This document shows positions 1-64,000 of a DNA stretch of 64,000 nt, piece after piece. Under the pieces are notes generated by a model. The model worked only from the letters and a program-made list of their open reading frames with translations, ran no database searches and was not told where the DNA came from. This stretch comes from Thuidium tamariscinum. Lineage: Eukaryota > Streptophyta > Bryopsida > Hypnales > Thuidiaceae. The translations under genes were made by a program, and so were the position numbers. Each line of letters opens with the position of its first letter. The stretch's first letter is position 1. Location of the stretch: contig OX344750.2 of the NCBI GenBank assembly GCA_947034885.2, positions 2,232,001-2,296,000 on the forward strand, given 5' to 3'.

Positions 1-1064
1 TGGCTAAAATACTTGAAAATTTCTTTCTAACATTTAGATTATACTATTCTATTGCATCATCCTATGGTTAAACCCCCCCTCCAAAAGAGTCTAATTTTTT
101 TTTCTTTTGCAATAGAAATGGTTAGATTGTCTATACTTTTCAATGGGTCTTTTGAAAAAAAGGCCTTGGGACTTTAAATTTAATCATATCAGTATGATCT
201 ATAGATTACATTTTACAACTTTTGTTTAGGAACTCATTATTTATGTTGTGACACTATAATTCTTTAACAATCAATTATTAACTAATGGATGACTTTGTGA
301 CAAGATGAAGGATGAAAAAACACAATTTTTCATCAAATTGTTTTAGAAATAGGTTCTTGAACATATATTTTGATAATGGTATTGAAGTATCTTTTACTTT
401 TGTATATAAGAAGGTCCATGATCAACAAATCACTATGTAGTTTACTCTGATGTATTCTAAATCTCCACTTTTCATATGAATTTGAGTTCCAAAATTGATC
501 TTCTTCAAATTTAAACTCAACTTATAAATTGCCCCAACTACCCTAAAAGATCTCAAAATTCAAAATTCCATGCCAAAATCATTTTTTCCTATTTGTTGTA
601 TAACATTCTATGGTGAAAAGATCCACTTGTTATATTATAAATAAACATTTTACCATAGAATCCTTTTGAACCTTTATAAATTGTATAATTCTCTTGTTGA
701 AAGATAACATTTTTTTTCAATGGAGAGCATTTTAAAGTTATTTTCAGTCCCACTAATCATTTTTAGCATTTCTAATATTCAAATAATCTATGAAATGAGA
801 TACTATTATAAAAGAAAATTAAGAAATAATTGGTCATGTATTAAGTCCTAAAGAAAGTTGTTGATTGCAATGTAGTCAATCCATTTCAATCAAGTCATTA
901 AATCTCTACAAAATACCAATAACACTTGGAGAAATAATCTTATAATAACAATGTAACTTGATATTATAACTACACAAACTAATCAAATTAGGTTGCTCCA
1001 AACTAATTTCTCAACACTTGACACAATATAAATATTTTCAATTATTGAGCAAGAATGTATTACT
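1..1064. other. AT-rich intergenic DNA
   Basis: Strongly AT-rich with frequent stops in every frame. I see no coding region, RNA gene or clear repeat structure here. Confidence 0.6.
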
Positions 1065-1402
1065 CATAAGAGGATTTTCAGCTGCTGTATAAGACTGCGA
1101 GTTCCCAAACATTGGGAACGCATTGGGAACTCTGGGAACGCGATGCTAATGTGGTCGAGCGACTGCCACCTCAGAAAATAATAAATTTTTATTAATTTTA
1201 ATTAAATATTAAATATTTTTAAAAAAAATTAAAAAAAATTTCTTAAATCATTTTTTTTCTCTTCAATACATTCTGAAGTTTTTTGGAAAAAAAATTTTAA
1301 TTTAATTTTTTCAAAATTCAAAAATTCAGACCTACAGGGGTGGGAATAATTTCGGGGAACACCCCTGAAACGGTCTCCTGGGGGCCCAGAAATCCTCTTA
1401 TG
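1065..1402 (-). mobile_element. CATAAG-family MITE, copy 1
   Basis: A 338-bp element with perfect 13-bp inverted ends CATAAGAGGATTT and AAATCCTCTTATG. The interior matches, in reverse orientation, the copies at 43238-43574 and 48844-49184: a GGGAAC-rich segment, a 'gtcgagcgactgccac' segment and an AT-rich core. It has no coding capacity, so it would depend on a transposase encoded elsewhere. No target-site duplication is obvious. The class is unassigned. Confidence 0.85.
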
Positions 1403-1777
1403 TTTGAATCAATAGTTCTAATGTGTGAGCATGAAAATGCAAACATGTGAACCTTATCATATATATAAGTAGATATACTACAACCAATGAAGGTGCTTAT
1501 AATGTAAATATCTATAATATATTTATTTATCATATACATTATAATTATGGTAAAGGTTTCTATAATATAGACACTTGTAACATAGGTTTATAATCTTATA
1601 AGCTTAGGGGCTCATGCTCCTATGTTCACATAATAGCAACCCTCATTTTGAATTTCATTGCTTGTAAAGTAATTTTCTTGATGTAAAGCAAGCAAATTGT
1701 TAGGACGATCTATTTTGACTATTTTGTATACATAAAAAATTATAGGTGTGCAAGAATCTACGAAAAGGCAATATTCA
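1403..1777. other. Spacer without recognised feature
   Basis: AT-rich spacer between two transposon relics. Nothing supportable is seen. Confidence 0.5.
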
Positions 1778-2416
1778 TTAACCCCTAAATGCCTGAGGAC
1801 ATTTTTAAGAGTCTAGAAATTTGCTCTTAAATTCATCAAAAAGACAACATTTTAATAAGATTTATCAATTTAAAAAAAATGTAACCATATTAATTTGAAC
1901 TAGACATGTTAGAGATTACTTAGGAAAAGAAAACATAATAATATCAATTATGGATAAAAGATTATAATATTTGATCATGAAAGTGTAAAAATTGAAAAAA
2001 AGTAACTTGAAGTCTTCTAATCTTCTTTTCACATGTCAAATCTAAAAATTTGGTCACCAAAAAAATATGAGGTTGAAGGACCTAACACTCATAACCTTAA
2101 TCAGTTTATGGCTTTCAAAATCTATTCTAAAATTCTTTTAAATGAATTTCTAATGTATTTTTTCCTCCAAGATCTAGTGTATTTGAGGATAATTTCCAAG
2201 AGTCCTAAAATACTATGGAAAGTTGAGATTGCAATGTACACCCTTGCATAAAATCTTGAATAGAAAAATCATAACCAATCATTTTCAAGATTGGTTTTTG
2301 GCTACTTAAACTAGACTTCAAAAAGAAGTATTAAAAATAATATCTTGATGAGATTTTATGTAATTTCAAAGTTTTGAAAATACCAAATTTTAGTGCGATA
2401 GGCATTTAGGGATTAA
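1778..2416 (-). mobile_element. TTAA-bounded element, subfamily B, copy 1
   Basis: A 639-bp element. The left end reads TTAACCCCTAAATGCC and the right end is its near-complement, GGCATTTAGGGATTAA, so TTAA lies at both borders followed by CCC/GGG. The interior matches 40025-40579 in the same orientation and 20055-20708 in reverse; shared text includes 'acatgtcaaatctaaaaatt'. The small ORFs inside are not conserved as protein. This is a non-autonomous DNA transposon relic. Confidence 0.8.
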
Positions 2417-2884
2417 ATTGGCAATTTCCTAGTTGTCAAATCAATCACATAAATAAGTAGTTTGTCCCTTGAAAATAAGAACTTGTGTAGATTTTTAATT
2501 GTACACTTGCACTAAAATTCATAGCCCAAAGTAATATAGATATTCCTATACTATATATGTGAGGAAAGGTACATGATAATGCAATTCATCTAAACAAATG
2601 GATTCCGTTGTTGAATATTCTACAATTGTCAACAATTGAAATGTCAAAAGAAATTATTTTCAAGTGACTCTAAAAAATTGTTGAATGAGGGAGAATATTT
2701 CAATCTATATGTATTGTTAAAGGCACAAAGACATTATCTAGTAAAAATATACAAGAACTAATAAAGACCTTACTCTAGTTTGAAACAATCATCATTCTTT
2801 GGAAGAATTCATTCATTTATGTGGTTAGAATTATTAGGAAGTTGGATGCAAGCATGACTTGGCTAAATGCTTGTGGACTAAGTA
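2417..2884. other. Spacer without recognised feature
   Basis: AT-rich with no supported gene or repeat. Confidence 0.5.
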
Positions 2885-3244
2885 ACCTTTGAGCCACCAA
2901 GAAAGAGCAAATGGGTTTCAAGATGTAACCAACTCTGTCTTTAGATGGAAATTCACATAGTTGTTGCTTTTGTGGATGAATCCTCTCTAGTTATGAACAA
3001 ATTATCCTACTGATGGATGAAACATGTTCAAGTAGACAGACACATACAATTAGAGCTCATTATGTACCTTTGAGCCACTAGGAGGCAACATGTGGGTTAC
3101 AAGACATAAAAAGTTCTATCTATGGATAAAAATTCACGTAATTGTTGCCTTCATGGATGAATACTGTGTGGTTATGAACAAATTATCTTTGCCAATCGAT
3201 GAAACACATTCAAACAAATTGACTCATACAATTAGAGTTGATTA
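2885..3244. repeat. Two-copy tandem duplication, 181-bp unit
   Basis: The phrase ACCTTTGAGCCAC starts at 2885 and again at 3066. The following text stays parallel through 'gttatgaacaaattatc' and 'acaattagag'. The two copies have diverged by point changes and small indels, so the duplication is old. There is no coding potential. Confidence 0.75.
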
Positions 3245-3464
3245 TAGCTACAAATCCGTAAATGAATAAAAGATGTACACTCATGTATTGTCTTTGAGAG
3301 GTCTACAACACAACCACACTTTAAAAATTGCATTGGTACTAGTGACAATTCTAAAATTCTTTTTCATTAGAAAAGATTAGGGCTTTCATATACATCAATG
3401 AAATTTGGTAGTAGAAGACAACAATTTTTCATCATTAGAAATGATCATTCAAAGAGAATGAATA

Positions 3465-3773
3465 AGATGGGTACATCCAAAAGCACCACAAATTGGTTTT
3501 GTGCCTAATTACTATTATTAGGTTGTTCAAATTCTCATATAGTCTTGTTGGCAAGTGAAAGTGTGTTCCAATGCACCAAAGAATGCAACACTGGATATAG
3601 TATGCAAAAGTTATTAAGGGTCAAAGTTTGTTTTTGAAAGCACCATGTATAAGTTAATAAGTGTGCATATGACTTTCAGAGCAGCATAGTAAGTGTGCAT
3701 AACTGATTTTGGAAATGTACACATACTGTAGATAGGGCTTTAAGGTCAGTTGCGCTTTTGGACGTGCCTGCCT
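3465..3773 (+). mobile_element. TA-flanked MITE, subfamily S1, copy 1
   Basis: Inverted ends AGATGGGTACATCC and GGACGTGCCTGCCT, preceded by TA and followed by TG (probably a decayed TA). The interior matches the S1 copies at 36876-37148 and 37781-38053, including 'gtcttgttgg.aagtgaaag' and 'atgcaaaagttatta'. It is about 36 bp longer than those copies, through an internal insertion around 3650-3700. The TA target site fits a Stowaway (Tc1/mariner-like) MITE. Confidence 0.75.
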
Positions 3774-4439
3774 TGAACGGGCTTGAAGCATAGCAGCTGA
3801 AGGAAGGAGGGAAGAAAAACGTAGACTAAGTTACTACTGAAAGCACCAAATGCGGCGGTTCCTTGCTCAATTTGCTGACAATTTGCAGACAATGCCGAAA
3901 GCAAAGAAATCACCTCAGTTCTCCTCCGAAAACCAATCCTGAATGGTTGCGAAACTCAAATTCTCCAACCTGAATGGTTGCGCAAATGGAGTTCACAGAA
4001 GACTGAGCATAGAAATGGCACCTGGCCGGAATGAGCAAGCCAAGAGAAAGCGAGACCACAATGTTGTTAGTGAAATGGTGGTTAAGGTAGCGCACCCTAC
4101 AAGATATCGTCCTCACGAAATGGCGCACCACAGGTAATCGTCCATTTGTTTCGTAGAAAGCTCTTGCCCTTGTTTTCCCATCACAGCTGCCACACAACTA
4201 AACCTCGAAATGGAGCTCCTTCATTGCTTAGGTACATCCGCTGGGCTCGCAATTCGACGTAACTTTAGGGTTAGGGCAAAATAGGAGCGTGCATGACCAT
4301 GTCCAGCAGCTTGAGAAATTCGTGGACGTCGATCACAGCGATGGTGTCTAAGTTATGTCACGGCGTAGGAAGACTGGGCTCACTCAGGAAAGGCTCTTCA
4401 TTGCGTAGTACCCTCTGCTTATCTTTTCCTCAATTTTCA
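3774..4439. other. Spacer with mixed base composition
   Basis: Less AT-rich than its surroundings. Short ORFs occur on both strands, but none resembles a known protein or shows splice structure. No gene is called. Confidence 0.4.
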
Positions 4440-4850
4440 CAGCAGAGAAATCGAAGAAGTCCATACACCCAATTCCATAGCGCGATGTCTCTGCAGTTTC
4501 ACGAAAATCCACCCGAAACAGCGCACTCTAGATATGAAATTTCATTACTTTTCGCTAATCTCACACCAATCTTCACACCAGAGACATCCAAAACTAAGTC
4601 CATAGACCCAATTCCACAGTGCACAGTCTCTGCAATCTCACTGAACCTGAAATTCCGCACTCAAGCTGTGAAATTTCATTACTTTTCGCCTTACATTCCA
4701 ACCAATCTGCACACCAATTGATCTGCTCAATCAGAGACATCCGTTGACCCAATTCCTTAGTGCAACGTCTGAGCGATTTCACAAGTTGAGTGAGGCCCGC
4801 AATTTCACGCACCCTCAAGCTGAGAAATGGCACTGTGGAATTGGATCTGC
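4440..4850. repeat. Degenerate tandem repeat, about 140-bp period, three copies
   Basis: The phrase ACCCAATTCC recurs at 4467, 4606 and 4747. Between these points runs a common pattern: a 'gtctctgca' segment, a 'gaaatttcattacttttcgc' segment and 'cagagacatcc'. A 142-codon open frame (4293-4721) crosses the array. Its protein is low-complexity and reflects the repeat, so I do not call it a gene. Confidence 0.65.
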
Positions 4851-4857
4851 GGATTTT

Positions 4858-5776
4858 TTGGATTTCTCTTGAGTCAGCAATCTTTGGTAGTTTTCGCTTT
4901 CACGGTCTCATTCGCTGATTTTCACTCACGACCCACATATTTCAGTTCAATTCAATTCCCTGCTCGATTTATTAGCTTTCAATTTAGCAACTTGTTGATC
5001 TAGGTCAAAATAAAATTCTTTTTCTATTTCAAACAATAGGACAACCCCAGTGAGCAACTTCCATGGCAAGATTTTATAGTCTGAATTGAACTCGTTTTCA
5101 AGTTTTCAAGAGTTTCCAAGAGTTTTCAGGCAAGTACTGTTTTGTTTGAAAATCCTCTGGCTCGTGGTTAGGGTCTTGGCTCTTTTGTTTTTTGGTTTCT
5201 AAAATTGGCCTAGATTTTGAGCCTAAACTGTTTGATTTTTTTGCATGCAATCATTGTTTGAATTTTTGGGCTTGTAATCATTGTTGACTAATGCCAATGG
5301 TGCAAGATCAAATCATGGAGGATGGAAGTCTTTTAGAGCCGGTTTCCATTAGCAAGTTGGAGGTCCAAGGGTTGGAGGGAGCTAGAAGGCGGATTGGGTG
5401 GTATGGCTTTCCCACTCCGCCTGGATGCCCCCCACTTCCGAAAGCCCCTCCCCTCCCGGCTTTATTTGGCGTCTTCAAGTTAAATAAGATGCAAATCTAG
5501 ATCTGTAGGGATTGGAGATTTGTCTGGATATGAGAATTGGGGGGGGGGGGGGGGGGGTGTCAAGCGAGGGGTCTGGCCCCTCCAGGTCTGATTCGCAGTT
5601 TCGCAGCGCCTGGAGGCCTGGAAGGGGACCTGGATGTCCGACTAGAGGTCTAGCCCCCTTCCCGGTCAATGGAAAGGGACTGGATTCGTCCAAGGCCTGG
5701 ACATCTAGGCCCTAACAAAAAACGGCTCTTATTAGTCCACATAAGACTTGGGATTCCTCTTGAGTCAACAATCTTT
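4858..5776. other. Segment bounded by an approximately 28-bp direct repeat
   Basis: The text around TCTTGAGTCAGCAATCTTT at 4858-4885 recurs with few changes at 5748-5776. The roughly 860 bp between contain a run of 19 G at 5539-5557 and a GC-rich patch (5400-5720). This could be an insertion with a long target duplication or a relic of a duplicated stretch. No TIR or LTR is visible. Confidence 0.45.
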
Positions 5777-7474
5777 ACTTGGTTACATTGCAAGGATGAC
5801 AATTTAGCCTTTGAGGATTAATTTGCGTTGTTATTCTAGAGATACTTATACTTTTAAAGTTTAAGAGCTTACATATGGATCAACATTATAGGGGGTGTAG
5901 AATCATTAGATACGTCTAGTAACAAGGATTCATGGATTTGACTCCATCATAGTTTGGATACATCAAATTACCATATTAGATGATTTTCACTATTATGTAT
6001 TATTTTTAATGTTCTTATTGGATTTGTGTGTTTTGTGGTTATTTTCTTGTCACATATTAATTTTTTTAAACTATTACACATATTTCATTCATGCATTCAA
6101 AATGGATATAACATTTAGTAGCATTGGGTGGTTGTGCCCTCTAGAGGGTCTGGAATATTTGACACTCTAACAATGTTTCATTAATAACTACTGAAGTAAG
6201 TGGATATGTGGAGGATGGAGAGGCTGTTGGGTGTGAAATATGCCACACCCTCCAATGAAGAGAGAAGGCTAAGCCACAACATGCTATTGAATGTTATCGA
6301 TTTCATTTGGATATTACACCCAAGACTTTCATTAAAAACTTCACATTGCTACAAACTATAAAATTATATCTTCAATCAACTAGGCAAATCTCTTACACCA
6401 TCTTCATCATTGGATTCTTGGGGGGGGGGGGGAGGGGGGTAGTAAGTGCTTGGAATAGGAACATATGTGCAAACAAATTATAGGATATTTTAAAAACATA
6501 GGGGCAAAAAATAATAAATGGATTATTTGTACTATAGGATATATAAAATGGCATTGAACATCTTTAAAGTACTATAGGATATGAAATAATAGGTCCCATT
6601 TGAAAATGCAATAGTCCTAAAATACCCCCTTATATATTCTTTTTTTTGGCCAAATTTTGAAAAAGTTACCTTATGAGTGGCATATTGGTCATAGTATATT
6701 CATTTAAAAACATTGGTAAGGACATTGGACATGCTGTTTTTGAATAGTATCTTGTAGTTGTCAGATATTCCTAGATTTTACAGAAAGTCTACAATTTTGA
6801 GGTTTTGGTTGGTCATCTCTTTGTCCGATCTAGGATTTCATGTTGTTGTACCCAATCTAGGGTTTAGGGTTTTCATATTGTTGCTACGTTTTCACATGCA
6901 GTTTAGAGGGTAACTTTGAGGTTCCAACCGGTTGTCTCTTTATCCGATCTGAGTTTCTTATTTTTGTGCTTGATCTAGGGTTTAGAATTCTCATGTTGTT
7001 GTTACCTTTCTTGAACTTACAAAGTTTGTTGCATTGCACATAGTAGTGGCTGACTCTGTACAGGTAAAAAAAAGGGGAATCTTTTTCCGTACCTCATGAG
7101 TGTGGAAGAGGAATATATATTTCATCTTTTCAATGTATGAGCATGCTCTCTTCATATTGTCTTGTTTGTGGACGCTGCAGCAAGACGTAGATGAGAGATT
7201 AAGGTGTGTTCCTCTGGTAGAGCTGTCTATTGCTGAATTGCACACCCTCCACTTTTCTCTATAAGATGGGTGGGGCCACTCGGAGATTGAAGTTGCTCAT
7301 GGAGTAAAATTACAGTCTCGTTCTCATAATTGGGTTATACCATCCCTCCAAGCTCTATGATGTGGTATTGAATTTCACCTCCCTCTTCTTTTCATATGTT
7401 CTTGAAATCTGTGCATGTGCTCTTTAAGTTTGTGCATGATGTACTTATACATTAGTAGGGTTTTTTTAAAATTT
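5777..7474. other. Intergenic DNA with a G-rich run
   Basis: No supported gene. Holds a G13-A-G6 run at 6420-6439. Everything else is AT-rich single-copy-looking sequence. Confidence 0.5.
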
Positions 7475-7783
7475 CACTAGAAGAAAAGCGCGTTGGACTG
7501 CCCAAAATTTATGTTGGATTCCCCCAAAACTGCGTTCGATTAAATAAAAAACATCATATGGTTTATGTTGAAAACCATGTTGAAAACGCAGTGAAAACCA
7601 AAAGAAACATAGACATCGTAGAATCCAACATAGATTTTGCATTTCCCTACGTCGTAACACAATTCACTATGTTTTCAACATGGTTTTCAACATAAACCAT
7701 ATGATGCTTTTTGTTTAATCTAACACAGTTTTGGGGGAATCTAACGCAGATTTTGGGCAGTCCAACGTGCTTTTCTTCTAGTG
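7475..7783. mobile_element. CACTA-type foldback MITE, copy 1
   Basis: A 309-bp hairpin element. It begins CACTAGAAGAAAAGC and ends GCTTTTCTTCTAGTG, flanked on both sides by TTT as a 3-bp target duplication. The two arms are complementary over roughly 120 bp each, around a loop of about 70 bp. The CACTA..TAGTG termini and 3-bp duplication fit the CACTA (En/Spm) superfamily. A transcript would fold into a long hairpin. Confidence 0.88.
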
Positions 7784-8723
7784 TTTTAAAGGAATTTGGA
7801 TTTGGACTCTAAGTGAGAAGTAAGTGGTAGAGGTTAGGCAACACTCCAATCTACTTTTGGTGCAATATTTGGCTCCATGTGACGAATCAATGTAAGTTGT
7901 ATGGCTTTAAAACAAAAATCTAAAAAACATTTTTACCAACTACAGTTCTAAGATTGGTGCAAAATAGGGCAACCAAGTGGTGTAAAATGGGATGCACATA
8001 AATTATGAAAACTATGACTCACAAGTTCATGCACATGAACTACAACTCATTCATGTATTTGGATTTCAAAGTTTAATATCTTCTTAATTCATGTGCATGA
8101 AGTTTTGAATGGTGCAGCAAAAATGCAACCTCAAAGATTGTGATTGGTAGGAAAAATTGAGTAAAATTGAGAGCAAGAAAATTGTAGCTTCAAAGGAAGT
8201 AACAAAACCTGGTGATAGGATGAAGGTGCCCTTGTATATGTGGCTACAGTCTATACCTACATCTCCAACTTTGGTATATTTTAGGCGATTGCAAATGTAA
8301 AGTTGTTGAATCAACATCTAGATAGGAGGCGACAGGGTGGTAAATCCTAATAGTCATTGTTAAGATAGTGGCTACTATGGTGTGATTGAAAATTTACATT
8401 TGGTTTTTAAAAAATTCTTTCCTCCAAATTTTTCTAAAGGCTTAGTGTAGAAGAATTTTTTTGGTGCTTTTAGTCTGTTTATCGCCTAAAAAAAACACCT
8501 ATTGTACATGTGGCCATATATGCGCTTGCGTATTTATATTCTTCTTTAACGTTTCCATTGATCTAAGTGTGTGTGTGTGTTTGCTACAATGTGGGTGCAA
8601 AACTGTAGGCGACTATTTGAATCCGTGTTTGAATCACAAAAATGCATTCTCTTTCCATTTCCCTCTCATGTGGAAGGCAACGATTGTTTTCTTGTTTTTC
8701 CATTAGTTACAATAGTGCATTTT
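7784..8723. other. Spacer with a short GT microsatellite
   Basis: Contains a (GT)7 run ending near 8580. An 81-codon ORF at 8461-8706 is AT-rich and unrecognised, and is not called. Confidence 0.5.
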
Positions 8724-8875
8724 CACTAGAAGAAATCTGCATTTGCCTCAACAAAATCCACTTGATGTGTTTGTTGAGGTAAATGCAAAATCTGCATTTT
8801 TCTGCATTTTTTGTGTCTGCCTCAACAAACACATCAAATAGATTTTGTTGAGGCAATCGCACATTTCTTCTAGTG
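8724..8875. mobile_element. CACTA-type foldback MITE, copy 2
   Basis: A 152-bp hairpin element with CACTAGAAGAAAT and ATTTCTTCTAGTG ends and TTT on both flanks. The arms of about 56 bp carry the complementary phrases 'cctcaacaaaat' and 'attttgttgagg', with a loop of about 40 bp. It shares only its terminal 12 bp with the 7475-7783 copy, so these are different subfamilies mobilised by similar ends. Confidence 0.88.
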
Positions 8876-10335
8876 TTTGGAGTTGAGGTGTACAAGCTCA
8901 ATTTTGTTCATGTCTCCATAACTAGACATGATATGCACATTTTGTTTCACTCATTGTGTTTATAAACACAATGAGAACATCCTATTTCATACTACCATTG
9001 CATACTACCATTTCACATTATTATTTCATACTATTGTGATTGTATACAAATACTTCTTACATTGTATTTTATACTATGATTTCATACTACCATGATAGTG
9101 CAAAAGCAATTCCTACATGTTATTGTGCATATTGTGAAGACATGTACATTAAATCAAACAATGTAAGTTAAAGTAAAGTTGATACCAAAAAGTGATCTCT
9201 ATATAACATCTAATAAATAATTTAAACTCCAAAATAAGGAATCCATTATAAAGATAACCAACCAAAAATAATCTTCTCATTCATATTGATCATGTAAAAA
9301 TAATACAAACCTAAAGTTCAATTGATATCATTGAATGATATCATACCTTCTTAATAAATGAGTGTAATTGGCAACTTTTATGGAAGATGCAATAGTAATA
9401 TTGACTACACTTTTTTGTTAAGTTCTAGTTGTAAGTAGTCATTAGTGGTGAAAAGAAAATAAAGTTTGAAAGAAATTTTATTTAGGACAAAAATTGTGGT
9501 AGAATTTTTTTTAAATCTAAATTACCATATCATTTATTCATATCAATTTAGAATTATAAGTAATGCAAGCTCCTTCTCTAATAATCCAAAATAGAAATTT
9601 GCATAATGATAGAGTGTTAAAAAAAAAGTAATACCACCCCTATAAAATAGTTGTTGTTTGTACCTATATCCTTATTTTTTTAACACTGACCTCCCCCTCC
9701 CCCCAAAGATTGGATTCAAATTTGGAGAATGCAACTACTCACAATTTGAATACACTATACTATCATATTTGAATAACTAGATTGCAACATATTCCACTAT
9801 GCAATTTAGATACATAATGTTTACTTCTAATTCCATGATATTATATGTTGGTTAATTGTCTCTTACAATTCTATACAATTTAACTATTCAATGTTATTCT
9901 TTTGTAGTTATCCAAACATTATATCCACTTTTAAGGCAATTCAAATAAATTGCCAATCCTTGGCTTCTAGCTAAAGTAGACAAGTCAATTACCACCTTGA
10001 TTAGCATTCTGAGTATTTTGGGGCCATCTGCAAGAAGGTCACATCATTTTTGAGGGGTGCACTTATTTCACAAATCAAATCTAGGTGGAATTTTAATTTT
10101 TTTGATTAAAATTGTAATTTTTGTGAATTTCTGAAGTAATCTTCCTTGATATTACAAAACTGCTTATAATGTGGAGTCATGACAATCAGTAAAAACAACC
10201 AACTCTCCTATGTATCCAATGGTATTTTATTGTTTGCTATTACAAGATTGACATGTTATTCTTTGCTGGCATTATTTAATGCAATGATTTTGTTAGGAAA
10301 TGAACAAATTTATATAAATTTATTTTGAAGCAAAT
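8876..10335. other. AT-rich intergenic DNA
   Basis: Contains a diffuse 'catactaccatttca' repetition around 8980-9090. No coding region or inverted-repeat element was identified. Confidence 0.5.
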
Positions 10336-10694
10336 CAATAGATGCTTTTTCACAGTTCTAGAAGATTGTTTTGGGGTTGTTCCCCAAAATTGTTCCTAGT
10401 GTAGCAACTAACTATAGTTGGTCTCATTTTTTGAATTTCAAAAAGATTAAAATTAGAATTTTTTCCAAAATTTTCAGAAAGTATAAAAGAACTATGAGTT
10501 GATTAAAAATATTTCATAATTCTTTTTAATAATTTTTAAAAATTAATTTTAAAAATCAATTAATGAATATTATATGACGTAGCAATTTTTTTGGCTACAT
10601 CAAGATCCTTACTTGGTAGAGTTTCCAAAGTTTCTAATGTGTTTATCCAAACCCAGAATGTGTAGTCTTCTAAAAGCCCTAAAAAACATCTATG
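10336..10694 (+). mobile_element. CATAAG-family MITE, diverged copy
   Basis: Matches the 43238-43574 copy along most of its length: the 'ggttgttccccaaaattgttcc' region, the AT core, 'tgacgtagca', and 'gtagtcttctaaa' near the right end. The terminal repeats are decayed (left CAATAGATG, right near CATCTATG). Its right end abuts the next element at 10693 with no spacer. Confidence 0.7.
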
Positions 10695-11317
10695 GTAGGA
10701 GGCTCTAAAAGCGACCAACCTTTTCAAACAGTCCCTATGAATTGATCAAAAACAGACATTAAGCACACCATAAATGGATACAGTTCAAAAGAGAAATAGA
10801 CCCCTTATAATGTTAGGACCATAATCCATCCAAAAAAGGTTTATTCAAAGAGCATTGGCAAATGCAATAAAGGCCACAATAGAACGGTTTTATAATCAGT
10901 GGCCACATAAAAATTTAACTTTAAAAAACTAGATTTTACTCCAGAAAAATCCATTTCAGCAGTAAAAAATAAAGAAAAGCAAAGGTTCATTTTTGTTGCA
11001 TCCAAGGACTTATTTTTGAAAGTATTCAGGCCCTTCTTGCATGCCGGGCTAGTGCTTGTCAAGCCATGTTATGTCTTTTTCCAATTTTACTGTGCACACT
11101 TCAAGGGAACCCTAGGATCACAAATAGGTGCCTACGCCTGGTATCTTTAAAAATTCATAAGTAATTCATAACTACTCCGAAAAATGTGAAACCACTTCCG
11201 TTGGATTCTGCTACTATTTTTCTATGTCAGAAAAATTACTGAAAATAATTTCCATCACCATTGCCTCATGAAAACTGCGATCAGCCCTTAAAGTGTCGCT
11301 TTTAGAGCCTCCTACCT
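10693..11317. mobile_element. TA-flanked MITE, subfamily S2, copy 1
   Basis: Inverted ends GGTAGGAGGCTCTAAAAGCG and CGCTTTTAGAGCCTCCTACC, followed by TA on the right. At 625 bp it is about twice the length of the S2 copy at 40652-40945, with which it shares the right half ('aattcataactaa' and 'aaaattact.aaaat'). The 73-codon ORF inside (10841-11062) is not called. Confidence 0.85.
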
Positions 11318-11376
11318 TAATGGAGGCCAAAGTAGGATGATGGCATTAGCAATGAACAAAAATGGGTTAGTTTACC

Positions 11377-12877
11377 TTAACCCCTTAAGTTGTGTTTTTT
11401 GGCAACATAGTGATTTTGGGTAGCGCACTATGAATGAACTTTTCTTTGAAATTTTCACAAAACATGTGTTCAAAGCTGATAGCTTTAAGCCTCCACAAAT
11501 TTTATAACTTTTGACTACATTGTTCAAAAGTTATTACAAGATATACAGTTTTTGTTGCTCTATAGGTAGCATGGGCAACTCAAATTTTTTTTTTACAAAT
11601 CACTTTTTCAAAAATAAAAATTTGAAATTCACTTTCTCTATCTATATGTATAAAGAAAGAAAACTTTGAATGAATTCCATTTTGATAAATGAGCCAAAAG
11701 TTATGAGGAGCTTTTGTTTGTTGGCACTTTTAGATTTTTTATTCTAAAATAAACTTTGAAGTCCTTTATTTTAATCAAAATTCAATATTATTGGAAGAAT
11801 CATAGTATGTAGATTGTTTATTTTGACATTCCAACTATTGGAATTGGCATTTTTCTATTTGATCACCAAATTCTTAACAATTTAGTATTTTGAATCATTC
11901 TCTACTTCTTTCTACTTACTATTCTTCCTATATGTTGTACAATTCCAAATGGTCTAAATTTTCTCAAGCATATAGCCAACTTGCATTGAAAAATGAATCC
12001 AAAGAAGTATCAACAATATAGACATTTTTCATCTACAATGACCTTGTAAAGTGCAATTGTTCGATTTTTTGCAAGGCCAATTTCTTTTTTTACAATTTCT
12101 CTACAATTCTTTGGGAATTCAAAAGCTCACACTCCTTCTATCCACTAAAAACTTTCGCAAACCTTTCCCTTCAAGAATTAATTATAATTTTAGTCATAGT
12201 GCTAGCAATACATGCATTCAAGAATGAATAAACCATCCCGGCTTATATCTTTGCAAAATCTCTAATTTAGGTGCTATTGTTTAGACACCTAAAATCTATG
12301 TGGAAAGTATGATGTTTGAATATAGTTTGCAATGCTACAAGCTCTATCATTTGAGATGATTTAAAGGGTGGTGGCAATACTAGGTTTGTAGAAATATATT
12401 CTCCAATCTCTATAAAAAGGAAATGTGTCCCACTTTATGAAAAAAAATTGTAGCATTAAAGTGGTCACTAAACAAATCATCAACACTATTGTATAAGGAA
12501 TGAATTAGTACAAGGTGCCTTGTATAGGCAAGGTCAAGCTTGCTAGGCTAAAGGAATGTTCCCATATTGTTTCACTTATCCCTACAAGGTCATTTAGCAT
12601 AGAAAACACTTAATCAACAATGAAAACTAAGAAATGGAACTTTTTAGTAGGACAAAAATTCCACTTGATTTAGAGATTTCTAGTGGAATATACGGAGTAC
12701 CTTGGAATTTATGTAGTGAGAATTTTTGAAATTTTTTCCACATGTTTTCAAGTTAGCATACTACAAGATTCCATGATTCCATTTGTTTGAAAATGTTTCT
12801 TTTTTCCAAAATTTGGTACTATGGTTGTTTGAGAGTGTTTTTGGTGAAAACATAGTTATAGAACTTAAAGAATTTAG
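11377..12877 (+). mobile_element. TTAA-bounded element, subfamily A, decayed copy
   Basis: The left end TTAACCCCTTAAGTTG continues into 'ggcaacatagtgattttggg', the same order as the 48054 copy. The interior follows that copy: 'ttttgactacat.gttcaaaag', 'aaactttgaagtcctttatttt', 'tggtgaaaacat'. The right end near 12861-12877 is degenerate. It is about 540 bp longer than other subfamily A copies, apparently because unrelated sequence is inserted at about 12090-12690. Confidence 0.65.
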
Positions 12878-13024
12878 TGAAATTGACCTTTGACTTTTCT
12901 AAAATAAAGTTGAATACATGACATCAATATAAGGCATTTGCAATCCACCATTGGTTTGTATTGATGCCTAAGACCAATATTTTTGCAAGGAAATATTAGC
13001 TTGAAAAATTCAATAAAACACTTT

Positions 13025-13853
13025 TTAACCCCTAACTGCTCGAGCAACCATATATGGTTGCACAAAAAATTTCAGCTCAAATTTGAATGGGCAATTAAAT
13101 TTGTTTAACCATTTCAAAAAATAATTCGAGAAGTTTTTAGGATTAATTATTGAAAACTTTCATTTTTCACAAAAAAGTAAATATTTGATTATTGAAGGGT
13201 CTTCAAAGGCATATATGTAACACTATTGGAGAGTAAAGCTTGTCAATTTTACTTAATTTTCCAGTTTTGTGTAGAACTTGCCAATTTCACTTGGTTTGAG
13301 ATCAAAGAAATTGCACTTATCCAAATGCTTTGAAAATGGTCCCAATAGAAAGAGTAAAGTGTTTTCAAGATTTTCACCATTGAAAATTTAAACATGCAAG
13401 TGTCAATTTGAAGATATTTGTGATTTCTAGTTATAGAATAAATTTGTACTTCAACAATTGCAAGGTGGATTGTGTAATGAATATGATAGCTTTTCATGTG
13501 AAATTTAGTTTTATGAAAGTATATTTTAGTATTCTAATACTATTTGTAGTTGTTTGTGTCACCTCTATTCCCAAAAAACTTTTAGATGCAAATTTATGAA
13601 ACATTGTGGGAAGGGGTAGCAAAGCAATATACTAAAAATAGACAATATACATTTTTCATATTATAATCTCATAACTCCTATGCAATTTTGCACTCAAAAA
13701 ATTGGCATATATACGAATAAGAAATCTCTTAAAACATCTATGCGGTTAGATTTTGAGAAAAAAATAATTTGCTTCATTGGGGATTACTATAAGCCCATAC
13801 TCTTTTTTTATATAAAAAATAGACTTGCTAAGGCTTACTCACTTAAGGGTTAA
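13025..13853. mobile_element. TTAA-bounded element, 829 bp
   Basis: Starts TTAACCCCTAACTGCTCG and ends with CTTAAGGGTTAA, so TTAA is at both borders with CCC/GGG next to it. The first bases resemble subfamily B ends, but the interior is not clearly shared with the other copies. Short ORFs inside (13249-13497 and 13408-13599) are not called. Confidence 0.6.
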
Positions 13854-15890
13854 GGGGATGTTTCAAGATGAACTTTGCCTCTCTTATTACATGAAATCAT
13901 GAAATTGTGACAAGACTTGCAAACGTATATGGCTCATTGCTTTCTTCAATGCCCAAAATAAATGAAATATCCCCCTTGTTTTGGACTTTCCTAAGAATGA
14001 TGTTAATTTTGGTCATTTATTACTTAATGGTCATTTTGGAAAAAAAAATATTAAATTTGAATGGCTATGGTGAAATTACAAACAAGCACTCCATAAAATT
14101 TCAAAGTCAAATGATGTTGCTACATTTGGATGAATGTACAATAAATTTAGATGAATAAATGATGTTTCATCGATAATTTTCATCTTTTGTATATCAAGTA
14201 GAAGTATTTGATTCTATTTATCCCAAATTTTGTCAAATAGGATTATTACTTGTTTAGTGATGAATCTTGCAATGAACATTGAAGCATGCTTATCATTCAA
14301 AGTTACAAAACTCTACATAAGAGTGAAATATTACTAAATAAAGTAAATTCTTTCTTTTTGTGATTGGTTATCACTAATAAGAATCTTACAAAATCTAATG
14401 TGTAATTTCAATATCGTAATTTCCTTGTTGTATATGACTCTTAAAACATTCTTGGGTGGGTCACTTCCTGCATTTTAAAAACCACGTGCGGCATAATATA
14501 GCATAGTTTTTATTGTTTCAAGGTAAAGTTTATAAAGCATTTACAAATAAAGTAGGGGACTTTCAAAGTCAAAGATGCATTATAAGTAAAATAGGTAGCT
14601 AAAAAATCTCATGTATTAAAATTTTTTACATATAATTTAAAGACTAGAGATTAGGATATTGGAAATTGTATTTAGTAGAGTCAGTTTTATTTAGAGTTGG
14701 TTGTACAAAGTAGTCAAAGTATAAAGGTGGTATACGATGTTTGCATGGCTCGTGCATTCAATTTTTGGATTTTTGTATATTGCAAGTGGTAAAATTGTCA
14801 ATATGCTTCATTTGATTGAATTCTAAATACCAGAAAAGAGTGTGGCAATGGAAAAGAATATTGAGCCAAGTAAATATTCCAACTTTTCTTGCAAATCTCC
14901 TTAATCTTCTCTCTAACCTTCTTGCTTTTAACTTTCTCTTCAATTCACTTTTTTCCCTTATAAAGAAAATACCCTAGAAAAAAATACTTTCACCTACATT
15001 ATATAAGTAAGTATAGGGTGCTATAATATAGGATATTTTCACAACTTATATAAATATAGGGGACCATTTGTTCAAGCCTTCAAGGTAAATAGCCCCCCCC
15101 CAAAATACCCCTTTGCCGCATGGGGGATATGAAACATACAAAGAGTGACCCACCCAAGAAAACATTAAAGTATCAACTCTATAATACTACCACCTTCCAT
15201 TTGCTCCCACTTACGATAAGGTCCCAAAATAACAACAAAGGGTTGAAAAAGTGTCGCTTTGTCCCTCAATACCACAAGTTTTCAAGAGCCACAATTGGGA
15301 GTTGATGGGTTTATTGAGTCAACCAATCGAGGAGTTGAAATTGATTTCATGCTTCAAGGATACACTATGGTTTCAAACTTCAACAATCCATAGAATAGTA
15401 AGCAAGACATTAAAATCCTGTAATTGAAATTGATATGGTGCAGGTAAATCGAGCCTGAGTTGGTAAAACTTGTTTTACCAGGGGTTGACAAGGGTTTTGG
15501 GATTTATGTTTTTTTGGGTTTTTTTGGTTGTGTCGAAGACTCTCCTCACTAATTTAGGGTCTCCGAATCCAAATATGAATTTAGAATTTGAAAAAATAAA
15601 AAATTTGATAAAAATAAAAAATTTCAGTGTTTATCCCGGGGTAAATCCAGCTGCGCCACACTATTTCAATTCCAGGATTTAACGTCGCATGAATAGTAAC
15701 CAAGCATTGAAAAATTATGGAAAAAAATTGGGTTGAATTCCTCTTCAAGTTGCTAACAATCCAATCGAAATTTCTCTCTCATTTGCTCTCAGAGATGAAA
15801 ATACAAACTTTGCTTTTTGCAGCTCCTTGAAAACTGGTCAAGAATCCAGCCTTCTGGCTTGGCTGCTTTGTGAGTTAGTTGGCGTTTTGC
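13854..15890. other. AT-rich intergenic DNA
   Basis: Frequent stops throughout. ORFs of 60-83 codons (for example 13907-14158) look like chance. A C-rich patch near 15090-15120 is the only compositional change. Confidence 0.5.
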
Positions 15891-16936
15891 AATGGATTCC
15901 CATTCGTTTTTAAAAAAACAAAAAAACAGAAAACAAATATGGGAAATAAAATTCCTGCAAGTAAGTTATTATTGGGAGTCGTCCGGCCCCTGCAACTTTC
16001 CAATTAGTGAAGATTCTCACCCAAAAGTGCAAGTCAAAGGTGAACTACCATTGTTATTAATACTGGCGTCCCTTACGATGCACACCATCGAACCACCCCG
16101 CATCGACGGTGCACAAACGGCGATGGACGGCGCAAAGCCTAAAGTGCCGACGAGGCGCAAGTGGTCGAGTTCCACGGCCATGCTTTTCCAATAACGGGCA
16201 GCGTACTGAACTTTTCAGGAATGGTCTGCCCGAGCCCGCCACCTTCTGCCTTGCCCGTCGGTCAGTCCAGAAGCAACGCCCTCTTAACGGTCAGACACCC
16301 CCAAATGTTTCCAGAAGCTGCCCACTCAGTCTGATCGGACCGACCGGCCTGCCCGGTCGGTCCACCCGGAAGCTCGGTCCAAAAGCACGGCCCAGTCCCG
16401 GAGCTCGGTCTGTACGCAGCGGTCTAGCATTGTGTTCCTCTGCTCCTCCTGCGGTTCCTTCGCCAACGATTCTCTCTCGATGCAATTGGTCTCCTCCGAA
16501 CTCTCAGGTCGCACAGAACCCAACAAAATTTTCTGCCATTCTCGCAGTGTAGTGCACAGTCCGCACGGATTCATGCTCGTTGTCTTTCCAGACGTATCGC
16601 TTTGGAACGTGCTCTGCTTTGGCTGTGGCGATTGATTTCGATTCAGTGGTGGATGAGTGGACGCTTGCGAGTCAGGGACGACGAGGCGCGCGTTCTCGTT
16701 TGTAGCGCTCGGTTTTTGGTTGCGTGTATTTTCAGGGTTTCGTCGGTTTTTTCTTATGTGGTGTGGGCGAACTTTGAGGGTACTGCAAGGCGTGGAAGTG
16801 GCGGAACTGGAAGGGAAGCAGGCGCAGGTGCCAAGCAGTACAGAACGTGCGTGGCTTATGCAACTCCTTCGGTTGCGATTGCGAGTTCCGAACCACGAGG
16901 ACGGCGAAACCCTAAGCAGGAAACCCCAAGCACCTC
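15891..16936 (+). promoter_or_regulatory. GC-richer upstream region and probable 5' leader of CAF1
   Basis: Base composition rises sharply at about 16060 and stays high into the CAF1 gene. Around 16190-16430 there is a 'ccggtcggtc'-type segment reminiscent of the style of the retroelement region at 59-63 kb, possibly a fragment of such an element. Upstream ATGs at 16602 and 16657 open frames of 114 and 115 codons that run out of frame across the CAF1 start. The transcription start cannot be placed from sequence alone. Confidence 0.4.
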
Positions 16937-17755
16937 ATGTCAATAGTTGCCAACGGAGGTTCCCTCCTCATCCGGGAGGTTTGGGCCGACAACCTGGAAG
17001 ATGAGTTTGAGCTGATCCGTGAAATTGTGGACGAGTATCCTTACGTCGCGATGGACACGGAGTTTCCAGGTGTTGTGGTCCGTCCCGTGGGCACGTTCAA
17101 GAACAACGGCGAGTACCAATACCAAATGCTCCGAGCGAACGTCGACATGCTCAAGCTCATCCAGTTGGGGTTAACCTTCTCCGACGAGAAGGACGTACTT
17201 CCCCAGTGCGGCTCGCGCGACTCTTGCGTGTGGCAATTTAATTTCCGCGAGTTCAATTTGCGAGAGGATGTGTACGCTCACGACTCCATAGAGCTTTTGA
17301 AGCAGAGTGGCATCGATTTCCAGCAAAATGAGGAGCGAGGGATTGATTCGCAACGGTTCGGGGAGCTTTTGATGTCTTCGGGGATCGTCTTGAATGAGAA
17401 TGTACATTGGGTGACTTTCCATAGCGGCTACGATTTCGGATACTTGCTGAAGCTGCTGACATGTCAGAATTTGCCCGCCAGTGAGGATGAGTTTTTCAAT
17501 TTGTTGAGAACATATTTCCCCATTCTGTATGATATCAAGTACCTGATGAAGTTCTGCGACAATTTGCACGGGGGGCTCAACAAGCTGGCGGAAGCGTTGG
17601 ACGTGGAGCGAATTGGACCTTGCCATCAGGCGGGCTCCGACAGTTTGCTCACGTCCCGCACGTTTCGCAAGTTGAAGGAGGGCTTCTTCAAGGGCTCCAC
17701 GGAAAAGTACGCGGGGGTCTTGTATGGGTTGGGGTCAGACAATCTCGACTCTTGA
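16937..17755 (+). CDS. CAF1: CAF1-type poly(A) deadenylase, CCR4-NOT complex subunit
   Basis: Encodes a 272-aa DEDD-superfamily 3'-5' exoribonuclease. The family shortens mRNA poly(A) tails as part of the cytoplasmic CCR4-NOT complex and so starts mRNA decay. All expected catalytic positions are visible: D40 and E42 in [10 protein letters not shown]166 in [11 protein letters not shown], and H230 and D235 in [10 protein letters not shown]. Other family blocks are [12 protein letters not shown] at the N-terminus, QLGLTFSD near 76-83, and [12 protein letters not shown] near 194-205. Length is normal for plant CAF1 and the frame has no intron, as in many plant CAF1 genes. The start is well supported: an in-frame TAA lies at 16913-16915 and 16937 is the first ATG after it. 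CCR4-NOT function is inferred from family; the specific paralogue is unknown. Confidence 0.96.
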
Positions 17756-20054
17756 GGTTTCACAATCCAGCTTTTTCGGCTGGCATTGGTAACCTCGTGT
17801 ATTCACTCCTTTATGGACAAAAATGTCCTTCATTTCAACTTTCTTACTTTACTTTTTATACCTTGCCTGTCCTCGTGTGTTGCTCCCTGTGCATTTTTGA
17901 GTGGCTCATGTTGGATTTTGAGGATGAGTGGCCAATGTCTTCTGTCTCCTTCTTTGCAGTAATTGAACCTACCCCTGGGCACTTCTTGAGCTAGGGTTGT
18001 GAAGGTTCTTGGAATCATCTCAGAGCTTGCGTTACGCTTAGGGCTTGAACATTGTGTGAATTTAGCACTCAAATCACTCTGTCCACGTATCTCTATTTAC
18101 CTAAACCTTTCCAGTAGAGTTTCTTGGGATTCAAGGGATGAATAGCAGCTGCAGCTGTCAATCGGTAGAATGTGGGGATCTACTTCACTTGCTGCATGAA
18201 CACAGGGGGATGGTGATTCAGTATGAGGGTTCGAGAGCTTACATGTTCTTGAAGTTCGATCCTTTGATGTTTGGGAAAATATTTCCTGTCAGCATTATTA
18301 TTTGAAAAGAACCATTTCTCAAGAGTGTCTATTCGTTCTACCTTCGCATCGTTGTATATGGTTACTGTGCACTTTCTTTACTGTGACATCATTCAAATTA
18401 GTGGGCTCTTACCATCGACTCATTATCCAGATAGACGACTGTGAGGGTAGATTGGTTGTGGAATTAGGTCGTTTAAGTCTGCCTCTTGAGGAAGAGGGTA
18501 CGAGGCAATCTGCCTCTCAAGGTAGTTCGTGGAGCAATGAGGACTTTCCACGAATTTTATCAGCAAATTATGTTTTGAGAAGACGCACATCCAAGTTTTG
18601 AGGTACTCAATTCTTCCAAACTCTCTTGGAGTTTTTAGGTTATTTGGGACTTATATTATTGTACTGGGAGCTTGGCTTCCTGTTGCATAGACTTCCTGAG
18701 CAGCTCATTATGAGGCAAGGTGGGGTGTTCATGGATCGCCCTCTAAGCGCTGATCTGGATTTCTGGGGTTGCGCGCTTCAAAACATTTTCAGTCAATTTT
18801 CCTTCAAATACAAGAAGAAATTGTATCTAACCTACTATGATTCACATTTTTTAGACTCTTATCGAATTAGTGATGAAGTTGTGAAGTTCAAACTGGGGAT
18901 GCTTATTTGTGCCCTCCTGAAATGTTTATTTGTGCCGCAATGGGTTGCCACAAACTAAATTTTGGAGTGACTTAGTGGTCACAATTGGATCTTTTACCTT
19001 TTGGACAAGACCATAGTAGAAGTTTTTGCGAGGAATGTGGTCACAATAGGGTTTTCTAGAGTACGTTGGTTTTTAGTTATGAGCTATCACGGCAATACAC
19101 TTCAGAAATTCATAACAAATCCATACTTTCACTTCCATTCCTTCTCTTAAATAGAATTAATTCGTGGTTTCTCCATGTACTGCCTTATCATTACTTCAGA
19201 TCACTCCAGGCATTCCTACTTTATTGAGTGCCCATACCTGCAAATGATGAACGTGCTGGCTCATTTCAAAGCATTGAAATTCTCGCTGATTGCACATTAT
19301 TGTCGATATTTCCCGATTGCTTGCTCGTAGCTAACCGGTCCTTTGAACTTAAAGTACAGAGATGGACTTGGAGGAGATTGAATATGTTCAGGTCATTATT
19401 GATTGCGCAGCCTAGAAAGTTGTGGAACGTGGTTAAGAGACACTGTTAAGAATGGGTCGGCTTAATTAGCACAGCTTCTCTTGTTTTCTTCGAAATTTAT
19501 CTGACTTGTAAGTTGTAAGTTGTAACCAAGACCAGAACAGTACTGTAGTATCTTTCAATGCCCTCGTGAGTTTTCATAAAGAATCCACGAGTGTTTGTAC
19601 TGTACTGAACTACAGGTAATAATGTTGACTGCAAAGTTTCTTAGAGATTTGCGCATGAATTGACTGGAAAACACGTTCATCACAACGTAAAATTATTCAG
19701 TTATGGGTAAAAGGGGAAGAGGTAGAATTATCTATCAATAGCTTCCAACGTGATACAGGTTTCTAATGATTTTTGTAGTTTTTTTGTACTAATTTGCACT
19801 TCTGTTGTGTTGATGTTCTGCAAAACCAACGGAAGGCAATTCCCTCCCTCGGAAGTAATTGCTTCACTAGTCATGTTCATTTGTAGTAGAATTAGGTTTT
19901 AGTTTTGCCTCTATTTAAGAATGTTGCACAGTAATGTTACACTGTCAATGCCGGTAGAATGAATCTAGAAGAAAAGGACCCAAACTCAGAACTTGGTTAC
20001 AAAAGTTTTATACTAGAGTGTTGGTGTTGGATTGAAAGACAGTCATCCAACTTT
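17756..20054. other. CAF1 downstream flank, no further gene called
   Basis: The first few hundred bases are probably CAF1 3' UTR. Open frames at 18302-18601 (99 codons) and 18626-18958 (110 codons) are longer than most background ORFs. They match no family I recognise and have no partner exons, so they are not called. Confidence 0.45.
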
Positions 20055-20708
20055 TTAACCCCCAACTGCCCAAGGCACCAGAATTTGGTGTTTGCAAAAC
20101 TTTGAAGTTAAATAAAACCTAACCAAGTTGCTATTGATAGTAGTTTGTATTTTTGGAAAGATATTTTAGAAGTCTAGTTTTAGTGTCAAAAATCTGATTT
20201 GAAAAATGAATGATAATGATTTTTCTATACAAGATTTTGTGCAAGGGTACCCCTTGCAATCTTGACTTTCCATAGTGTTGAGAGTTGTTGCCAAAATGAC
20301 CTTCAAATACACTAGATCTTGGAGAAGAAATCACATTCAAAATTCATTTACAAAAATTGTAGAGTAGATTTTGAGGAGCCATAAATTGATTGGAGTTATG
20401 CATGTTAGGCCCTTCCGCCTCATATTTTTTTGGTCACCAACTTTTTTATTTAATTTGCGAAAAGAGGATAGAAACATATTACATCACTTTTGTAGTTTTA
20501 ACACCTTCATGGGCAAACATTATAATTTTTCACTCCATAAGTGCTATTGTTGTGTTTTCTTTTCCTATGCAATCTCTAACATGTTAGTTTGAATTTGTAC
20601 GGTTACAATGAAAAAAAATTGATACAACTTATCAAAATGTTGGCATTTTGTTCAACTCAAAGCAAATTCCAAGAAGCTCAAAATAGGCCTTGGGCATTTA
20701 GGGGTTAA
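20055..20708 (+). mobile_element. TTAA-bounded element, subfamily B, best-preserved copy
   Basis: A 654-bp element. It starts TTAACCCCCAACTGCCCAAG and ends CTTGGGCATTTAGGGGTTAA: near-perfect inverted ends of about 20 bp, with TTAA as the outermost four bases on each side. Interior landmarks recur at 51850-52003 and 53715-54178: 'tttgcaaaactttgaagtta', 'aaggataccccttgcaa' (here with one change) and 'gtgctattgttgtgttttc'. It has no transposase coding capacity. Confidence 0.88.
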
Positions 20709-21262
20709 TGGCATTTAGTTGGTGACCTGTTTAGGATCAATTTTTTTAATGTTAACACCAAAGGTTGGTGACTATTCAATTGATCGTGTAGGGTGGAAAA
20801 TTTCCAATTTGGTGTAGAACATCTATAGTAACTAAATTTGCCATGGCACATAATAATTATGTTTGTTTCACTGTTACCAGTGGCACAAAGGATTCAATCT
20901 GCAATTATTGGATTAGTGTCCCAGTGCCCAATTACTTCGTATTAGGCAGAAAATCCTACAATGCTTCGGAGCTTGTTTTTCCTTGTCCTTGTGGGGACAT
21001 TCTTGGTCTTTCAATTTGCACAACTTTTGAGTCGCTCTTTACCAGCCTCCAGGAACTTTCATACCTGAAGGAAGCTCAAGCAAATCAATAATAAATAATA
21101 TAGGTAATTCTTGCAATCACCCAGTTATATATTATGTCTAACAATCAATTTTTGAATGTAGGGAAATTTCCATCTGGAACAGAAAGTCTTCTATGGGTAC
21201 AACATATCAATTAAGTATTGCTCAGTCAACATTAGTATCTTGGACCCAAAAAATAAAATATT
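20709..21262. other. Spacer without recognised feature
   Basis: No repeat or gene supported. An 82-codon ORF (20843-21091) is unrecognised. Confidence 0.45.
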
Positions 21263-21475
21263 GAAGGCACCCAATGGCACACCTGCACCCAATGCCGTCC
21301 ATTTCTAAGTCAGTCGTTCATTCTAGAACAGAAATGTAGCGGGATTGTAGACTACTTATTGTTTTAGGTCAAAAGAAATAAGCCATGTACTCCCTACCTA
21401 CATTTATAGCCTGAAATGATTGTGTGCTATAGAAACAGACGGCATTGGGTATAGGTGTGCCATTAGGTGCCTTTC
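21263..21475. mobile_element. Foldback element with long inverted repeat, 213 bp
   Basis: The left arm begins GAAGGCACCCAATGGCACAC and the right arm ends GTGTGCCATTAGGTGCCTTT. The arms stay complementary past ATGCCGTC/GACGGCAT and weaken toward the centre, giving stems of roughly 80 bp. No clear target duplication is seen and no second copy occurs in the window. It is probably a MITE of unassigned class. Confidence 0.75.
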
Positions 21476-23652
21476 CTGTAGCATTGTTTAGTAGGATTAG
21501 AAGAGTTTCAGTGTTCCCTCCTAGAAATTTTTGCCGATAACTTATTGTCTCACACACATTGAATCACCTATGTAAAAATTTATAGAGGGCACTGTACAGT
21601 ACAATTCAAGATGCATTATATTTTGTCTTTTTCAAGTACTGGAAATTAAGTTACCCTTAAAAGGACAGGTTGGTGATTGGGGAAACCATCCCTTTTTCAT
21701 TGTGTGAATAGTTGGTTTAAGAAATTGCAAAAATACTCAAAATTTTGAAGATGAATAGTTGCACTTTTGTCCTATATAAAAGGATTCTTTGTCATTCATT
21801 GACCATAAAATGGCTATAGCATTGTTTATGGGATAAACAAGTTAGAGTAGAGAAGAAAGGGGCACTAAAAAGTTAATACAATAGTAATAAAAAAAATCAA
21901 AGAATGTAACATTTTTGAAGGGAAGGCAAAAAAGTCCTACAATAAAGGTGCAGTTTCATTGCAATAAGAATATATTTGTGATATAGTGGTCTACAATACA
22001 TGGACATGCTTTCATTGCACTCAAAGTGTTCTATGATGAAAGCAACCTTAATTCATGAAAAGCAAAGGGATGGATACATTAAACCTGAGTATAACAAAAT
22101 GAAAAACAAATAAAAAACAATACCTTGCAAGGTATTGAAGCTCAGTCACATGTGAGATTAGATGTCTATTTACTAAGATGTGTTTTTATCAACATTGTCA
22201 TAGAATGGAGTTGAGGGATGTTATTATGTGGGTCAAGGATCATAAGCTTATGAACCTAGAAGACTATACATCTATGTTATAGGTGTTTATAATGTATGAA
22301 CTTTTTATGGTTATATATTCAAGGCTCATATACTTACATTTCTATATTTACATGCTAGCATTATTGGAATGCAATTATAACTAATGGATTTGGTTTGATG
22401 TAATATAGGTACATTCCAAATCGCACCTTGTCTAAAACTCCCATCATTATTTTGTATACATCTCTAAAATCAATATGTATCTATATTGAAGAAAGAAGTT
22501 TAAAATGTCTACCCAAAAGTTTTGACCCTTCATAACTTTTGCAAATAGTATCTAAAGATACTATTTGTCATGTTCTTTGGTACACTACAACCTCCTTAAT
22601 TTCAAGAAATTATGACAATTTGACTAGTCTAACAATGACAACTACATTGAATAGGGGTTTTAAGGAGACCAAAAAAATAAAGGAACTTATCCTAGAAAAT
22701 TGTAGATGTTTGAGACATAATTTGTAGCCCTGCACACTTCAATAACTATTGATGTACAACAAAGATAGATCTTTATTTATTGTAAAATGTTAAATAATTA
22801 GTATAGGTTTCTTTAACACCCCTATTTAGTGTAGGTAGAAGTAACAATTTTAGAGCTACCTCAAACTACAAACAAACAAGTTCACAAGTGGTCTTCAAAC
22901 TACAAAACTAGAGGCTTTGGCACATTCTAAATGCTTGACATGTACTATGACATGTACTACGAACTGCGTTGTTTTATCATTCTAAAGATCCAGACCTATG
23001 TTACTTCTTAGACAAAACAATCTTTTGTTAGTAGCCAAATTGGCCCCACGATTAAATGTTATTTGTGACTTCTTTCACTCACCCCATGTTTTGTCACTAG
23101 AAAGCAAGATTGTTTGTAGACTTATAGTGGAAACACCCAAAACCATCAAAATAAGGAATTCAGCATAGTTGGAGGCATTTAAAAAAATATCATTTTTTTA
23201 AATGATATTTTTCGAGTATTAGCAAGTGAAAATAATGAATACTAAAAAAAATAGATTTTTCGGCTACAATATGTAATTTCTACAAATTTTCAAAGTGTTG
23301 GCTCCCTAGACTTGTGAAACCGTCCTATAGGTGCCCCCAAAACTGAACCCTGTGAAAATCGGCACTCAGACAACCAGATTTTCCTATGTGTCCTTCAATT
23401 GTGTCAGCAAATTACAATCACACATGTGGTGAACACATTAAGGGAACTCTACTGACACATTTAGGTGAATCTACTGTCCATTGCAAGGAACAAGCACGGG
23501 AATGGGTGTTTTGCCCTTAGTGTTGCTATTCAGGTGGCAACAAACTCAAACTTTTGCACAATCACTATAGAATGGTGTTTAGTAGCTGAGCTTCCGTCAA
23601 TGCAAGGCCTCCCCTTGCCTTCCCAACCCACACCCAAATCAACTTAACTGAA
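21476..23652. other. AT-rich intergenic DNA with a short perfect hairpin
   Basis: Around 22400-22700 the text resembles the S1 MITE interior ('gacccttcataacttttgca' and 'gtacactacaacctcctt'), a decayed copy without clear ends. A perfect 13-bp stem with 4-nt loop (AAAAATATCATTT and its complement) lies at 23183-23212. No gene is supported. Confidence 0.5.
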
Positions 23653-24015
23653 TCAACTGATTGCAAGAGGCCAAAGCCACTGACTCGTACCGTTGCAGGT
23701 CTCATGCCACGGCACCGGGATGCCGCATCGGTTGGGCATGCCGATGGCGTACTGCGGCAGCACTCCATACTCGCGAGCCACTTGCGAGGTCATCAACGAG
23801 CACAGGCACTCCGAACCCACCACCCCGTCCCCCAACGACGCCAGGGAGGCGCAGCAAGCGCGGCTGGGCACTTGCGCCGACTTGGAATACGCCAAGCACG
23901 AAGCCAGCGCGTAGATGTTGCACGCCGAGCTCTCGGCTGGGTGGGCTCCCGAGCCCCAGATCGTGAGAAGCAGGAGTGCGCATGCTACGACGTGGGGTCG
24001 TCGTCGTCCTGCCAT
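23653..24015 (-). CDS. Secreted eight-cysteine lipid-transfer-like protein
   Basis: A 120-aa protein of the plant bifunctional inhibitor/lipid-transfer/2S-albumin fold. Residues 1-24 form a signal peptide: a basic start MAGRRRP, a hydrophobic core ACALLLLTIWG, and a small-residue cleavage zone. The mature part holds the eight-cysteine pattern C32-X7-C40-X13-C54C55-X14-C70-X1-C72-X24-C97-X9-C107, which forms four disulfides around a lipid-binding cavity in this family. Such proteins act in the apoplast or cell wall; the ligand cannot be told. After C107 the reading meets a possible splice donor (ACG followed by GTACGAG). The last 12 residues may therefore be intron read-through, and further exons could exist at lower coordinates. 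The start is the ATG directly before the signal peptide. Codon use is GC-rich compared with its flanks, typical of a real exon. Confidence 0.85.
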   Translation of the reverse strand: MAGRRRPHVVACALLLLTIWGSGAHPAESSACNIYALASCLAYSKSAQVPSRACCASLASLGDGVVGSECLCSLMTSQVAREYGVLPQYAIGMPNRCGIPVPWHETCNGTSQWLWPLAIS

Positions 24016-25008
24016 CGCCTCTACTCAGGCTTTCCTGAACAATCAGCACACGACTTGATCTTTATTTCCAACGCGGCCCTGTCACACTAGATATATGCCG
24101 CCATGGTGTCAGGTCGAAGGAAATCTGATACTGCACTTGTCGAGATTTGAATACTCCCCGTGAGGAAACGTGGGAGAGGAGACGATCGATGTGCTCTGGT
24201 AGGTGAGCCATAGATGGGCCAATTTGTGGAGTTGAGGATTCCATGTGGATACGAATTCACGATCTTCAGGCCGGGGAAGTGCGGTGCCGTATGGAAGTTA
24301 TACGATGGAAGTTATCTGTTGCATTGGATGATGCTGCTCATAAGGTTTCTGCATGTTGACAATCAAGCAATGCTTCAGGCGAGTGATGGTGGTACACCAG
24401 CAGGTCAAACCCTCTAACATAAGCTAATGTCCACTACCTACCCATTTGAAAAGTACGCCTGGAAATGAAAGGCAGAAGCAAGCAAGTAAGGTAGATGTAC
24501 CCTCGATATAATATTGGTAAGCACATCTAGATATGATCTTACGATAGTGCAAGGCAAAGCAAATATTTTCAAAGGTGCATTGATAGACATAACATTCAGT
24601 AGCCTTCATTGAGGTTGCCTTTCCCTCTCTGAAGGTCCTCATCCATCAAAAACATCCAAATGGGGAACTAAAGTGTAATAAAGAAGATTTGTTTTGCTAT
24701 TAATTGTATTATAGTTTTCTGTTGTGACCTTGGCACTGGCTAACTAGGTAGATTTCACTTCACCATCTAACAATTTCGACATATGTGACACATATCAATA
24801 GTTATTGATTTTGGTGTGGAATATTCCACATCATTTCATCAAACCAAAGGCAGGCTACAATGTTGCTACAAAACGTTATAGATACAATGGGGATTGCAAA
24901 TTTTTTTGTAACTTTATCTCTTGAATTGAAATTACTATCAAAATTTTGAAAGACAAAAGTTTGGCTTGATCCATGACCAACATCTAGAGTCACCCAATTT
25001 TGAACATT
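24016..25008. other. LTP upstream flank and spacer
   Basis: The first 400 bp are less AT-rich and may hold the promoter of the lipid-transfer-like gene. No TATA assignment was made. Short ORFs are unrecognised. Confidence 0.4.
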
Positions 25009-25579
25009 CATTAGAGAAATTTTGAACTCTCAAAGAGGCCTCTAAAATGGCCTCAATTGGGGTCCTCGATTGGATTTAAATGCGTACTTGTCAAATAAAG
25101 GACAATTTTTTTCCCCTATTTCCACCCATTTTGACATCATGATGTTTATAAAGGTACATGTTTTTTTATTGGATAATGGGACATTAGGTACTTCTTGTCA
25201 TTCAAATTTTAAGTACATTGAGGAATTGTTTTATTTGGAGAAGGACAAATTTGGTGCAATTAAGTACTAATGGCTCATATGTTTTTAGTACAATGAGTGA
25301 GACTTTTTTTTTTAATAAGATCATTGGTACTTCATGCTCATGATGTTTGCACCATGGAATACCTCTTATTGGACAATAGAACAATAGGTACTTTTTGTCA
25401 TTCAAGTCCTTGGTACAATAAATGAATTCTTTATTTAACAAATTCATAAATACTTGATGAATATTCACACAAGGTAGCGACACATATTGTGTACTAAGGC
25501 TATTATCTCTAGCGTTTAATAAGTAGCTTTGCATGTCAATTTCTAAGGGCCTCTTTGAGGGTTCAAAATTTCTCTAATG
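25009..25579. mobile_element. Long-TIR element with internal duplication, 571 bp
   Basis: Terminal inverted repeats of over 30 bp: the left begins CATTAGAGAAATTTTGAAC and the right ends with its complement, CAAAATTTCTCTAATG. The CATTAGAG start resembles the element at 41404-41686. Inside, about 100 bp beginning 'catgatgttt' near 25137 are repeated with changes near 25337. Phrases such as 'ttattgga.aat' and 'tttgtcattcaa' recur 200 bp apart. The ORFs are not conserved between the two halves. Confidence 0.8.
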
Positions 25580-26166
25580 CAAGAACTCCTATTCTGCTCA
25601 TTGCTTCCTATTTTTTGTACTCACTTATGTGTCATTAACTTATTGGTTGAAAAAGTACAAGTTTACACATATTTGAAGGAAAAAACAGAAATCCATTCTA
25701 ATCTTGGTTGGAAATAAGGTATCCTATTTATTGTTGATGAATACTTGAGTAGCCAATTAGTAATAGGTACATCTACCTCAATTGTAGGACTTTTGATTCT
25801 CCAATACTTGAAAAATGATCTTAACGAACAATTTTATGATTGAATGCATCATAAGCAACCAATGAGAGGTCAAGCAAGTTTTTTGAAGCAACCAATGAGA
25901 TTTGAGACATTTTGTGCTTCAAGGGTGCCCATGTGTGGCACTTTGATAAATGTTGTTTATCTGTATATAAGTACCAAGTCCATATTTTGTAATAATTCTG
26001 TCAATTTTTTAAAACAAACTTATATTCTTTGTGTGTATCAAAAATGAAATTGTGAGTAATCTAGAGTATGAATTGCCTTCACCAAATTCCGTGATGCTTT
26101 TCCTCTTGAATCAATACTAAGAAGGTTGAGTTTACGAATAGCTTTGTCTTGTCAAACCAAAAGCAA
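25580..26166. other. Spacer without recognised feature
   Basis: AT-rich. 'caaccaatgaga' recurs at 25857 and 25890. No gene is supported. Confidence 0.45.
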
Positions 26167-26396
26167 TTAATCCTTGAACGACGGACTGGTGACCGTGGAA
26201 ATCATGCATTTTGATTCCGTGTGACATCATCTACTTTGGAAAAGCCAAATATATTCATTGGAAGTCAAAGCCCTGTAGAAGATTTCCCCTTTCCACCCCT
26301 AAAACCGAGGACCAATAGTTGCACTTCCATTCTACAAGGGAAGATTCTCTCTCATTCTGCAGACGCAAAACATCCTCTTCGACGTTTAAGGGTTAA
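26167..26396 (+). mobile_element. Short TTAA-bounded element, 230 bp
   Basis: Starts TTAATCCTTGAACGACG and ends CGACGTTTAAGGGTTAA, with TTAA outermost on both sides. The interior matches 39460-39658 ('agaagatttccccttt.ca', 'aatagttgcacttc'). The 130-codon ORF 26221-26613 begins inside it and is not called. Confidence 0.65.
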
Positions 26397-27061
26397 ACAA
26401 CTTGAATTCAATGTAAAAATTGGTATTTTGAAAATTGAAAATAATACATCTCTTTTGCTTTTCAAGAGCCACCTCCTATACAAATTTATTAGTCGACAAT
26501 TCCAATTCTCCTCTTTTAATTATTGTACACTTTCCATACAAATTCTAAAATTTGATTTATCTTTTTCAAAAGGTTTGGCTAATTCAATTTGCTTGGAACT
26601 ACAATTTTTTTGAGAAAAATGTTGAGTATTACCAAGTTTTGAATGGAAGTTCATTGATCATATAAAACATACAATCTTTATAAGATGGAACTCCATTTTA
26701 GGTAGAAGCAACTAAAAAGGTGCATTTATAATTCATACACAATAGATTTTCCTTGAATTATTAATGAAAAGTGTCATGAAATTGGCCCCTTACTTATCTA
26801 CAATTAGTTGACTACTAATATTGTGAGATTTTGGTTTTAGTCTTTTAGATCCATATGACAATTTCAATAGTCTAGAGAGAGTTTCTATAGTAAGTATTCG
26901 CAAAATTTGCATGCCATATTTCAAAAATCTAATTTTTTTTCTTCTAAATTCATGATTTTCAATTGTTGAGAATATAAAATATTATTTTTAGGAAAAGGTG
27001 CCTCTAACTATTCTAAATTACTTATAATGACAATTTTAGGTGTTTTTGCACTATTGAGAAA
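26397..27061. other. AT-rich spacer
   Basis: No supported gene or repeat between two MITE relics downstream of the formin gene. Confidence 0.45.
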
Positions 27062-27342
27062 AAGGTACCCCCCAAAATGCACTAGTGACTCAAAAAACAC
27101 CATCATCACTCTACCAAAATCAACATATACCTATGTAGAAGATACAATTTAGGAACCTCTACCAAAAAAACTTTGACCCTTCATAACTTTTGCATCCCGT
27201 ATCCAAATGTCAAATTCTTTAGTGCATCGGAACCTCCTCACTTACTAACAAGAAAATATGAGAATTTGACCCATGTAATAATACAAAGTAGTAACTATGC
27301 ACAGCAGTGAGTTGTTGGATGTTACAAGCGCCACTTCTAGAA
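27062..27342. mobile_element. TA-type MITE, subfamily S1, decayed copy
   Basis: The left part AAGGTACCCCCCAAAATGCAC resembles S1 ends. The interior shares 'cataacttttgca...gtatccaaat' and 'gcatcggaac' with 36876-37148. The right end is unclear near 27342, close to the formin stop codon at 27469. The boundaries are uncertain. Confidence 0.5.
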
Positions 27343-27468
27343 ATGGTGCTTCCTCTATTTTGTGAGAAACGGAACAAGCGAAGATGGTACAAGAGCAAAC
27401 TAAGGGCCACAATCGGAGGCTCCATATCTAAGTTACAAGCTCTGTCCCCAAACCCACCCACTTGCAGT

Positions 27469-30400
27469 TTATTTCGCAGGCGAGATCGTCAGACTGAGGC
27501 GCTTGGAGGATGGCAAGTGGATGAGGGCACCAGCAGCAGCCCCCGGCGGCCTCGTGTTCATCACGTCCCTGCAAGCTTGCTCCAACATGGCCAGAAACTC
27601 ACGCATCACCACGAACACCTTCAAAGGCTGCGTGCTCTTCGCCGTATCCGCCTCGCCGTAGAAGTAAATACTGATATCCTTTACACTCGCTAAGACTAGC
27701 TCTAAGTCACTCTGCACGACACCCACCTCCGCCTCGGCCTCCGTGACGAACGCTATCATCTTCTCCCTGAACACATCATCCGTGAGCTCGTAAGTGGTGG
27801 CACTGTTTTCCACCACCGCAATCTCCTCTCGGGACACGCGTACTTTCTCCAAAGTGGCCTTCATGTCTTCCAAGCCCGCACTCAGCCTGCTCACTGCCGA
27901 ACCAAGGGCGACAATGTCCAAGCCCCCGGCCTTTCGGACATGATCGAGCTCCATGGGAATGCCTTTCACTACGTCCATGCCGATTTTCCTGAAGTCGTCT
28001 TTACTGTCGTCGTATTCCGAGGATGGTCTCTCCAACTCGGCTTCCATGCTTCGGGCGAAGTGTGAAAGAGGCGAGGAAGGAGAGGAAGCGCTGGTGGGAG
28101 TTGTGCAAGTGGAGCTCACGCTGGTGGGCGTGGTGACATCGTAGAATCCTGCCAAGCGCGCAGCGCGAGCTCCTTCGGCTTTGATGATCTCTTGGATCAC
28201 GAAGTGGAGGAGCGTCGTCTTCCCGTCCATGCCTTTCACATCCGCCAGCTTCAGAAGAGTGTCGAGCTTGAACGCTTTGGCGTCGCCTCGAAACGTGCCC
28301 ATGTTCAGACGGTTGCCGGTTTTCAGCACGACTTCCAGCAGTTTGGTGAAGGTGCGACTCCCCTTGAGCTCCTTGCAGGCCATCTTTACCATCCCAAGTC
28401 ATGGAGAGGAAATTAGAATTGGTCGGCATGAAAACCGGTAAATTGCAATAAGGTATGCCATTATGTTTTTGCCACAATTCACTTGAGTCTATTTGTTCCA
28501 CAATGCACCCATTGTTCACATGGAAATGTGCGCACCACTGATATTGATGGTGGCACAAGTAGGAATGGCTTCCCTTGCAAAAGATAGCAGCTTAGAGCTT
28601 GAAACTTGACATCATGGACCATTCATTAACCCTTGAAAGACCAAAGAATCATGGTTTTCAATTGATCAAGTTATGCACAAAAATAATTCAGACGACGCCA
28701 AACTGTACAATTATCACTAGAATCAATAATGACCATTGCAAGCATTGGCCAAAAGTAAAACAAAATTGAACAAAAGAAAGTCCAATGGAACAAACTCAAA
28801 GCGAGACACTACTTTCATTAACCCCTGGATCAGAACAGATGAGCTGAAGCGTGTTTTTCAATACCTCAAGTGCACGTATTGTCTCCCGCATGTGTTGAAG
28901 CTCTTCCTTGAACGAGGCCCTGTACAGCATGGCGTCCAGGCGCTCAAACGCGCTGGGAATCTGAAGAATTCCCTGAATGAAGCGATCTGCTGGACCCAGC
29001 AGGGTGGCGTCGCCTCGATACTCTTGGAACTTGGAAACCTCTTCCTCCGTGGGCGACATTTTCACCAGAAGCTCCAGCGTCTCCTGGCTTAGACCATCGC
29101 CTGGAATGGGAAGAAACGCACTCCTCAATCGCCGTGGCAAGAATAGAGAAGGGGATGCAACAAAGGTTGAGCACAAGACATCGAAATTTACGAGTTTTAA
29201 AACCACGAAGTGACCACACTAAAAACAGTAAAGTGCACTGATTGGAAGCTAAAAGTGTGTAAACGAAACTCACCCTCTATCAAAGCATCACAGACTTCAA
29301 CTCGTGATAAGCCGCGCGCGCGCAGTTGTATAGCAATGTTGTGAGCTTTCCTGGGATCGAGAATTTCATTCTTCTGCGAGGCAGCTGAAGAAGACGCAAA
29401 TCTCTTGACACTGCTAGCAGTGGCTCGTGACGACATACCAAACAAGTTCTCGATCATTTCCTCATCCAGACTGCATGCCACAGTAATCAAAGAGATCAGT
29501 CCCATCCCCTTCCACAAAATTCCATGTAGAGCGCTGCAATAAAACACGAACTATAGCTCTATGGTCTGTCTCAGATCACCCAAACTGCGATCCTTAAGTG
29601 CCCAGAGCTCAAAACACCAGGACTTGTTGCTAACAGAAATCAGGTTTCAGTGAGTCTCCAATTTCACAGAAAAAACCGGCATTTTATCAGTCAAATAATA
29701 TGGCTAACTTGAGAGATAAGATCAATCCAAGCAATCCCAAGACTTACTCCATGGAGTCGCTCATCTTATCCCACACAGTCCGTGAATCTGGTTTCAGCTT
29801 ATCCCAATGCAGAGGCTTCATCTTCTGTTGCCGTTTGCTCAACCGTGGCTCATTTTGAAACTCCTCCAAATTCTCTGCCAAATCTGGTCGTCCTGGTAAC
29901 GTCAAGGGCGTGAGCTTCGGCCTAGAGAGACCATTGCCTGAAACACCTACAGGCAGAGCTGGGGGTGGAGGAGAAGCAGGCGGTGTTTTAAGCTTCAGTG
30001 GCAAAGGAGGTGAAACAGGTGGCGATGGAGGAGGTGTAAGCTTTCGACTTGGAGGCGACAGAGGAGGAGGTGGAGGAGGTGGAGGAGGCCCAAACAACAG
30101 CTTCGTAGGCAATGCGGCTGATCTGTGAGGTGGTGGCGGTGGCGGTGGCGGAGGAGCTCCTGGAGCTTCAACAAGATCGCGAAACGAGAGAGGATTAGAG
30201 TTCGGGTTTCCATCCGAGAGAGCTGTGATTCCACGGCGAAGAGGAGGAGGAGGTGGTGGTGGAGGTGGCGGAGAAGGTGGCGCCCGAAATGGCACAGGAA
30301 GAGGAGGTGGTGGAGGAGCCGGACAGTAGCTTGCAATTGTCCATTTCGACTCCGCGTGCTTCATCGCCCGACGGAGCTCCTGCAACGTCTTCTCTGGCGC

Positions 30401-31447
30401 TTCATCGAGAGTCGCGGGGAGAGGGAGAGGAGGCGGAGGGGTGGAAGGGGGAACGATGAACGCCGGGTGGTGGAAATTGGCGTAGGAAAGGCGAGAGGGC
30501 TGTTTAGGGTTGGGGGCGGCAGTGAGGTTATGTCCTAAAGGGGAAGCAGGCAAGGAGATCGGGTGCGGTGTGAGAGGGGAAATCACTTTGGTGTCTTCGA
30601 TCTTACGTTCTCCTTTTAGATCCCAGCTTGTCACCAATTCTCGAAATGATTTGCGATGGTAAGATGGCAGGGAGAAGGTTCGCAGTTTCCATCTTCCCAG
30701 GTTTTTACGTGCTTCCATCTCCTTGGTCGGGGATGCGGCTATGGTGTGCGATCTGTTGAGGGTTCCGAGTAAGCTTGCCGAGTCGCTCTCTGCTTTCCTC
30801 TTGTGCTTGGGAGTGGAAACGCGAGTGAGAATCTCAATGTTGCCGAGCTCTTCTCGGCTGTAGCGCACTCCCATTTGGGAGCCTTCCTCGCCCGTGTAGA
30901 AAACCTCACCCTGGTGGGAAGAATCGGTCATGTGCTTGTCCCGGAAGCTCCCCGGGATGATCTTGTCCCTGGAGCGCCGCGCTTTCGGGTCGCGGGTGTA
31001 GACTGGAATGTCCACAATCCTTTCGTCAGATTTTGTGACAGAATCTCGAGCGCCATTGATTCCGCGCTTGGACTTGGCGTTACCATTGCGGTTCTGTTCC
31101 TCATCTGTAGACCAGTCTTCACGGATGTGGCTGGCGGCGTTTTGCATGTAGAAGTTTCGTTGCTCCTGTAAGGCCTTCTTGTAGAGGCTTCTCTTGTACC
31201 AGAAGTAAGCCACGGCGGTAATGACCAGGATGAGGAAGGCGGCGAGGATTCCCGCAATGCCAATCCATGAGATGGATATAGATGCCTGAGATTTGGCGGC
31301 AGGCAAAGTTCCCACCTCTGGAGGAGGCGCAAAATAGTCTGGAACTGCAGCAAGGGATTGAAATGGACTCGAAGCAGCTGCAACAGGAGCTCGTGATGGA
31401 GCGTTAACTGGAGCTTTGGCGATGGGCCCCCCCGTAGAATTTGACAT
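27469..31447 (-). CDS. Class I-type formin (FH1-FH2 actin nucleator) with N-terminal membrane anchor
   Basis: Four coding exons on the minus strand: 31447-29748, 29470-29274, 29100-28865 and 28383-27469. They join in frame to 1015 codons plus stop; introns are 277, 173 and 481 bp. Donors are GTAAGT, GTGAGT and the weaker GTATTG; all acceptors end in AG. Residues 1-56 are Pro/Ala-rich, and a transmembrane segment spans about 60-83 (ISWIGIAGILAAFLILVITA). A serine/basic linker follows, then FH1 proline runs (about 340-530) that bind profilin-actin. The FH2 domain (about 542-985) nucleates and caps actin filaments. Visible FH2 blocks are KPLHWDKLKP, LDEEMIENLF, ILDPRKAHNIAIQLR, YRGDATLLGPADRF, LKTGNRLNMGT and RGDAKAFKLDTLLKL. 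Plant class I formins link actin to the plasma membrane or wall. Oddity: no cleavable signal peptide precedes the anchor. The in-frame upstream stop TAG (31528-31526) leaves no earlier ATG in this exon, so a separate 5' exon may be missing. Confidence 0.94.
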
Positions 31448-33290
31448 GGTAGAAACCTTCGGAAAGTATTGAAACCCGTAAAAGTAAAGCTGGAAGCTCC
31501 AGAACGCAAGCTGCTCGCTGCATCGCTACTACAGAGCCCAAAACCGGCTTCTGTGATGTCAATTGGTTCATGGTTTTACTCTGCCTTCCGTTCACATCTT
31601 CCCCACACAACCCTGCCAACGATGCTTCTCTTTCTTTTGTCATAGAAAGCCACCATGCCACCGAAAAACATCAACCTCATAACGAAAAGCCACTTGCAGA
31701 CATAGAGCACCGACAGTGTCCAGATTATTGCACATTGCTATTCATGACATCCAGTACCGTTAAATGGGGTGTTTCCAAGATTGTCATTCCTGCAATCAGC
31801 ACATGCGTTCTTGTCAACACAACGAAAACCGCTCCCAGAGCATTTCACTACAGGATCTCGCGATCTCAGTAAGGATCGACCATACCTGCGCAAATATCTA
31901 AAAAACGATCTCCGCATTATCAAAAGAACCCCATTCCGCAAGCCTCTCTCCTCTGTGCGGGCATTCCGCACAATACAGTACACTTGCGCGCAACTTTTGA
32001 GAGAGAAGGTGGCCCGCCCGGAAAGGTTCACGAATTCAACGTAGAAACGGGAGATTCATTTCAAATTCGCAGGAGCAGAGAGAATCCCACACATACCCTT
32101 TCCAGAAACCGATCATCACAGTTATTTGAGACATCGCCCTCAAACAAGGAGCATCATTCTCGATGACGAAAACGTTACAAAGGCGACTGAGCTTCGATCC
32201 CGGGCGAGAGGATCGCTGCCCATTGCCGAGCTTTGCTAGCATTCTGATGAGATCTGCTTGCCAAACTGGATCTGAGACCACAACAGCCCTCTCAAAACAC
32301 CATCCGCATGAATCTCCACCTCCAAAGCTCAAGCTTGTAGCTCCTGCTTCTTCTACTAGCCACCAATGACGATGAATTTCGCCATCATTCGATCCACATG
32401 GTCTGTCAACGAAAACTCAAATACACACACACATGCACAGCAAAAGCAAACCGCAAGATTTGACGAGGCCGTGAGTTCCACGTACTGGGAAGTTGGGAGT
32501 GGAGTCGTCTCTCTGGTTCGGTTGTGTGTCTCAGGTTCTGTCCCAGCAAAACCAACTCACTGGGCGTTACCGTGTTCTGTTCCCCACGACCGACCTCCAA
32601 TGCAGAAGGTCGTGATTTTTTTTTATGAATCTCTTGCGTAAGTTCTGCGACCCAGGCGGGAAAACGAGTGACGACGGTTCTACCGAGGTCCCGCGATGTG
32701 CATTATGAGTGAGCGGTGCCTTTCGTTATTAGAAAGAGGAGAGTACCGTAGTAATAACAGGGGACTAACTTTAGGACGTGAGCAGTTTCCTTCGGCTCTC
32801 GGCGCATTTCCGGGACACCTGGAGGGGATAGCAACTCTATCAGACCATTGCCCGTCAGTGAGGACGGGCATTCAGTTACAAGAGAGCCGGTCGAAATCTA
32901 GAATTTTCGAATTTGGAAAAAAAAAATTTAATTTAAATATATATATATATATATAATTTTCTTAAGGCCTAAAGGAGAATATACTGGTTGGTCCCAAAAA
33001 ATGTAGGATTTTAGCCGGTTAAGCTAAAATTTCTTCTCAACTCGTGTTGCCCGTCAAAGACATGGAAATGAACATTAGATATGGAAATGAACATCAATCA
33101 TAAAGCGTAAGTAGCCAATTTAATGGCTTACACAAAATCAAATGTTCTAAAGCTCCTAATTAATCCTAAAAGGACCTAAAAGCCCTTTTGTGGTCACATA
33201 GCATGAGGCTAAATATTGGTTGTATAGAGAAACCCTTAGGCCTTTCTAGGACTAATGTAAGGGGAAAGACAAAGGACAAAAACTAATTAA
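31448..33290. promoter_or_regulatory. Formin upstream region
   Basis: Moderately GC-rich to about 32900, then AT-rich. It probably contains the 5' UTR and promoter of the minus-strand formin gene, and perhaps a short N-terminal exon. ORFs here (for example 32036-32332 and 31404-31661, minus) carry no recognisable signal peptide. An (AT) run of about 10 repeats lies at 32936-32955. Confidence 0.4.
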
Positions 33291-33534
33291 TGTTTTGGAA
33301 AGTTAGTTCATTGTTAGCTTGTGAAAACATTGGAAAAAAGGAGTGAAAAAATGTTTTGGAAAGTTAGTTCATTGTTAGCTTGTGAAAACATTGGAAAAAA
33401 GGAGTGAAAAAATGTTTTGGAAAGTTAGTTCATTGTTAGCTTGTGAAAACATTGGAAAAAAGGAGTGAAAAAATGTTTTGGAAAGTTAGTTCATTGTTAG
33501 CTTGTGAAAACATTGGAAAAAAGGAGTGAAAAAA
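33291..33534. repeat. Perfect tandem array, 61 bp x 4
   Basis: Units begin TGTTTTGGAAAG at 33291, 33352, 33413 and 33474. The four copies appear identical over their 61 bp, total 244 bp. Lack of divergence implies a recent expansion, or a repeat that continues to slip. Exactly identical copies are also prone to assembly error in copy number. There is no coding potential. Confidence 0.95.
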
Positions 33535-36500
33535 TCTCTTCTATATTGTTTAGTGGAAAGAAAAAATAGAATAAAAAAGGGACTTGTCATATATGTATAG
33601 CAACCAACAACAACAAACAAACAAACCAGGGCCTATAGCATGTATAGCAACCAACAACAAAACCACCCTAGACCTTTGAACTTGGGTAAAATGTTGAAAT
33701 TTACTATTTAATTTATAACAAATGGAAATTTTTAACTCAATCACTTGAATAAAAGACATTTAATAAACTATATAAAAACTAAAATAAAATCAACAATCTA
33801 TAAATAAGAAGAAAGTTTTTACTTAGAGACTTAAGTAGGTCTCTAAGGTTTGTGTACATAAAGTAGTACAACCAAACTATGTTCTATCTTCTTGTAGTGT
33901 AGATGGGAGAAGTGGATACTTACAAAATTGAATTATTGGGGGTAATCTTTGCTTTTGAAAGATACAACCAATGAAATTCTACTTACAATGTGTAAAATCC
34001 AATTGTAAAAAATTGTTCACTTTTAAACCAATTCAAGAATGCTAAATGAATCTTGAATCTTGTTCTAATTTCCAAATTACAACAACCAAGGATAATGTAG
34101 ACAATTTACTAAAATGAACCACACTCTTTATGTAGTTGTTTGGCCTTTGTCCTTTGATTGTGGTAGTGTTCCGAGGTGGTGTTACTTTACATGAGTTAAG
34201 TATTGGGCTTATTCCTTTTGTTTAAAAGTATAACAAAAACTTGTAAATAGAATAATGGAAGTTAATCTTCAAGACCTCAAATGAACAAGGTGATTTTCAT
34301 ATGCAATGTTCATCCAAATTTAAATTTGGTAAATTATTTCTTTAACTCTTGTAACCTTAGAACGTTGTTGAAGACACAATTGTCCTTTTGATGACTTTAT
34401 CTAAGATTTTAGAATGTTAATAAACATTTTTTCATCAAATTTTATTTTAAAAAACGCTTGGATACATTTTTAGCAAGTTATATTGCAAAATCCCTCATTA
34501 TGATATTGTTGACTTTTCTAAAGAAGAAGATGCTTAATTCTACAAATCACCATTGTATTTTTGTAATTTTTTGCTAATTACTCTGGATGTAAATTTCAAA
34601 CATAAAAATGATATTTTTTGAATTTAAGTCCAATTAGTGGGTTGAAGTTTAACAAGTTCAATTCTATTGCCATTGAAAATTTTGGAAAATTCATACATTT
34701 CAATATTTTAGAGCACAAGCTTGTAAAGATGATTTGTTAATGTTGTTAATTTAGAATGACACAATACCTTTGGTCTATACTATGATGTTATATACTATAA
34801 TGTATATCTATGGTAAAAATTTCAAATAATTTTACTTAATTTTGTATTTGATATAAAATTTCTTCTTTTTTTCAAAAAATTAATTATAACTTCAATTTTT
34901 TTAAATTGGAAATTCTATGACTTGTAGTAGACAAATGACTTCATCCTTAAAAATTAAATATAAAAAATTTCATTCATATCTAATTGTAGCAAACAAAGTG
35001 ACAATTAGTAAGGCTTAGAGTCATTGGTCATGCATAGGTTCATACTTTCATAATTAAAGATCTTGAAATCAGTGCCTTATATTTTGACAATATATTTAAC
35101 TTTGTAGTAGCTCTACAAACACAAAATATGTGATGGATGACAAAAAGAAACTTTAAATATTTGATAGAAATGTAGATCTTCATCCTTGGAATTTTGTCTA
35201 ATATAGGAAGGTATTGTACAATAGTTTGACCTCCAATGAGTGTTCTTGCATTATTTTATACTTCACACAATATCAAAAATGATGTTTTCCATAGTTACTA
35301 GGCTCCCAATGTTTAAAGGTCAATCCCTTTATGGATAGCCTTGTTATTGACAAAGTAGCTCAAAGAATGTTGCATGAAATTTTAGGATATAAGCTTGACT
35401 ATTTAATTGAGTAGGTCATCAATCAAATAAATGAGAGTGATCATCTTTGTATGATATGAAAACAAGGGGAGTTTTTTGTTCATGTAGTGTTCACTATTAC
35501 CTTTTCTATATGGGTAAAGGCTCTAGGCTTTTCATGATCCAACCTATAGACCAAACAATTTTTCTTTGTGCAAATAAAAAAAAATGAAATGTATTGCACC
35601 TATGCAACAAATATGTGAGACTTACATGTATATGATTACAATAAGCCCATCTAATAAAAGATTCGTTGACTACTATACTGACAATTTTGATTATTCCAAT
35701 GTAAGAACCCTCAATTGTTAGATTATTTTTTATGTAATTGAAATTTTATTTTGATTTGGGAAAAAAATAACTTGGATTGCCACAACTCATAACATTTAGT
35801 AGCCTCCATGCCCATTGCCTTTCCTTCAAACACCTTATTCATTACATTGAATCTCCACCTACCCTCTTGATGAAGTATTGTTGGGTGTGAAATATTCCCC
35901 ACAATTTATTGTAAAAGCTAGTATTTGGAAAGAGTTTGAGCTCAACTAGCTAATACCCCTAATTTTCTATTAGATACAATTTTTTCATTTATAATCTTAG
36001 GTCTATTCTTTGTAGACAATTTTATTTAAAGTAAATTTTTTTTAACTAATGACCAATAATTTGTTTGAAGTTTTGATTTTTTGTCGATTATTTTTGAAAA
36101 ATGAACCGACTTTTTTGCAAGTTTTTTTCCCCTAACAATTTATCATCAATTGGCACCAAACCAATGGGCCCACCACCAAGCCTTTAGAACATGAACAATA
36201 AAATTTTGGATGAGATTGCCAAAAAAACTTCAAATTAAAGAGTTTTTTTTGATGAAATTGCAAGATTGCAAATGAAAATATAATTATGGATATGAGTGAT
36301 ATGTACTTTTGTGATATTTTCTATCCAATATATAGATGAATGTTGAAATTTGAAGCACTACTCTAAAATTTAATATCACCACTTTGACACCTCGTAAAAA
36401 ATGAAAAAATAAAACCATGTTTTTTGTTGGCTCTCTCCATGTTCATTGTGTACAACCAAGGCAGTGACAATGTGTTCTATTAAGGTATTGAATATTACAC

Positions 36501-36543
36501 TTTGGAGACTAAGGAGTGACCTCTTCAATCACATAAGTTATAA
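33535..36543. other. AT-rich intergenic DNA
   Basis: About 3 kb with stops in all frames and no ORF of note. A phrase 'agcaaccaacaacaa' recurs at 33599 and 33646. No element ends were identified. Confidence 0.5.
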
Positions 36544-36869
36544 AGGAAGAGGTTCTAAAAGCAAGCACACTCTAAAATGGAACATCTCCTTAAATATACT
36601 CTACATGTATATGTTGCTTTTTCATAGCTTTTAGCAATGTACAAACATTGTACATTTTAGGAGGTGCTCCATTTTAAAACCTTATATCACTTCAACTTCA
36701 AAATTGTATAACTAATTCCACAAAGCTCCAAAAAATATGAAACAACTTGTGTTAAATGTCAATTCCACTTGTCTATTAAGGAAAACTTACTGAAAAATAT
36801 TTCAAGATGTTTCACCTCCCCAAAACTCAAGTCCAACCATTAGATGCTCCATTTATGAACCTCCTCCCT
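36544..36869. mobile_element. TA-type MITE, subfamily S2, copy 2
   Basis: Ends AGGAAGAGGTTCTAAAAGC and ATGAACCTCCTCCCT. The interior shares the S2 layout ('gtacattttaggaggtgctcc', 'ataactaatt', 'tcaattccacttgtct'). It lies only 6 bp from the S1 element that follows. The ORF at 36446-36634 overlaps its left end and is not called. Confidence 0.7.
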
Positions 36870-36875
36870 CTAATA

Positions 36876-37148
36876 AGGTAGGTACACCCAAAATGGCACC
36901 TAACCTTAAAGTGCCCTGTACAACATGCATACATTTTCAAAATCAGTCATGTACCCAGACTGTAGATGATGCTTTCAGAAACACACTTTGACTGTTAATA
37001 ACTTTTGCATACGGTATCCAAATCCACTATTATTTGGTGCGTTGGAACATGCTTTCACTCACCAACAAGACTGTAAAAAAGTCTGAACAACGTAATAACA
37101 GGAACTAGGCACAGTATGAAAAACTGGCGCTTTTGGGTGTACCTACCT
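36876..37148 (-). mobile_element. TA-flanked MITE, subfamily S1, copy 2
   Basis: A 273-bp element with ends AGGTAGGTACACCCAAAA and TTTTGGGTGTACCTACCT, flanked by TA on both sides. It has the same length as the copy at 37781-38053, in reverse orientation. This fits a Stowaway-like MITE. Confidence 0.9.
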
Positions 37149-37780
37149 TATTACCAATAATTCTACATGCAAGGGCACTAAGCTTACTCCACAATACAGA
37201 TGAATTGCAAGACTCAGTCCAACTGCTTTCCCTTAATTGGTACTGGAGCTGCTCAACTCAATTGACGTAGCTGACACTGCAGAATCCGTTTGCAAGGGAC
37301 GAGGGATTCAATTGATAATCCAACTATAAGTCATTGAATTGCATCTGGTTCTCCTCCTTCAACATCATGCACTGGCTAGAGACATGCTTCATCGGCAATA
37401 ATGCGTGCCCCATTATTGAAAACCTCCAGATGGGTACGTATTGGTAGAAGCAAAAGGCTTAGAATAAGAAGAGGAAGAAAGAATTATGGGCTTCTTTGGA
37501 CAATGGACGTGATGAATTATGAGGTATCTTAGTACCATGAAAGGAGAGCCTTTGCGGCGGTTTATTCGCAAGCCCTTGTTGGGGACTGCAGCAGATGCTG
37601 GGATGGATTGTTGGGAATTGCAGTTGCATAGGCTCATGGAGTCAGTAACTTAACTTAGACTAGCGTGTGCCCTGTGCCATTGTCACAGCCAAAATCAAAG
37701 CAAAAAAAAATTTCTAATTTTTTAGAACCAAAAATAATTAAAAATCCATAACTTTCTCGCTTTAGGTCAGAATGCCACTA
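37149..37780. other. Spacer between two S1 copies
   Basis: Somewhat GC-richer than its surroundings. A 74-codon minus-strand ORF (37413-37637) is unrecognised and not called. Confidence 0.45.
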
Positions 37781-38053
37781 AGGTGGATACACCTAAAAGT
37801 GCCACTTATTCTTATTGTGCCTAGGTGCTGATATCATGTTGTTCAGATTTTTGTACAGTCTTGTTGGCGAGTGAAAGCATGTTCCAACCCACCAAAGAAC
37901 AAAGGATTTGGATACCGTATGCAAAAGTTATTAGCGGTCAAAGTATGTTTCTGAAAGCGCCATCTACAGTCTGGGTACATGACTGATTTTGGAAATGTAT
38001 GCACATTGTAGATGGTGCTTTAAGGTCAAGTGTCATTTTGGGAGTATCTACCT
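37781..38053 (+). mobile_element. TA-flanked MITE, subfamily S1, copy 3
   Basis: A 273-bp element with ends AGGTGGATACACCTAAAAG and GGGAGTATCTACCT and TA on both flanks. The interior includes 'gtcttgttggcgagtgaaag' and 'ggataccgtatgcaaaag', shared with the other S1 copies. Confidence 0.9.
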
Positions 38054-38360
38054 TAAATAAAGCCCATGCACCCCTCCTTGCCAAGAGCTTTTCAATGGTG
38101 CCAAGCACACAACCAAATAATGCACAGTCTGGGAGATCTCAATGTGACAAACAAAACAAAACAAATAAATTGCTTCCTTAAGGTAAAGATGTTGCTCCTT
38201 GATGGCACCTCACTCTCATCAGTGTGCCACTTGGATTGATTCATTCATGTGAACCTGACTAACTTAGTTGTGTTTTCTTCTTTATGCTTTTTATTCACAC
38301 CATTCCTTAAAAAAAACAAAAAAACTTAAGGTAGAAATACCTATTTTGGACAACCCCCCT
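38054..38360. other. Spacer without recognised feature
   Basis: About 300 bp between MITEs. Nothing is supported. Confidence 0.4.
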
Positions 38361-39150
38361 TTAACCCTTAAAGAACAAAGGCCTTTTTCCAACAAAAAAA
38401 GCACTTAAAATTGTCATTTCTATAGCAAAGAGTAAAGAAATCTAAAAACTATTTTTATTTTTGTACATCTAAGTGTAGGATCTTATACCTAACTAGTATG
38501 AGAGGTTGTGAAAAAATTTCAAAAATTTAGACTACACAAATTCAGTGCAGGATTTTTACATTTAAAGTGAAAAAAAAACAAGTTTTTAGTACATTGTGGG
38601 ACTAGATTATTTGACTTTGAACCTTCTTCACTTTATTTTTTTGCACCACAGAGTTTTGACCTTTAAATCTTTATGGTGCATAATTAAGTTGAGAATCTAG
38701 GAAAATAAATAATTGTACAAAAAAACTTAATTTTTATTCTTAAAAAATCTATTATATAGAAGTAGGTACAAGATGGAAGGAAAATTTTAATTATTAATAT
38801 CTCTGAGATGGAATAGAAACACATTGATTTCAATAGTGAGATTGTTCTAGCAAGCAAAATAAACCTTGTGAATTTGTTTTTTTTGAAAGATTATATTAAT
38901 TGCATTTAGAATTGAATCCTACAAGTTATTTTTTGATGAAGATGATCAAATTGTTCGATAAACAAGATTGTCTATAACTTTCTCATACCAAATCTAAATG
39001 GATTGAATAAAAAGCTTTTCATGTAGATAAAAATACAATCTATGAGAAAAAAAATTATTTTTCTTAAAACCCAAATTTTGAAAAGAAAATTGATGCCCAG
39101 TCTCCCTTGTCTTGAGCTTATTTGGGCATAATTTTTGATCCTAAGCACCG
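38361..39150 (-). mobile_element. TTAA-bounded element, subfamily A relic, right end unclear
   Basis: Starts TTAACCCTTAAAGAACAAAG. The interior follows subfamily A in the order of 52439-53394: 'attgtcatttc', 'gtaggatctta', 'gtgaaaaaatttcaaaaattt', then 'gatgcccagtctccc' near 39095. A block at 38810-38880 is the complement of 42165-42240 and 44640-44700. The right border was not found. Confidence 0.5.
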
Positions 39151-39359
39151 ATTAAAATTTTGTGTTTATTCTTTGTGCTTTTAATTCACACTCTTCCTTT
39201 GAAAAAATGATAAATAAAAAATAACTAACTCAAATGATGGTGTTCATGCATTGGAGTTGTGTAGACTTCCCAATTTCCAACTTCATCCCAAAACTACATT
39301 GTAGACACAAAGTTGAACTTAGATGATTTTCTTTGCTACAATAGAACTTGTCATAACCC

Positions 39360-39439
39360 TTAATCCCTCACTACTTAAGGGGACGAATTTTGTCCCTTTT
39401 TCAATGTATTTTGAGAAACTTCAGGTGGTGAGGGGTTAA
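39360..39439. mobile_element. 80-bp TTAA-bounded mini-element
   Basis: TTAA at 39360 is followed by TCCCTCACTAC, and the complement GTGGTGAGGGG precedes TTAA at 39436. This is a compact inverted repeat with TTAA outermost on both sides. It directly adjoins the next element and shares its TTAA. Confidence 0.6.
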
Positions 39440-39658
39440 GGGATGGATTGGTGATTTATTTTAGAAATCATCCATTTTGATATTGTGGGAATCCATGGTT
39501 TCAAAAATTGAAAAGGACTTAGTGGAAGTTAAAGTAGAAGATTTCCCCTTTTCATTCAAAGTTTTGAGGACAAATAGTTGCACTTGTTTTACATACAAAG
39601 ATTCACTTCTTTGTCATCTATTAGATGCCAAATGTCCCTATCAATATTTAAAGGTTAA
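39436..39658 (+). mobile_element. Relic related to 26167-26396
   Basis: Parallels 26167-26396 through 'catccattttgat', 'agaagatttccccttttca', 'ggacaaatagttgcactt' and ends AAAGGTTAAG. The left terminus is replaced by the 39360-39439 mini-element. The 96-codon ORF 39477-39767 is not conserved and not called. Confidence 0.55.
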
Positions 39659-40024
39659 GTTAGTACAACCCTTCTTATTGCATAACTACCATGTAAATTA
39701 TATAGGCATTAAGTATGCACAGTTTCAATTGAGTTGGTCCTACAATATTACTCCAAACTCAGAATAAGAAAAGTGCTCCAACAAACATAAATAAACTAGC
39801 CTCTCTAAACGCATATCTCCTGTATGTGCATAGTTAACTACAAATCCTAGCACCATGCATTGGAACAAATTCTATTCTAGTGTAGAGACAAAAATTTAAC
39901 GCAACTATCAATTCAAAAATCGAATCACATTTGAGTGAATAATGATCATCAAGGCGACATTCTTCTAAAGCTAAATATTTTACTTTAGTTTTTTTAATGT
40001 TGAGACCATCTACTCTCAACCTTT

Positions 40025-40579
40025 GAACCTTTGAACATAAATTCAAATTAGACATGTTAGAGGTCATTTAAAAAAAGAAAACACAACAACATCACTTATG
40101 GATTGAAAGATCATAATGATTGATCATGAGGGTGGTAACACTACATAAATGACTTGAAGTCTTTTGATCCTCTTTTCACATGTCAAATCTAAAAATTTGG
40201 CCACCAAAAAAAACGAGGTTAAAGGGCCTCACATGCATAACTCCAATCAATGTATGGCTTCTCAAAATCTATTCTACAATTTTTTTAAATGAAATTCTAA
40301 TGTGTTTTTTCCTCCAAGATCTAGTGTGTTTGAGGCTCATTTCCAAGAGCACTCAACACTACAAAAAGTCAAGATTGCAGTTGACACCCTTGTACAAAAT
40401 CTTGAATAGAAATCCATAATCAATCATTTTCAAGATTGGCTTATTGATGCTTAAACCAAACTTGACAAAAAAGTTTTCAAAAATTTAAACTACTAGAAAT
40501 AGCAACTTGGTTAGGTTTTATTTAACTTTCAAAGTTTTGCAAACACCATATTTTGTTGCCTTGAACATTTAGGAGTTAA
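40025..40579 (-). mobile_element. TTAA-bounded element, subfamily B, left end missing
   Basis: Closely follows 1778-2416: 'gacatgttagag', 'acatgtcaaatctaaaaatt', 'cctccaagatctagtgt', 'caatcattttcaagattgg'. The right end is intact (CATTTAGGAGTTAA at 40566-40579). The outer roughly 110 bp of the left end are absent. Confidence 0.75.
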
Positions 40580-40651
40580 ATGGCTACATGATGGATTTTG
40601 TTGTTGCCTGTAAGAATTTTTCAAGAGAACATTGTTTCCAAACAGTCATTA

Positions 40652-40945
40652 AGGTAGGGGGCTTTGATTGCAACCATGTCTCTAAAAGAGATTTGGTAGA
40701 TTTTGCCTCTAACATGTATCAGAAGTGTACATTTCAGGAGGGGGGCGCTTTTAGAAACCACTGTGTTTTCAACTTCAAAAATTCATAACTAATTTTATGA
40801 AGGTCCAAAAAATATGAAACGACTCGGGTTAGATGTCAATTCCATTTTTCTTACCACGAAAATTTACTAAAAATTGTTTTAAGGGGTTTAGCTTCCCCAA
40901 AATGCAAATCAGCTGGTAAAGGGTCGCTTTTACAGCCCCCTACCT
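40652..40945. mobile_element. TA-flanked MITE, subfamily S2, copy 3
   Basis: A 294-bp element with ends AGGTAGGGGGCT and AGCCCCCTACCT and TA on both flanks. The interior 'aaaaattcataactaattt' and 'gatgtcaattccatttttct' is shared with the other S2 copies. Confidence 0.88.
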
Positions 40946-41191
40946 TAGTTGAGATCAACTCTAAATAGCCGTGCTGACCAGAACCAACGCGCTTGCCAAA
41001 ATTAGCGATAGCCGTTCCAGCATCTCCCACGACCTCTCGTGCGTCTCTTAGTTCCCTTTAGCTGCACAGTATCTTACTGTGCCGGCCGGGCGCCATACAG
41101 GGCCCTGTCCATTAACTTTGAGCGGAGGAGGTAAGTACAGTACTGCTTCATGTGCCGGGACGGGTGGGGCATGCACTGCTTGTACTTATAT
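40946..41191. other. GC-rich spacer with a small hairpin
   Basis: An unusual GC-rich island between MITEs. An 8-bp perfect stem with 3-nt loop (GCACAGTA and TACTGTGC) lies at 41064-41082. No ORF or RNA gene was recognised. Confidence 0.4.
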
Positions 41192-41403
41192 GGGGTAGGA
41201 GGTTCACAAAGCGTTCTCTGCAAGTGTTCTCTAACAAAGAGGTACATTTTATTTTCTCATTGGACCAATGATGTATAAATATTACACATTAATTTCAAGA
41301 GGTGTATACCTTCAAAAAATTCATAACTAATTTCAAAAAGATTAAAAAAAAATTGAAAAAAATAGGATTTAATGACACTTTTGTTTATCTTTGAAAGAAA
41401 ATT
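41192..41403 (+). mobile_element. TA-type MITE, subfamily S2, right end replaced
   Basis: Left end GGGGTAGGAGGTTCACAAAGC, then the S2 interior ('aaaaaattcataactaattt', 'taatgacacttttg'). The S2 right terminus is absent. The sequence stops where the element at 41404 starts. Confidence 0.65.
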
Positions 41404-41686
41404 CATTAGAGGGGATTTGAGGCCTCAAAAAGGCCATTTCGGGGTTGTTTTCCAAAATTGTTCCCGTAACTGTTGGCCACTATCAGGCCAACATTTACTC
41501 AAATAAATAAATAAATAAAATAAAATATCATAAAATTTGGATCCTGAGATATGATTAAAAGCCCAAAAAAAATTCAAAAAAATAAAATTAATGACATGAC
41601 ACTCTCTTGACCACGTAGGATTCCTGTTCACATGGCAGAAATCCAGGAACACTTAGTCTTCCAATGGCCTCAAAAATCCCCTAATG
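41404..41686 (+). mobile_element. CATAAG-related MITE, diverged, 283 bp
   Basis: Inverted ends CATTAGAGGGGATTTGAGGC and GGCCTCAAAAATCCCCTAATG. The interior 'cattt.ggggttgtt..ccaaaattgttcc' and the AT-rich core are shared with the CATAAG family. It abuts a truncated S2 element on the left. Confidence 0.75.
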
Positions 41687-41744
41687 TATCAAAAAATGCT
41701 TTCAGAAGGCTAACCTTTTTTAATTTATTTTTATTTTTTAAATA

Positions 41745-42642
41745 CTCAACGTCCTATTGTATTGTAGGGAGACGGAATGGGTTAGTTTGCATTGGATCCT
41801 ATGGTCTCAATTTTTGTTGTGATTTTTAGAATTTTTTTTAAAATAGAAAAATATATTAGATTTTTGAGAATACAATCTATACTTCAATTGGTGCCTAGGA
41901 GCAAAAGCTGTGCTATCCTTATTCCAAAATGGGGTTAGGTGTTCAATACAAAAAAGTCACCAAAAATCAAAATAAAATCCTTAAAATTTTGGTTTTCATG
42001 AAAAGAATTAAAATTTTCCATGTAAGAAGATTTGGTTCATTTTTATTTGGACTAGTGATGAGAACATTTTGGAGAGTTTTGTTTTGGGGGCAATTGAAGT
42101 ATCCTTTCAAAAACATAAATTGTAGGATTCATTTTTAAAATCATTTTTCACTTATTAAAAAGGTTGATGTGGTTTAATTTGCTTGCTAGAACAATCTCAC
42201 CATTGGAACTATTAGTAGTGGTGTTTCAATTCCATCTTAGACCTATTAATGATTTAGTTTTTCCTTTAATTTCCTACTTACTTTTACTTAACAATTTTGT
42301 AAAGAACAAAAATCAACTATTTGTTTTTTGAAAAAATTCTTAGACTTTCACTTCATTTCTTCAAGATAAATTTTTTAGTTCAATATTGGTAGTGCAAAAA
42401 TTTTATGCTAAGAAGATTGAAAGCCATAAAATCTAGTCAAGAAAATTATTTCTTTTCAAATACAAATATCTTATAATCCATGCAAAAAAGAAATCTAAAA
42501 TTTCTTCTATACATTCTTATATTGGTCCACTACAAAATATTATGGTTAGATATGAAAAAATAACAATTTCTAAGTTTTTTGCACTTTGCAATTTTTAAGT
42601 AGAGTTTGATGAAAGAAATACCTTTAGACTTTAGGAATTAAG
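41745..42642 (+). mobile_element. Subfamily A-like relic
   Basis: Shares long interior blocks with 44224-45130 and, reversed, with 38361-39150, such as 'aatttgcttgctagaacaat' and 'caattccatcttaga'. The right end reads CTTTAGGAATTAA. The left end is uncertain. Confidence 0.5.
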
Positions 42643-43237
42643 TAGGCACCTTGAAAAACTTCTACTTTACTTAATGATGCTTTTGAGCAACCTCTTTTCT
42701 TTTGTATGAAAAAAATACATTTAGACTATGTTTCCTTCTTTGTATACCAACTTGTATCCTGAGGTCAAGGTGAGTCAAAACAATCATTTATTCTTTGACA
42801 TCCATCCTACTCATATGTACATTTATCAATTTTTCTATAAATCAATAAACTTCATCCAAATTTGGGTGAATCTAAAATTTTCAAGAAATTCTTTTGGAAA
42901 TTTCATCAAAAATGTTTAATTTTGTTTGTAGTTTATTAGCAGCCACAAATAATCTAGATAATATTTTGGTAAAAATTTACTAAAAATATAATTATAAGAT
43001 AGAATTGTAATCACTCAACTGAGACTTGCTTAAAGATCTAAGGCCATAAACAATGCTTTTGTTGTGGTATAATTGGAAGAAAATTAGCAAGGTTGGTCTA
43101 CAATTAAAGTTAAAGAACTCGAACAACTATTTTATTATCTTAACAAAAAAAAATGGTGAAAAGATGAAAACTTTCATGAAGGATGAATAGGTGCAAGAAT
43201 TCCAAAAGTCGGTCAATGAGCACTTTGAGTCCCTTGT
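42643..43237. other. AT-rich spacer
   Basis: No gene or element ends were identified. Confidence 0.45.
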
Positions 43238-43574
43238 CATAAGAGGATTTATGGGCCCCTAGAAGACTATTTCAAGGGTATTCCCTAAAACTGTTCCCGC
43301 TGCTGCAAACCAGTCCCCTACTGGTCTGAATTTTTGAATTTTGAAAAAAAAAATTAAATTTTTTTTTCCAAAAAACTTCAGAATGTATTAAAAAGCAAAA
43401 AGATGATCTAAAAAATATTTTTTTTTAAAAAATATTTAATAATTAATTAAAATTAATAAACAATTATTATTTTCTGACATGGCAGTTGCTCGACCACATC
43501 AGCATAGCGTTCCCAATGTGTTCCTAGTGTTTGGAAACTCGCAGTCTTCTAAACCAGCTAGAAATCCTCTTATG
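43238..43574 (+). mobile_element. CATAAG-family MITE, copy 2
   Basis: A 337-bp element with perfect 13-bp CATAAGAGGATTT inverted ends. The interior matches 48844-49184 in the same orientation. The flanks cccttgtc and gctttgtc look like an imperfect duplication if the terminal C is counted as flank. This is not seen at other copies, so I do not rely on it. Confidence 0.88.
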
Positions 43575-44223
43575 CTTTGTCATTTCAAAGTTAATAATCT
43601 ATTCATTTCAAGATCCACATTAAGTCTTGAAGTCAAGTATAAGTGATGTCAAAGCTATATAGTTTTATTGAAATAGAGATCTGAATTCTACAAAACCTAG
43701 CAACATCTTTATATTTCCTATCAAAATTTGGTTAATTTTTTTAGACTGAAGTAAGTGCTTACATTTATATATAAATATGATCTACTCTACAAATGTTGGT
43801 ATTTGAATTTTTATATATAAAGGCTAGTAGATTTGGATTGAGCTACTGAAACACAAAAGAAGGGAATTCTTTGGTAGAGTTTGGAGGTAACAATGAGTAT
43901 AATGGATGCTACCAAAGATTTTGTTGATCTATTAATTTATTCAAAAGTTTGAGACTTTAGATGACTAGCATTAGGGACTAAAGTGAAAAAAGCTAAAAAA
44001 CATGAAAGTTGTCTTTAGATGCACATTGTTATGATGCATGATGTTTTGGATGGAATAAAGTGCTAAATGAGAATTTTGGTGAAGATTATATTTGTTATAG
44101 TGATTGTAGTATTAATAATATGTTTTTGCATATGAAGTTTGTTAAATCTTTGTGTGTTGATATTCAACTTGAACTATTTTTGGGAGATCTTGAATCTTTT
44201 GTTTATTGTAAAATTTGTCTTAT
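43575..44223. other. AT-rich spacer
   Basis: No supported features. The ORF 44060-44254 is AT-rich and unrecognised. Confidence 0.45.
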
Positions 44224-45130
44224 TTTAACCTCTAAAAGTTCCATGTCCCTTTGATGGACAAAGGTATTTTGGATAGGCTCCTATGGTTTCTATTTTCATC
44301 TTGGTTTTTCAAAACTTTATTTAAAGATAGGAAAATTCATCAACTTTCTAGATGTATAATAATTTTATACTTCAATTGATGCTTGAGAGCAGAAATTGTG
44401 CTCCTCTAAGCCCTAATTGATGAAAAAAGATTATTGAAAAAGATTTCAATTTTTTTTCTCATTCCCAATATTTTTTGTCTATATAGAAAGATTTAATTTG
44501 TTTTATTTAGACTATTGGTAGTGATGAAGTTGTGGCAAGTCTTCTTCTGGATAATCTAAGTATTTCTTGGAAAAGTAACTTTTCATATTCATTTTTAAAT
44601 GCGTTCTTTATAAATTTTCAAAAAAATCATTTGAGAAGGTTAATTTGCTTGCTAAAACAATCTCATATTTGGAATTATTGTATTTTAATTCCATCTTAGA
44701 GTTATTAACAATTTAGTTTTTTCTTCAATTTAAAACTAACTTTTATTTTATATGTTCATAAAGAAAGAAAATCAAATATGCATTTTTTGAAATTTTTCTT
44801 GGACTTTCAATTCTTCAATATAAAAACTTAAAATTCAAAATTAGTAGTGTAAAAATTTTAAGTTGAAAAGATTCAAAGGCTTGAAAACTAAGCAAATAAG
44901 GTGCAAACAATCAATTTTCTCCACTTCAAATGCAAATATTTTGTAATCTTTACAGTCAAGATTTCCTTAAAAAATTCTACACATTATCATACTAGTCAAG
45001 TGTAAGATCTTATAGTTAGATATGAAAAAAACAAGTATCCAAATTTAAATTTTTGCACTTTACAATAGAAATTGCAATTTTGAGTAGAATTTGATGAAAC
45101 AAAACAAAACATCAATTGTTACTTTAGGGC
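44224..45130 (+). mobile_element. Subfamily A-like relic
   Basis: Begins near TTTTAACCTCTAAAAG and ends near TACTTTAGGGCTC. The interior parallels 41745-42642 block by block ('gcttgctaaaacaatctca', 'aattccatcttaga.ttattaa', 'ggactttcaattcttcaa'). Both termini are decayed. Confidence 0.5.
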
Positions 45131-45894
45131 TCATGGAAAAGGGAAGAATTTTATGTTTTAATATTAAGTACTAGTAGAGAAAAATGGTCACAATGCTTTT
45201 TATACTAAACCTCATTTGCGAAGGCTATATTAATCAAGGCCTAAAATAGATGAAAAATAATATTAAATCCTACTTGTTCAATATTGTGAAGGTTTTATAG
45301 TTACCAAAATTCTATGGCAAGATCACTTTAAGGATTTCTAAAATAACCTTAGCATTTGATTGGTATTATTCACTCATTTCTTAACATGGATTTTTGCTAA
45401 AATTGTTGAATGTTAATTTGAGAATAAAATTTATTATTGGAATGCAATTTAATGAATAAATAAATGTTTGTTGCACTAATTTTGGAATTCTTATTAACCT
45501 ATAGAAGACCAAGTGTCTATTTAACGGATACAAAAAATCTAGAATAAATTTTTACAAAGTCAATTTCAATTGAATGTTTACAAAATTGACATTAAGCATA
45601 TCTTTTTAGTAGGGACATTTCTTTTTCCTAATCAGCTGCTTAGATCAAAATTTATGTTGCATTGAACCTTTTGGATAGCATTTGGAATTTTGAGACTAGA
45701 AAATGACAATTTGTAATATACAAATCTCACTCTAGGAGATAATGTTTGTTACACAAGGTTGGAAAGAATTTCCTTTTAAACTTCAAATGTTATAATCTTT
45801 CCATTTATGTGATCAAAGTTTTTGAAAAAAACTTCCATACATTTCTAATAGTATTTTGGTACAAATATGCATGGTTGAGTTTGTTTCTTAAAAA
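45131..45894. other. AT-rich spacer
   Basis: No gene supported. The ORF 45746-45985 is partly inside the following relic. Confidence 0.45.
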
Positions 45895-46454
45895 CTTTTC
45901 CCTTGATGGACTAAGGTCATTTTTGGGGGTCAAAACTGCCATTTCTGGTGCGCTTATATATGAAATTAAAAAATATATAATTTAAAAATCTAATCATAGG
46001 ATCTTATAATTAAGTTTTTGGAGATAATGTGGTAAAAATTTCATGAAGTTTGACTGTATAGATTGAATGACATGAGCAATCAAAGTTATTTTTTCATCGA
46101 TGCTAAAACTACCTGAAAAAAATTCTATAACTTTTTCATTACTAGCCCAAATAGAATGAATCAAAGATTCAAATGTAGACAAAAATATATTCTTTTAGAA
46201 AAAAAATTTTAAATTTAAATCTTGTCTTTTTGCAAAATTTCTTTTGTTGCCCATTGTGTTCAGTTTTGGACTTTTTGTGTTATAACATTTTGCACTTAGG
46301 CACCAATTGAAATAGAAATTATATTCTTGCAAAGCTAATAATTTTTTCTAACTTATCAGAAAATTTCAACAAGTTTTACCAAAAATTGAGGTCATAGGAA
46401 TTTGCCCAAAATCTATTTTGTCCCTTAAGGAAACAACAATCCTTTAGGAATTAA
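45895..46454 (-). mobile_element. Subfamily A-like relic, shortened
   Basis: Contains, in the order of 52439-53394, 'aaactgccatttct', 'ataggatcttata', 'aaactacctgaaaaaa', 'ataactttttcatta', 'caaagattc' and 'tgcccattgtg'. The right end may be CCTTTAGGAATTAA. The left border is uncertain. Confidence 0.45.
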
Positions 46455-46699
46455 AAAGTGGCAATTATTTTAATAAGTTTTATCCAAATTGTGCCTTGTT
46501 CCTTCAAGGGGTAAAGATCAAACATTTTTCAAACTCTTGATTATTTGTTGTAGTATTTAATTTACTATATCATAAACATGTTTTTTTCACTTCTAATCCC
46601 ACTATTGAAAAACACTCTAAATAATAGCATAGTCATTCCGGCTTTACATTAACAAATGTGACTAGTAGGTTAAAAAATTGGCCCATATCCATCACATGG

Positions 46700-46995
46700 T
46701 TCTCAACTAAGGGCCATGACTGTCAAGAAAATTATTTGTTTCAACTTCTTGTCATTGTTTTAAAGCCCATGTATGAGTATAATAAGTGAAAGCTCAACAG
46801 GCCATGACTAATAAGTTGAATTATTTGACTTGACTTTTCATCACTATTGTAATTTATAAATTCCATGTACAAGTGTTATATTGAAAGTGAAAGCTCAATA
46901 AGGGCCGTGACCAAGAGAATTATATGTCTTGACTTTTCATCATTACCATGAAGCCTACGTAATGGTACGGTATCAAAAGTGAAAGCTCAACAACA
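46700..46995. repeat. Degenerate tandem repeat, about 92-101-bp period
   Basis: 'CTCAAC..GGGCCATGAC'-type motifs recur at 46702, 46793, 46894 and 46986. Each is followed by a variant of 'ttgacttttcatcattattg' and 'aaagtgaaagctcaac'. That makes three diverged units plus the start of a fourth. Confidence 0.65.
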
Positions 46996-48053
46996 CTATT
47001 GATGACATTGATTTTTTTTTAAAATACCTCAAGATAAATTTAGGTCACTATCAACTCCAACCAACTATATTTCTATTCAAAATGTGGGCAATGAACAAGC
47101 AAATATACATTCATCATGTTTTGGATTATATTGCAAGCTAAGTTGACCCATTTGCAACTATGTGTCACAAGTGAACAAGTCTAGGAAGTTGATCAAGATG
47201 GGTAGACCTCATTCATATTTTTTTGACTTTTCAAGTCCTTTTGTTGGATATATGCTTACAAAACTTTTATTTTTTTTCATTTTCAAATTATAATGAATTC
47301 TTCAGTACAAGAAAATCCAATTTGAACAAGCACAAAAAAGATTGAAAATTTTGAAATTATTTGTAGATAGCAAAGGCAAATAAAATGTTTGTTAGTGACA
47401 TATAATATGCAATCATTACCAAGAAATGCATGCAATCATAGTAAGATTGGATGATGCTAATTATTATTACAAATAACCTTTATAAATCATTAGATGTAGA
47501 AAATATATGTCAATCAATAAGTTACAAAAAACTTGCATTGAGGTCTTGTGAGTCCCATAGTTGTCACCTAAGCTTTGGATTTTTTTTTTTTGCTTATTGC
47601 TCATTTTTACAGTTATTATGGTTAGAAAAACAACTAAAAAGAGTATTCATAGAAGGTTTGAAGGAATTCCCTATAACTACAGGGAATCAATTAGAATTGT
47701 CCAAGAATGCTCTAAGAACTTTTTAGGACTAGTTTTTAAGGGTTTATCAGGCATTAATTAGAATGTGGTTTAGCAACTTAGGAGGAATTTGAAGCAAATG
47801 GCATTCCTTGAACAAATTGGTGCAAAAACATTAAGTACTAGCCCTTGTCAGAATTCTCTTATGGATAAACTTGACTTGTTTGGGTTCTGATAACAATAGG
47901 AAAAGTCCAATAGAACTTTAGGACTCTATGCAGAGAAATTTTCTAAATACATTCCGATTACGGAATTGAAAAGAATTGGACATTCACACACAAATGTAAG
48001 TGGAATCTCATGGACAAAGAAGATTTGTGACCAAGGAGAAAATACAAGAGTTT
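46996..48053. other. AT-rich spacer
   Basis: Overlapping ORFs of 91 and 66 codons at 47451-47761 resemble no known protein. No element ends are seen. Confidence 0.45.
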
Positions 48054-49328
48054 TTAACCCCTAAAGGACCAACATGCCTTTTTTGGCAACATAGCGATTT
48101 TGGGCAGGTACGTGTGGCTAGAGATTTCCATATTTTGGAACCAAACTTTAATAGAAGGTGTGGACGAGGAGTATCTTCAAAGCTCAACAATTTTCATGAT
48201 TTTTGACTACATGGTTCAAAAGTTATCGCATAAAATGTTGTTTGTTTCTCAACTCGGGCAGTTTGGGCAGATCAGAAAAAATCACTTTTTTTGGAAATAA
48301 AAATTTGAAATTGGTTTTATAGATTTATACATACTCGGGAAGCTTTGAATCATTCTATTTGGATTAATGAGTCAAAAGTTATGAAGAATTTTAGTTTGCG
48401 GGTAGTTATGGATTCTCTTCTCTAAAATAAACTTTGAAGTCCTTTATTTTACTCAATTTTCAATATTTTTGAAAAAAATTAAAAACACTAGGTGTAGGTT
48501 GTTTATTACAACATTTGAACCATTGGGATTGGCATTTTTTAATTCAATAAATAAATTGTTACCATTTTTGTATTTTGAATCATTTGCTACTTCTTTCTAC
48601 CTACTATTTTTTTTGTATATGTTGTACAATTCCAAATGATATGAAAATTTTCAAGCATGTAGCCAACTTGAATTGGAAAATGAATCCAAAGAGTTGCAAT
48701 CATTTTGGACATTTTTTCATATTAATGTGGCCTTCTGAAGTGCAGCTGCCCGGATTTTCGCAGTGGAAAAAAAATGATTTTTGTAACTTCAAACACTAAT
48801 ATCTTGCAATCTACATGGTGGAAATTTCTGAAATTTTTTCTACCATAAGAGGATTTCTGGGCTCCCAAGAGACTGTTTCAGGGGTGTTCCCCGAAATTGT
48901 TCCCACTGCTGCAGACCAGCACCCTGCTGGTCTGAATTTTTGAATTTTGAAAAAAAAAATTAAAATTTTTTTTTCAAAAAACTTCAGAATGTATGAAATA
49001 GAAAAAAAATGATTTAAAAAAATATTTTAAAAATATTTAATATTTAATTAAAATTAATAAAAAAATAATTTTTTTTGACGTGGCAGTCGCTCGACTACAT
49101 CAACATCGCGTTCCTAGCGTTCCCAATGCGTTCCCAGCGTCTGGGAACTCGCAGTCTCTTACAGGAGCTGAAAATCCTCTTATGATCTTCCCAAACTAGT
49201 TCACTAAAAGATCCTACGGTTTTATATGTCAAAAAATGTTTTTTTTTCTGAAATTTGGTAGCCGTCCTAGAAATGACAGTTTTGGAGCAGTTTTGGTGGA
49301 AACATTGTTGTGGTCCTTTAGGGGTTAA
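48054..49328 (+). mobile_element. TTAA-bounded element, subfamily A, best copy, interrupted
   Basis: Starts TTAACCCCTAAAGGACCAAC and ends GTGGTCCTTTAGGGGTTAA: long inverted ends with TTAA outermost. The total is 1275 bp. Removing the 341-bp CATAAG MITE at 48844-49184 leaves 934 bp, close to the 956 bp of the uninterrupted copy at 52439-53394. Apparent ORFs (48000-48206, 48575-48799, 49095-49358) track the repeat and are not called. Confidence 0.88.
48844..49184 (+). mobile_element. CATAAG-family MITE, copy 3, nested
   Basis: A 341-bp element with perfect CATAAGAGGATTT inverted ends, inserted into the TTAA element 48054-49328. The matching uninterrupted host text at 52560-52605 (reverse strand) lets the pre-insertion site be read. 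Little or no target duplication appears, perhaps 0-2 bp. Confidence 0.92.
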
Positions 49329-51849
49329 CATAAAAGCAAACTTGGAATGCAATGGCAAAGTTGGATTGTGAATATTCTCTAGTATAGAAATGATTCCTCC
49401 CCGGATGAATTAATTCAGGCTCAAGTATTCAATTTTTACTTTATTTAGAAAGTGTGAATATTAGCAAAACTTTGCACTTAGATTTGGGAGGCTTCTTAAA
49501 AGTTCTCCAATTTTTTTTGTAATTATCCAAATTGCAAAAATGACTCCATGAGAAGTCAACCGCTTTATTGGCAATTGGAAATTCATATAAAATTTCATGG
49601 TAATGATAAAATTTCACTAAAAATTAGAATAGTGTGTTTTAGCTTAAATAAGGGGTTCACTAAATTTCAAGACATTTCAATATGATTGACAAGTATCAGA
49701 ATCATCAGTAGTAATGACTTTTAACGATTTTACCAAATTCTTTGCAAGTTGATGTAAGCAATTCTAACTCCACCCTAAAGATTAAAATTTAACACAAGGG
49801 TTCTATGTCTAATCAAATACTTTTCTCCTAATTGGGTGTTCAAAGAGTGCCTTTCAAGCAATGAACTCTCTCTAATCACGTCTTTTACTCCTAAAAAATC
49901 ACTAATTTCACTAACACATGGCTCTGGTTAATAGTTAAAGGATTTCTATTAATTCTTTAATCTAATTTTAGTCTAAAGTGTCAACTACTTTAATCTAGTT
50001 AATTCTAAGTTCTAATGTAAAAGTCTAACTAATCACTAATTCCAAGCATTTGGAAAAATAAAGCTTAATAGTAAAATGATGAGAATAAAAATTAAATAGG
50101 ATTGATTTACCTCCTCACTATAACTTTCCATCGTCCCGTCATCAAACATCATCATGTGTATGAAATCGCAAGTGATCTCTTTGTTGAACTCATCTTGTCC
50201 ATCCATCTAATCCATGATAAATTCTCACTTTGTTGGTAAAACATGAATTGGTCCTAATTCCAAAAATACTAATGGTTATGGATTTAAATTAATTGTGTAT
50301 TTTTTACTAATTTTTAATTTCTTGATAATTAGAAAATACCACAATTTAATTTATTCCACTAAACTAATGATTTTCAAACAACTTAAGTAATTGAATTCCA
50401 AATAAATCTATTCTAAATGGAAATCAAATGATATTTCTAACTAATTTGTGATTTTTTGTTATTGTTTTTATTCCTTTTAGATATTCTAGTCTAATTTCAA
50501 TGGCAATTAATTAGTAGAGAATTAAAAAATTTAACCAAATCCTATCAAATCTAATTCATTTTTAATTTTTCCTAATTCTTAATGAAATTGGTTGTCAATT
50601 TTGTCTTTTGCTTTTTGGCTTATTAGGCCTAATAAAACAAAACTAACAAAATCCAGACCTTCTAAAAATCTAATTAATAACTAACTACCAAAGAATAAAG
50701 AACATTCCCAAAGAACAAGGACAATTTCAATAGTAAAGATTCCCCAAGAAATTAGTTTTTTAATATTAAAGGTCAAAGCCAAGGAATCACAAACCTAATT
50801 CAACAACAAGATTCTTTAAGAAATTATTTTTTTAATGCTAATTCTTTCGCGTGAGCCTTTTCTTCCCATGCCTTAATCCTCTTAAGTCTTCATTCTCTCT
50901 TCATTTTTGCAAGTTGTTTATGTTGCAATTTCTTTTGAGAGAGATGATGGCTATGGAGGTTGAGATTTTGGTGAATTGGTGAAGAATTGTTGAAACTCCA
51001 AGATTTGAATTTTGAATTAAAATAAAAGAGAAATAAGTTATGACTCCAACTGCCAACCCAAGATTTTAATTTAAAACCAAATTTTTGAGTTTCAAAGTAA
51101 CTTTGGAAATGAGAGTTTTGAGCTCTCAGTCCTCCGGCTCCGATCAATTCAGTCTCCACCAAGGCAGTCGACAAACCAGCCAACTTAAGTTAGTCCGGCA
51201 AACAACCAGTGAGCCAATCAAGCCGGCAGGTGCACTCAGCTAGTACATCATACATCTGGTTCATCACAGACCGACCCAAGGTCCGGGAAATATTTTGGGT
51301 TCTACCAGCTATCTTCCTTCTATTTCCAAAAAGAACCAGTTTTTCAAGTATGAAGTCCCGGTAGTTTACTCTGTTTTTAATTCAAAATAGAAAATTTTGT
51401 AAATTTTTCATTGGTTTTTTTTCTCTTCCTTCAATTTGCAAATGGTTTTTTCTCAAATTCATCCAGCTGATCTTGAACTAGCCGCCGGTTCTTGCCGGAC
51501 CCTGGACCGACCCAATACAGTTGGTTGCTTGACTGAGGCTAGTCATCCTTTTTTTGATATACATACATGATTGGGTGACGAATTTTCTCATTGTTAACTT
51601 AATTTTGGGTTCCACAAGGATTGAACTTTGAAGAAAAAATCCCAAAACTGAGTGAAAAGTATCTAAGTTAGTACTTGAGAGGGACAAAGAGAGATTCCTA
51701 GTAATTTGAATTTCAGAAATTCACAGAGAGCCTACTCAGTGATTTGAATTGGAGAAATTAGCAGAGGGTGGAGTCCAGTGGGTTGGAAATTGAGAGATCA
51801 ACACCCCAGTGCACCCAGTACCGAGCTGAGAGCAGCCTTATGATTTGAA
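49329..51849. other. Intergenic DNA with internally repeated stretch near the right end
   Basis: AT-rich to about 51100, then mixed composition. Text around 51785-51850 ('cccagtgcacccagta', 'gagagcagc', 'tttgaat') recurs at 54184-54245, beyond the inserted element at 51850-54178. A related phrase also lies at 51735-51790. No gene is supported; the 97-codon ORF 50890-51183 is unrecognised. Confidence 0.45.
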
Positions 51850-54178
51850 TGAACCCCTAACTGCCCAAGGCACCAAAATCTGGTGTTTGCAAAACTTTGA
51901 AGTTAAAGAAAACCTAACCAAATTGCTTTTATTTCTGTAGTTTTTACTTTTGAAAAATTCTTCTAGAAGACTAGTTTTAGTGTCAAAAATCCGATCTGGA
52001 AAAGAAATGTGTTGAATAGGTTTTTATCAAGATTAAGAAAAAACTGTAGTAATTTAAGGTTCGAACATAGGGGAGACTTGTTAATGGGTATTATATTAAT
52101 CGTTGAGTTGTCACAATTTATACCAAGTAGGATTTTTGATTTACAAATCAATTAATCTTAATTAATTAGCCAATTAATCAATGAAGCCTATGATAATACA
52201 ATCCTCACACTTTTCCAATTGGACTATAATGATTGTCCTCTCTCTATTTCACATTTGCTCCATAGCCTTAATGTTGGAGGTAAACAATTTAACATGTCTT
52301 CCAATAGAAATCAAATTATAACACACATACATACAACTTTCACAATAATTTTAATAGTAACCAAGAACTAATTGATTGACTCAACCAGTTGCAAAACAAT
52401 TGGGAAACTACACACATTCAAAATAACATCCACTTCAATTAACCCCTAAACCCCTAACCTCTATGTTTTCACCAAAACCGCTTCAAAACTGTCATTTCTT
52501 AGACAATTATAAAATTATCAAACAAAAACATTTTTTGACAAAAGTAACCGTAGGATATTTTAGAGAAAAAGTTTAAGAATATGTGAAAAAAATTTCAGAA
52601 ATTTCCGCCATGTAGATTGCAAGACATTAGTGTTTGAAGTGACAAAAATCATTTTTTTACCACTGCGGAAATCCGGGCAGCTGCACTTCAAAAGACCATA
52701 TTTGTGTGGAAAAATGTTCAAAATGATTGTAACTCCTTGGATTCATTTTGAAAATGAAGTTGGCTACATGCTTGAAAATTTTCAGATCATTTGGAATTGT
52801 GAAACATATAGGAAAAAAATAGTAAGTAGAAAGAAGTAGAAAATGAGCCAAAATACTAAATTATTAACAATTTATTTATAAATTTAAAAGAAGACAATCC
52901 CAATGGTTGTATTGTTGTGTTAAACAATATACACCCAATTTTTTTTTTTTTTTTTCAAAAATATTGAAACTTGAATTAAATAAAAAATTTCAAACTTTTT
53001 TTTGTAGTGTAGAGATTTTATAACTAGCCGAAACTACCTCAAACTTAAAAACCTCATAACTTTTGACTGATTAATCCAAATGGAATGATTCAAAGATTCC
53101 CATGCCTGTATAAACCTAAAGAATAAATTTGAAATTTCACTTTTGAAAAAAAAGTTTTTTTAAAGAAGTTTTTTCTGCTGCCCAGGCTGCCCTCACTTCA
53201 AACAAAACGACATATCATGCCATAACTTTTTAACCGTGTAGTCAAAAGTTACAAAAATTGTTGGGCCTTGAAGCTACTCCTTGGACACATGTTGTATCAA
53301 ATTTTCAAAGAAAAAAAGTATAAACTCTATTCGTAGTGAGCTGCCCAAAATTTCTATGTTGCCAAAAAACGCAGCTCAGGGCTTTAGGGGTTAACACAAC
53401 AAAGAAAACACAAAGGCACAATAAGCCAAAATAGATTGCAGGCAAGAGCTCCCAAAACCTATGGAAAGACTAAATTCCAATTGACACAATTTTTTTACTT
53501 AAAGGAAGAAGAATGGTTTGAATAGTTACCACCTATTGGTTCAAGTCTTTTCATATCTTTGAATTTGTCTATATCTACCAATTTATTAACAATCAATTCC
53601 TACCAATCACTATGGTCTATTTACACTATCCAAAGCCAATTGAATCAAATAAAGCTCAAAGTTAGCTAGAAAGTTATCAATAGGATTTTTGGAAAAATAA
53701 ATATTACTACAAAATGATAGAGATTTTTCTACACAAGATTTTGTGCAAGGATACCCCTTGCAACCTTGACTTTCTATAGTGTTGAGAGCTCTTGAAAATG
53801 AGCCTCAAATACACTAGATCTTGGAGAAAAAATCACATTCAAAATTCATTTACAAAAATTGTAAAGTAGATTTTGAGGCTCAGCCATGACTTGATTGGAA
53901 TTATGCATGTTAGGCCCTTTCACCTCATATTTCTTTGGTCACCAACTTTTTAGATTTAACTTGCCAAAAGAGGATAGAAACACTTTACATCACTTTTGCA
54001 ATTATAACACCCTCATGGTCAAACATTATAATCTTTAGCTTATAAGTGCTATTGTTGTGTTTTCTTTTCCTATGCAATCTCTAACATGTCTAGTTTGAAT
54101 TTGTACAGTTACAATATTAAAAAAATTGATACAACTTATCAAAATGTTGGCATCATTTTGTTTAACTTAGAGCAGATT
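51850..54178 (+). mobile_element. TTAA-bounded element, subfamily B, split by a later insertion
   Basis: The left part 51850-52003 and right part 53715-54178 match the contiguous copy at 20055-20708. The left border reads TGAACCCCTAACTGCCCAAG (TTAA mutated to TGAA). The last roughly 45 bp of the right end are missing. About 1.7 kb is inserted between the parts, and a subfamily A element lies inside that insert. Confidence 0.8.
52439..53394 (-). mobile_element. TTAA-bounded element, subfamily A, nested
   Basis: A 956-bp element from TTAACCCCTAAACCCC to GGCTTTAGGGGTTAA. In reverse orientation the interior matches 48054-49328 almost throughout ('gcccggattt.cgcagtgg', 'gcaatctacatgg.ggaaatt'). 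It is the innermost layer of a three-level nest. The ORFs 52630-52839 and 52657-52851 are repeat-derived. Confidence 0.88.
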
Positions 54179-55399
54179 CAAAATTGAGAATTTGACACCT
54201 TAGTGTACCCAGTCCAAGGATGAGAGCAGCTGGTGAATTGAATTGAGAAGCAACCGTCTGCTTGTGTGCCGAAGTTGAACTCTGATTGCAATTCAAAACT
54301 CGGCCTAAAACCTGATCTAACAAACTCGAAGCTCCAAAAACTGAACTCACAATCAAGGTGGAGTGACACTATAAGCATTCAAGTGAAGTTGGTAAGGTAA
54401 GAGGTTCAGAAACCGCCCATCTCAGGGCTGGTTCCCCCTTTTCACATATTTCCTTGGACTAGAACATTTTTAACTCATTTTTCAGTCATAGAAAAATAGA
54501 TGAGGATTCTAACACAAGTTGTTTCATAATATTTGAAGCATTATTGAATTAGTTATGAATTTTCAAACATAGTTTGGCATAGGGTTCATAGTGGTGAACA
54601 GTAGGCCTTGCAAACCCATACTTGCGCAGTTTGAAAAAAAATCTGGCTTGGTTCAAAAACTAGCAGTGCAACATGTCAAAAGTGATATAATTTGTTTCTA
54701 AATGTGTCCCTTTCAAAAACTGAAATGGATGGTTGAATAAACCATTCTTTTAGATTTTTTTATCACTTGAGAGAAGGTAGTTCAACAATCAATCCTTATT
54801 TTGAATATAATCAGGAGACACCTATCCACATAGTTGAGGATGAACCCAATGGGACTCTGAAACCATCCATTCAATTAGTGAAAACAAAGTCTTAGCATGC
54901 TTCAATGTAATCCACAATTCGTTTTCTCATAGTAAATGATCCATTTCAAAGCCTCCTAGTGGACAGGTGCAAAAGCCTGAGCAGTTTATGAGCCCTCTCC
55001 TATAAGAAGGAAGATTTGGAACAAGGTTGCACCATCCATTAGGGAATAGTTTGATTTTTTAACCGCGTTTTTATTTTGATTAGGAGACAAAAGGAAAAAA
55101 ACATACAGAAAATCATTTGAATTTGGCGAAGCTTTAGAGGAGTTCTTATAGAGCTCTTAAATATATCCTAGATACACTAAAATATAGGGATCTTTTTTCA
55201 CTTTTAACTCTAAGAATTCAAAATCTACCCTACTTCCTTCAGCAATGAAATTCCGTTTCATTTGTTTAAAAAAAATAAAAATCTACCCTACTAGGTTTAC
55301 TTCATTGTTTGATTTTAACATCTTGCATTAGTATGAATCTTAATCAGCAACCAATAATATACAAAAAAGTACTTCTTTAGATCTTTGTCTTTTATTTAT
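54179..55399. other. Spacer without recognised gene
   Basis: The first 70 bp repeat the text left of the inserted element (see 51785-51850). A stretch at 54400-54560 loosely resembles an S2 interior ('ggttcagaaacc', 'ttcagtcatagaaaaa'), without ends. The rest is AT-rich. Confidence 0.4.
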
Positions 55400-57010
55400 T
55401 TTTACTATAAGTATGAATGTGACAAATAATACATGATTACAAGGAGTCTTTGAAAAGTGCAAAATTTAACAAATAAATTCTTTATTTAAATCTTCATTTT
55501 TTATTTTTTCAAATTAAAAAAAATCATAATTAAAAAGAGTCTTGAAAAATTGTAGTAATTAAAAATTAAAGTTTTTACTTGATTCTTGATTCTTTATTTT
55601 TAATCTTTTATTGAATCAACATATAAAATTATATTTGAATAAGACAAGTCATTGAGATTGCAAAAATTAAGTAACAAAGTTTTAATTTGAATCTCTATCT
55701 ACACTAGTAGTCTTATTCATAAAACTATATTGATAAATAATCCATGATTAGAATTAAAAAAATTGAAATAAGAAATTAGAATAGTTCTTATTCAAATATC
55801 TATCTTTTATTTTTTTTAGTATTTAAATCATTGTAACAAATAATACGTGAAAAATATAATATTTTGTGAATTGCAATATAGTTGAACACATTCTTACTTC
55901 AATCCCCCCATATATATTTTTTTTCAAAAAGTGACAAATAACACATGCATAAAATTATCCATTAACAATCGGAAAAAATAAATAGAAAATTCTCACTTAA
56001 ATCTCCACCCTTAATTTTCTATTTTAAAAAATCAACTTAAATGACAAGCTTTATAAAATTATTAGGGCTCTCTAAAAATTGCAAATATTACATGGAGTAG
56101 TTTCTAATGAATTTCAAACATTTTATTTCAAATTTCAAATCAGCATAATTAATAATACAGTAATGAAATGAATTTATGGAGATTTCAAAATTACATGAAC
56201 AAGATTTTACTTAAGATTTCCATCCTTTATTTTTATTTACAGAAACAAAGTGAAAAAAATTCAATATTAGAAGGAATTTTGGATAATTGTCAAAAACAAA
56301 TCAAAATACTTATGCAAGCAACCATCCTTTGATTTTATTGTAAGTTCAAATGAATGTGACAAATAATACCCAATTGCAATGATTATTTGAAAATTACAAA
56401 ACATATATGGACACATTCTTACTTCAATCTCCATCCTTCATTTTTGTTTTTAGAATGGATATGGTAAAAAATTCATAATTGGAAATCTTTGAAAATTGAA
56501 AAAATTAAAAAGAGAAGATTTTTTAAATCATCATCATTTACTTTTTAGTTTATAGTTAGAAAATCAAAGTGATAAGTAATTTATAATTACAAAAACCCTT
56601 GAAGAATTGCAATAAATAAATAAATATTAATTTATTTTAGAAATGTATAATCTTTGTATTTTAGATTTTTAGTCAAATAAATTATTCAAACTTAGGAAAA
56701 GTTTTGAAGAATTGCAAAAAATATATAGGGAGGTTCTTTCTTAAATCCCTATTCTTTGTTATATATATTTTATATTATTAACACAAAAATTGATTTATAA
56801 ATATGAAGGGTCTCAAAAAATAGTTTGATATTAAAAGAAAAATTTCTTATATGAAAATTACCAATACTAAAGGAAGAAAGTCTTTCTTAAATTACCACCC
56901 TCTATATTTTGTTTTTAGATTCATTTCACAAATGATTCATTAGTATAATGATTCTTTGATAATCACAAAATCAAAATAGACAAGTTCTTATTAAATCTCT
57001 ACAACAAATA
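55400..57010. repeat. Degenerate satellite-like array, about 107-bp period, about 15 units
   Basis: A landmark resembling TTCTTACTTAAATCTCCATC recurs near 55482, 55574, 55681, 55781, 55891, 55991, 56098, 56205, 56308, 56415, 56518, 56630, 56735, 56880 and 56984. Spacing is mostly 100-112 bp. Between landmarks runs a common order: 'gtgacaaataatacatgattacaa', then a 'ctttgaaaattgcaaaaatta' type segment. Units are strongly diverged from each other, so the array is old. It is extremely AT-rich and lies directly upstream of the SF3B4 fragment. Confidence 0.8.
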
Positions 57011-57695
57011 TCAAAATTTTAAAATCAATATGACAAATCCCTACAAGAGATGTGGGTGTTTTTAGTAGGAGATAATAGTAAGAAAATATTGAAAAGACAT
57101 TGAAAGTCCTGGAAAGTCAACTTGGGAAGTGGAGTCGTGTACATTTAGTTATAAATTCTTAAAATTCATATAAATGTTCTCGAAAACGTTCTTTTCGGTC
57201 ACTGAGCGGCATGTAGACTGTTTTCCTGTAGTGAGCAAGCGGTGTGTTCGGTGTAAAAATAGAAAAAAGCATCTGTTCTTGTCGTCGAGGGCTTGCCGCA
57301 TTGCTCCATTCTTTTCTTCTAGCCTGCCTCAAGCTCGGGACGCTCGCAACAACCGGCGCCGCCACCACCTGGGCACGCACATTCATCGCCAACGCCATTG
57401 TAATCGAATTGCACTTCAAGAAAGCACTTAAGGTAAGCAGAGAGATCGAAACGCGGGAGTAGGAGTTGTAGGTAAGGTTGGAGAGCTTGATGAGCAAGGC
57501 TGGAGTGCAGAATATTGGGGATGGGCACGCGGCTTAACTTCGTCTCTGTAGGATCCTCTGCTTGCTCTGCATCGTCTCCATTCAGTTGTTGCTGTCCTCG
57601 TTGCGGTTTTTGGTGTTGTTGGTGAAGACGGTGCCACATGTGAGGAGTCCGATAAGGTGGTCTTCCTCTGCGGCCACTCTGGCGTGCGCTTTCCC
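57011..57695 (+). promoter_or_regulatory. Upstream flank of the SF3B4 fragment
   Basis: Composition changes abruptly from AT-rich satellite to GC-rich at about 57170. Overlapping ORFs on both strands (57159-57772) are unrecognised. The region is the right place for a promoter and 5' leader, with possible donor/acceptor signals near 57431 and 57551, but none can be proven. Confidence 0.35.
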
Positions 57696-57783
57696 ATGAT
57701 GACGCGCATCACGCCCGGCGTGGGCGCCAATCTGCTGGGCCAGCACGCCGCGGAGCGCAACTTGGATGCCACGGCCTATTCCG
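57696..57783 (+). pseudogene. SF3B4: SF3B4 (SAP49) N-terminal exon fragment
   Basis: Encodes MMTRITPGVGANLLGQH followed by AAERNLDATAYS. This matches the conserved start of splicing factor 3B subunit 4, the U2 snRNP protein whose two RRM domains follow immediately in all homologues I know. Here homology ends at DATAY, where the family continues V-G-(N/G)-L into RRM1. The sequence instead reads TCCG followed by GTGAGAT, a plausible splice donor. No RRM-coding exon appears in the remaining 6.2 kb, which is interrupted by a gag-like retroelement. Two readings are possible: a truncated 5' gene fragment, or a true first exon with a very long intron leaving the window. The frame is open upstream to at least 57657 (ATG), but 57696 or 57699 is the homologous start. 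GC-rich codons contrast with the flanking satellite. The homology is confident; functional status is not. Confidence 0.7.
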
Positions 57784-59400
57784 GTGAGATATTCGCCCCC
57801 CCTCCCATTTCACGATTCCACTCTCCCCTCCTTCCTCTGCTCCGTCGATGCCTTCAGTCGCATTCTCTCGTCGGGTAGGAACGAGCGCACTCATTTTGAG
57901 TGGCGACGTTGGTTTGGTCGGTCATTCAATGGCGTTGACGTCGGGGTCATGGCCTTCGCGAGTGGCGAGATGGATCTCTGTCAGCCATGCAGTTCCGGTC
58001 CATGAATTTGGGCAACTGCCTTGAACCCTAAAATTTCTAAACGCAAAATTACGGAGTGCCTGGCCTCCTCCGCCTTGCGTGTCGTAGGAACTAGGGTAGG
58101 AAGCCCTATTGGTGCGCTGACCTTCCATTTCTGAAGCCTCTGTTGTTGCGCGGAGTTCTGAAGGACAGACTCGACCTTGCTTTGAATATTTCGACTTCAC
58201 AATTCTTATCTGAAAATGGTTCCAATAAAACTCTGGAGACTACCTGTTCACTTTCTTCTCAAGGGACTGCTAAACTGGAATGTGATGTAGATATGTGTGG
58301 CTGGTTCAGACACCGATGTGGATGTCGTAACAGGGGATAACCTGGAGGAGATTGTGTTAGAGGTGAGTTCCATTGTTGTGACGAAGTTGTGAGTAGTGAC
58401 GCTGGCCAAGTTAGAGCTTCCATGCGGACAACTTTCAATATATCACACTTTACACCTTGTGCAGGCAATTGGCTTACTTTGTAGTAAGTAATTTCTGATT
58501 TCATTTTGCAGGCCCGTTGGAAAGTTGGACTCAGAGTTGGTGACTGGTCAGATTTCCAACTAATAGAGTCCCAAAATTATGTCAGTAAGCATTCTAGATT
58601 CCCACTTTCAACCCCTTTGGAGAAGTACTGACTTTCTACTGTTGATGTAATCTTAATTCTTAGATATTGGCCGCCGTAGATATTGATGTTCTCCCAGGAT
58701 TTTGGCCGTGGTCTGAGAGTATCTGGCCTGAGCAGAGTTGCAGAAAATTGGATACATTCTAGGATATGGAGGTCAAGCATCGGACGGAAGCGTGTCTCTG
58801 GAGGGTGTCAGGGCAGCCATGCCTGCACGTTGGTGCAGCTTGTCTGTGGAGACCAAGCAGAATCCAGTTCGCATTCAAAGTCTGGTGAGGATCGTTACAA
58901 GGTCAACTTTCCAAGATGTGGCCTTTTTAGGTATTTTCTTAGCTTAGAGATGGATTGTAATTTTAGAAATACCCTCTTAACTCAGCTCAGATTAATAGTG
59001 ACTGTCTAAAGCGAAGTCTGTTTGAAAGGCAAAACAATCTTTACACCATAGCATTGCTTTGCGAGTGGTATGTTGTGTCATGAATTACTAAGCGTGATAG
59101 TGGATCAATCAACTAGTTCGTGCTACTGTTGTCCCGTGATTTGTTGTGAGCGAGGAATATATTGAAGTATGTACAAAAGAAATTCAGTCTTGAATGTTGG
59201 CACTCTCATGAGTTTTGTATCTACGCTTTAACTAGCAGTACAACCGTTACGAGATTTGCAACAACACCCCGTTGCGCAAGAAAACGGAGTATTTTCTTCA
59301 GTTTGCTAGAACTGGATTTTACACTCAATAGTACTTCCAAAACTTCTGATGGAAATTTGTCGTAGCACAGGAAAGCACAATTCCTTCTCTAAGGCTTTAG
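57784..59400. other. Region of exon-like composition, no product recognised
   Basis: Not AT-rich like the intergenic DNA. Short open stretches bounded by splice-like signals occur, for example 58143-58340, 58510-58590 and 58738-58860 (+). None matches a family I recognise or continues SF3B4. It could be intron of the SF3B4 fragment or exons of an unknown gene. Confidence 0.3.
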
Positions 59401-60625
59401 AATGCACTAAATTAGCCTTAAAGTGACTCGTGTATCGTTCCCAAGAGATTTGGTCGAAAGTTGACGAAAGACCGGAATACGTTAGTGGTTATCACAACAA
59501 AACCCAAGCAAAAGACTGATCCGGTCTTGGTCTCCAACGTTCCTAAGATTTCCTTGGACCTGATTACCAGATCAATCCTTTATCCTTCCAAACTAAGTCT
59601 ATCTATCTATACCTGTATGTTCACCACCTTGATGCTTACGCTCACTAGATATGGGACTAAAGACCGGATACTAGTAGCTGGTCCAATCCCTAGTATAGTA
59701 ACCAAGTGTAAGTTTAACCTCGATAACAAAAGGGATCTGCTTGTTTGGGCGTTTAGGAAGGAAGCTTACTCCTACCCTTCAAGTTTTAAAGTGTCAGAAG
59801 TTCCACTTATGAGTAAAAAGAAACTACTACTACAAACAGACCGGAATACCTCACAACTGGACCGGGACTAATCGGACCCAGCAGGTCACGCAAGCACTCC
59901 TGCCTAATCCTAACAAAGACTACAACGACGGAAGAACCAGTTAGTCTAATCCCTGGTAGAATAAGGGCGGTAACTTATGCAAGAGAGCTGAATTTCCTCA
60001 CTTAGTCCTTCTTTCTTCTACAGAGACCGGATCACCATTCAGTTGGCATTTGGCCGGACGCTCCCGATCTCAAACCCAGACTCTACAAGTGTCTATCTCT
60101 ATCAAATACTCCCTAGACCAGTTTCAGAAAGCACTGTGGGATCCTGCACAAATTCCCTATCAAAACCGAATTCACTTTAAGTCCAGAGACCGGATAAACT
60201 GACCATCCGGGCACACACTTATCCACACAAGGTTGCAATCCTAACCATCACCATAAGACTTTGACAAGGTCCCATGCACACAGTCCACTTCAGAGTGAAT
60301 CAGAAAAGGTTCTGACTTGTATTTGCAACACAAAAACTTGTGAAAGTAAGATAACATAATGCGCGCCCGGATTCAATTACGAACCGGGTTTAAATACTAA
60401 ACTGCAAGAAAACCTAAAAGTGCAAATGGAATCAACACCAGCCGCCAAGAATGCCACCTCACATTCCTCTACAACTTGGATAGGTTGACTTCCACAAAAC
60501 TACAAAAATACCAACAAAATAGGATCACAGATCCTACATATCTGGATCCGGTCTAAGTTCAAAAGTTCCTAACCTAAATATAACTTGGTTTAGCCGCCTT
60601 CCTATCTACCTGTAATTAATGCCCC
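59401..60625 (-). other. Probable 3' portion of the gag-like retroelement
   Basis: Rich in ACCGG-type motifs like the coding region beside it, and compositionally distinct from the flanks. No reverse transcriptase, protease, integrase or RNase H motif is seen in any frame. The plus-strand 136-codon ORF 59461-59871 is unrecognised. I could not find a matching LTR on the other side. Confidence 0.4.
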
Positions 60626-62722
60626 CTATTTCCTCGCCTTCTTGAGAGGCGACGCACCTTTCCGGGCTGGCTGCTTCTTCGGAGACCGGTACATCTTGAT
60701 GGGCTTGGGTTTCGGTTTGGTCTTACCCCGCGCCCTGGCCCTGGTCTTCGTGGTCTCTGCCAATGCCTGGTCCGCATCTGAGTACTGTTCCGACTCATCA
60801 CCGGAGTCGGTCTCTTCCTCCGAGTCCTCATCTTCTTCATCTGACTCCTCTTCCTCTTCATCCCGGGCCTTCCGCTTCACCTTGGATGTCTCCGCGGTCT
60901 TCTTCTTGAATCCGGTGATGGGCGGGTGGTGCACTATCTTGCTTTGCGGGGTCTGCTCCCCCACTCTCTCGGTAGTCCGGGCTGGTCCCTGGCTTGGTGA
61001 CCCGGATCCAGATCCGGTCTTCAGTATAGAGCGGACCTGCACCGTTGCCTTCGCTTCCCCTCCGGTCTTTGGTTGTGTGATGACCGTGGGTGATGACTTG
61101 CTTGGAGAATCATCCAACAAGGTGATGAACTTGGTCTTCTCCCTTGGTGGTGTAGTTCCCCGGATTATCTCCCTCAACACAATCGGCTCGGGTTCCGGCT
61201 CCTTGGTCTTCTCGGGTTGAGAAACCCTGGGCTCTTCAATCCGGGCCGGTGGGACAGATTCCTCCTCCACTGAGTCGGTCCTGGTTCCCTCTTCCTTCGC
61301 CGGTTCAGATATGCCGGCTTCTACCTCGACAGCTGCTAGTGGGGGCTGATCCTTCGGTTGCTCCTTCTCCATCTTTGTCTCTTCCGGTCCTGAGACCGGA
61401 GCAGAACTAGCTTGGACCTCCGTGACTACTGACCGCCACTTCTCCAGCGCTGCCTCCATTTTCTTGTTGTAGGCCACCAGAGCTGTAAGCATCTGAGGAC
61501 CCACCATCTTGCCTGCTTCCAAGACCTTCCTGTCGAAAAGCATGGCTTTGTTGACGACTTCACCCGGATGCGTGATGAACTCTCGGATTTCTCCGAGTGT
61601 GTTCCGGGCCTGCGTGGTGAGTCGTCTCTCTTCATCCAGCTCCTCCTGAGTGTGATGGAGCTCCCTCCTCAGGGCTGAGACCTGATTTGTTAGCCGGAGT
61701 ACCTCCTCTCTGTCCCGACTATCATGAGCCTCCTGAATCAATTCTCCCAACACCTCCATGATCTTGGAGGGGGGAATAGAGCCTAAGGCTTGGCTTATGG
61801 CCCGCAATAACCCTCTCTCCTCTAGGTGGTGCTTTCTGAAATCTTCCAGGTCTCGCAGGATCCTTAGCAAGGGATCCTGTTCCCAGACCGGATCTAACCT
61901 CTGGGCTTCCCCGGCTACTACAGGGGTTTCTAGAGGTGGATCCTCTCTTCCTACCTCTGGAACCTCCTCTACTTCTTGTGTGCCTCCTTGATGCCCCTCC
62001 TGACTCTCATCCTCGGAGTCCTCCTCATCCTGGTAATTTTCCGCTTCCGGGTCTGCAATCTCATACTCTATCAATGCAGCCCCTACCTCGTAAGCTTCCA
62101 TCTCCTTCTCTCTCAAGAGGTCTAACGAATGATACAGATGAAACAGGAATGGTGAAATGGGAGAGGGTTTAGATTTCCCAATTCCTTTCACCATTCGGTC
62201 CATCCGGTCCCTCATAACTAACCCCCAATCTATCTTCCTGTCTCCCGACAGTGCACCAAAGACAGTGTTGGCCACGGTGACCGTAATCCTACTAGGTCTA
62301 TCCGGGTTCAAGATCGCCATCATGAACCGCAGTAGCCTCTTGTGTCTAGCAGACACACACTCTGCTACTGTAAAGCCGTCCTTCGGGTTGGTGGGCCTGC
62401 GGAACTTCCCTTGGTGGAATTTGTCCGTCCGGGTGCCCGTCGCATCTCCTCCTTGCTCGAAGGCGTACACCTTGCGCCACATCGCTGCACTCCACTCCTT
62501 TGGCAGCGCCCGGACCGTCCCTTTCCACTCGTTGGTCTGGCCGGCCAGTAGCTCCTCCACCATCGCCTCATCCTTCAGGTTCCAGGGGTGAGCCATGAAC
62601 CCCTCGCAGCCCATTTGCCTGAGGTCTTCCTCCAGCTCCCTCTTGTCTTGTGCGTCAGTTGGCACAACCGGATTCACATTCCGGAAGGCTAGAATCCTTC
62701 CTTCCTGCACCTCTTCTGCCAT
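60626..62722 (-). CDS. Gag-like plant retroelement protein, intact 698 aa
   Basis: One uninterrupted frame on the minus strand, starting MAEEVQEGRILAFRN. Residues 1 to about 225 form a folded-looking N-terminal part with conserved-style tryptophans (EWKGTVRALPKEWSAAMW near 65-82). An acidic stretch follows near 228-245. A predicted coiled coil spans about 339-375 (VSALRRELHHTQEELDEER). The tail is Pro/Lys/Glu-rich with a poly-acidic block near 617-650 and ends in a strongly basic PKKQPARKGASPLKKARK. This layout is typical of gag-like or 'putative plant transposon protein' ORFs of large plant genomes. No CCHC zinc knuckle and no pol domains are visible, so the element is either gag-only or truncated. 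The absence of stops over 2.1 kb suggests recent insertion. Its GC content differs sharply from the flanks. It is not a host gene I recognise. Confidence 0.78.
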   Translation of the reverse strand: MAEEVQEGRILAFRNVNPVVPTDAQDKRELEEDLRQMGCEGFMAHPWNLKDEAMVEELLAGQTNEWKGTVRALPKEWSAAMWRKVYAFEQGGDATGTRTDKFHQGKFRRPTNPKDGFTVAECVSARHKRLLRFMMAILNPDRPSRITVTVANTVFGALSGDRKIDWGLVMRDRMDRMVKGIGKSKPSPISPFLFHLYHSLDLLREKEMEAYEVGAALIEYEIADPEAENYQDEEDSEDESQEGHQGGTQEVEEVPEVGREDPPLETPVVAGEAQRLDPVWEQDPLLRILRDLEDFRKHHLEERGLLRAISQALGSIPPSKIMEVLGELIQEAHDSRDREEVLRLTNQVSALRRELHHTQEELDEERRLTTQARNTLGEIREFITHPGEVVNKAMLFDRKVLEAGKMVGPQMLTALVAYNKKMEAALEKWRSVVTEVQASSAPVSGPEETKMEKEQPKDQPPLAAVEVEAGISEPAKEEGTRTDSVEEESVPPARIEEPRVSQPEKTKEPEPEPIVLREIIRGTTPPREKTKFITLLDDSPSKSSPTVITQPKTGGEAKATVQVRSILKTGSGSGSPSQGPARTTERVGEQTPQSKIVHHPPITGFKKKTAETSKVKRKARDEEEEESDEEDEDSEEETDSGDESEQYSDADQALAETTKTRARARGKTKPKPKPIKMYRSPKKQPARKGASPLKKARK

Positions 62723-63650
62723 CTCTCACTTGACGCCTACACAATCTAGGCGCGGTCCAACTTAACTAAACCTCCCGCGCTCAAGAACCTGTCAGCTAGC
62801 GTAGTGCTATTCGCTCAACTATGTACCAGACCGGATTGACAGTTTATCTATCCCTTCTCTCTGTCTGTAGACCGAATACTCTATCTCTGGCCGGAAACCC
62901 TTTCTCGAACTGCGTGCAAGAAAGTGGCAGGACCTGGCCCTGCTTCCCTGGTCTTATACTTTTTCCCCCGGCATTAATTACTGACCGTTAGGTTTAAACC
63001 AGTCTGGTCACGTGGGAGAGATCCCGACGATCTCTAGACTCGGTAGCCACTCATTACCTATCCGGTCTCGGTCGCTAGGTGGGCGGAATCCGGGATTTCA
63101 TACGCTGTCCCTTAACGTAGTTTCTGGTTTACGGTCTAGGGTCTTCCGGTTTTCGGTCTTGGTCCCAATTATGTGTAGAAACTAAGAAAAAAAAAAAAAA
63201 ATGGGGATTGAATAGATCCCTCTTCCCGTATTTTGCTTAAGAACCTGCTTAGGTGAATTCTAGGTTGCCACAAAATTTCTAAGGATGAAAATGTGACAAT
63301 GGGTCGAGACTCAATATTATAGACATCTCTGTCTTCTCCACCACAACTCCGGTCGGAATGCGAGGGTGCGAGTCATCTGTGTTGAGTTAGAACATAGTAT
63401 TGGAATGGTTTGCATCCAGGGCTTTGGTTGCAATGATTTGGGAGAGGTAAAATTGTGTGTGTGCAGGGATTGATGCGACTAGCTAGGACGCGTCAGAGTT
63501 CGGGGGAAGTGGAAGTGAGAGCATCTCCGTCAGCTTTGCAGAGCTCCCATGAATTCTCATACCTCACCATGCCAGGTATGAGAATCACGATTGAGGCATT
63601 GGGGCCTTGATCACAATGCCTACCACAGATTTGTTACAATGACGCAATTT
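62723..63650. other. 5' flank of the gag-like ORF and right border region
   Basis: To about 63180 the sequence keeps the GC-rich, ACCGG/CCGGTC style of the element and may be its leader or LTR. A run of 15 A sits at 63188-63202. From about 63230 composition differs. A short open stretch near 63463-63607 (+) follows an AG and is unrecognised. Confidence 0.4.
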
Positions 63651-64000
63651 CACTAGAAGAAAACAGCCTTTTTTTGGACACGTCCATTCATGCATGTTGA
63701 TGTTGGGTTAGACATCCTCCATGTCCAAGCGGATGTCCAAATACATCACGTTACAAAAAACATCGGCAAGACATCCAAAAAAACACCGGTCAATGGGGTC
63801 CTGAAAGAGTGCCATGTGGCTGGAAATTTAGCACCACGTAGACATGGGCAGCCAGCTAGGATTTTTTTTCATCCATCCAGATTTTGTTGATGTGGCATCT
63901 GCCACGTCAGCTCATTTGGGGGTCAAAATGGGGTGACGTGGCATGTTCAAATGGTGACGTGGCAGGTTTTTAAAAGCACATTTACTGTCTTTTGAACTTT
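63651..64000. mobile_element. CACTA-type element, left end only
   Basis: Begins CACTAGAAGAAAACAGCC directly after TTT, exactly like the starts at 7475 and 8724. The matching TAGTG end is not in the window, so the element probably continues past position 64000. The inner text has repeated 'gacgtggca' motifs at 63935 and 63956. Confidence 0.6.

Follow-up and report, generated by a model that had tools for sequence, protein, structure and literature searches.

PiggyBac transposons are best known from moths and bats, the bat element being piggyBat, while records from land plants are thin. Scarless excision has made piggyBac a leading transposon of genome engineering. Recognition of the tip and of a palindrome, a TTAA hairpin, seamless excision and insertion at TTAA have been described for piggyBac, and in the element of Trichoplusia ni a palindrome in left-end bp 17–33, centred near bp 25, is occupied by a dimer of the cysteine-rich domains (available sections of PMC7351741). 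CCC tips are named as a piggyBac hallmark in an excerpt of PMC10813416. The piggyBac used in plants is, according to an excerpt of PMC10905368, the moth element. A sequence-only reading of the DNA analysed here had remarked that piggyBac is not a standard part of plant transposon inventories; the remark is fair, but lists and tables do name the superfamily for a fern, olive, angiosperm MITEs and land plants. In the portions of these papers available to us, PiggyBac stands among the angiosperm MITE superfamilies of a 2023 review (PMC10004981), is tabled for all taxonomic groups studied, land plants included (PMC4438587), and appears in a fern table with column values of 1230 and 122417 (PMC6890710) and in an olive table with values of 1 and 34 (PMC4007544). 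For Ptychostomum, the accessible text of PMC11704416 gives TIR elements as 29.13%, with CACTA as the largest part. In the open-access literature, as far as its retrievable text goes, we found no native piggyBac described as intact or verified by TTAA for any land plant, mosses included; the text matches in a Niphotrichum paper turned out to be the word 'piggybacking'.

The window, that is, the whole stretch of DNA analysed, comprises 64000 bases of the moss Thuidium tamariscinum, and among its genes are those for a CAF1 nuclease and a formin. The LEAFY DNA-binding exon at L029:1531-1851 gives 238 bits to 4bhk, which we take to be the LEAFY homologue of the moss Physcomitrella, and 173 bits to the next best match, so that this exon, too, points to a moss host. 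Six intervals of the window (1778-2416, 13025-13853, 20055-20708, 26167-26396, 48054-49328 and 52439-53394) had been described as TTAA-bounded elements with CCC..GGG ends. TTAA is present at both ends of all six at exactly these coordinates. The CCC description holds at 10 of the 12 ends, where CCC comes next after TTAA, and does not hold at the other two (1778-2416, right; 26167-26396, left), which have TCC instead (TTAATCC). In 100 dinucleotide shuffles the exact motif TTAACCCCTAA averages 0.06 occurrences and TTAAYCCYYRA averages 1.22 (maximum 4), whereas the window has 7 and 15, respectively; TTAACCC by itself is not significant (16 against 10.6 expected, shuffle maximum 19) and was dropped as a signal. 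Assigned intervals account for 8118 of the 64000 bases, and self-comparison of the window resolved them into families A, B and C and the singletons 13025-13853, 26167-26396 and 39360-39439.

Family A includes two non-autonomous elements with TTAA at both ends, 20055-20708 (654 bp, plus strand), the left end of which is like that of the full-length element PB-1 described below, and 1778-2416 (639 bp, minus strand relative to 20055-20708). A decayed family A copy at 40037-40581 (minus strand) has a TTAACTCC end at 40579 and holds an unoccupied TTAA where the family A copy at L059 carries a B2-type insertion, and a further copy at 51850-54182 (plus strand), whose own terminal TTAA has decayed, is split by an LTR-like insertion. 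Family B consists of 48054-49328 (plus strand), 52439-53394 (956 bp, minus strand, subfamily B2) and a copy at 11375-12073 (plus strand, from self-comparison) with a decayed left end and a truncated right one. The earlier treatment of 48054-49328 as one element is right as to its TTAA ends, but the element really measures ~930 bp and has been enlarged by an unrelated 345-bp secondary insertion (48840-49184, no strand assigned) with CATAAGAGGATTT inverted ends; this insertion belongs to a different family with copies at 1064-1408 and 43238-43574 and is absent from the relative 52439-53394. Family C is represented by a left part with a TTAACCCTTAAAG end at 38361-39056 (plus strand) and its relatives 42045-42618 and 44448-45103. 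A single element spanning 38361-39439 was considered and rejected, since 39360-39439 is a separate 80-bp miniature element (no strand assigned) with PB-2-like ends (TTAAYCCCTCAC...). The singleton 13025-13853 (829 bp, plus strand), called family E13, is a non-autonomous element with a palindrome of 9-bp arms centred 28.5 from the start of TTAA, and 26167-26396 (230 bp, plus strand) has a TTAATCC left end and a TTAACCC right end. The statement that more copies are present in decayed form was borne out by 40037-40581 and 51850-54182 in family A, the truncated 11375-12073 in family B, the pieces of family C and the 80-bp 39360-39439. The region 51850-54182 is a nest, in which the family A element contains an LTR-like repeat (52010-53711, no strand assigned; TG...CA with a 5-bp AAATG duplication) that in turn hosts the family B element 52439-53394. 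Other copies of this LTR-like repeat exist, and hence an empty-site test was possible for 52439-53394.

The window's own genome (363 Mb, 19 contigs), in which the window lies at C2:2232001-2296000, was searched with families A, B2 (52439-53394) and E13. Family A gave 5149 first-look candidates, 40 of which were scored, and 37 of the 40 scored matches span 1-654, the self-match included; its left end, allowing a single mismatch, was counted 465 times, and the reversed control not once. With 52439-53394, 10032 first-look candidates were obtained (40 scored; 36 of 42 match rows span 1-956, self-match included), and with 13025-13853 there were 1589 (40 scored; 24 of 44 rows span 1-829, self-match included), these first-look numbers being candidates and not confirmed copies for all three families. 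The boundaries given for 20055-20708, 52439-53394 and 13025-13853 recur in most of the scored matches, and the three families are high-copy non-autonomous elements. TTAA was present at both ends of all 12 family A copies that were fetched, three of which, on C1, share flanks and represent one insertion, which leaves 10 independent copies. Including these 10, 8 copies of B2 and 6 of E13, TTAA lies on both sides in 24/24 further copies, which were picked from the best full-length matches, a choice that favours intact ends.

Full-length elements with the same kind of ends were found through their transposase. A profile search of the 363-Mb genome with PF13843 scored 116 of 659 first-look candidates (best E 5.7e-80), many of the matches sitting in long open frames, and gave no match in any of 14 control genomes. 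Eleven loci of equal score proved to be copies of PB-1, which is 5096 bp long; these 11 copies are 99.96-100% identical to the reference copy over the full length, each with different flanks and with TTAA on both sides (11/11); its ends are TTAACCCCTAAACGCCGG and TTAACCCTGAAACGCCGG. The left 36 bp of PB-1 occur exactly 12 times in the genome, and once more with two mismatches; the twelfth exact end and the mismatched one belong to L003 and L005, the transposase domains of which are only 72-73% identical to PB-1. At L011, the terminal TTAA of a family B element is the exact site of PB-1. PB-2 (5094 bp, 3 copies, 99.7-99.8% identical) and PB-3 (5615-5616 bp, 2 copies, 99.6% identical) have CCC ends of their own and TTAA flanks in 3/3 and 2/2 copies, respectively, so that TTAA followed by CCC is found at both ends of all 16 full-length copies. 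The PB-2 frame is broken in one of the two copies whose frames were listed, and PB-1, judged by the identity of its copies, has probably been active recently.

The PB-1 open frame translates into a predicted, stop-free protein of 1009 aa, P0001. PF13843 is the sole Pfam family matched by P0001 (E 5.7e-79), and its catalytic domain begins near residue 519. Against solved structures, and at a threshold of E 0.001, P0001 matches only piggyBat (9c0f, 3.2e-27) and the 6x67/6x68 transposase (1e-22), the 6x67 chain presumably being the moth (T. ni) piggyBac. Its catalytic aspartates align with those of piggyBat; D662, D767 and D883, as well as a tryptophan pair, are invariant in the 11 transposase domains compared, which are 32-100% identical to one another. 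The C-termini of the PB-1, PB-2 and PB-3 frames are rich in Cys/His, judged by eye from the sequence. The sequence-only reading had proposed looking for a DDD transposase frame between the same termini; autonomous elements whose ends are of this kind do code for a DDD piggyBac transposase (PF13843). Sola3 elements combine a TTAA duplication with 5'-GAG termini and were rejected on the CCC or TCC ends found here. Kolobok is likewise a TTAA-duplicating superfamily and has been reported in plants, including chlorophytes, but its termini are given as 5'-RR...YY-3' (accessible parts of PMC9587614), whereas the elements here start with CCC or TCC and the transposases linked to them match PF13843. 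On the termini and on the linked transposases found with the PF13843 profile, the Kolobok reading is rejected, and we attach a vanishingly small probability to it. The window elements are, very probably, non-autonomous members of the piggyBac superfamily in a moss genome, and their claimed resemblance to piggyBac-type non-autonomous transposons is supported by their ends, by the PF13843 transposases and by empty sites with TTAA.

Eighteen flank pairs, 11 of PB-1 and 7 of window intervals (one of which, 38361-39439, was mispaired), were joined at one TTAA and searched genome-wide, and 3/18 joined junctions matched other places well across the junction. For 52439-53394, six paralogous empty sites were fetched, and in all of them the sequence is ACTTYRATTAAYACAA, the junction holding one TTAA and a length difference lying elsewhere; it is the only one of the six window intervals with empty sites of its own, and the other five rest on shared ends and relatives. 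The expected single TTAA was thus found in 6/6 empty sites of 52439-53394, and the remaining sites hold TTAA or a one- or two-base variant of it. Within the DNA fetched for 30 elements, an empty paralogue of the PB-2 site at L027, 94.6% identical, carries one TTAA. PB-1 at L017 has one empty paralogue with TTAA and one with TTGA; the sole paralogue fetched for PB-1 at L010, 97% identical, has TTCA, and the sole one seen for PB-1 at L009, 80% identical, has CTAA. For the family C element at L013 there is a short paralogue with TTAA and there are two more without it, and a comparison of the family B element at L028 with L018 gives a weak paralogue (74.7%) reading TTTAA, in which TTAA is shifted by one base. 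The B2-type copy at L059 lies inside a family A element, and nine other A copies align straight through that place, with TTAA in the window copy 40037-40581 and TTTC or similar in the other A copies. Variants among the paralogues other than those of L010 and L009 are TTGA, TTTA, TTTC, TTTT and TTCC; the compared sites are paralogues rather than alleles, and one-base differences are expected of diverged copies. Eight occupied sites are consistent with the gain of an element plus four bases, strongly so for 52439-53394 and PB-2 at L027 and weakly for L028 and L013.

TTAA is the target: an empty site has one and a filled site has two. The constancy of TTAA at the element ends would also be expected if it were part of the inverted repeat, as in blunt insertion or in fold-back elements, and not a target duplication; however, one TTAA is already present in paralogous empty sites, and the 6/6 result for 52439-53394 refutes this explanation, to which we give next to no credence. 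Miniature elements of the PIF/Harbinger (3-bp TTA/TAA) or Tc1/mariner (2-bp TA) type might have come to lie at TTAA by chance, and TTAACCC...GGGTTAA together with a TTAA empty site can also be read as a TA or TTA duplication. From the sequence and the empty sites by themselves, a 4-bp TTAA duplication is indistinguishable from one of TA or TTA inside an obligatory TTAA. Against these types, all four bases are present on both sides in 16/16 autonomous copies and in the 24/24 further copies picked as full-length, and the linked transposases are of the piggyBac type. The invariant TTAA and the linked transposases, found with the PF13843 profile, disfavour this alternative, which we judge highly improbable. 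It is the transposase that decides between the duplication lengths, and the assignment to the piggyBac superfamily rests on the transposase and the invariant TTAA.

Duplications outside TTAA were tested at 1-5, 8 and 9 bp on 30 elements, four of which are less sure pairs (the 80-bp element, L011, where one side is PB-1, and L019 and L021, for which the motif was the only guide), and at 2-4, 8 and 9 bp on 24 more; at none of these lengths did matches exceed chance. Direct matches of 2 bp were found in 1/30 and 1/24, of 3 bp in 0/30 and 1/24 and of 4 bp in none of either set; matches of 8 and 9 bp, with one mismatch allowed, were found in 0/30 and 0/24. The extra outer duplication of 2, 3 or 8-9 bp that had been named as evidence against the piggyBac reading is thus not seen above chance in these 30 and 24 elements. 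CACTA, Mutator and hAT elements, which leave duplications of 3, 9 and 8 bp, respectively, outside the inverted repeat, were set aside on the same counts.

The published palindrome centre at bp 25 of the moth element corresponds to position 29 once TTAA is counted. With one representative per family, 8 of 9 families (PB-1, PB-2, PB-3, A, B, C, E13 and the 80-bp element, with 26167-26396 failing) have in their left end a palindrome centred at 28-29.5 with a score of at least 4, and no right end has one. The best-end palindrome scores sum to 47 over the 9 families, a value reached in 0/2000 shuffles of bases 17-60 by single bases; for the left ends of the three autonomous families the sum is 13 (2/2000 shuffles). 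Taken singly, the left ends of PB-2, PB-3 and 48054-49328 have p values of only about 0.1. Among 14 elements, 8 left ends score at least 4 at centres 28.5-29.5, several other A and B copies score below 4, and in many ends a palindrome at another position scores equally high or higher. The position was chosen after the ends had been viewed, and it equals the independently published one. Many left ends seem to carry a weak palindrome ~25 bp inside the tip, at the site bound in moth piggyBac by the cysteine-rich domains. To assess similarity between ends, the 36 bases that follow TTAA were compared, with 12 comparisons per end, and the shuffles left the tip itself intact. The left end of family A matches the PB-1 left end at 22/36 (0.001 of shuffles), 39360-39439 matches the PB-2 left end at 24/36 (0/2000 shuffles) and the left end of 26167-26396 matches the PB-1 right end at 21/36 (0.0005 of shuffles), each being the best of 12; for families B, C and E13, neither PB-1 nor PB-2 nor PB-3 offers a clear match at the ends. 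This similarity supports putative mobilization by resident transposases for family A, 26167-26396 and 39360-39439, and not for B, C and E13. No autonomous partner came to light for family A or family B; for A, the first of the 465 left ends were compared by eye with the 116 transposase places.

We hypothesize that the transposases would bind the short terminal repeat and, by their cysteine-rich domain, the palindrome ~25 bp inside the left end, and that they would cut through a TTAA hairpin and excise the element seamlessly, by analogy with the mechanism in PMC7351741. Excised elements would then insert at TTAA, and short elements would be moved by the same transposases in trans. It is also possible, though we lean against it, that the short elements are dead relics that the resident transposases do not mobilize, with PB-1 alone or no family live: the ends of the window copies are diverged, families B, C and E13 lack a clear end match to the three autonomous families, and mean pairwise identity is 92.6% among the 12 A copies and 86.2% among 6 E13 copies, but eight B2-type copies average 97.9%. 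These differences in identity suggest transposition waves of different age, of which PB-1 may be the youngest, and B2, A and E13 seem to have travelled as passengers, each family in a wave of its own in a succession.

As members of the piggyBac superfamily the elements are of an ordinary kind; what is unusual is their host, abundance and freshness. A broader proposal, the chances of which we see as evenly balanced, is that PB-1 is a native plant piggyBac that is still mobile, that piggyBac with thousands of passengers is a principal DNA transposon group of this moss, that its ends are still built like those of the moth element (CCC tip, palindrome ~25 bp in), and that copies in other mosses may sit unrecognized, for example as CACTA. 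The documented range of intact piggyBac would widen, and a lineage native to plants, with full-length copies that are nearly identical, could yield a plant-adapted tool and serve as a natural experiment on how plants silence or tolerate piggyBac. The findings also suggest that, where plant annotations have no class for piggyBac, the abundant TTAA elements of mosses may be going under wrong names.

Among known systems, the entries in plant annotations belong to the same superfamily but, in the parts of those papers available, are list or table entries without an intact transposase, an empty site or an active family. PiggyBat (9c0f) is the best sequence match of P0001 among solved structures, but a distant one. 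The T. ni element differs in size, at ~2.5 kb (2472 bp in an excerpt of PMC10813416) against 5.1-5.6 kb here, and in its protein of 594 aa against the PB-1 open frame of 1009 aa, and the host here is a moss. It shares with the moss elements, according to the available sections of PMC7351741, a DDD transposase with a cysteine-rich C-terminus, the TTAA target and CCC tips on asymmetric ends, and its left-end palindrome may have a counterpart in many of the moss left ends.

The ends of piggyBac-type elements may themselves serve as ready-made targets, because such elements abut the tip TTAA of other elements at loci of the same genome, namely at L011:3046-3049, as found by alignment, and in the right flank of locus L062, as judged by eye. 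At another locus, a copy of the autonomous family PB-1 (L009:3039-8134) has its counterpart at the same site of a neighbouring repeat unit in a further element (L009:2064-2793), whose left end resembles that of PB-1 and whose right end lacks a clean TTAA. LEAFY exons at loci L029 and L030 point to a moss as the host.

Within the family B element 48054-49328, positions 48840-49184 are a repeat of ~345 bp from a separate family with inverted ends (CATAAGAGGATTT...AAATCCTCTTATG), which is absent from the equivalent position of the family B element 52439-53394. Further copies are located at 1064-1408 and 43238-43574, and a weaker one at 10358-10607. A dispersed repeat forms an inverted pair (36874-37150 and 37779-38055, 86% identity) and recurs at 3455-3777 and 27164-27291; related sequence is carried in the flanks of several transposase loci. 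At 33228-33593, a 61-bp unit is tandemly repeated, with part of the copies identical. The minus-strand open frame 60626-62722 (698 aa, charged C-terminus), for which Pfam gave no match at E 0.001, is possibly gag-like.

The tip of the B2 subfamily of family B, TTAACCCCTAAACCCCTAACC (52439-52460), is similar to CCCTAAA, the plant telomere repeat, a likeness that is probably coincidental.
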